A program made the translations under genes and the position numbers. A stretch of 34,927 bases of DNA from a bacterium (GTDB lineage: Bacteria > JACRDZ01 > JAQUKH01). The notes below the pieces were generated by a model that saw only the letters and a list, made by a program, of their open reading frames with translations, did not search any database and was not told the origin of the DNA. The DNA is taken from NCBI GenBank assembly GCA_040754625.1, contig JBFMCF010000049.1, forward strand, positions 1 through 34,927, in the 5' to 3' direction. Positions 1 through 34,927 of the stretch are shown piece after piece (the stretch's first letter is position 1; each line of letters opens with the position of its first letter).

Positions 1-42
1 ATTTTAATTATTTTTAATCAAACATGGCACTACACTTTGGCC

Positions 43-81
43 AAAAAAAAGAACCGCCCCTTATTTCTATGCGGTTCTTTT
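43..81. terminator. Rho-independent terminator, probably bidirectional
   Basis: A 10-bp stem, AAAGAACCGC (48-57) with GCGGTTCTTT (71-80), is flanked by an A-tract on the left and T residues on the right. It would therefore terminate minus-strand transcripts leaving the 14-haem gene as well as plus-strand ones. The loop is 13 nt. Confidence 0.75.
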
Positions 82-144
82 CGCTTCTTTTGCGATTTTT
101 TAGGGTTTAACTGTCAAAGTTCTGTAATAGGAACATTAATAATA

Positions 145-175
145 ACAAACAACTTCCAGAAATTCTCTTTCTGGA
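145..175 (-). terminator. Hairpin just downstream of the 14-haem cytochrome gene
   Basis: TCCAGAAA (155-162) and TTTCTGGA (168-175) form a perfect 8-bp stem with a 5-nt loop. On the minus strand it is followed by a T-rich stretch. It lies 63 nt past the cytochrome stop codon, so it may be a first, weaker terminator ahead of the one at 43-81, or an mRNA 3' stabiliser. Confidence 0.45.
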
Positions 176-237
176 TAATAGGCAGGTTTCAATAACCCTG
201 TCCATTCATAAGCCAGTCAAGTTGCGTAGTTACCTCT

Positions 238-3078
238 TTACTCTCCCTGCGGGTGGCACATTTCACATGTAGGCCTGTCATTAACTGTCTTTGTTGTATC
301 ATGTTGTGTATGGTTAGCCACCGGTCTCTTATTGTAGTATCCGGTATCCGCGGACGTCCACGCGCTGCTGTAATTCCCCGTATTTGTGGTATTACCTTCC
401 AATATATACGAACCCCAGCGTGAATTCGCGCTGTGCGCCGAGTGGCACGATTCACAAACCATCCTGCCGTAAGGATAATTCGCGGGTTTATAAACAGCGG
501 CCGATTCACGGACCACCTTCTTTGGTTCCACTGTATCGTATATATTGATTGTGCTGTCTGTTTTTGAAACCCAGTCATGCCTGTTATCAGGATTTTTGGG
601 ATTTCCCGGGGTTTCCTTGTGCCCGGGGTGTGTGGTATCCGGCTCATCCACAGGATGTGTCGCCGCCGGGAAATGGCATGTATAACATATATATGACCCC
701 GTGTTCTTCGCCAGAAGCAATTCGCCGCTCCAGGTGCTGTCTTCTGTGGTATCATCAACAGGGCCGTTGCCTGCGGAACCGCCCGCTGCCGCGCCGTGCG
801 GTGTATGGCATGATAAACAGGTAATTACAGGCATGGTCGTAGTCCCATACAAATAACCCACTATGCTATATTGGTCAACCCCGACCCCGTCTGTCGCGTA
901 GGTCCATTTCCTCCTCCCCGGCCAGCCGCCAAACCATGTAGTGTCCAGCCAGTTGTCAACATCAGTCGTATTTTCTATCTCTCCTCTATGGTCTAATGTA
1001 GTATCACTGCTCCCAAGCCACCCATAAGTGGCATTACTTAAATACGGCCTGTTATTGGAAATAACTCCGATATAATGACTGCCCAGCCTCGAGGTGCCGT
1101 ATAGTTCAGTAGAATCCTTATGTACCCACGCGGGACTTGGGCCCTCTAAATACCAATAACTCGGATTTGCCGATTTTTGTTTCGCCGTTCCAACGCGCAG
1201 GGTATCCAAAAGACCCTTGCTGTAAGTCGTGGAAAGAGGTATTGCTGCAGTATCCCACCATCCGTGGCAGTTAACACAAAGTTCCGCGAAATCAATGTAA
1301 TCGGCAAGCAGGAACCTTCCCATCGCTCCATGGATTACCCCGGTCCCGAATACACCGCCATGGCATGTCCTGCATATAACTTCCGCGTTTGCGCCTGTCC
1401 CTAATAAAGGTAACCTCGCGTAGTTCGGAAGTGTAAACGAAGCACCTGAACCGTCTTCTGTCTCGAGGTTGCAAATAACGCCCGGCTTTAATCCCTTCAC
1501 AGGATGTGAGGCGCCCGCGGGAAGCGGATTTTGATAATGGCAGTCTTCACAAAATTGCGGTGATGACTGGGCCCTTAAAATAGGCGTCCCAACCTCGCCA
1601 AAATGGGCATCATGACAACTCATGCACACTAAATAATAAGTACCTGACACCCTTGTTGTCCCCATTGCATGGACATTCGGGGCACCGCTTTCCTCATAAT
1701 TCACCCATGAGATTGAAGTAGAATCAGCATGGACCGGGTACCTGATCCGCAAACCTATATCCGTGCTTGAATATATCTCATTTGCCAGATTACTTATATA
1801 CGCCCTCGTGGTATTATCGGCCGTGGATGCCGGGTAATTGTTTACAGGGTGGGCGTATTTCCTTTTGACAAAATCCACATCGGCTGTCGCGTAATCCGCC
1901 GTATCTGTTTTTTTAGGGGTGATACCGTGGCACCATTCACAAAGGTTGCTTTCGCCCTCGGCGATAACAAAAGCTGTTTCTATATACCAATGGGAATATG
2001 CATCCTGAAAAACATCCACCGCAGAAGAGGAATAGCCGCTTCCATCATTATCTTTTACTAAAAGAGGTCCTACAACCAGTTCAAACGTATCATTTGCGCT
2101 GGTTACCCCGTCTTGTGAATTAGGAGCGCCGTGAGGCATATGGCAGGACATGCATATAAATTCTCCGGAAGGCCCCAAATGAGCGCCCCTGTCCCCTACC
2201 GCCCTGCCGGCTTTACTGCCTGAAGCACCTGTAGTATCTTTATATTTTTTAAAAAACCTTGTCCCTGTTGAATCAGGATCGCAATTCAGGGTATCAAGCC
2301 ATATCCCTACATAAGCTGAATTCATTGCAAATGAATTCGGGTCTGCCACTATATTGCCGACCGGATGCGATCCTTCGTTGGATGTCCCTCTTCCGCTCTT
2401 GTCGCGGCCCGTATGGCAAAATGAACATATGTTCCTGAAATCAGAGTCATATGTGGTACCGTAATCCGATGCTGAAGAATCAAAGTAAGCCGCACGCAGA
2501 TAGTTTCTGCGGCTGCCCTGGTTCCATTCATGAGCATTATGACAGGTTGTACACTCTATATTTCTTTTACCCTTTAACCAATCTTCATAATAAGGCCACT
2601 TTATTGAAGCCGCCGTTGTCGAGGTGGAATCCGCTATACCAAGGCCGGCTGTATCAGCCAGATAAGCCGAAGTATACAGGGTCGGGTGTGTATCATAAGC
2701 AGTTGTGTCCGCCGCCCTGTCTGGCTTGTATAAGGCCCTGAAAATTATTTCATTTGAAGGATCGAGATGGGCCGCGGTAAAATCAGTATCAATCGATGTA
2801 TGGCACTGCGCGCACAAAAATGCCACAGTCCCTACTTTTTCTTTATTACTTACACCTGTAGTTTCAACTACTTTTGATATTGGAAATAACCTGTCACCTT
2901 TGGCTGAATGCGGAATATGACAAAAAGAACATACCCCGGTGTTGACCCGTGATCCAAGTTGGTTGGTATTGTGCCAAAAAACAACATCGTGCGGGCTCCG
3001 GCTTATGCCGGCAAATGAAATATTATACAAGCAGGCAATCAGAAGAAGCGTCAAAGCCGGCATAAAACTTTTCTTCAT
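238..3078 (-). CDS. Secreted 14-haem c-type cytochrome (paralogue 1)
   Basis: Protein of 946 residues. It has a signal peptide (MKKSF, hydrophobic core, cut near SFA-GIS) and 14 CXXCH motifs spread along the whole chain, many as CXXCH-x-PH or CXXCH-x-AH pairs typical of the doubled-CXXCH family. The last motif is almost at the C-terminus (CEMCHPQGE). Spacers are rich in Thr, Ser, Asp and Gly. Two non-haem cysteines (LNCDPD and VICNLE) are shared only with the paralogue at 12044-14875 and could form a disulfide. No membrane segment other than the signal, so it should act in the periplasm or outside the cell as an electron carrier. The start is fixed by AGGAGGGAAAGT before ATG. It has its own promoter (3133-3161) and terminators. 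Substrate and partners cannot be read from sequence. Confidence 0.93.
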   Translation of the reverse strand: MKKSFMPALTLLLIACLYNISFAGISRSPHDVVFWHNTNQLGSRVNTGVCSFCHIPHSAKGDRLFPISKVVETTGVSNKEKVGTVAFLCAQCHTSIDTDFTAAHLDPSNEIIFRALYKPDRAADTTAYDTHPTLYTSAYLADTAGLGIADSTSTTAASIKWPYYEDWLKGKRNIECTTCHNAHEWNQGSRRNYLRAAYFDSSASDYGTTYDSDFRNICSFCHTGRDKSGRGTSNEGSHPVGNIVADPNSFAMNSAYVGIWLDTLNCDPDSTGTRFFKKYKDTTGASGSKAGRAVGDRGAHLGPSGEFICMSCHMPHGAPNSQDGVTSANDTFELVVGPLLVKDNDGSGYSSSAVDVFQDAYSHWYIETAFVIAEGESNLCEWCHGITPKKTDTADYATADVDFVKRKYAHPVNNYPASTADNTTRAYISNLANEIYSSTDIGLRIRYPVHADSTSISWVNYEESGAPNVHAMGTTRVSGTYYLVCMSCHDAHFGEVGTPILRAQSSPQFCEDCHYQNPLPAGASHPVKGLKPGVICNLETEDGSGASFTLPNYARLPLLGTGANAEVICRTCHGGVFGTGVIHGAMGRFLLADYIDFAELCVNCHGWWDTAAIPLSTTYSKGLLDTLRVGTAKQKSANPSYWYLEGPSPAWVHKDSTELYGTSRLGSHYIGVISNNRPYLSNATYGWLGSSDTTLDHRGEIENTTDVDNWLDTTWFGGWPGRRKWTYATDGVGVDQYSIVGYLYGTTTMPVITCLSCHTPHGAAAGGSAGNGPVDDTTEDSTWSGELLLAKNTGSYICYTCHFPAATHPVDEPDTTHPGHKETPGNPKNPDNRHDWVSKTDSTINIYDTVEPKKVVRESAAVYKPANYPYGRMVCESCHSAHSANSRWGSYILEGNTTNTGNYSSAWTSADTGYYNKRPVANHTQHDTTKTVNDRPTCEMCHPQGE

Positions 3079-3132
3079 ACTTTCCCTCCTAAATCTACCA
3101 ACATTGCTTGTAAAATATATATATTATCAACT

Positions 3133-3161
3133 ATTATACTATAAAACCAAAGAAAAGGCAA
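3133..3161 (-). promoter_or_regulatory. Sigma-70-type promoter for the 14-haem gene
   Basis: On the minus strand TTGCCT (3156-3161) is separated by 17 nt from TATAAT (3133-3138). The region before and over the -10 reads TTTTATAGTATAAT, the same 14 bases as at the 16050 promoter. Transcription would begin near 3126, about 48 nt before the start codon. Confidence 0.7.
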
Positions 3162-3226
3162 GTTCATCCTTAGAGAAACTACGCACCCTTGGTTCTTTAC
3201 TTAATAACCGGTAAGTTCCAATAATC

Positions 3227-3430
3227 CTATCTTTCCATAATATAATAAACCCCGTAAAAAATACCGAAGACAAATCCAAAAGACAGGCTGAACAGGGTAG
3301 AAAAAAACAGGTGGCCGCGGCTAATCCCAATCCAATATCCCAGGCCACCGGAAATTATACCGCTTAAAACACCTATTCCAAATACAATTAAAAACTTATT
3401 TAATTTACTGCGTTCCTTTTTTTCCCCCAT
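3227..3430 (-). CDS. Small two-helix membrane protein, unknown function
   Basis: A 67-residue protein with a charged N-terminus (MGEKKERSKLNK) and two hydrophobic segments (about 13-34 and 41-63) rich in Gly, with GxxxG-like spacing. The layout resembles AtpZ/AtpI-type small proteins, but I see no ATP synthase gene nearby and no diagnostic residue, so I do not assign that name. AGGGA lies 6-7 nt before the ATG. It starts 49 nt after the stop of the 838-residue cytochrome and so is probably the last gene of that block. The 148 bases between its stop and the next start codon hold the promoter at 3133-3161. Confidence 0.6.
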   Translation of the reverse strand: MGEKKERSKLNKFLIVFGIGVLSGIISGGLGYWIGISRGHLFFSTLFSLSFGFVFGIFYGVYYIMER

Positions 3431-3479
3431 ATATTTCCCTTATTAAAATAACTCTTATATGCCTGATATCTTCTGTCTT

Positions 3480-5996
3480 CTAGTATTGCCCCTGCAAATG
3501 GCATTTTTTACATAACGGATAAAAATCAAGTTTAGTTGGTTTATAAATATAGCCGCCTTCCCTGTTAATATTTCCCTCGCCCTCTTCCAATACATACGCC
3601 CCGGGTGAATTCGCGGCTGAATGCAAACTATGGCAGCTTTCACAAACTAAATGCCTGGGAGCACCCGGTGTCTGATTCCACCTGACTACCTGCCCCTTAT
3701 TATTAGTATACTCCCCATCCTGCCAGCCCACGGGATAATCACAAGGAAGCATAGACACCTCATCCTGGACTATCATTGAATCTAAAATACTTAATTGCTT
3801 ATTTTTTCCGCCCAGGATATCGCCCATTACAGGGTGGGAACCCGGGGGAGTATGACAATCATTGCACATTTGCGAATAATTATTTATATCAAGAAGCAGC
3901 CTGTCTTCGCCGGGGGAATCGGAAAGTCCGGTCGCGGCCCCATGCGGCGTATGACAGCTCTGGCATATAACATGGGGGTATTTTTTTATCTCATCATAAC
4001 CGTCTCTTTTACGGTCGCCCCCGGGCCCGCCAATATGAGTATATTGTTTAGAAAATGCCCATGGCCTGTTTTTTTCACGATAATCATTAACATGTGCCGT
4101 GCCAAGCCAGTCAGAATGATCTTCCTGTTTAATAATTATGCCTTCACGCGTGAATTCATTTCTATTTGTGGTCACATCGCCTATATAATGGGAACCTAAT
4201 CTAAGTGTATCAAAATCCTCTGTGGGATCTTTACTTTGAAGCGAATCTAAACCTTCAAAATAATACACACTGGGATTATGAGGATTCTTTTCATTTGTAT
4301 GGCAGGCTTCACAAATCTCAGAATTATCATCTGTAACTGCCAAAAGATAATTATCCTCGCCCGTGTGTGCCAGATGGCATGTGCGGCAGACCACTTTATT
4401 ATCCACCAAATTTATTTTTGAACGGATATTTTGCAGTAATATTCCTTCTGAATTTATTAAAGAATCCCTTATTGCCATTCTTAACCGGTCCCTGCTCATC
4501 ATCGGCACATTTACCGGATGGCTGACTCCCCAAACTTCTTTCGTACCTTTTATTTGTGTCCCCATTTCTTCACTAATCGGATTTAAAAAATTATTGTAAT
4601 CATTATACCTGGGTTTACGTCCATGACAGTCTTCGCAAAAAATATCTGAAGAATTTGCCCGCAATATCGGCGAACCTGCCTTTGCCCCATGAGGATCATG
4701 GCAGCTCATACAAATTAAATATTCACCCATTGTCCTCTCAAAGTTTGCGGGCAGGGTATTCGGCTCCCCTGATTCTTCATAATCAATCCATTGACTATTA
4801 TCGGCTTCATTAAAAGGATAATGAATAGATAACGGCGTCCCTTTTTCGTTTCCAAATTCACGTTCGGTATAGGGTGTTACATTTGAAGAAAAATTATCAT
4901 CGGTCGGTGTGGGGAATTTATTTACCGGGTGTGTATGTTTATTCCCGGCAGTATCAACCGCCGGCATTTCCGTATGACATTTTTCACACAGAAGGCTCTC
5001 CCCGGGAACACTTCCCACCGTATCATTATTTACTACCAATAGAGGCCCTACTCTTAAAGGGGTATTATCCATATACAAACCATCCTGGACAGGTTCTGCT
5101 CCATGGACCTGGTGACAGGTCATACATATTATCCCGCCCTGTGTAAAATAAGAAAGATGCCCCCCAAGCACGCCCTTTGGCTGGGTAAAAATACTATCTA
5201 AAATTATCCCGGCCCCGCCGTTCCTGGCGTTTTCCCTTGAAACAGAATGCCCGGCCGGGTGGGTCCCTGAATCCGGGATTTCTCTTACGCCGTTATCACT
5301 CTTTTTCCCCGAATCCTCTCTTTGCTGATGGCAGTAGGAACAAAAATTCTGGACCGGGCCTTTATAATTTGAAAAATTTCCTTCTTCCTGCACTGAATCA
5401 TACATCATTGCTCTCATAAAATTCCCGTTAATATTATCATGGGGATTATGACAGGTAGTACATTGAATGCTTTTCTCTTTTTCAGTCTCCGGCCATTCCT
5501 GGGCGGGGGTATCAACTACTTCACCAAGCCAATCAGTATTTTCGACATTCGGCGTTTCATAACTTGCGAACCCAACGGGGTGGTTTGCCCGTTTAACATT
5601 AAACACTGTAAATATTTTTTTCGCTTTTGTCCCTGCCAGGCTCGTTCCATGGCATATATAACAAACACGTGAAACGCTGCCAAAATCACCGTAATCTTTT
5701 TCCCTTGGTTTATACGGCCAGATCTGGGAACCAACTGCGCTGTGCGGTATATGACAATAAGCGCAAACACCTTCTAATTCAACGCCTCCCGCCCATTCAG
5801 TATTGACTTCAAGATTATGCACTGTCTCTACTATACCGCTCGCATAAATCAGAGACGAAGCCGGAAAAATAAAATAAAAAATGCAAAATGCAAAATGCAA
5901 AATATGGTGTTTTTCGGGCTTAAAATTCCGCCGCGAGGCGGTTCGACAATTTTTCATTTTAAATTTTAACTTTTGAATTGTATTTCTACTTCCCAT
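3480..5996 (-). CDS. Secreted 14-haem c-type cytochrome (paralogue 3)
   Basis: Protein of 838 residues with 14 CXXCH motifs in the same order and context as its upstream neighbour: CAYCHIPHSA near the start, CESCHSLHSA and CKKCHLQGQY at the end. The mature part begins near SGIVETVHN, matching SIIETVHN in the neighbour. The N-terminus is odd. The only possible signal peptide lies behind about 35 residues encoded by a palindrome and a triplicated 7-mer (see the repeats at 5881-5901 and 5928-5941). The ATG at 5996 overlaps the preceding stop codon and has AGGGGA about 7 nt upstream; an internal ATG at residue 14 lacks a ribosome site. Periplasmic or extracellular electron carrier by family. It is followed by the small membrane protein gene. 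Confidence 0.9.
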   Translation of the reverse strand: MGSRNTIQKLKFKMKNCRTASRRNFKPEKHHILHFAFCIFYFIFPASSLIYASGIVETVHNLEVNTEWAGGVELEGVCAYCHIPHSAVGSQIWPYKPREKDYGDFGSVSRVCYICHGTSLAGTKAKKIFTVFNVKRANHPVGFASYETPNVENTDWLGEVVDTPAQEWPETEKEKSIQCTTCHNPHDNINGNFMRAMMYDSVQEEGNFSNYKGPVQNFCSYCHQQREDSGKKSDNGVREIPDSGTHPAGHSVSRENARNGGAGIILDSIFTQPKGVLGGHLSYFTQGGIICMTCHQVHGAEPVQDGLYMDNTPLRVGPLLVVNNDTVGSVPGESLLCEKCHTEMPAVDTAGNKHTHPVNKFPTPTDDNFSSNVTPYTEREFGNEKGTPLSIHYPFNEADNSQWIDYEESGEPNTLPANFERTMGEYLICMSCHDPHGAKAGSPILRANSSDIFCEDCHGRKPRYNDYNNFLNPISEEMGTQIKGTKEVWGVSHPVNVPMMSRDRLRMAIRDSLINSEGILLQNIRSKINLVDNKVVCRTCHLAHTGEDNYLLAVTDDNSEICEACHTNEKNPHNPSVYYFEGLDSLQSKDPTEDFDTLRLGSHYIGDVTTNRNEFTREGIIIKQEDHSDWLGTAHVNDYREKNRPWAFSKQYTHIGGPGGDRKRDGYDEIKKYPHVICQSCHTPHGAATGLSDSPGEDRLLLDINNYSQMCNDCHTPPGSHPVMGDILGGKNKQLSILDSMIVQDEVSMLPCDYPVGWQDGEYTNNKGQVVRWNQTPGAPRHLVCESCHSLHSAANSPGAYVLEEGEGNINREGGYIYKPTKLDFYPLCKKCHLQGQY
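5881..5901. repeat. Triplicated 7-mer inside a signal-peptide coding region
   Basis: ATGCAAA occurs three times in tandem and is followed by ATATGG. On the coding (minus) strand it supplies the hydrophobic run HILHFAFCIFYF of the 838-residue cytochrome. Repeats of this kind are usually intergenic, so coding use is notable. Confidence 0.75.
5928..5941. repeat. GC-rich REP-like palindrome
   Basis: CCGCC (5928-5932), loop GCGA, GGCGG (5937-5941). It sits beside the 7-mer array within the first 25 codons of the 838-residue cytochrome and is much more GC-rich than its surroundings. It may be part of a dispersed repeat; only one copy is visible in this window. Confidence 0.5.
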
Positions 5997-8340
5997 CCAC
6001 TATCCCCTGTAAATGGCACCGGTTGCATAACGGCTGGTGATCACGTTCACGCGGCCTTTTATTAAACCATCCCTTATCTTCAGGAACAGAGGGAAGTGCG
6101 ACGGAAAGTTTTCCCGCCTCTGTAATAAATGCCCCGCTTAATGAATACGCGTTATGAGCGGTATGGCAGCTTTCACAAACCATTTGAGGATTGTTATCAC
6201 CGGAAGTATCGGGGTAATCTGCCGGCATGGTAAAATTATCAATATACAGCTCATTATCATATCCTATTGCAAACTGTGAATTCCTGGGATTCAAAGGCTG
6301 TTCTGTCCGTGTAACAGTTTCTGATAATACAGGATGGCTTCCCGGCGGATAATGGCACCCTGAACAAAGCTTTGAGCTTGTATTGGAAGTCAAAAGCAGA
6401 CGGCTCAAATTTGCCCCGTCATCACTGGCAAGGCCCCTAGCCGCACCATGAGGAGTATGGCAGGACTGGCATATTATCATTGTCCCGCCGTAACCCGAGT
6501 GTTCCGGGTCCGCGCCCGGGCCGCCAGCATGTGAAAACTGGTTGGAATCAGGCCATGGGGTGTTATAACCATTATCTACATAAGCAGTCGCCAGCCAGTC
6601 TTGTCTTTCACCTGTATCATAAGCGGAATAAGTATCATATTTATATCTATTTTTGTATGTAACATCCCCGATATAGTGGCTCCCCAGCCTCGGCAAATCA
6701 TGGGTTTCAGCTTTAGGTTCGTTTTCTTTCTTAATTTCTATCCATTCATTTGCCTTCCCGTTTGGATAAATCTCGGCAGGCCCTTCCAGGTAATATACAC
6801 TTGGGTTATGCGGCTCTTCAGGATGTGTATGACAACATTCGCATATTTCAGAATTTCTGTCGGTAATTGTCAATAATCTTGTATTTACAGCCGAATGCGG
6901 GGAATGGCATGTCCTGCAGGTAATATATCCGTTTTTCAATTCAAGCGCGGCCTGGATTCCGGTAAGAAATATTCCCGGGGAATCGTAAATTTCCAGAGAC
7001 TCTCTTATCGCCATCTCAAAACCATCTTTATTTTTAAACCTGAACGGGCCGCTCAATTCTATTGCCCCGGCCCGCCAGATATTTATGCCGACTGTATCCA
7101 CAGGATGGTTCTCTCCCGCGACAGGTTTATCTGTATGGCAATCTTCACATAAATTTTCCGAGGAACCGCTGCGCAAAAGAGGCGTCCCGGGTTTAGCACC
7201 ATGCGGATCATGGCAGCTTATGCAGACAAGATACTCTCCCGGGACCCTTCTGCCTTTACCCTGGTGTTCATTGGGTTCTCCTGATTCTTCATAATTTACC
7301 CAGAAGGCCGGCGGATAATAAACCTCTAACGTATCACCCGAAGAAGATATATTATCGTTACTGCTTGTTCCAAGCGGGTACCTGTCAACAGGGTGCGAAA
7401 AACGGGTGGTATCTTTCATATACGGGGTCTTCCCATGACAGGATTCACAAAGAAGACTTTGGCCTCCTGAGGCGTACGGAATATCAGTGGAATCCGGCTG
7501 TGGTTTCGTTGTATCATTATTAATAATTAAAAGCGGGCCTGTATGTAAAGACATCCCGTTGGAATACAAACCATCTTTGCCTCCCGGCACACCATGAGGG
7601 CTGTGACATGTTGCACAAATTATGCCGCCGGTTGTTCCATATGCTAAATGCCCGCCTAAAACACCAAACGGATTCGCAAAAATAGCGCTGTCAATAACAA
7701 TACCCGGCAGGCCGTCACCGGTTATATTCATACCAACCGGATGCGTTCCTTTATTATTTATTCCTTTTGAGCTCGTTTCTCTTTTTTGGTGGCAGTAAGA
7801 ACATAAATTCTGGAGTTCTTTTTCATAAGAAGAACCGCCTTCATCGGCAGTAGTATCAAATATTAACGTATTTAAAAAACGGCCGTTTCTGTTATCATGG
7901 GGATTATGGCAGGTAGAACACTCTATATCAGTCGTGTCTTCAGTATGAGGCCAGCTGCTCGCGATAAATCTTTCATTCAGCCAGTCTGTTTCTTCAACAT
8001 TAGGTTCAATATTACTCGCGTGGACAACAGGATGGTTATCTTTTTTCAAATCAAAAACAGTAAAAGATTTATTTGCGCGGGTCCCCGCGCGGTTCGTCCC
8101 GTGGCAGGAATAACACAAATTACCGATCTTCCCAAATTCCCTCGCTTCTAATTCATAACGCCATAATACAGGCCCTTTAGCGCTGTGCGGCACATGACAA
8201 TAAGCACAAACACCTTCAAACTCGCCGCCTCCGGCAAATTGGGCGTTGAGTTCCTGGTTATGAACAGTTTCAATGATACTTGCTTTAACAACCAAAGTTA
8301 ATAAAATAATAAGTAGAAAAGCAAGTAACCATCTTTTCAT
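5986..8340 (-). CDS. Secreted 14-haem c-type cytochrome (paralogue 4)
   Basis: Protein of 784 residues with a clean signal peptide (MKRWLLAFLLIILLTLVVKA-SII) and 14 CXXCH motifs. The tenth is CECCH, with an extra cysteine inside the haem motif. The order CAYCHVPHS, CSTCHNPHDN, CISCHDPHGAKPG, CRTCHSPHSA, CQSCHTPHGAA and CESCHTAHN repeats that of the downstream 838-residue protein, so the two are a tandem duplication that has diverged. Predicted periplasmic or extracellular electron carrier. It starts 31 nt after the NHL gene ends; its stop overlaps the next start codon, which implies translational coupling. The ribosome site is weak (AAGGAAT, long spacing). Confidence 0.93.
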   Translation of the reverse strand: MKRWLLAFLLIILLTLVVKASIIETVHNQELNAQFAGGGEFEGVCAYCHVPHSAKGPVLWRYELEAREFGKIGNLCYSCHGTNRAGTRANKSFTVFDLKKDNHPVVHASNIEPNVEETDWLNERFIASSWPHTEDTTDIECSTCHNPHDNRNGRFLNTLIFDTTADEGGSSYEKELQNLCSYCHQKRETSSKGINNKGTHPVGMNITGDGLPGIVIDSAIFANPFGVLGGHLAYGTTGGIICATCHSPHGVPGGKDGLYSNGMSLHTGPLLIINNDTTKPQPDSTDIPYASGGQSLLCESCHGKTPYMKDTTRFSHPVDRYPLGTSSNDNISSSGDTLEVYYPPAFWVNYEESGEPNEHQGKGRRVPGEYLVCISCHDPHGAKPGTPLLRSGSSENLCEDCHTDKPVAGENHPVDTVGINIWRAGAIELSGPFRFKNKDGFEMAIRESLEIYDSPGIFLTGIQAALELKNGYITCRTCHSPHSAVNTRLLTITDRNSEICECCHTHPEEPHNPSVYYLEGPAEIYPNGKANEWIEIKKENEPKAETHDLPRLGSHYIGDVTYKNRYKYDTYSAYDTGERQDWLATAYVDNGYNTPWPDSNQFSHAGGPGADPEHSGYGGTMIICQSCHTPHGAARGLASDDGANLSRLLLTSNTSSKLCSGCHYPPGSHPVLSETVTRTEQPLNPRNSQFAIGYDNELYIDNFTMPADYPDTSGDNNPQMVCESCHTAHNAYSLSGAFITEAGKLSVALPSVPEDKGWFNKRPRERDHQPLCNRCHLQGIVDGK

Positions 8341-8371
8341 TGAAAAATTAATTCCTTATCAAATAAATATT

Positions 8372-9328
8372 TTATTTTTTGAATTTCCAGACAGATATCC
8401 GGTGCCTTAAAAGTTCTGAAATGTAGATGCGGTCTTTCCTGGCTGCAATTCCTCCTATAGTAGTCAAATCCATGCGCCCACCCTTTTCATCTGAAAGAGC
8501 AAAAAGAAATTTTCCTTCGCGGTCAAAAACCTGGACATTTCCCTTAGCGATATCCGCTACATAAACCCTGTCCATTTCATCTATAGCTATGCCAGATGTT
8601 TGCCCAAAAAGGCCCGCTACATCTCCCTGTCCTCCAAATTCAGTCAAAAAATTCCCGGTATTATCGAATCTATAAATGCGGCTTATAATCCCGCATGATA
8701 CATAAACCTCATCATGGCTGTTAATCGCTATATAGGCAGGCCTGACTAAACCTCTTGGTTTGCCGTTTATTTCAAAGACATTGACAATAAACTTATAATT
8801 GCCGTTTTTATCATGAACTTCAAGCAATTGGTCATCCACGTCCGCCACCCAGATATTCCCCTGGCTGTCTACACAAACATCATTCGCGCCGGTCTGGCTG
8901 TCTTCTTTTATTCCCTGGGGCCCCCGGTGCCTGCCTGCCTTAAGTTCAAATTTACTTACGAATTCACCCTCTGGTGTAAAAATCTTCACCTGGTTTAACA
9001 CTGGATCGGCCACGTAGATCCGTCCCTCGGAATCAGCTCCCACTCCGTTGGGGTCAAGAAATTCCTCATCTTCACGGCCTTCCTTCCCAAATGCGGAAAC
9101 AAATTCACCCTTATCATTAAAAACCTGGATACGGCGGTTAACAGTATCTGCTATATACACGTTTCCATTCGCGGCAACCGCGACATCCTGGGGCTGGTTA
9201 AACTGAAATTCCTCTTCTCCTTCTATTATATAAAGAAACAATGTAGGTGTAGTAAGAAACTTTACCTGTGCCGAAACAGAAATACTTAAACCGCAAATAA
9301 AAATTAAAATAAGACGTATATTTTTCAT
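8372..9328 (-). CDS. Secreted NHL-repeat beta-propeller protein
   Basis: Protein of 318 residues. After a signal peptide (MKNIRLILIFICGLSISVSA-Q) come about six NHL blades with the usual pattern of a hydrophobic strand, an ADxxN/R turn and an (I/V)xVF strand, for example NVYIADTVNRRIQVF, RIYVADPVLNQVKIF and RVYVADIAKGNVQVF. NHL propellers are protein- or ligand-binding scaffolds, and no catalytic residue is evident. It contains no CXXCH. It lies between a TPR lipoprotein and two 14-haem cytochromes and resembles the NHL protein at 14950-16014, so a structural or docking role for the cytochromes is the likely inference. No good Shine-Dalgarno sequence precedes the ATG. Confidence 0.88.
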   Translation of the reverse strand: MKNIRLILIFICGLSISVSAQVKFLTTPTLFLYIIEGEEEFQFNQPQDVAVAANGNVYIADTVNRRIQVFNDKGEFVSAFGKEGREDEEFLDPNGVGADSEGRIYVADPVLNQVKIFTPEGEFVSKFELKAGRHRGPQGIKEDSQTGANDVCVDSQGNIWVADVDDQLLEVHDKNGNYKFIVNVFEINGKPRGLVRPAYIAINSHDEVYVSCGIISRIYRFDNTGNFLTEFGGQGDVAGLFGQTSGIAIDEMDRVYVADIAKGNVQVFDREGKFLFALSDEKGGRMDLTTIGGIAARKDRIYISELLRHRISVWKFKK

Positions 9329-9363
9329 TAAGGCCGCTTTTTAGCTAAAATTGCCGATAGAAA

Positions 9364-10251
9364 TTAATGCACTGTCCCATGCAATTTACCTGCTTCAGGA
9401 TCATATTTTTCGCTTATTCCAAGTATGCTGTATTCTGCCGATTTCGCCAGCGGGCTTTTAGGATATTTATCTATAAGTATCTGGTACTCTTTTATTGCCT
9501 GGTCGAAATCATTTAACCCGTCAACACTGTATAATCTTGCGATCTGATACTGGACTTTATCCGCGAGATTGCATTTCGGGTAAAGTTCCAGTATTTTTCT
9601 TGCAATTTCAATTTTTTTCAGCGGGTCAATTTCGTTTTGAACGTCAGAAAACATATACAGGGGTTTTCTATCATAATCAGAATTTTGTTTAATGAAATCT
9701 ATTGCGTTTTTGGCCTCGGCATTCACTTTTCTTTCTTGCGCGGATTTCCCGTTTACTGAAATATCTATGACCTTCTGATAATAATCGATTGCCTTATCAA
9801 ATTCTTTCAGTCTCAAATAACTGTTCGCAATAATATTATTTGAAAGCAGGATATTCCCGTCTCCCGGGAACTTTTTTATATAGAAAACGGACATTTCAAT
9901 TGATTTCGGATAGTCTTTCCGGACACTAAAACAATTAGTTATTACATCCCAGAAATACCTGCTTTCAAAGTTAAAATCTTTATCAATTTCATACAATTTT
10001 TTAAAATCAGTCAGATAATTCACATCATCACTTTTCTTTAAATATGCCACACCCCTGTAATAAAGTGCCGATGTATTTTTCTGATTTTCCGTTAATATAT
10101 CCGAAAACACTTTTATCGCCTTGTCATAATCTTCTCGGACCATAAAATCAAGCCCCTGCGTAATATTTCCGGACGGGGTTGTTTTTCTTTCAAAACAACC
10201 GCCAAAAACTAATAACAAAAAACTAATGGTTAATAATTTTCTTTTAATCAT
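9364..10251 (-). CDS. TPR-repeat lipoprotein
   Basis: Protein of 295 residues from the ATG at 10251 (MIKRKLLT). That start gives a proper lipoprotein signal with lipobox VFGGC, whereas extending upstream spoils it. The body is made of tetratricopeptide-like helix pairs, for example DYDKAIKVFSDIL, EFDKAIDYYQKVI and DFDQAIKEYQILIDKYPKSP, the last resembling the BamD/YbgF style of TPR. Likely anchored to a membrane facing the periplasm as a scaffold. The start codon is 2 nt after the stop of the 15-haem cytochrome and lacks a ribosome site, so translation is probably coupled. Partner unknown. Confidence 0.85.
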   Translation of the reverse strand: MIKRKLLTISFLLLVFGGCFERKTTPSGNITQGLDFMVREDYDKAIKVFSDILTENQKNTSALYYRGVAYLKKSDDVNYLTDFKKLYEIDKDFNFESRYFWDVITNCFSVRKDYPKSIEMSVFYIKKFPGDGNILLSNNIIANSYLRLKEFDKAIDYYQKVIDISVNGKSAQERKVNAEAKNAIDFIKQNSDYDRKPLYMFSDVQNEIDPLKKIEIARKILELYPKCNLADKVQYQIARLYSVDGLNDFDQAIKEYQILIDKYPKSPLAKSAEYSILGISEKYDPEAGKLHGTVH

Positions 10252-10253
10252 AA

Positions 10254-11927
10254 TTAAAACGGATGACATGAAGTACATAATTGGTCCTGGGGCATGCGCC
10301 ACATACCGACATCTTCCACTTTACCCCGTTCACCCTTGATTATTCCTTTGGAATGAACTTGATGGCATGTACCGCAGGTTATCCACCCTTTCTCATCCAG
10401 CGGCAATAAATTTACCGGGATATCTTTAATTGGTTTTAAATTTTTATTTTCAACTATTACTATCTTCCCATCTACCACTTCTTCTTTGGTGCTTTCTATT
10501 TTAATAAGATGTTTTGCACCGGTGCCGTCTTTTTTCGTCCCGGGATGGTCCCTGTCAAGATGGCATAAAATACACAAGAAATTTACATCCCCGATCAAAC
10601 CGATGTTTTTAGATCCCTCTACTATTTTATCCGGCGGCAGTGAATGGCAATATTTACATCTTTCAGGAACAATACCGCCTTTTTCATCAACCATTTTATG
10701 CGGGTTTATTTTCTTGATTTCTTCTTTTATATGACATTTAAAACAAATGTCGCTGCGGCCTTCAAACGGTCCGCCCAAAAGATAACTTGGGTTCTTTTCT
10801 GCAATATTTTCATTGAGTTTACCTTGTTCGCATTCGAATTTTCTATCATGGCAGGTCAAACATATGATTTTATTGTTTTTTAAAGGATACCCTTCCGATC
10901 TTTTTATCATTTTTGATTCCGGATGAACCTCACTCAGCGGATGGTGACCCGCTCCCTCTTCGAACTGTTTATGACACCAATTGCACATCTCAACGTCACT
11001 TCCAAATTTAACACTGGCATCCGCCGCTCCTTTTTCCGGTGTTTTTTCATGGCAGGAAAGGCAGAATACCCTCTTTTCATGAGGATTTATTTCTCTGGAT
11101 TTTACGGCAAAATTCTGGTAATCAGGCCGCAGTATATACATAACTCCCGTATTGCCATGCGGATTATGACAGGTAATACATGAAATTGCGCCATCTATCA
11201 CAGGTAATGTAGTGGGGAACTCTTTGCGGATTGATTTATCCGCGAAAGGATTAACTTCCAGAAAATGCCCGCCTACCGCTGTTCCATGGCAAAAATCACA
11301 TAACTCAATTATATCTCTTTTTATTGTTTCTTTCAAAACATCTTTTGCTTTTTTTGGGTCACTGCTGTGGCAGAAACTGCACATTGCCTCATCATCTGTG
11401 TGTGGAGATTTTTTTGTAAATTCCTTACCGTGACAGGCATCGCACAAATCCAGCCGCCTCCCGAATTTTGCAGTTTTGTCATTTTCATCCTGGGGAAACC
11501 CGCGAAGTAAAACATTTACAGCCAATTCCACATGAGTATAATGGCATGTACTGCAGACAACCTTGCCTTTAGAGACCCCGTCCACCCCAAGCGGCAGAAA
11601 ATCAGGGACTTTCACGGCATCGCTCGGCACCACATTGACTTTATGATGGTCCGCGTCTTCATGACAGCTTTTGCACAATTCAACAATATCATTATTCGGC
11701 ATTAAAAGCTTTATATCTTTGTCCTCTGGTTTTGGCCTTCCCATATGGCATGATTCACAGCCCAGCTGCATATGTATATTCGGCGTAATCGACACTTTAC
11801 TCCTGCCCTTTGTTTCCAGGCCCTGCTGTTTTTGACGGCTTTTTCTCTGCGCTTGTACATTAAAAGAAGAAAAGAAAACAATTAAAAGCACCGCTACAAA
11901 AAAACAAATTTTATATTCTTTTTTCAT
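10254..11927 (-). CDS. Secreted 15-haem c-type cytochrome
   Basis: Protein of 557 residues with a signal peptide (MKKEYKICFFVAVLLIVFFSSFNVQA) and 15 CXXCH motifs, from CESCHMGRP near residue 55 to CTSCHPF at the very end. The spacing is mixed: some pairs follow the doubled-CXXCH pattern, others do not. It is Lys-rich compared with the Thr/Asp-rich 14-haem proteins, so it is a different subfamily, perhaps working at another place or potential. A strong site, GAAGGAG, precedes the ATG. A hairpin (11962-12001) separates it from the upstream 14-haem gene, while the TPR lipoprotein follows after 2 nt. Electron-carrier role by family only. Confidence 0.92.
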   Translation of the reverse strand: MKKEYKICFFVAVLLIVFFSSFNVQAQRKSRQKQQGLETKGRSKVSITPNIHMQLGCESCHMGRPKPEDKDIKLLMPNNDIVELCKSCHEDADHHKVNVVPSDAVKVPDFLPLGVDGVSKGKVVCSTCHYTHVELAVNVLLRGFPQDENDKTAKFGRRLDLCDACHGKEFTKKSPHTDDEAMCSFCHSSDPKKAKDVLKETIKRDIIELCDFCHGTAVGGHFLEVNPFADKSIRKEFPTTLPVIDGAISCITCHNPHGNTGVMYILRPDYQNFAVKSREINPHEKRVFCLSCHEKTPEKGAADASVKFGSDVEMCNWCHKQFEEGAGHHPLSEVHPESKMIKRSEGYPLKNNKIICLTCHDRKFECEQGKLNENIAEKNPSYLLGGPFEGRSDICFKCHIKEEIKKINPHKMVDEKGGIVPERCKYCHSLPPDKIVEGSKNIGLIGDVNFLCILCHLDRDHPGTKKDGTGAKHLIKIESTKEEVVDGKIVIVENKNLKPIKDIPVNLLPLDEKGWITCGTCHQVHSKGIIKGERGKVEDVGMWRMPQDQLCTSCHPF

Positions 11928-11961
11928 ATTTTTCTCCTTCTAATAGACAAAGAAATTAAAG

Positions 11962-12001
11962 AGAAGCTCAACTCCATCTTTTAAGACAGAGTTGAGCTTC
12001 T
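11962..12001. terminator. Strong hairpin between two cytochrome genes
   Basis: A 13-bp perfect stem (11962-11974 with 11989-12001; arm AGAAGCTCAACTC) with a 14-nt loop lies 43 nt after the 943-residue cytochrome stop. On the minus strand it is followed by CTTTAATTTC, a modest T-run; on the plus strand by TT. It is either a terminator or a processing/attenuation hairpin setting the ratio of upstream to downstream products. No convincing promoter follows before 11927. Confidence 0.6.
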
Positions 12002-12043
12002 TTACTAACAATTCGTTACAAAACTACATACAAACTTAACCCG

Positions 12044-14875
12044 TTACTCTCCCTGCGGATGACACATTTCACAAGTAGGCCTGTCATTGACTGATTTTAC
12101 TGTATCATGCTGAGTATGATTATTTACAGGTCTCTTATTATAGTATCCGGTATCTATGGCAGTCCATGCACTGCTGTAAACTTCAACGAAAGCCCTCGTG
12201 GTATCACCTTCCAGAATATATGAACCCCAGCGTGAATTCGCGCTGTGCGCTGAATGGCAGGATTCACAAACCATCTGGCCATAAGGATAATTCGCCGGTT
12301 TAAAAATAGCAGTTGATTCACGAACTACCTTCTTTGGATCCGCTGTATCGAATAAATTAATTGTCGTATCTGTCCTCGTGACCCAATCATGTTTATTGCT
12401 TGGATTGAGAGGATTGTACTGGGCTGAAGCTGTATCTGTTATTACTTTATGCCCAACGTGTGTTGTTCCCGGGAACTCTACCGGATGTGTCGCCGCCGGG
12501 AAATGGCATATATAACAAATATACGATCCTGTGTTCTTCGCCAGGAGCAGCTCGCCACTCCACTGGTTATCTTCAGTGGTATCATCAACCGGCCCATTAC
12601 CTGTAGCACCACCTGTAGCCGCACCGTGAGGTGTATGGCAGGATAAACAAGTAACAACAGGTGTAGTCACGGTTGCATACAAATAACCAACGATACTATA
12701 CTGGTCAACACCGACTCCGTCAGTTGCATTAGTCCACATTCTCCTGCCGGGCCAGCCGCCAAACCATGTGGTATCCAGCCAGTTATCAACATCAGTCGTA
12801 TTTTCAATTTCTCCTCTATGGTCTAATGTCGTATCACTGCTTCCAAGCCAGCCATAAGTGGCATTGCTTAAATACGGCCTGTTATTGGAAATAACTCCGA
12901 TATAATGGCTGCCCAATCTATCAGTACCGTTTGTTTCATTCGGATCCTTATGTGCCCATACAGGATTTGGCCCCTCTAAATACCAGTAACTCGGATTTGC
13001 CGCTTTTTGCTTAGCTGTACCAACACGTAAGGTATCCAGCAAACCTTTGCTGTAAGTGGTAGAAAGAGTAACTGCGCCGGTATCCATCCATCCATGGCAG
13101 TTAACACAAAGTTCCGCGAAATCAATGTAATCCGCTAACATGAACCTTCCCATACCGCCATGAATTACTCCGGTCCCAAACGCACCGCCATGGCATGTCC
13201 TGCACATAAGTTCTGAACTTGTTCCCAATAAAGGCAATTTTGCGTAGTTTGGAAGAGCAATACCGTCTTCCGTCGTAAGGTCACAAACCTGGGCACCCTT
13301 TAAATTATTTATAGGATGCGAGGTACCTGCCGGAAGCGGATTTTCATAATGGCAGTCTTCACAATATTGTACTGAGGATGGACCCCTTAAAATGGGTGTT
13401 CCAACCTGCCCGAGGTGGACATCATGGCAACTGTTACATATCAAGTAATCACCTTGTCCTCTCGCATTACCCATTGTGTATATATTCGGCGCACCGCTTT
13501 CCTCGTAATTCTTCCATCCAGTTGAAGTAGAATCAGCATGTACCGGATACCTGATTCTTAAACTGATATTCGTGCTTGAATATATCTCGTCTGCCAGATT
13601 ACTTATATACGCCCTCGTGGTATTATCAGCCGTGGATGTCGGATAATTATTTACAGGATGAGCATATTTCTTTTTAATAGTATCCTGGTCATATGTTTCC
13701 ACTGTATCTGTCTTCTTTGGAGTAATACCGTGACACCATTCACAAGCATTGCTCTCACCTTCATCGATAATAAACGCTGTTTCTCCCTGCCATTTGGAAT
13801 ATGCGTCCTGGAAGACATCAACATTAGCGGAGCTGTAACCGGTTTCGTCATTGTCCTTTACAAGAAGCGGCCCCATAACCAGTCCCAAAGTATCATTTGC
13901 GCTGGTTACTCCGTCTTGTGAATTAGGCGCGGCGTGAGGCATATGGCAGGACATGCATGTAAATTCTCCTGCAGGCCCTAAATGAGCGCCCCTGTCCCCT
14001 ACCGCTTTACCGGCTTTACTGCCTGAAACACCTGTGGTATCTTTATATTTTTTGAAAAACCTTGTTCCTGTCGTATCAGGGTCACAATTAAGAGAATCAA
14101 GCCAAATCCCTTCATAACCCGAACCCATTGCAAATGAATTTGGATCGGCTACTACGTTGCCGACCGGGTGTGATCCTTCGTTGGACGTCCCAACCCCGCT
14201 CTTATCACGGCCTGTATGACAAAATGAACATACATTCCTGAAATTGGAGTTATACGTCGAACTGTATTCCGATGCGGAAGAATCAAAATAAGCCACGCGC
14301 AGATAATTTCTGCGGTTGCCCTGGTTCCAGTCATGAGGATTGTGGCAGGATGAACATTCTATATCTCTTTTCCCCTGTAACCAGTCATCATAATAAGGCC
14401 ACTTTACTGAAATCGCCGTTGTCGACGTAGAATCCGCTATACCAAGGGTTGTATCATTTATATAAGCCGAGGTATATATCGTCGGGTGCGTATCATAAGT
14501 GGTTGTATCTGCCGCCCTGTTTGGCTTTGGTAAAGCCCTGAAAATCATTTCATTCGCAGGATCAAGATGGGCCGCGTTAAAGTCATTATCAATCGATGAA
14601 TGACATTGCGCGCACAAGAACGCTACAATACCCAATTTACTCTTACCTACACCCGCAGTTTCTGACGCTACCGCTATTGGAAACAACCTGTCACCTTTTG
14701 CTGAATGCGGAATATGACAATAAGAACATACTCCGGTGTTAACCCTCGTTCCAAGTTGATTCGTATTGTGCCATGAAACTACGTCGTGAGGTGTGGTACT
14801 GATGCCCGCAAATGAAACGCTGTAAAAGCCGGCAACCAGAATCAATACCAATGCTAGCATAAAATTTTTCTTCAT
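12044..14875 (-). CDS. Secreted 14-haem c-type cytochrome (paralogue 2)
   Basis: Protein of 943 residues, nearly a copy of the 946-residue protein at 238-3078. It has the same signal peptide plan, the same 14 CXXCH motifs in the same contexts, the same C-terminus (CEMCHPQGE) and the same two extra cysteines (LNCDPD, QVCDL). Long DNA stretches are almost identical, for example around 12781-12912 against 955-1086, so the duplication is recent or kept alike by gene conversion. No transmembrane segment apart from the signal, so periplasmic or extracellular. The start has AGGAGGGAAAGT, identical to paralogue 1. It is preceded by a short leader reading frame ending in an ATGA overlap and by the NHL gene, with which it probably shares the promoter at 16050. 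Confidence 0.93.
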   Translation of the reverse strand: MKKNFMLALVLILVAGFYSVSFAGISTTPHDVVSWHNTNQLGTRVNTGVCSYCHIPHSAKGDRLFPIAVASETAGVGKSKLGIVAFLCAQCHSSIDNDFNAAHLDPANEMIFRALPKPNRAADTTTYDTHPTIYTSAYINDTTLGIADSTSTTAISVKWPYYDDWLQGKRDIECSSCHNPHDWNQGNRRNYLRVAYFDSSASEYSSTYNSNFRNVCSFCHTGRDKSGVGTSNEGSHPVGNVVADPNSFAMGSGYEGIWLDSLNCDPDTTGTRFFKKYKDTTGVSGSKAGKAVGDRGAHLGPAGEFTCMSCHMPHAAPNSQDGVTSANDTLGLVMGPLLVKDNDETGYSSANVDVFQDAYSKWQGETAFIIDEGESNACEWCHGITPKKTDTVETYDQDTIKKKYAHPVNNYPTSTADNTTRAYISNLADEIYSSTNISLRIRYPVHADSTSTGWKNYEESGAPNIYTMGNARGQGDYLICNSCHDVHLGQVGTPILRGPSSVQYCEDCHYENPLPAGTSHPINNLKGAQVCDLTTEDGIALPNYAKLPLLGTSSELMCRTCHGGAFGTGVIHGGMGRFMLADYIDFAELCVNCHGWMDTGAVTLSTTYSKGLLDTLRVGTAKQKAANPSYWYLEGPNPVWAHKDPNETNGTDRLGSHYIGVISNNRPYLSNATYGWLGSSDTTLDHRGEIENTTDVDNWLDTTWFGGWPGRRMWTNATDGVGVDQYSIVGYLYATVTTPVVTCLSCHTPHGAATGGATGNGPVDDTTEDNQWSGELLLAKNTGSYICYICHFPAATHPVEFPGTTHVGHKVITDTASAQYNPLNPSNKHDWVTRTDTTINLFDTADPKKVVRESTAIFKPANYPYGQMVCESCHSAHSANSRWGSYILEGDTTRAFVEVYSSAWTAIDTGYYNKRPVNNHTQHDTVKSVNDRPTCEMCHPQGE

Positions 14876-14931
14876 ACTTTCCCTCCTTTCACAAAATTAA
14901 GCATAACACACATACCAAGGCATCTTTGCAT
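14872..14931 (-). CDS. Possible 19-residue leader peptide
   Basis: The frame encodes MQRCLGMCVMLNFVKGGKV and its stop codon overlaps the cytochrome start as ATGA. AAGGAGGTGA, an almost ideal Shine-Dalgarno site, lies 3 nt before its ATG (GGAGG spaced 6 nt). It was too short for ordinary gene calling. The peptide carries two cysteines but no CXXCH. The last codons coincide with the ribosome site of the cytochrome gene, so translation could open or pace that site. Paralogue 1 keeps only the last few codons and lacks the leader's ribosome site. It may not be a functional peptide. Confidence 0.4.
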   Translation of the reverse strand: MQRCLGMCVMLNFVKGGKV

Positions 14932-14949
14932 ATTTCACCTCCTTTTTTA

Positions 14950-16014
14950 TTATTTCTTGGGCGCTAGCGTTTTAGCCGCCCCGGCAACAACATACCTGAA
15001 TATCGAAACTTTTTCATTTCCAAGCGCCTGTGATACATATAAATAATCTGTTTTTTTATCAATTGAAATCCTCGCGGCCATCGGGACCTGCAGCGGGCCG
15101 CCATTAGTATCGCTCAACGCATATAAAAATTCGCCCGTCGGGCTGAATACCTGTATAATGGACCTCGCGCCGTCCAGGATATATACCCTGTCCTTGCTGT
15201 CAATCGCTATTGACGTCATTTTAACAAAAAGCCCTGCGGCATCCCCCTGTCCGCCGAAACTGCCTAAAAAATTACCCTTGGCGTTAAAACGGTGGACCCT
15301 GTAAATTATTCCGTCAGTCACATAAACCTCATCTTTACTGTTGACCGCCATATCGCTTGGCCTGGCCAGATTTAATTTCTCTCCGGTCTTGGTTTTAAAA
15401 CTTTGAATGGCATATTTATATTTACCATTCAAATTATACACGCTGATCGCGCCGTTTTCCTGGTCACAAACATAAATATCGCCACGGCTATTGACTGTAA
15501 CTGCATTCGGACCAGCCCCGGGTAAATTCTTTTGAACAGCGGTATTCATCGGTATTGTGAATAACAGCGACCCTTTGGGGCTGATTACAAATAAACCCGG
15601 TTGTTTATAATCAGCCGCGTAAATATTACCTTTGTCATCAGTGGCAACACTTAACAGCCAGGTAAAATTTATCGATTCTTCCCCCTCTACTACCGGTTTA
15701 TCACCAACCTGGTCTAAAAATGTGCCGTTTTCAGCGTAAATAAGGATCTTGACACCGCCGTCCGCTATATACAAAGTCCCATCCGGGGCAATTGCTGTCT
15801 TATATGGTGTTTTAAGAGGCCCGATGTCCCTTACCAGTTCCATCGCGCTGTATGCCGCTTTCGCGCCTTCTGATTTTACATCCTCACCCGCTTCTGCAGC
15901 CGGCAGTTTCAATTCTTCCGATTGAGTTGTTTCCTGGGCAAAACTAATTCCGCTAAAAACAAACACAAAAAAAGTTACTATCTGCCAAAGTAAAAATTTT
16001 CTATTTTGATACAT
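14950..16014 (-). CDS. Secreted NHL-repeat beta-propeller protein
   Basis: Protein of 354 residues from the ATG at 16014 (MYQNRKF); a TTG just before it is in frame but unnecessary. A signal peptide ends near SFA-QE and is followed by an acidic, Glu/Ala-rich linker of about 40 residues. NHL blades follow, for example GTLYIADGGVKILIY, DIYVCDQENGAISVY, EVYVTDGIIYRVHRF and RVYILDGARSIIQVF. The DEVYVT/S..GII(Y/S)R(V/I)(H/Y)RF blade followed by FGGQGDAAGLF is closely matched in the 318-residue NHL protein, so they are paralogues. It is the first gene after the promoter at 16050-16078, with GGAG 8 nt before the ATG. Likely scaffold or docking partner of the following 14-haem cytochrome. Confidence 0.87.
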   Translation of the reverse strand: MYQNRKFLLWQIVTFFVFVFSGISFAQETTQSEELKLPAAEAGEDVKSEGAKAAYSAMELVRDIGPLKTPYKTAIAPDGTLYIADGGVKILIYAENGTFLDQVGDKPVVEGEESINFTWLLSVATDDKGNIYAADYKQPGLFVISPKGSLLFTIPMNTAVQKNLPGAGPNAVTVNSRGDIYVCDQENGAISVYNLNGKYKYAIQSFKTKTGEKLNLARPSDMAVNSKDEVYVTDGIIYRVHRFNAKGNFLGSFGGQGDAAGLFVKMTSIAIDSKDRVYILDGARSIIQVFSPTGEFLYALSDTNGGPLQVPMAARISIDKKTDYLYVSQALGNEKVSIFRYVVAGAAKTLAPKK

Positions 16015-16049
16015 CAATAATCTCCTCTCTTTTATATCAGATTAAAAAA

Positions 16050-16078
16050 ATTATACTATAAAATAAAAAAAAAGTCAA
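16050..16078 (-). promoter_or_regulatory. Sigma-70-type promoter for the NHL/14-haem operon
   Basis: On the minus strand TTGACT (16073-16078) and TATAAT (16050-16055) are spaced 17 nt apart. The spacer is a T-tract that also follows the hairpin at 16078-16111. The sequence over the -10 (TTTTATAGTATAAT) is the same as at the 3133 promoter. Confidence 0.78.
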
Positions 16079-16111
16079 GTAATAACAGATAAATTAATAT
16101 CCGCAGTTACT
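16065..16111 (-). terminator. Imperfect terminator overlapping the next promoter
   Basis: On the minus strand an imperfect stem (AGTAA...TTACT outside, CGGATA with TATCTG inside, 6-nt loop) begins at the stop codon of the 137-residue gene. After TGAC it runs into nine T residues. The T-run is also the spacer of the promoter at 16050-16078. Confidence 0.45.
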
Positions 16112-16524
16112 TAACTCTCCGAATCTTCCCTTGGCCTTGTCCTTCTGTCCACACCTTCCGGCCTCGGTTCCATACTTTTTAAAATATATGCTGAAAAAAT
16201 ATACGCATCGTAAACGCTGAAAACCAATAATCCTAAATAAAGCGCAAGCGGGAGAAAACGGGACACACCCTGGGCTTTCGCGTATTCCATAGCAATTTCT
16301 CCCGTAAGATTCAAATCCCTGGCCTGTTCCAGCGCCTGGTTATAATCCTGCTGCAAGAAAACAAACCATGTCAATAAACTAATAGCGAGGAGAATCATTA
16401 TCAAAGATCGAATAACTTCCCTGTTGTATGCCTGTCCCGCGCCCGGGAAAAATAAGGATGCTGCCGCCGCGATAACAGGGCTCTTCTTTTTTTTGCCGCT
16501 TTCAAGTCTCTGTCTTAATATCAT
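16111..16524 (-). CDS. Small membrane protein with a PGxGQxYN motif
   Basis: Protein of 137 residues from the ATG at 16524, chosen because GGAGAGGGG lies just before it; the upstream TTG is poor. A basic N-terminus leads into SLFFPGAGQAYNRE, the signature of the TM2/DUF5683-like membrane proteins, then hydrophobic helices at about 39-56 and 92-114. The C-terminus is charged and cytoplasmic-looking. The function of this family is unknown. It is the last gene of the 21.5-16.1 kb block, 72 nt after the 393-residue cytochrome. Confidence 0.75.
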   Translation of the reverse strand: MILRQRLESGKKKKSPVIAAAASLFFPGAGQAYNREVIRSLIMILLAISLLTWFVFLQQDYNQALEQARDLNLTGEIAMEYAKAQGVSRFLPLALYLGLLVFSVYDAYIFSAYILKSMEPRPEGVDRRTRPREDSES

Positions 16525-16596
16525 AAACCCCTCTCCAGTAAAAGCCAAATAATTTTAGTATTATATTTGTTTTTTGTCAAGAAATATTTTAATATT

Positions 16597-17778
16597 TTAT
16601 TCTTTTTTTTCTTCCATATTAGAATGACAGCTGGGACAAAGTTTTTCTTTCGGTTTCCAGAATATAAACGGGTTATCCGACCCATGCGGATTATGACAAC
16701 TGTAGCAAACTATATTCCCTTTGTCATCAATAAAAATATCCTTCCCGATCGCTACCGGCGAACCCTTTGTCGGCTGTAAATCGTAAGGATGTTCATGTTT
16801 GGATAATTTATCGCTGATTGGAGTATGGCACTCCGTTTCTATGCATAATTTCCCTGCCGGGTGTCGAAGGTTATAGGGATTATCGGATTCATGCGGATGA
16901 TGGCACCCGAGACAATCCCCGTCTGTAATAGCCTTGTGAGAAAACGATATATCTCCGTTTGCAATTAAACTTTCATTGCCATTTTCATCTTTTACCGTCT
17001 TCCATTTAATTTTTTTATCTCTGTGACACAAATAACACATATTCGCCTTCCCGTCCTCCCATAAAACAAAATCGTTGGTTGTCCCGTGAGGGCTGTGACA
17101 TCCCATGCAAAATTGCTTTTTAACCGCTGTATGAACATTTTTTTTCATCGAACCTATTCCTTCATGGCATGTCATGCAAATCTGCCCCCCGCCGTCAACA
17201 ACAACCTTATAACCGCTGTTAGTTCCCTCGGGATCATGGCATGCAAGACACGCCCCCTCCCCCGCGGGACCGTGCATATAACCCCATTTTGTTATGTCAT
17301 TTTTATGACATAAACTATAACACATCTTTTTATCCGCTTTCATGGGATTCATCGCGTGGCAATCCGTGCAAAGGCTGTCTTTTTTGCCTGTGTGGAAAAT
17401 ATATTTGTTAAATCCGGCGGGCCCTGTTGAATCATAGGTTTTTAGAATAAAAAATTTGTAATTTTTTAAGCTAAAAACTTCTAATTTTATTTTTTCCTTC
17501 TCTTCAGCATCACTTATCTCAATCTTATTCAACCCGTTATTTAAATTCACCAGGAAATGAAAATTTCCTTCCCGCGGTTCCGTGTAAAGGCCTTTTTCCC
17601 CGTTAACATAATAAACCAGTTTTTTTGCGTCTGTTTTCCCGACAATAAAAATCGTTCTTGTAAATATATAAATTTTATCTTCGGGCGAGTAAACAGCAAT
17701 GTCAGCCTTTATTTTTTTTCCCCATGTTAATAAAAAAAAACCTGAAGCAAACAGACACAACAATATATTTTTTTTCAT
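16597..17778 (-). CDS. Secreted cytochrome: beta domain plus 8 CXXCH and 2 expanded motifs
   Basis: Protein of 393 residues. A signal peptide (MKKNILLCLFASGFFLLTWG) is followed by an all-beta domain (about 27-110; AVYSPEDKIY, then VNLNNGLNKIEI) of the kind found in the two upstream genes. Then come eight CXXCH, one CX3CH (CYSLCH) and one CX4CH (CIETECH). Pairs such as CMGCHSPHG and CYSCHNPHG identify the doubled-CXXCH family. If all motifs bind haem, this is a decahaem protein. It starts 2 nt after the previous stop with a weak ribosome site, so translation is probably coupled. Predicted periplasmic or extracellular electron transfer. Confidence 0.9.
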   Translation of the reverse strand: MKKNILLCLFASGFFLLTWGKKIKADIAVYSPEDKIYIFTRTIFIVGKTDAKKLVYYVNGEKGLYTEPREGNFHFLVNLNNGLNKIEISDAEEKEKIKLEVFSLKNYKFFILKTYDSTGPAGFNKYIFHTGKKDSLCTDCHAMNPMKADKKMCYSLCHKNDITKWGYMHGPAGEGACLACHDPEGTNSGYKVVVDGGGQICMTCHEGIGSMKKNVHTAVKKQFCMGCHSPHGTTNDFVLWEDGKANMCYLCHRDKKIKWKTVKDENGNESLIANGDISFSHKAITDGDCLGCHHPHESDNPYNLRHPAGKLCIETECHTPISDKLSKHEHPYDLQPTKGSPVAIGKDIFIDDKGNIVCYSCHNPHGSDNPFIFWKPKEKLCPSCHSNMEEKKE

Positions 17779-17780
17779 TA

Positions 17781-18503
17781 TTATTTTTTGGTTTCTTTAA
17801 GAAAAAATTTGTCTTTTCCGCTGTGGGGATTATGGCAAAAACTGCATTCTTCCCTGTTATCTTTTAAATTAACAAGATGTTCCTTTTTTATTGATTCTTC
17901 TTCATGGCACATGTAACATATTTTATTTTTATTTTCACGTAAAAATTTGTTTTCTGTTGAACCATGGGGTTCATGGCAGGCCTGGCATGAACCTGAAGCT
18001 ATGGGGCCATGAATAAATTTATCTTTTTCAAAACTATCATGGCAATTAAAGCAAACCACTTTTGACTGGTCAACTGCGGGAAAATTTTCTTTTGCCTCCT
18101 TGGTATGGCATTCAGAACATTCATTGTCCAATATCGGCGCGTGCAAAAAATATTTTTTATAGTTTTGCTGTCCGTTTTTATTATCAGTTTCATAAAAGAT
18201 ATTTATTGTCCGGACATCCGCTCCATTTGTAATTTTCAGCTCATTCAACCCGGCATTAAGTTTAATCTTATCTGTAAAAATATTCCCTTTTTCAAGTTTA
18301 ACTGTGTTAACTGAAGAATTATTAACCGTTAACTTTAATTCTTTATCATTGCCATTGTATTTGCCTATTACAGGAAAATATTCCTGTTCAACCTCAATAT
18401 TTTCACTCCCTGGAGAAATAATATCCAGGTTTTTACCCCGGACATTATTGCCATATAAAAAAACACAAAATACAAATCCAATAAAAAATTTTTCAATTTT
18501 CAT
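17781..18503 (-). CDS. Secreted cytochrome: beta domain plus 5 haems
   Basis: Protein of 240 residues. After the signal peptide comes a beta-sandwich-like domain (DIISPGSENIEVEQEY ... LNAGLNELKIT, about 26-105), then five CXXCH (CSECH, CFNCH, CQACH, CYMCH, CSFCH) with the HGPIASGSCQACHEPHG unit also seen in the 570-residue protein. It is the shortest member of a three-gene set with the same domain order. GAGAGGAATT lies upstream of the ATG, though the spacing is long. It probably passes electrons to or from its larger paralogues. Confidence 0.9.
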   Translation of the reverse strand: MKIEKFFIGFVFCVFLYGNNVRGKNLDIISPGSENIEVEQEYFPVIGKYNGNDKELKLTVNNSSVNTVKLEKGNIFTDKIKLNAGLNELKITNGADVRTINIFYETDNKNGQQNYKKYFLHAPILDNECSECHTKEAKENFPAVDQSKVVCFNCHDSFEKDKFIHGPIASGSCQACHEPHGSTENKFLRENKNKICYMCHEEESIKKEHLVNLKDNREECSFCHNPHSGKDKFFLKETKK

Positions 18504-18521
18504 CTTGCCGTCAATTCCTCT

Positions 18522-19760
18522 CTATTTAGTCCTTTTTTGTAATTTTTCGATTATTCCCCTGTATTCTTCGCTTGCCTTTTTTAGTTCTGCCAGCGCCTCT
18601 TCTTTTTTCCCTTCTTCCAATAAAATCTCGCCTAAATCGTTATAAGCATTTGCAAGATTAGGGTGGACTTCCCGCTTTTTCTTCATCCCAGCGAATAAAT
18701 CCTTGCCGACTTCCGCAAATATACCGATTGTTTTTTTAAACTCGGCTTTTGCTTCCTCTTTCTGTCCCTTCTTTCTGTAAATCATACCTAATCCATAATG
18801 CGCATCGCCCGATTCGGCATCCAATTCCAATGCCTTTTTAAACTCAGCAAGGGCGTCATCAGTTAAATCCTTTTTTAAATTAAAAAATCCAAAATCAATA
18901 TGGGGCTGAATTTCATCAGGATTAATCGATATGGCTTGCGTGTATTCAATCAAAGCCTCTTCCATATTCCCCTGTTTATCATAAATACCGGCGAGCATAA
19001 TATGGGGTTTAACATAATTCGGGTCAGCCTCTGCGGCCTTTTTCAGTTTTGGGACGGCACTGTCATATTCGCCGTCCTGTAAAAACTTCTCTGCTAAATT
19101 CATTTCCATCGCGGCGTCCTTATTCGGCTTATAGGTCCTTTTCACCATAGACATCTGTTTTGATTCGTGGACTTTTGCCACTTCAAGGCCCAGCGCTTTT
19201 TTTACATTATCTTTTACATTATCTTCGCCTTTTAAAGGGCTCCACATGGGCATCAGGTAATCAACCCTGCCTTCTTTATTGATAACCACAAGTGAAGGGA
19301 AAGAGATAATTCCATATAATTTATAAACAGTTTGGTTATTATCCAAAAGAATATTAAAAGGATATTTTTTTTCATCAAGCAGTTTATTTATGTCCGCGAT
19401 TTCAGTTTCACTTATATCGCGCGGTTCCGAAGGGGTAAAAACACCTAATACCTCCAAACCGTTTTCCTGGTGGTACCAGTTATAAAGCTGGGCCAGTATA
19501 TCCAATTCCTTCACACTGTCTTTTGTAGTCAAATTCCAAAAACAAACTGCCGTGGCGTTTTTTCCCTTATAATCAGTCAGCGAAACATTTCCGCCTTTAA
19601 GGTTATTCAAACTGAAATCCAAAGCCTCATCTCCAACCTTTATATTCTGAATGGCATAAGCGGAGTTAATAGCGTGAACAGGAGACACAAGAGAGAAAGA
19701 AACAAATATACAAATTACCAGTATGCAGAGGCAATAAAATGCTTTTTTATTTTTTTCCAT
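18522..19760 (-). CDS. Thioredoxin-fold/TPR protein lacking the CXXC site
   Basis: Protein of 412 residues from the ATG at 19760 (AGGAGATACA just before it); the longer frame only translates an upstream repeat. The signal segment is about 7-30. Next is a TlpA/AhpC-type domain (about 40-180; KVGDEALDFSLNNLKGGNVSL, LEVLGVFTPSEP, YGIISFPSLVVINKEGRV with the cis-Pro loop). Where family members have WCPPC after the FW strand, this protein reads FWNLTTKDSV, so no redox cysteines. TPR helices fill about 205-412 (NPDEIQPHIDFGFFNLKK, GDAHYGLGMIYRKKGQKEEA). Inference: a scaffold for cytochrome assembly or haem handling rather than a disulfide reductase. It is flanked by cytochrome genes. Confidence 0.88.
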   Translation of the reverse strand: MEKNKKAFYCLCILVICIFVSFSLVSPVHAINSAYAIQNIKVGDEALDFSLNNLKGGNVSLTDYKGKNATAVCFWNLTTKDSVKELDILAQLYNWYHQENGLEVLGVFTPSEPRDISETEIADINKLLDEKKYPFNILLDNNQTVYKLYGIISFPSLVVINKEGRVDYLMPMWSPLKGEDNVKDNVKKALGLEVAKVHESKQMSMVKRTYKPNKDAAMEMNLAEKFLQDGEYDSAVPKLKKAAEADPNYVKPHIMLAGIYDKQGNMEEALIEYTQAISINPDEIQPHIDFGFFNLKKDLTDDALAEFKKALELDAESGDAHYGLGMIYRKKGQKEEAKAEFKKTIGIFAEVGKDLFAGMKKKREVHPNLANAYNDLGEILLEEGKKEEALAELKKASEEYRGIIEKLQKRTK

Positions 19761-19772
19761 TGTATCTCCTGA

Positions 19773-19817
19773 TATTAAACCGTTCAAACGGTTTGAACCG
19801 TTTAAACTGTTCAAACT
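19773..19817. repeat. Array of the 9-bp unit GTTYAAACN (copy 1)
   Basis: Five contiguous units: TATTAAACC, GTTCAAACG, GTTTGAACC, GTTTAAACT, GTTCAAACT. They fill the junction between the 570-residue cytochrome and the thioredoxin-TPR gene and stop a few bases short of the Shine-Dalgarno site. The unit core is a near palindrome. Confidence 0.85.
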
Positions 19818-19828
19818 GTTATTTAAAT

Positions 19829-21541
19829 CTAATACCACTCTTCTTCCGGCACAGGATTTTCACGATCATAGTCTCTCGGCTTATGACAGCCAACCACACA
19901 CCTTCCGCCTGTTGGTGTTTTTGTAAATTCCACTTTATAATTCCAATATGGGCTGAAAGGCACTTCCAGGCGAATATGTTTTTCCTGGGTAGAAGCATGG
20001 ACCTCGTGGCATGCGCGGCAGGTCCGCCCTTTTTTCTTGTTAACATGAACATAATGCATGTTCTTTTTCCCGTTCCGGAAATCAGTCAGCGTCGCGGTAA
20101 ACGGATCCAAAACGACTGTTTTCTTATGGCACCCAAAACATAAATCATATTTACTTTCTTCAAACGCGTCATAAAACGGTTTTGGAAAATCTTTCTGCAA
20201 TATCTTTGTGAAAGCTGAACCATGCGGATTATGACACGCCACACAATCTCCCTGTTTGACCGGGCCGTGCTTGGAAGGTTTATTAAACTCGCTTTCTTTA
20301 TCCTGGTGACACATAAAGCATAATTTTTCGCCTTCCCTCAAAAGCTGGTATTTGGTATCCGCGGCATGGGCATCATGGCACTTGCTGCACTGCCCTTCAG
20401 CCACAGGAGGATGTTTTTCCGCCACCTCTGCAAATCGCGCTTTTTTCTCTTTGTGGCACATATAACATAAACCTGCACCCTCATCTTTTAGCTGATATTT
20501 GAAATCAGATGTATGCGGATCATGGCAATCGCCGCATTTTCTTTCAGCCACGGGTTTATGCACAAATTCTTTTTGCATGTCTTTAGCCTTGGCTTCATGG
20601 CATACAAAACAAATCTCCGCAGGCGGCTTTTCCAATTGGAATTTATACGGGGCGGCATGCGGGTTATGACATACGTTACAGTCACCGGCGGCTACAGGGC
20701 CATGAACAAATTTCATATTGGCTTTATTTCTTTTATGGCACATATAACATAATTCCGCTCCCAAACCTCTTAATTGAAATTCCTGTGCCCCTCCGTGAGG
20801 GTCATGGCATGCATTACAGTCTCCGCCGCCAACCGGCCCATGGACAAACTGCTGTGCAAAATCCATTTCTTTGTCGGTATGGCATCTATAGCATAAGGCG
20901 CTTCCTGTTACTACAAGAGAAAATTTACTGAATGTTCCGTGCGGGCTGTGACAACCTATACAGGCGCCGTCACCTACCGGGCCATGGCTGTAAACATAAG
21001 CGTTAACACTTTTATCTGTATGACAGCCTTCTTCCGGATTCACGCAGGAGATCGCACCTCTTAACAATCTTCCCGGATAAACACCTTTGCTTTCCGATAA
21101 ATCATGGCAGTCATTGCACAATTCAGCGCGGCCTTTAATCGGTTTATGTCCATAGAACTTTTTAAAATCCCTCTGGACAAAATCCGGGATTACCGTTGTA
21201 TCTTTTTTATAAAAAATTTTTACGGCGGACGCCCCTATATCCTTGTCTTTTGCGACAACTTTTATTTCATTCATTCCGTCTTTCAGGGTTACTGCGCCGA
21301 GAAACGTTCCTTTTATAACATCAGCTAACTTTACCGGTGAATCATTAACTAATATGTTAACCTGGGTTACCGACGCGTCATGGACTAAACCGACAATGCG
21401 CACCTCTTCATATTCATAAATTACATTAGTGTTGGGAATAAGAATTTCGATATTGGAGGAAACAACTGCGTAGCTTTTTAGAGTCAAACTTAGAACAAAT
21501 AAAAAAACACCTGTTACCAGTGCAAAAAAATTTTTCCTCAT
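19829..21541 (-). CDS. Secreted cytochrome with tandem two-haem units (14 CXXCH + 2 expanded)
   Basis: Protein of 570 residues. Signal peptide to about residue 25; beta-sandwich-like domain about 30-112 (ILIPNTNVIYEYEEVRIVG ... LKDGMNEIKVVAKD); then 14 CXXCH plus CX6CH (CVNPEEGCH, 166-174) and CX3CH (CVVGCH, 548-553). From about 186 to 473 six units of about 46 residues repeat the pattern HGPV-x-GDC-xx-CH-xPH ... LCYMCHK, each holding two haem sites. Such regular doubled-CXXCH arrays suggest an elongated haem wire. It is the first gene of its block, with a perfect promoter 70 nt upstream and AGGAGC before the ATG. Secreted; acceptor unknown. Confidence 0.93.
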   Translation of the reverse strand: MRKNFFALVTGVFLFVLSLTLKSYAVVSSNIEILIPNTNVIYEYEEVRIVGLVHDASVTQVNILVNDSPVKLADVIKGTFLGAVTLKDGMNEIKVVAKDKDIGASAVKIFYKKDTTVIPDFVQRDFKKFYGHKPIKGRAELCNDCHDLSESKGVYPGRLLRGAISCVNPEEGCHTDKSVNAYVYSHGPVGDGACIGCHSPHGTFSKFSLVVTGSALCYRCHTDKEMDFAQQFVHGPVGGGDCNACHDPHGGAQEFQLRGLGAELCYMCHKRNKANMKFVHGPVAAGDCNVCHNPHAAPYKFQLEKPPAEICFVCHEAKAKDMQKEFVHKPVAERKCGDCHDPHTSDFKYQLKDEGAGLCYMCHKEKKARFAEVAEKHPPVAEGQCSKCHDAHAADTKYQLLREGEKLCFMCHQDKESEFNKPSKHGPVKQGDCVACHNPHGSAFTKILQKDFPKPFYDAFEESKYDLCFGCHKKTVVLDPFTATLTDFRNGKKNMHYVHVNKKKGRTCRACHEVHASTQEKHIRLEVPFSPYWNYKVEFTKTPTGGRCVVGCHKPRDYDRENPVPEEEWY

Positions 21542-21616
21542 TTTGCTGCTCCTTTTTTTGAATCATTATAACTTATTTTATAAATAAAATTTTAATAATT
21601 TATCGAAGGAAGACTA

Positions 21617-21646
21617 ATTATATAAAAAAACATATCAAACTGTCAA
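21617..21646 (-). promoter_or_regulatory. Perfect sigma-70 promoter, leftward
   Basis: On the minus strand TTGACA (21641-21646), an 18-nt spacer and TATAAT (21617-21622). It drives the 570-residue cytochrome and the genes behind it, with a 5' leader of about 70 nt. Confidence 0.85.
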
Positions 21647-21682
21647 GAAAAAAATCCTTTCACAAAAAAAATAATTTTACTC

Positions 21683-21712
21683 TTGACAAAATAAAAAACC
21701 CAGTGTTATAAT
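21683..21712 (+). promoter_or_regulatory. Perfect sigma-70 promoter, rightward
   Basis: TTGACA (21683-21688), an 18-nt spacer and TATAAT (21707-21712). It drives the two plus-strand lipoprotein genes. It is back to back with the leftward promoter; the two -35 boxes are only 36 nt apart, so one regulator bound between them could affect both. The remaining 230-base gap holds only untranslated leaders. Confidence 0.85.
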
Positions 21713-21771
21713 TTCTATTCCGACTTATAAAAAACAAAAGAAAGTTAGCCAATTAAGGGAGGGAAGGCTTA

Positions 21772-22161
21772 ATGAAGAAAAGAAAGTTACTGCTGACGTT
21801 TCTTGTTGCAATCTTTTTTGCCGGCTGTTCGCTTAGTAACCCGTTAAGCGAACTCAGTTGGGGAACAGCTACTGTAGTTGGAAGGGTAACAAGAAGCACT
21901 ACATCGCTTGGCGGCACTGTTTTCGAAGGTGTTCCCGGAGCTTATATAAAAACAGATTCGGGAACTGAACAGACCCGTACCAATGAAGAGGGTTATTACA
22001 GCCTGACATTAAGATTCAGAACAGGCAGTGCTGCAAAAGAAAAGAAAATTAAAATACTTGCATTTGATTACATTAATGCAGGTAAAACTGGAAGTGTTGG
22101 TGATATCACTATCAGGGACGGCATTATTACTGAAGCGCCTCCAATTTCTTGGGCAAAATAA
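21772..22161 (+). CDS. Small lipoprotein with carboxypeptidase-regulatory-like beta domain
   Basis: Protein of 129 residues with a lipoprotein signal (MKKRKLLLTFLVAIFFAGC). The rest looks like a CarboxypepD_reg-type beta fold: VVGRVTRSTTSLGG, then VPGAYIKTDSGTEQTRTNEEGYYSLTL, with the T(N/D)xxGxY turn typical of that family. Such domains are binding or stalk modules and lack enzyme residues. GGGAGG precedes the ATG. It is probably co-transcribed with the next lipoprotein, 35 nt downstream. Its link to the cytochromes is only the shared intergenic region with their divergent promoter. Confidence 0.82.
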   Translation: MKKRKLLLTFLVAIFFAGCSLSNPLSELSWGTATVVGRVTRSTTSLGGTVFEGVPGAYIKTDSGTEQTRTNEEGYYSLTLRFRTGSAAKEKKIKILAFDYINAGKTGSVGDITIRDGIITEAPPISWAK

Positions 22162-22196
22162 TTTAATAAATATTAAAAACGTAGGGGGATTTAAGA

Positions 22197-22679
22197 ATGA
22201 AAAATTTTCTAGGTTTTTGTAGAAAAGGGAAATCATCCGTTATTACCTTTTGTTTAATAGGAATAGTTATTTTTTCCGGGTGCGGGAAAGACGATAAAGA
22301 TGTTGTTCAGAATCCTCTGAGTTATCCTTTTGACAGTACCGGACAAATAGTCGATACTTATTTAGCAAATTCCCCTACTAATCTTCAGCTCACAGACGAC
22401 GCTACAGGGATAAAATTAACATGGCTGACACCTGCAAATATAACGGACCTGACTTTATCAGGTTATAATATTTATAGTTCAAAAGACGGAGGTTATAATT
22501 ACAGTTTAACAGCTTCCGTAGGTTTAGTTAATACTTATACTGATACAACCGCTACAGTAGTGGGGACCACTTATTTCTTCCAGATGACCAGCGTGTTTAT
22601 TAAATATGAAACTGTCGGGAATTTTTATACCAGCGGAATAGAAAGCAGGCCGACTGAAGCAAAATCAAGGAAAAAATAG
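22197..22679 (+). CDS. Lipoprotein with a fibronectin type III-like domain
   Basis: Protein of 160 residues. Its lipobox IFSGC lies after an unusually long N-region (MKNFLGFCRKGKSS). The body reads as one Fn3-like domain: SPTNLQLTDDATGIKLTWLTP, then LSGYNIYSSKDGG, then GTTYFFQMTSV, matching the Trp and Tyr positions of that fold. It ends in a basic tail. AGGGGG lies about 8 nt before the ATG. Likely an envelope-surface binding protein. It is last in the two-gene plus-strand unit, which ends at the terminator at 22695-22726. Confidence 0.82.
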   Translation: MKNFLGFCRKGKSSVITFCLIGIVIFSGCGKDDKDVVQNPLSYPFDSTGQIVDTYLANSPTNLQLTDDATGIKLTWLTPANITDLTLSGYNIYSSKDGGYNYSLTASVGLVNTYTDTTATVVGTTYFFQMTSVFIKYETVGNFYTSGIESRPTEAKSRKK

Positions 22680-22694
22680 AATAAATGCAATAAT

Positions 22695-22726
22695 AAAAAA
22701 AGGGAGATAAATTCTCCCTTTTTTTA
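22695..22726. terminator. Bidirectional Rho-independent terminator
   Basis: Stem AAGGGAGA (22700-22707) with TCTCCCTT (22713-22720), 5-nt loop, A-tract on the left and T-tract on the right. It serves both the plus-strand lipoproteins and the leftward haem operon, which converge here. Confidence 0.9.
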
Positions 22727-22769
22727 TTTATTTGAGCAGTCGGGGTCTTTTTCCGGCCCCTCATTTATT

Positions 22770-23315
22770 TTAACGTGGTGTTTCACTAATATTCATTGTT
22801 TGTTTTAAGTGTTCAATATTCTGCCTGGCAATTTCTTTAAATTGAGGGTCCTGTTCCAGGCTATAGTTTTTCTCCCATTCAGCTAAAGTTTCTTTGTATT
22901 TTCCCTGTTCATAGTAAACCACACCCAGATTATAATGGGCCTTGGCGTGCTTTGGATTTATCGCTATACCTTTTTTAAACTCCCTCTCAGCTAAATCATA
23001 CAATCCCATCTGCTTGTAGGCCGTTCCCATGTCCGTCCGGACATCAACATTTGTTGAATCAATAAGCAGCACCTTTAAATAGTTTTCAACCGCTTTGTCC
23101 CATTTACCAATATCATAATAGATATTTCCAAGTGCGGTCAAAATTTCCAGATCTTTTGGGTTATTTTGCAATATTCTTTCATATTCGCGGATTCTCTGCT
23201 CGTCCATTTCGTCATGTCCTTCTGCTTTTTTACCGGAAATCTTTTCTTTATTCTGGCAATTGACCGAAAAAAGCAATAAAATCGGTAAGGCGGCTGATAA
23301 AAATTTTTTTCTCAT
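22770..23315 (-). CDS. TPR-repeat protein, probable lipoprotein
   Basis: Protein of 181 residues with a signal sequence ending LLFSVNC; the Asn just before the cysteine is not the usual Gly/Ala/Ser, so lipidation is uncertain. Three or four TPR units follow, for example DLEILTALGNIYYDIGKWDKAVENYLKVL, then VRTDMGTAYKQMGLYDLAEREFKKG, then AKAHYNLGVVYYEQGKYKETLAEWEK. GAGGAG precedes the ATG. It is the last gene of the haem operon, 26 nt after hemL. A scaffold role for cytochrome or haem assembly is inference from position only. Confidence 0.85.
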   Translation of the reverse strand: MRKKFLSAALPILLLFSVNCQNKEKISGKKAEGHDEMDEQRIREYERILQNNPKDLEILTALGNIYYDIGKWDKAVENYLKVLLIDSTNVDVRTDMGTAYKQMGLYDLAEREFKKGIAINPKHAKAHYNLGVVYYEQGKYKETLAEWEKNYSLEQDPQFKEIARQNIEHLKQTMNISETPR

Positions 23316-23341
23316 TTAATTTCTCCTCTTTGTATATCCAG

Positions 23342-24634
23342 TTAATTTTTCTGTTTTATTATCCTAAACGTTTCTTCCGCGGCCTGAATAGTCATATCAA
23401 CGTCTTTTATACTATGGGCATTTGATAAAAATAAGGCCTCGAACTGGGACGGGGCCAGATAAATATTCCGTTTTATCATCTCTTGAAAAAACAAAGCGAA
23501 TTTACCGGTGTCTGATTTTTTTGCCTCTTCATAATTTGTAACTTTTGTATTTGTAAAAAAAGCGCAAAGCATGGAACCGACCCTGGCTGTATAAATATCA
23601 ACTCCTGCGCTTCTGGCCGCTTTTTCTATCCCTTTAGAAAGCCTTTTACCGAGTCTCTCGAGTTTTTTGTAAATATTTTTATTTGACAATATTTTTAAAG
23701 TCTCTATCCCGGCTACCATGGCCAGCGGATTTCCCGATAAAGTTCCTGCCTGGTATATCGGGCCGCTCGGCGAGACTTTTTCCATTATTTCTCTCCTTCC
23801 TCCGTAAGCTCCTACAGGCAGCCCCCCTCCGATAACCTTTCCAAGGGTCGTTAAATCCGGTTTAATCCCGTATAATTCCTGCGCCCCGCCATAACTTACC
23901 CTGAATCCTGTCATAACTTCATCGAATACCAGAACTATTCCATACTCCTTTGTGAGTTTCCTGATACCCTCTAAAAATCCCTTTTCCGGGGGAATAACAC
24001 CCATATTCCCTGCCACCGGTTCTAAAATTAAACAGGCAATTTCATGGCCGTCTCTTCTGATTACATCTTCAACCTCGTCTAACTTATTATAATTAAGGTT
24101 AATAGTATACCTGGCTGTATCGTAAGGAACACCGGGGCTGTCAGGGACACCCAAAGTAGTGGCCCCCGAACCCGCTTTAACCAATAAACTATCCGCGTGG
24201 CCGTGATAACATCCTGCAAATTTTATAATTTTATCACGTCCGGTGTATCCTCTCGCAACCCTGATTGCGCTCATAGTGGCTTCTGTCCCTGAATTTACCA
24301 TACGCACCATTTCACATGATGGGAACGCGTTTGTAACTAATTTCGCAAGTTCAATTTCATACTCAGTCGGCGCGCCGAAACTTGTCCCTTTTTTCATTGC
24401 TTCCTTCAACGGCTTGATTACCTTAGCGGGAATATGCCCTAAAATCAGCGGCCCCCATGAGAGCACATAATCAATATATTCTTTCCCATCGACATCGTAA
24501 ATTTTTGAACCCCTGCCGTGATCTATAAAAAGAGGTCCACCGCCTACCGATTTAAACGCCCGGACAGGGCTGTTCACACCTCCTGGAATATATTTCTTTG
24601 CTTCTTCAAATAGTTTTTGTGATTTTTCACCCAT
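23342..24634 (-). CDS. hemL: Glutamate-1-semialdehyde 2,1-aminomutase
   Basis: PLP enzyme converting glutamate-1-semialdehyde to 5-aminolevulinate, the second step of the C5 route started by HemA, in the cytoplasm. It has 430 residues from the ATG at 24634. An ATG four codons earlier is in frame, but GGGAG then serves as the ribosome site for the inner ATG. Family marks: [18 protein letters not shown] at the start, [36 protein letters not shown] (PLP aspartate) and [15 protein letters not shown] (Schiff-base lysine). Length is normal for the family. It follows the ahbD-like gene across a 9-bp repeat array. Confidence 0.97.
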
Positions 24635-24654
24635 TTTATCTCCCATATTAAGCT

Positions 24655-24699
24655 GTTCAAACCGTTCAATCAGTTTAAACGGTTTAAACAGTTTGAATT
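24655..24699. repeat. Array of the 9-bp unit GTTYAAACN (copy 2)
   Basis: Five units in phase: GTTCAAACC, GTTCAATCA, GTTTAAACG, GTTTAAACA, GTTTGAATT. It lies between the radical SAM gene and hemL and runs into the stop codon of the former. Confidence 0.85.
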
Positions 24700-25762
24700 A
24701 TTTTTTAACTTTTGGTTTATAAATACAATACGGCTCCTCGCTCATATAATCATTATCCCTGGCATAGGCCCTTGCGCGGCACCCTCCGCAGAAAACTTTA
24801 TATTCACAAATTCCACATTTCCCTTTGAGTTTACTCAGGTCACGCAGATCAGTAAACAATTTACTATTTTGCCATATCCTGGAAAATTTTTCCTTTCTTA
24901 TGTTACCGGCAGTCACAGGCAGATAACCACAGGGCTGGACATCACCCTGCGATGATATAAAACAAAAACCTACACCGCCCAAACACCCTCTTGTCATCGC
25001 TTCAAAACCATGGGTCTGAACTGTGACCTGTTTTCCTTCTTCCTTAGCGCGCTGGCGCATAATCCTGAAATAATGAGGGGCACAGGTAGCTTTCAAATTT
25101 ATATTTACATTTTTACTCTCTTTATAAAACCAGTCCAGTATATCTTCATATTCCTGCGGCGAAATTTCATCGCCTTCAATCTGTTTACCCCGGCCTGTGG
25201 GGACAAGAAGAAAAATATGCAACGCGGCGGCGCCTAACTCTTTTACAAGAGCAGCTATTTTTTGTATTTCATCTTTATTGCGCCTTGTAATTGTTGTATT
25301 TATCTGAAAAGATAAACCGGCCTTTTTTAACTCGCTTATGCCTTTTAACGCCTCCCGGAAAGCGCCCTTTAAACCGCGAAAAGAATCATGGGATGCTTCA
25401 TTTGAACCGTCTAAACTAACACTGACCCTTTGAATGCCTGAGGCTATTAATTTTTTTATCCGTTCAGGGCTAAACAGAGTACCATTTGAAGCCAGGACCA
25501 CTCTCAGTCCTTTTTCTGTTGAATATCTGCTTAATTCGCATATCTCGTCAAACCTCATAAGAGGCTCCCCGCCGCTTAAAATTATCACGGGTTTAGCAAA
25601 CGTTACAACATCATCAATAAGCTTTTTACCTTCGTCTAATGTAATTTCTCCATTCGCCGGAGAAGATGTCGCAGAGGCCCTGCAATGCAAGCATCCCAAA
25701 TTACAGGCCGAAGTCCATTCCCAGGCGATTAGTCTAAGTTCACTGCTTAAAAAATTTTTCAT
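24698..25762 (-). CDS. ahbD: Radical SAM haem synthase, AhbD type
   Basis: Protein of 354 residues. The CX3CX2C iron-sulfur site (C20, C24, C27 in SACNLGCLHCRAS) and GGEP (64-67) define a radical SAM enzyme. A C-terminal SPASM-like cysteine set (CGYLP; CGICEYKVFCGGCRARAY; PYC) binds a second cluster. Stretches such as FAKPVIILSGGEPLMR, GIQRVSVSLDGS, QINTTITRRN and HIFLLVPTGRGK are typical of AhbD, which oxidatively decarboxylates Fe-coproporphyrin III to haem b in the siroheme-dependent pathway. AhbC or NirJ relatives are the alternative. Its place among hemA, C, D, B and L supports haem synthesis. CAGGAG precedes the ATG. Confidence 0.88.
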   Translation of the reverse strand: MKNFLSSELRLIAWEWTSACNLGCLHCRASATSSPANGEITLDEGKKLIDDVVTFAKPVIILSGGEPLMRFDEICELSRYSTEKGLRVVLASNGTLFSPERIKKLIASGIQRVSVSLDGSNEASHDSFRGLKGAFREALKGISELKKAGLSFQINTTITRRNKDEIQKIAALVKELGAAALHIFLLVPTGRGKQIEGDEISPQEYEDILDWFYKESKNVNINLKATCAPHYFRIMRQRAKEEGKQVTVQTHGFEAMTRGCLGGVGFCFISSQGDVQPCGYLPVTAGNIRKEKFSRIWQNSKLFTDLRDLSKLKGKCGICEYKVFCGGCRARAYARDNDYMSEEPYCIYKPKVKK

Positions 25763-25783
25763 TAATTACTCCTGTAAAAATTT

Positions 25784-25864
25784 GTTCAAACAGTTCAAAC
25801 GGTTCAAACAGTTCAAACAGTTCAAACGGTTTAAACGGTTTAAACGGTTCAAACGGTTTAAACT
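25784..25864. repeat. Array of the 9-bp unit GTTYAAACN (copy 3, nine units)
   Basis: Nine perfectly phased units: four GTTCAAAC followed by A/G alternatives, then mixed GTTCAAACG and GTTTAAACG, ending GTTTAAACT. Only positions 4 and 9 vary. It fills the hemB-to-ahbD junction and overlaps the hemB stop codon. Each GTTTAAAC is a perfect palindrome. Confidence 0.95.
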
Positions 25865-26876
25865 ATTTATCTTCTCTCAGCCATTTTGCTGCATCCTTGG
25901 CGTGATACGTAATAATAATATCCGCCCCGGCCCTTTTAATACTTGTAAGAATCTCTAAAGTTATCTTTTTTTCGTCAATCCAGCCTTTCATGGAGGCCGC
26001 TTTTACCATTGCATATTCACCGCTTACATTATACGCGGCAACCGGGATATCAAAATCCGATTTTACTTTTTTTATAATATCAAGATAAGAAAGAGCGGGT
26101 TTTACCATTATAATATCCGCGCCTTCATCTAAATCCTGCATCACTTCTCTTAACGCCTCCTGGGAATTAGAAGGATCCATTTGATAGCCTCGGCGGTCTC
26201 CAAACTGCGGTGTTGAATGCGCGGCCTCCCTAAACGGCCCGTAAAAAGCCGAAGCATACTTGACAGAATACGACATAACAGGGGTGCCGCTGAATCCATT
26301 ATCGTCAAGAACCGACCTTATGGCGCCTATCCGGCCATCCATCATATCGGACGGCGCTACCATGTCTGCGCCCGCCTCCGCGTGGGAAAGAGCGGTTTTA
26401 GCAATAAGCTCCAGCGATGCATCATTATCCACTTCATAATTTTCTCTCTGCTTTCCGCCTTCCGCCTTATGCCTTCTTATAAGTCCGCAATGTCCATGCG
26501 AAGTATATTCACAAAGACAAACATCGGTCACAACAATTATTTCCGGGATTTTCTTTTTTATTAAACGCACCGCTTCCTGGACAATACCATTATTATCATA
26601 AGCCCCGCTTCCGGTATCGTCTTTTTTATCCGGTATACCGAATAAAAGTATCGCGGGAATACCCAATGCCCTGACACCTTCGACTTCCTTATTTAACATA
26701 TCAATGGAAAAATGATACTGGCCGGGCAATGAACTGATTTCTCTTTTTATTTTATTCCCTTCCGCGACAAAAATCGGAAAAATAAATTTATCAGCGGATA
26801 AATAAGTCTCTTTAACCATTTTTCTGAAGTTTTCATTTTGTCTCGTTCTTCTCAATCTTGAAATCGGAAAATACAT
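25863..26876 (-). CDS. hemB: Delta-aminolevulinic acid dehydratase (porphobilinogen synthase)
   Basis: Condenses two 5-aminolevulinate molecules to porphobilinogen. It has 337 residues from the ATG at 26876, where AGGGAGGT gives a clear ribosome site; a longer frame to 26921 only translates the upstream repeat. The start MYFPISRLRRTRQ is typical. C120, C122 and C130 in VCLCEYTSHGHCG form the zinc site, and the two Schiff-base lysines lie in SVKYASAFYGPFREAA and MVKPALSYLDII. Normal length, so it should be active. It sits between the NHL-cytochrome fusion and ahbD. Confidence 0.97.
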   Translation of the reverse strand: MYFPISRLRRTRQNENFRKMVKETYLSADKFIFPIFVAEGNKIKREISSLPGQYHFSIDMLNKEVEGVRALGIPAILLFGIPDKKDDTGSGAYDNNGIVQEAVRLIKKKIPEIIVVTDVCLCEYTSHGHCGLIRRHKAEGGKQRENYEVDNDASLELIAKTALSHAEAGADMVAPSDMMDGRIGAIRSVLDDNGFSGTPVMSYSVKYASAFYGPFREAAHSTPQFGDRRGYQMDPSNSQEALREVMQDLDEGADIIMVKPALSYLDIIKKVKSDFDIPVAAYNVSGEYAMVKAASMKGWIDEKKITLEILTSIKRAGADIIITYHAKDAAKWLREDK

Positions 26877-26897
26877 AATAACCTCCCTGGGAAAATT

Positions 26898-26950
26898 GTT
26901 CAAGCCGTTCAAACGGTTCAAATGTTTAAACTGTTTAAACGGATTAAACT
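26898..26950. repeat. Array of the 9-bp unit GTTYAAACN (copy 4)
   Basis: GTTCAAGCC, GTTCAAACG, then an 8-base GTTCAAAT, GTTTAAACT, GTTTAAACG and GATTAAACT. One unit has lost a base, so the phase shifts. It lies between the NHL-cytochrome gene and hemB, ending just before hemB's ribosome site. Confidence 0.85.
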
Positions 26951-26959
26951 TTTTTATTT

Positions 26960-28585
26960 TCAGTCAAATCCACCATGGCATTTTATACACAACTCGCCTT
27001 TTGAAGTAATTAATATTGATTTATGCTGCGAGCTATGTGAATCATGGCATGTAAGGCAAAGTATCTTGCCGCCCTTGGCCGTTCTTAAATTAGACGGAAT
27101 TTTGACCTTATTGCTCGGGTAAATATCCTTGTATGGATGGGAATGTTTTTCAATAGCCGGCCCATTATGACAGCTATCATTTGAACAAATAGATTCAACG
27201 TCTCTCTGGAGAAGGAATTTATAAGATGACCCGTGTGATTTATGGCAAAGTTCACAAGAATTTTCTTTTCCCAAACCGGAATGTTTTTTATTAAGCTGGA
27301 TTGTATGGCAGACATAACAAAGCGTTTTAACATCTTCAATCAGTTTAAACCCTGTTTTGTCAATAAGATGGCAGGAATTGCATTTCCCCTGGACAACAGG
27401 TTTATGCCCGCGCAATAATTTTTTGTCATTTGAATAATGAGAATCATGGCAGTCAACGCAATTCATCTTGTCGACGGAATATTTAACATGTTTTGAATTA
27501 AAATCAGCATCATCTGTTTTATGGCAGTCTTTACAGAGTTCACTTATTGGTTTTTTCAAATTTAACGCCGGGTTTTTTCCATGGCTTAAATGACAAACCA
27601 GGCATTCTTTGTAAACAGAATGAATACTCACCGCTTTTTTGGTATCTTCTTTATGGCACATATCGCAAGACGCGTATTGATAAATAACATCACTAAAAAT
27701 CTGGATCCTCGTATTTTTTGAATCCACCACATAAAGCCTGTCATTTTTATCAATAAAAATTTTCATCGGTTCATCGAATTCACCCCTGTCTTTTCCCTTT
27801 TTCCCAAATACAAAAATCACATTGCCTTCTTCATCAAAACATTGTATCCTGTTATTCCCCGTGTCACTTATAAAAATTCTGTCATTACTGTCAATCGCTA
27901 TCCCCTGCGGTTTAAAAAAGGAACCCGGTTCATCTCCCGGCCTTCCGAATTTATTAATATAATCCCCCCTTGTATTAAATACCTGGACACGGTTATTGCC
28001 GGTATCCACTACATAAACCTTGCCTTTTTCTGTAATGGCTATTGCTGTAGGGTTCCTGAATTCCCCATTGGCTATACCCTCCCGGCCAAATTGTTTTAAA
28101 AAATTTCCTTTAATAAGCTGGAGCTGGCTGTTCCCTGTGTCCAGTATAAAAAGAATCCCGGTTTTTCCAAAATCCAGGTCAAAAGGCATATTAAATTTGC
28201 CCTGTCCCTCCCCGAGCCCCCCGAATTGGCCTTTCCAGTTTCCGCGCGGGGTAAAAATTTGAATCTGGTGCTGTCCGATGTCCGTCACATAAATAAACTT
28301 TTCTGAATCCACGCCAACCGCCCAGGGCAGGATAAACTCACCCCTTCCGGTCCCTTTTTTGCCAAAATTAAAATTCAATTTACCTTCTTTAGTAAACACG
28401 TTTATTTTCCCGTCCAGGCTGTCAGTAACATAAATCCAGCCGTCCTTTCCGATAACTACATCGCTTGGGACCGATGATTTATCGAGCTCTATGCAATTAT
28501 AAATTTCCGCTCCGCGAGAAATATTAATTTTATACAAACATACCACGGCGGTAAAAAATACAGGGACCAATTTAAACCATTTCAT
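26960..28585 (-). CDS. NHL-propeller fused to a decahaem cytochrome domain
   Basis: Protein of 541 residues. After a signal peptide (MKWFKLVPVFFTAVVCLYKI) come six NHL blades to about residue 300, for example KVYVVDTGNNRVQVF, RIFISDTGNNRIQCF and RLYVVDSKNTRIQIF. They are followed by nine CXXCH and one CX4CH (CSNDSCH) of the doubled-CXXCH type (CVDCHDSHYS, CELCHKSHGS, CLTCHDSHSS, CIKCHGGFD at the end). It joins on one chain the two modules encoded separately elsewhere in the window. Predicted periplasmic or extracellular. It sits inside the haem operon, 5 nt after cobA-hemD and 83 nt before hemB, so it is made together with haem enzymes. The ribosome site (AGAGGAAAAA) is weakly spaced. Confidence 0.92.
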   Translation of the reverse strand: MKWFKLVPVFFTAVVCLYKINISRGAEIYNCIELDKSSVPSDVVIGKDGWIYVTDSLDGKINVFTKEGKLNFNFGKKGTGRGEFILPWAVGVDSEKFIYVTDIGQHQIQIFTPRGNWKGQFGGLGEGQGKFNMPFDLDFGKTGILFILDTGNSQLQLIKGNFLKQFGREGIANGEFRNPTAIAITEKGKVYVVDTGNNRVQVFNTRGDYINKFGRPGDEPGSFFKPQGIAIDSNDRIFISDTGNNRIQCFDEEGNVIFVFGKKGKDRGEFDEPMKIFIDKNDRLYVVDSKNTRIQIFSDVIYQYASCDMCHKEDTKKAVSIHSVYKECLVCHLSHGKNPALNLKKPISELCKDCHKTDDADFNSKHVKYSVDKMNCVDCHDSHYSNDKKLLRGHKPVVQGKCNSCHLIDKTGFKLIEDVKTLCYVCHTIQLNKKHSGLGKENSCELCHKSHGSSYKFLLQRDVESICSNDSCHNGPAIEKHSHPYKDIYPSNKVKIPSNLRTAKGGKILCLTCHDSHSSQHKSILITSKGELCIKCHGGFD

Positions 28586-28590
28586 TTTTG

Positions 28591-30066
28591 TTAATTTTTC
28601 CTCTTTTCATAATATCCCACAATTTCATCCAATAATTTTTCAAGGGTATATTCTGAAGGCGATATTTTAACTTTTAATCCCGCCTTTTCAATCCGGTTTG
28701 AGGTAATCGGCCCTATGCTCGCGATATTAACGCCGCGCATTAAATCTTTTAGTTCATCCTGCGGGAAAAGGCTTATAAAATTATCCGCTGTCGAGAAGCT
28801 CGTAAAAGTAATAACATCAATCTCTTTCTCTTCAAGGAGCGGTTTTATTTTATTTAAACCTGAATCTACTTTGACTGTTCTATACGCGGTTGCCACATTA
28901 ACGTTCGCCCCCATTTCTTCAAGCCTTTCAGGTAAAATTTCTCTCGCGACCTCGGCACGTGGAATAAGAATATTTTTGCCCTTAATTTCTTCTTTCAAAA
29001 ATCCCTCAACTATGCCTTCCGCCCTGAATTCTTTAGGAATAAAATCTGTTTTTATCCCTAAATTTTCTATTGCTTTTGCGGTACCGGGCCCTATCGCACA
29101 AATTTTTATTCCTTTTAACAAGCGCAGGTCATAACCTTTTTTATTTACCCGCTCAAAAAAATATTTTACCCCGTTGGAACTTGTAAAAATAATCCAGTGA
29201 TATTTTTCTATCTCATCAAGCGCTTTATCCAAATCTTCGTAATTCAACGCCGGAACAATTTCAATAGTGGGAAATTCTATTACCCTCGCACCTTCATCTT
29301 CCAATAACCTGGAAAATTCGCCTGCCTGCTGCTGGCTGCGCGTTACTATTATATTCCTGCCAAACAGCGGCCTGTTATCGAACCAGCGCCATTTGTCTCT
29401 CAACCCCACTACCTCCCCGGCAATAACTAAAAACGGGGGGTTAATCTTTTTTTCCAAAACCCTGCCGGTTATGTTCCCGAGATTTCCTGTAATGACCTCC
29501 TGGCTGTTACTCCCGCCTTTTTTAATGACTGCCGCGGGCGTATTTTCTTTATAACCGGAACTTAATACCTTTTCCATGACCATATTAAAATTATTAATAC
29601 CGTGATAAATAACCAATGTAGCAGCATCCTTTGGTATTTTAATCCCATTTTCTTCCGTAATACAGACAAATGCGAAATTTAATCCAAATTCACTATGAAG
29701 CAGAGGGATTCCGGCATAAATTGAAGTCAATAATTCCGGAAAACAGGGAATAAACTCAAAAGGCACGTCTAATGAAATTAAATTTTCTATTTCGCTGTTT
29801 TGTTTACAGGCAATAAATAAATCCCCGCTTTTCAGGTAAACAATAATTTTACCTTCTTTTACTTTATTTAAAATCAAGTTTTTTATTTTATCATAATCTT
29901 CATTCAAAATTCTCTCTTTTTTATTAACTGAAATTACATCTTCATCAATACCGCTGTTATAAATAACAATATCTGCATCAGAAAGAATCTCCAATCCCTT
30001 TGATGGCATTAACCTGGCACTGCTGGACGGCACCTCTATAAAATAAATTTTACCTTTTTTATCCAT
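28591..30066 (-). CDS. hemD: Uroporphyrinogen-III synthase fused to a degenerate CobA-like domain
   Basis: Protein of 491 residues from the ATG at 30066; the longer TTG frame only translates a spacer repeat. The C-terminal half (about 232-491) is HemD, which closes hydroxymethylbilane to uroporphyrinogen III: RPLFGRNIIVTRSQQQAGEF, EFPTIEIVPA, WIIFTSSNGVKYFF, AIGPGTAKAI and ITFTSFSTADNF. The N-terminal half (about 1-230) aligns by pattern with uroporphyrinogen-III methyltransferase (CobA/SumT), but the SAM loop GAGPGDP reads EVPSSSA and GGDPFVFGRG reads SGDLFIACKQ. It is probably not catalytic as SumT, so the siroheme route needs that activity elsewhere. No good ribosome site is visible. Confidence 0.92.
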   Translation of the reverse strand: MDKKGKIYFIEVPSSSARLMPSKGLEILSDADIVIYNSGIDEDVISVNKKERILNEDYDKIKNLILNKVKEGKIIVYLKSGDLFIACKQNSEIENLISLDVPFEFIPCFPELLTSIYAGIPLLHSEFGLNFAFVCITEENGIKIPKDAATLVIYHGINNFNMVMEKVLSSGYKENTPAAVIKKGGSNSQEVITGNLGNITGRVLEKKINPPFLVIAGEVVGLRDKWRWFDNRPLFGRNIIVTRSQQQAGEFSRLLEDEGARVIEFPTIEIVPALNYEDLDKALDEIEKYHWIIFTSSNGVKYFFERVNKKGYDLRLLKGIKICAIGPGTAKAIENLGIKTDFIPKEFRAEGIVEGFLKEEIKGKNILIPRAEVAREILPERLEEMGANVNVATAYRTVKVDSGLNKIKPLLEEKEIDVITFTSFSTADNFISLFPQDELKDLMRGVNIASIGPITSNRIEKAGLKVKISPSEYTLEKLLDEIVGYYEKRKN

Positions 30067-30071
30067 TTTTT

Positions 30072-30134
30072 TTCGTGAAACGTAAATTGTAAATCGTGAA
30101 TTGTTCAAATAGTCTATTTACGTTTTACTTTTCA
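30072..30134. repeat. Spacer with inverted repeat between hemC and cobA-hemD
   Basis: AAACGTAAAT (30078-30087) pairs with ATTTACGTTT (30116-30125), a 10-bp stem. The loop contains related CGTGAA and GTAAAT pieces and one GTTCAAATA resembling the 9-bp unit. It may be a hairpin in the operon mRNA or another dispersed repeat. Confidence 0.55.
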
Positions 30135-30138
30135 CAAG

Positions 30139-31068
30139 TTACGGCCTGTAAATTTCTTCTAAAATCTTATCCCCGCCCTGGGACAATAAATTTTCAGCCA
30201 GTTTTATTCCTGTTTTTTCCGCGTCTTTTATTTCGCTGTCCAACCCGGCCTTATATAACCTTTTACCGTCAAGGCTTGCGATAACTCCGTTCAAAACAAG
30301 CCTGCCTTTTTCTATCCTGCCCCATGAACCAATGGGAACCTGGCATCCGCCCTCAAGCCGGCGAAGCATGGCCCGCTCAGCCATAATAGACCAGTAAGAT
30401 TCTTCGTGGTTTAGTCCCCCGATTATTTTCTTTATTTTTACATCATCGCTTCTTATCTCAATACCAATCGACCCCTGCCCTACCGCGGGCAAAATCAAAT
30501 CATACGGGATAACCTGGCGGATACTTTCATGGTATCCCAGCCGTTTCACGCCGGCCGCCGCCAAAATAATACCATCTAAATTTAATTCTTTCATTTTCTT
30601 CAACCTGGTCTGGATGTTCCCGCGTAAATCCTTAAATTTTAAATCCGGGCGGACGGACATGAGCTGGGCAATCCGGCGTAAACTGCTTGTTCCTATGGAA
30701 CCGTTTAACGGGAGTTCTTCTATTTTATTATAAGAATCCGAAATAAAAACATCATGGTTATCTTCCCTCTGCAGGATCACGCCTATACAAAGACCCGGAG
30801 GAAGATTTGTCGGTACATCTTTCATGCTGTGGACCGCCAAATCTATCTCTTTGCGAAGGAGCGCTTCTTCTATCTCTTTTACAAAAAGCCCTTTGTCGCC
30901 TACTTTCGCGAGTGCCACATCTAAAATTTTATCACCGGTAGTTTTTATTTTTTTTATTTCTATTTCAATATCCGGGCTGTCCGCCCCGATTTTAGAAATT
31001 ACAAATTCTGTCTGCCATAATGCCAGCCTGCTTCCGCGGCTGCCGATTATTATTTTCTTTTTTGACAT
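30139..31068 (-). CDS. hemC: Hydroxymethylbilane synthase (porphobilinogen deaminase)
   Basis: Joins four porphobilinogens into hydroxymethylbilane. It has 309 residues. Motifs: IIIGSRGSRLALWQTEFV at the start, VHSMKDVPTNLPPG (active-site Asp region), GTSSLRRIAQL, LRGNIQTRLKKM, and LEGGCQVPIGSWG with the cysteine that holds the dipyrromethane cofactor. AGGAGACAA directly precedes the ATG. It is 25 nt after hemA in the operon, and length and motifs are normal. Confidence 0.97.
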   Translation of the reverse strand: MSKKKIIIGSRGSRLALWQTEFVISKIGADSPDIEIEIKKIKTTGDKILDVALAKVGDKGLFVKEIEEALLRKEIDLAVHSMKDVPTNLPPGLCIGVILQREDNHDVFISDSYNKIEELPLNGSIGTSSLRRIAQLMSVRPDLKFKDLRGNIQTRLKKMKELNLDGIILAAAGVKRLGYHESIRQVIPYDLILPAVGQGSIGIEIRSDDVKIKKIIGGLNHEESYWSIMAERAMLRRLEGGCQVPIGSWGRIEKGRLVLNGVIASLDGKRLYKAGLDSEIKDAEKTGIKLAENLLSQGGDKILEEIYRP

Positions 31069-31093
31069 TTGTCTCCTTTAAAACCCGCAATTA

Positions 31094-32371
31094 CTATTTC
31101 GCATCCTTGTTTTCCAGGCCAAAAAGATAGCGCAAGGCATCGACATAAATATACCCGCTGTCCTCTTGTGCCGCCTTTTTTAATTGTGTAATCGGAAGAT
31201 GTAAAATTTTGTTTGTAATGCCAACCGTCAGGGCCTCGATTAAATTCTTGTCCTTTTCATTCATATTACCAAACTTGTTAATGACCTTTTCCAGCTCGTT
31301 TTTCCTGATATCCTCAACCATATCCTTGAATGAAACAATAGTAGGAACTGCCTCCAGGCTGTTGAACCACATAAAAAAATTATGTTTCTCTTTATCAATA
31401 ATCGCCTCTACTTTCGGTATTTCTTTCGCCCTCTCCTTGAGATTTGATTCAACAACCACCTTTAAGTCATCAATATCATAAAGATACACATTATCTATAT
31501 CATTAACCCCGGCCTCGATGTCCCGCGGGACAGCAATATCAATAAAAAAAATCGGCTTATGCCTTCTTTCTTTAATAAGCCTTGCGACAAAATCTTTAGT
31601 AATAATGCAGTGCGGCGAGCCGGTTGAACTTATAACAATATCAACATTGAGCATTTCGCGGAAACATTCTTCAAATGTAACAGGCTGAGCCTGGAACTGC
31701 CTTGCAAGTTCTTCCGCCTTTTCATAAGTACGGTTACCGATAATTACTTTTGAAATACCATTTCCACACAGGTGCCTCAGGGTCAATTCACTCATTTCTC
31801 CCGCGCCTATTACTAAAGCGGTTTTCCCGGCAATGTCCCCGAATATCTTTTTAGCAAGCTCTACTGCCGCGAAACTTATTGAAACAGCGTTTTTTGCTAT
31901 ATCTGTCTCATTCCGCGCTCTTTTCCCCACTTCGCTGGCTTTTTTAAAAAGAGTATTAAACACAATACTGTTAGTCCCTGCCTGGACAGCATATTCAAAA
32001 GCAGTTTTTACCTGCCCCATAATCTGGGGTTCGCCGACAATCATGGAATCCAGGCTTGAAACAACACGAAAAAGCTGATTAACCGCATCTTCATTTTGAT
32101 AAGTATAAAGATGCTGAATAAATGGTTTCCTGTCCGCGCCCTGGTTTTTATCAAGAAAATCTTCTATTATTTTAACCCCTTTATTGAAATCGCGGACAAG
32201 AGAATAAATCTCAAACCTGTTACAGGTAGAAAGAATCAAAATTTCTTTGATTTCAGAACTTTTTTTTAATTCAATCAGAGATTCTTTAATTTTCTCTTCG
32301 GAAAAAGAAAATTTTTCTCTTAATTCAACAGGGGCGGTTTTATGATTCAACCCCATAACCAATATTTCCAT
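31094..32371 (-). CDS. hemA: Glutamyl-tRNA reductase
   Basis: Reduces glutamyl-tRNA to glutamate-1-semialdehyde with NADPH, the committed step of the C5 haem pathway. It has 425 residues from the ATG at 32371 (GGAGTAAAA before it), rather than the TTG at 32407 that overlaps the preceding gene. The catalytic cysteine is C50 in ILSTCNRFEIYSL. Also present are GLNHKTAPVELREKFSF, VVSSLDSMIVGEPQIMGQVK, VIGAGEMSELTLRHL (nucleotide site) and FIDIAVPRDIE. Its dimerisation tail is present to residue 425. In many bacteria HemA is regulated by haem; nothing in this sequence shows that directly. Confidence 0.97.
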   Translation of the reverse strand: MEILVMGLNHKTAPVELREKFSFSEEKIKESLIELKKSSEIKEILILSTCNRFEIYSLVRDFNKGVKIIEDFLDKNQGADRKPFIQHLYTYQNEDAVNQLFRVVSSLDSMIVGEPQIMGQVKTAFEYAVQAGTNSIVFNTLFKKASEVGKRARNETDIAKNAVSISFAAVELAKKIFGDIAGKTALVIGAGEMSELTLRHLCGNGISKVIIGNRTYEKAEELARQFQAQPVTFEECFREMLNVDIVISSTGSPHCIITKDFVARLIKERRHKPIFFIDIAVPRDIEAGVNDIDNVYLYDIDDLKVVVESNLKERAKEIPKVEAIIDKEKHNFFMWFNSLEAVPTIVSFKDMVEDIRKNELEKVINKFGNMNEKDKNLIEALTVGITNKILHLPITQLKKAAQEDSGYIYVDALRYLFGLENKDAK

Positions 32372-32403
32372 TTTTACTCCGTCTCGTGCTCTGTTATCAG
32401 GTA

Positions 32404-33210
32404 TCAAAAATAATGCAGCCCTTTAATCCCCAGATAAGTAAAAATTGCCGTCCAAAAACCAATTATAGAAAGATACGCCAATTTTTTCCCGCGCCATCCG
32501 AAGATGTGGCGTACCACAAGATATATCACATAAATCAGCCATGTAATTAAAGCACCGATTACCTGCGGTGCCCAATTCCAATAATGCCCCCAGACCTGGT
32601 TCGCCCAGAACATTCCAAGCCCTATGCTTACAGTAAAAAGAGGAAATCCTATTAAAATAAGACGATTGTTCAATTCATCCAGAATTTCCAAAGACGGCAA
32701 GAGATTATGGAAAGGTGCCGGCCTTTTTGCCTTGAAGTAGTGTTCCTGTATCAAATACATAAGGCCTGTCGAAAAAGCCAATGCGAAAGTCGCATAACCA
32801 AAAAATGAAATTGCAACGTGTAATTTCAGCCAGTTGCTTTCCAAAGCAGGCGGCGCAATATTTATCTCTTTGGAAGAAAGACCGGCATATAATAAACAAA
32901 GAAAAACCAACGGCAAAATAAAGGAACCCAATATTTCAAACCTGTATTTAATGGATAAAATAAAATAAATGATTATCAGCGTCCACGCAAAAAAAACGAG
33001 AGATTCATATAAATTCGAAAATGGAACATGCCCGGCAATAAAAAAGCGGCTCAAGAGAGAAGCTGAATGGAAGAAAAAACCAATAACGACAAAAACATAT
33101 CCGAATAAAATAATTTTTTCATTTTTATTATGCGCAAAAATAAAATTAGCAGTGATGCTTATTATATATAAAAAAAAGGCCGCATTAAAAAATAATATAT
33201 CAAAACGCAT
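32404..33210 (-). CDS. CcsA/HemX-like c-type cytochrome assembly membrane protein
   Basis: Protein of 268 residues with about eight hydrophobic helices. Motifs include SRFFIAGHVPFSNLYESL, LKLHVAISFFGYATFALAF and FGWRGKKLAYLSIIGFWTAIFTYLGI, which place it in the CcsA/CcmF/HemX haem-handling family that attaches haem to apocytochromes. The tryptophan-rich WWD segment, normally close to WGxYWxWDPKExW, reads WGHYWNWAPQVIG (207-219). The Asp and Glu are gone, and the following histidine is shifted (YLVVRH instead of YLHxR). GGAAGG precedes the ATG. It is first in the haem operon. A HemX-type role in setting HemA level is the alternative. Confidence 0.88.
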   Translation of the reverse strand: MRFDILFFNAAFFLYIISITANFIFAHNKNEKIILFGYVFVVIGFFFHSASLLSRFFIAGHVPFSNLYESLVFFAWTLIIIYFILSIKYRFEILGSFILPLVFLCLLYAGLSSKEINIAPPALESNWLKLHVAISFFGYATFALAFSTGLMYLIQEHYFKAKRPAPFHNLLPSLEILDELNNRLILIGFPLFTVSIGLGMFWANQVWGHYWNWAPQVIGALITWLIYVIYLVVRHIFGWRGKKLAYLSIIGFWTAIFTYLGIKGLHYF

Positions 33211-33243
33211 ACTTTACCTTCCAGTTTTTACTTATAGTACCAT

Positions 33244-33271
33244 ATTTTAACCTAATTTGCTATTTTTTCAA
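33244..33271 (-). promoter_or_regulatory. Candidate promoter of the haem operon
   Basis: On the minus strand TTGAAA (33266-33271), a 16-nt spacer and TAAAAT (33244-33249) lie between the rnfB stop and the ccsA-like start. Just upstream AATACTTGA occurs twice, 15 nt apart, and could be a regulator site. The operon could also be read through from rnfAB. Confidence 0.4.
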
Positions 33272-33280
33272 GTATTTTTG

Positions 33281-34087
33281 TCAAGTATTTTCTGCGGGTG
33301 TATAAATCGATTTAGTGGGGCACACGGGGACACAATCCATGCAATTGTTGCATTTTGTATAATCGATTACAGCTAAATTATCTTTTACCGTAATCGCTTT
33401 TTGCGGGCACTTTTTGACGCAGATCTGGCAGGCGATACAGCCAATACTGCATTTTTTCTTAACTTCCACGCCTTTATCAAATGATGAACATCTTATTTCA
33501 ACTTTAGCTTTTTCAGGTACCAATGAAATTATTTTTTTGGGGCATTCTGTAACGCATATCCCGCATGAAGTACAAAGATTTCTGTCTATCTCCGGGAGGC
33601 ATGTTTCAGGGTTCATTTTAATGGCGTTAAAGGGGCATACCCTCGCGCAGGTCCCAAAACCCAGGCAACCATATTGACATGCCTTGTGGCCGCCAGAAAC
33701 CAGAATAGCGGTCTGGCAGTCGGGAAATCCGTCATAGATAAAAACATCCGATGCCTTGCCTGTTCCGCCCTGGCATTTGATATAAGCTGTCTTTCTTTCT
33801 TTCGCGGTCACTTCCACACCAAGTATCTTTGCCAGTTTTTTCGCCGTTTCATTCCCGCCGGCAATACATTTATCAGGGGACAAATTACCGAGCGTCAGAG
33901 CGTGCGCGTATCCGGAACACCCGGGATAGCCGCATGCCCCGCAGTTGGCCCCCGGCAGGGCCTTCAAAAGTTCCTCCTCCAATTGATTGAGTTCGATCTT
34001 CAACTTCTCATCAGCTATGGCAAGAAGCAGGCCAAATAAAAGGCCGATCGCTCCCAAACCTGCAACAGCGCCAATCAACGTATTCAA
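33281..34087 (-). CDS. rnfB: Rnf electron transport complex subunit B
   Basis: Iron-sulfur subunit of the ion-pumping ferredoxin:NAD oxidoreductase. It has 268 residues: an N-terminal membrane anchor (about 3-25), then ALPGANCGACGYPGCSGYAHAL holding the first 4Fe-4S site, then ferredoxin-like motifs (CLGFGTCARVCP, CTSCGICVTECP, CIACQICVKKCP, CNNCMDCVPVCP). It starts with TTG at 34087: AAAGGAGG lies 6 nt before it and no ATG is near. It follows rnfA over a 96-nt spacer with an inverted repeat. The ferredoxin side may link to the anaerobic redox balance of the cytochrome system, which is inference. Confidence 0.95.
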   Translation of the reverse strand: MNTLIGAVAGLGAIGLLFGLLLAIADEKLKIELNQLEEELLKALPGANCGACGYPGCSGYAHALTLGNLSPDKCIAGGNETAKKLAKILGVEVTAKERKTAYIKCQGGTGKASDVFIYDGFPDCQTAILVSGGHKACQYGCLGFGTCARVCPFNAIKMNPETCLPEIDRNLCTSCGICVTECPKKIISLVPEKAKVEIRCSSFDKGVEVKKKCSIGCIACQICVKKCPQKAITVKDNLAVIDYTKCNNCMDCVPVCPTKSIYTPAENT

Positions 34088-34103
34088 AACAAACCTCCTT
34101 TAA

Positions 34104-34181
34104 GAAATTCAAAACTCAAAATGAAGAATTCAAAATTGGCACACCATACTTTTGACTTTTGTATTTTGACTTTTTCATTTA
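34104..34181. repeat. Low-complexity inverted repeat between rnfA and rnfB
   Basis: AATGAAGAATTCAAAAT (34120-34136) is complementary at 15 of 17 positions to 34163-34179. The flanks repeat TCAAAA and TTTTGA pieces, and no gene fits. It resembles the AT-rich intergenic dispersed repeats found in many uncultivated-bacterium genomes. Confidence 0.6.
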
Positions 34182-34183
34182 CT

Positions 34184-34777
34184 TTACAATCCAAACAGCC
34201 TGCTGAACCCCAAAAAAGCAAGCGACATAAGGCTTGCTGTGATAAACGCTATCGGATAACCCTGGAAATATCTTGGGATAGGAGCTATTTTAATGCGCTC
34301 TCTTATAGTCGAGAATAAAACAATGGACAATGTGTAGCCTGAAGAAACGCCCAATGTATACACGAGGTTTTTAATAAAGCTTAATTTGTAATCAATTCCC
34401 AGAAAAGCGGCCGCGAGGATGGCGCAGTTAGTCGTAATCAAAGGAAGATATATCCCAAGACTTTTGTATAACGCGGGCAAATTCTTGTGGATATACATTT
34501 CTTCCAGCTGGACCAGTGTAGCGATAACCAGTATAAAAACCGCTGTCCGCAGAAACGTAATATTAAAAGGAACCAGAAGATAATTATAAAATATCCATGT
34601 GACGGACGAACTCATGACCATTACGAAAATTACCGCCATGCCCATGCCGATTGATGTTTCAATCTGGTTGGATAAGCCGAAAAAAGAGCAAAGCGCTATA
34701 AATCTGATAAGCAATATGTTGTTGACTATACACGCGCTTATGAAAATCAAAAATAAATTCAAGTCATTTGAAATCAT
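34184..34777 (-). CDS. rnfA: Rnf electron transport complex subunit A
   Basis: Membrane subunit of the Rnf complex, 197 residues with about six transmembrane helices. Family marks: CIVNNILLIRFIALCSFFGLS (usually ...FLGLCPFLG; here CS instead of CP), ETSIGMGMAVIFVM, LITTNCAILAAA, and the C-terminal GYPIAFITASLMSLAFLGFSRL. The two conserved cysteines that hold the intramembrane iron site (in LCSFFG and TTNCAI) are both present. GGGGGGAGGGG precedes the ATG. rnfC, D, G and E are not in the window; the 150 bases upstream of rnfA to the window end show no convincing gene. Confidence 0.96.
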   Translation of the reverse strand: MISNDLNLFLIFISACIVNNILLIRFIALCSFFGLSNQIETSIGMGMAVIFVMVMSSSVTWIFYNYLLVPFNITFLRTAVFILVIATLVQLEEMYIHKNLPALYKSLGIYLPLITTNCAILAAAFLGIDYKLSFIKNLVYTLGVSSGYTLSIVLFSTIRERIKIAPIPRYFQGYPIAFITASLMSLAFLGFSRLFGL

Positions 34778-34804
34778 TTTAACCCCTCCCCCCTTTCTCC
34801 CGTA

Positions 34805-34826
34805 ATGTCAAAAATCTCTTTGACAT
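34805..34826. promoter_or_regulatory. Inverted repeat upstream of rnfA
   Basis: ATGTCAAA (34805-34812), 6-nt spacer, TTTGACAT (34819-34826): a perfect 8-bp dyad 28 nt before the rnfA start. It could be an operator or a leader hairpin; its arms have no T-run, so it is not a usual terminator. Confidence 0.45.
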
Positions 34827-34833
34827 TTTATTA

Positions 34834-34851
34834 AAATTCCTTATCATTATC
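34834..34851 (-). promoter_or_regulatory. Weak Fur-box-like hexamers upstream of rnfA
   Basis: On the minus strand the sequence reads GATAAT GATAAG GAATTT, resembling the three-hexamer Fur/iron-box pattern with two good units. Iron control would suit iron-sulfur and haem genes, but the match is short and AT-rich. Confidence 0.22.
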
Positions 34852-34927
34852 GATAAAAATCAACTTTTTAAATGCTCCCCCCTGTTTTTAAGAAAATTTT
34901 GAGGTATAATAATCATCATATTGTGGA

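Follow-up and report, generated by a model that had tools for sequence, protein, structure and literature searches.

The closest described systems are from Geobacter. The omcE region (GSU0612-GSU0618) encodes ppcA, a ResB/ResC pair, the cytochromes GSU0615 and GSU0616, and omcE. In Geobacter, multihaem cytochromes are grouped with ResB/ResC pairs, one of which is GSU0613-GSU0614 (PMC2700814); the locus numbers make this pair a neighbour of omcE (GSU0618). PDB entry 7TFS has been identified as the Geobacter OmcE filament protein (PMC12954529). Some products of the osc (omcS-companion) operon, GSU2493-GSU2501, have been proposed to fold, secrete and shape OmcS wires (PMC13194489). The locus described here has in common with the omcE region, by gene content rather than sequence, multihaem cytochromes beside CcsA/ResC-type biogenesis genes. 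It resembles the osc operon, as that operon is described, in its block of companion genes beside a putative filament cytochrome, with more multihaem cytochromes (OscI and OscJ in Geobacter). Unlike the omcE region, it lacks ResB and tetrahaem OmcE and has four 14-haem proteins in that slot; unlike the osc operon, it has no OmcS-like hexahaem gene.

The window (the whole stretch analysed, 34,927 nucleotides) is the entire contig C49 from the 2.75 Mb, 98% complete genome of an uncultured bacterium assigned to the candidate phylum Candidatus Desantisbacteria (G000). The genomes searched included just three others of the phylum: G001, from the same genus, and G002 and G003, from other families. 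Loci with L numbers are contig stretches from other genomes, or from G000 where stated. An Rfam search of the window gave zero matches.

The cytochrome block and its conservation

Re-translation recovered nine multihaem cytochrome genes, all on the minus strand, with 107 CXXCH and five expanded haem motifs, exactly as counted in the preliminary description of this DNA. The number of CXXCH is far above chance, given a mean of 0.5 and a maximum of 3 when the nine proteins were shuffled (500 rounds). The features of the cytochrome block and its right-hand border are:

238..3078, minus strand: cytA, 946 aa, 14 CXXCH, signal peptide, Pfam Paired_CXXCH_1; 14-haem cytochrome in the OmcE slot
3480..5996, minus strand: cytB, 838 aa, 14 CXXCH; two stretches match the OmcE-like HMM
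5986..8340, minus strand: cytC, 784 aa, 14 CXXCH; G001 orthologue 76% identical
8372..9328, minus strand: NHL1, predicted secreted 6-bladed propeller; G001 orthologue 87% identical
9364..10302, minus strand: TPR1 lipoprotein; orthologues in G001 and G002
10254..11927, minus strand: cytD, 557 aa, 15 CXXCH; orthologues in G001 (63%), G002 (40%) and G003 (39%, partial)
12044..14875, minus strand: cytE, 943 aa, 14 CXXCH; the OmcE-like HMM matches its first 185 aa
14950..16017, minus strand: NHL2, predicted secreted propeller; 41% identical to its G001 counterpart
16111..16548, minus strand: small DUF5683 membrane protein; kept in G001 (82%) and G003 (54%)
16597..17778, minus strand: cytF, Ig-like domain, 8 CXXCH, CX3CH and CX4CH; kept in 4/4 genomes
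17781..18503, minus strand: cytG, putative Ig-like N-terminus, 5 CXXCH; kept in 4/4 genomes
18522..19838, minus strand: redoxin (TlpA/ResA-like) plus TPR protein, without a CXXC active site
19829..21541, minus strand: cytH, Ig-like domain, 14 CXXCH, CX3CH and CX6CH; first gene of the cytochrome operon
21617..21646, minus strand: consensus promoter match before cytH, TTGACA-18-TATAAT; perfect in G001, near-identical in G003
21683..21712, plus strand: divergent consensus promoter match before a gene pair, TTGACA-18-TATAAT
21772-22161 and 22197-22679, plus strand: two small lipoprotein-like genes that separate the cytochrome block from the haem block; both are conserved in G001

The expanded motifs are CYSLCH and CIETECH in cytF, CVVGCH and CVNPEEGCH in cytH, and CSNDSCH in the ninth cytochrome (26960-28585). 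At both cytH sites the two cysteines and the histidine are invariant or almost so across orthologues. The longer of these (CVNPEEGCH, residues 166-174) is a CX6CH motif; the equivalent site is CX4CH in G002 and G003. Judged from sequence identity, cytA and cytE (79% identical) are recent duplicates and cytB and cytC (42%) older ones.

The gene set recurs in all three further genomes of the phylum, in the form cytH (14 haems), redoxin/TPR, cytG (5), cytF (10), NHL, 14-haem cytochrome, cytD (15) and TPR, which excludes the concern that these genes are found together in this genome only. G001 retains the full gene order up to a contig end. Common to G002 and G003 are cytH, redoxin/TPR, cytG, cytF, an NHL propeller, a 14-haem protein and cytD; DUF5683 is additionally retained in G003 and TPR1 in G002. 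The most conserved protein is cytH (91, 52 and 53% identity to G001, G002 and G003, respectively). The 14-haem proteins and their propellers diverge more, and unevenly: identity to the G001 counterparts is 32% for cytE and 41% for its neighbour NHL2, which diverges together with it, versus 76% for cytC and 87% for NHL1. Since the 14-haem proteins and the propellers vary in step, the pairs look like exchangeable cassettes.

Gaps between minus-strand genes from cytH to cytB do not exceed 116 bp. The gap between cytB and cytA is 401 bp, and cytA may have its own transcription start. A perfect TTGACA-18-TATAAT lies 76 bp upstream of cytH, back to back with a second perfect copy on the plus strand; both, which are promoters as consensus sequence matches only, are perfect in G001 and match at 11 of 12 positions in G003. 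Transcription of the cytochrome cluster would start at the copy before cytH. The redoxin/TPR protein was considered as a thiol reductase for haem attachment. This was ruled out, as CXXC is absent from 11/11 proteins compared, and so the protein probably has a structural role. The TPR and NHL proteins, if comparable with those of the osc operon, may assist in folding or export.

Relatives of cytH and the OmcE slot

The cytH family occurs in 26 of 366 sampled genomes (E<=1e-50). A scan of genome contigs identified 21 cytH relatives, on contigs labelled Zixibacteria, Deltaproteobacteria, Rokubacteria, Actinomycetota and Gammaproteobacteria (unchecked labels, as given by the MAGs). In several lineages the neighbourhood is ResB-CcsA-cytH-redoxin/TPR-cytG-redoxin/TPR, and cytG adjoins cytH in other phyla too. 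Outside the phylum, L184 has the order ResB-CcsA-cytH-octahaem-NHL-tetrahaem-NHL. A ResB-CcsA pair, an octahaem cytochrome, NHL propellers and an OmcE-like protein are thus encoded side by side there. The L184 tetrahaem protein aligns with OmcE (7TFS) along its entire length (E=3.4e-37), that of L187 matches it with E=1.2e-24, and similar tetrahaem genes accompany cytH in L075, L085, L087, L181 and L183. In these seven loci NHL proteins are also encoded beside cytH. Because OmcE-like tetrahaem genes sit beside cytH outside the phylum, the cytH set is tied, by gene neighbourhood, to nanowire-type clusters.

The companions of the OmcE-like gene in L184 have counterparts in the window, namely cytH and the Ig/octahaem type cytF (the L184 octahaem protein being matched to cytF on its N-terminus and position), and NHL or 6-bladed propellers are encoded at 8372-9328 and 14950-16017. 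No ORF of the window has the size and haem number of the tetrahaem OmcE family. Contig C74 has two tetrahaem ORFs; the one searched against the PDB was rejected as a hidden OmcE, having no significant match. No ResB/CcsA pair adjoins the cluster in the window; ResB was identified only on contigs C83 and C25, and the window's CcsB-like gene belongs to the hem operon.

The occupants of the OmcE slot were compared with an HMM built from eight OmcE-like proteins. Two stretches of cytB score 30.7 and 32.7 bits and the N-terminal 185 aa of cytE score 32.4 bits, a match covering the first stretch of haems in each. The best domains of cytA and cytC score 24-26 bits, the controls (cytH, D, F, G and the NHL-cytochrome) 12-17 bits, and some further large multihaem proteins encoded in G000 20-29 bits; doubled CXXCH motifs inflate such similarity scores. 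Profile comparison of the N-termini gave 99.4% probability (score 144) versus 87-96% (49-68) for three control profiles, over 86 aligned columns that are confined to the N-terminus and are partly signal peptide. Common descent of the 14-haem proteins with OmcE is thus suggested, not established. PDB sequence searches with cytE and cytD returned nothing beyond noise. AlphaFold2 gave an unusable model of cytC (7 sequences, pLDDT 27), and in that of cytH (10 sequences, pLDDT 51) the Ig-like domain alone is confident. The 14-haem cytochromes could be concatenated nanowire subunits, that is, tandem-fused OmcE-like tetrahaem modules with one dedicated delivery propeller per cassette, an idea that we put forward tentatively and regard as rather unlikely.

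Haem synthesis genes beside the cytochromes

The haem block, to the right of the two small lipoprotein-like genes, consists of:

22692..22728, minus strand: terminator-like hairpin, 16 pairs, A/T-rich, after the last gene of the haem operon
22770..23315, minus strand: TPR3 lipoprotein, the final gene of the haem operon
23342..24646, minus strand: HemL (TIGR00713)
24698..25762, minus strand: AhbD, radical SAM haem b synthase (TIGR04545, 556 bits, cut-off 500)
25863..26921, minus strand: HemB, confirmed by a curated model
26960..28585, minus strand: NHL-cytochrome, an NHL propeller fused to a 10-haem cytochrome, 9 CXXCH; within the hem operon
28591..30108, minus strand: HemD with an N-terminal SUMT-like domain (curated model)
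30139..31068, minus strand: HemC (TIGR00212)
31094..32407, minus strand: HemA (TIGR01035)
32404..33210, minus strand: CcsB / ResC-HemX-like membrane protein (TIGR03144, 208 bits, cut-off 188)

Curated models confirmed every identity assigned earlier (hemA, C, D, B and L, an AhbD-like synthase and a CcsA-like protein). As in Bacillus hemAXCDBL and the Geobacter hem genes with their ResC/HemX-like gene, a CcsB/HemX-like gene lies beside hemA and is followed by C, D, B and L; the window differs in the insertion of an NHL-cytochrome gene and ahbD. The former, the ninth cytochrome, lies between hemD and hemB at the same place in G001 and G002. In the SUMT half of the HemD fusion, the SAM-binding motif is degenerate in this genus and intact in G002. 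Genes for RnfB and RnfA (33281-34777) lie directly upstream of the haem operon, with RnfB in the same place in G001.

The preliminary description took this haem-supply operon to be complete. It is not, because HemE, HemH and HemY form an operon on another contig, C54; by its gene content the window operon encodes the path as far as uroporphyrinogen III plus its final step, not the whole of it. HemE was identified in 4/4 genomes, with HemH and HemY near it in G000, G001 and G002. Also present in 4/4 genomes is AhbD or a close relative (446.9 bits in G002, under the 500-bit cut-off). AhbA/AhbB (PF17805) and ChdC were found in none of the four genomes, and AhbC (TIGR04546) and HemN in none over cut-off. 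A full siroheme-type (Ahb) pathway was ruled out, AhbA/AhbB and AhbC not being found in the four genomes. From these gene complements, the haem route is probably of the coproporphyrin type and ended by AhbD, with direct support from G002, where AhbD-HemE-HemH-HemY form one operon (L109:1701-5689, contig C221). An AhbD-ended coproporphyrin step in some organisms is already covered in reviews (PMC7242693, PMC10548856). The likeness to that route lies in HemE, HemH, HemY and AhbD without AhbABC or ChdC; the difference is that the genes are split over two loci in the genus of the window. The operon CcsB-HemA-C-D-[NHL-cytochrome]-B-AhbD-L-TPR would thus supply the first part and the last step of haem synthesis, and HemE-HemH-HemY the middle.

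CcsB was considered as proof of dedicated cytochrome assembly. This was weakened, and CcsB cannot safely be called a dedicated assembly factor, because HemX/ResC-like genes are known to adjoin hemA elsewhere and the acidic residue of the WWD motif, an Asp, is replaced. The motif reads WNWAPQ in the window, WHWDPK in G001 and WEWEPK in G002, so that the acidic residue is lost in the window's genome only.

The cytochrome and haem blocks are adjacent in three of the four genomes, directly in G003 and, in G001, by two contig ends that share the start of cytH; they are unlinked in G002. The conserved consensus promoter before cytH and the terminator-like hairpin between the blocks suggest that the two are probably separate transcription units. 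These observations would fit neighbours by descent, an adjacency without functional meaning and compatible with any of the readings discussed below. The linkage in G000, G001 and G003 argues against it, as do two Zixibacteria contigs (L073, L076) in which HemA-C-D-B-L follow cytH and a redoxin/TPR gene, and the cytochrome gene within the hem operon itself in three genomes; we give it somewhat less than an even chance. The preliminary picture of haem manufacture, attachment and use placed together thus holds for the adjacency and is not supported for a single joint unit.

Possible roles and locations of the cytochromes

On balance we favour, with modest confidence, the reading of the block at 238-21541 as a conserved Desantisbacteria variant of a nanowire-type cluster, with four 14-haem proteins, likely wires, in the OmcE slot. 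The gene order of G001, the core shared with G002 and G003, the OmcE-like neighbours of cytH, the Geobacter ResB/ResC grouping, the osc operon with its proposed wire-building proteins, the operon boundaries and the HMM and profile scores all point to it. Against it stand the lack of tetrahaem OmcE or ResB in the window, the weak resemblance to OmcE, the poor AlphaFold2 models and the lack of PDB relatives of cytE and cytD. The locus had been proposed to be a distinct one for extracellular electron transfer. A conserved locus of multihaem cytochromes and propellers it is; "distinct" must be softened, since its core matches OmcE-like nanowire clusters elsewhere.

If the block is of the nanowire type, the conserved carriers of electrons in the periplasm or envelope are likely cytH, cytG and cytF, which combine an Ig-like domain with haems at close spacing. 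Folding, docking or export is likely assisted by the redoxin-like/TPR protein, the TPR lipoprotein and the NHL propellers, with each 14-haem cassette having its own propeller. The proteins cytD and, above all, the fast-diverging cytA, B, C and E are likely surface or extracellular wires that would carry electrons outward from the cell, or inward.

The cytochromes may instead stay in the cell as a periplasmic system, serving in electron storage, as a capacitor or as a branch to a periplasmic reductase. This would fit N-terminal signal peptides as the only targeting feature, a window without a dedicated exporter or barrel, and the greatest likeness of cytH, below cut-off, being to the generic doubled-CXXCH decahaem GSU2203/DmsE type. 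GSU0616, two loci from omcE, was predicted to be periplasmic, and a mutant in it was no slower than the wild type in reducing U(VI) and Fe(III) (PMC1829397). Surface exposure better fits four large, propeller-paired 14-haem proteins that diverge much faster than cytH, and OmcE-like nanowire proteins are encoded in related clusters, so that we consider confinement to the periplasm unlikely.

Genes of the MtrB/PioB family (PF11854) were found in none of the four genomes, the window included, by a family search that would miss a divergent barrel. This agrees with the earlier statement that the locus is not a standard porin-cytochrome conduit, and separates it from MtrCAB and other such conduits, to which its doubled-CXXCH cytochromes are related by distant similarity to MtrA. 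The absence of a porin and a quinol dehydrogenase is not supported as a trait of the organism. NapC/NirT-family proteins are encoded in 4/4 genomes (in G000 on contigs C95 and C45), and with a candidate barrel/14-haem pair elsewhere in the genome they make the missing conduit an effect of the window. The pair is on C95 (L163:1280-9436), where a 14-haem cytochrome, a 577-aa barrel-like protein, a CsgG-like lipoprotein, a class III cytochrome, a CcsA-like protein and a NapC-type protein are encoded in a row. The 577-aa protein, which starts with a signal peptide, ends in Phe and belongs to no Pfam family, is possibly an outer-membrane barrel, and the row is a candidate conduit plus its quinol dehydrogenase.

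Among PDB chains, the cytH profile matches 6r2q_A best (E=2e-22); we take this chain to be MtrA of an MtrCAB complex. The record is named cystathionine beta-synthase, a name that would mislead annotation. We rejected the match as proof of an MtrA-like role, because repeated CXXCH pairs could suffice to produce it. That cytH or cytD crosses the outer membrane inside a barrel encoded elsewhere, in the way MtrA sits in MtrB, is quite improbable: this match and the barrel-like protein adjoining a 14-haem cytochrome on C95 speak for it, but the match may be to doubled CXXCH motifs only, the MtrB/PioB family is missing from 4/4 genomes by the search above, and the cluster has no conserved barrel gene in any of them.

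Other very large multihaem proteins were identified. Contig C83 of G000 (about 24744-41408, L058/L059) has a 5559-aa ORF for a giant multihaem protein, in which several laminin-G/concanavalin-type domains are combined with about 42 CXXCH. Right-handed beta-helix (NosD-like) domains end the proteins at L061:4375-11655 (2427 aa, 37 CXXCH) and L058:3-6485 (at least 2161 aa, 22 CXXCH).

In the favoured reading as a nanowire-type cluster, this gene arrangement is extended to an uncultured candidate phylum, and the cytH / redoxin-TPR / cytG set would be a widespread marker for such clusters in metagenomes. The locus would be a natural case in which a small filament subunit has seemingly been replaced by 14-haem proteins, and it raises the testable questions of whether large multihaem chains can form polymers or serve as wires outside the cell, and of the part played by the propeller proteins. 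If the 14-haem proteins are concatenated, this phylum would build its extracellular wires from prefabricated multi-module segments.
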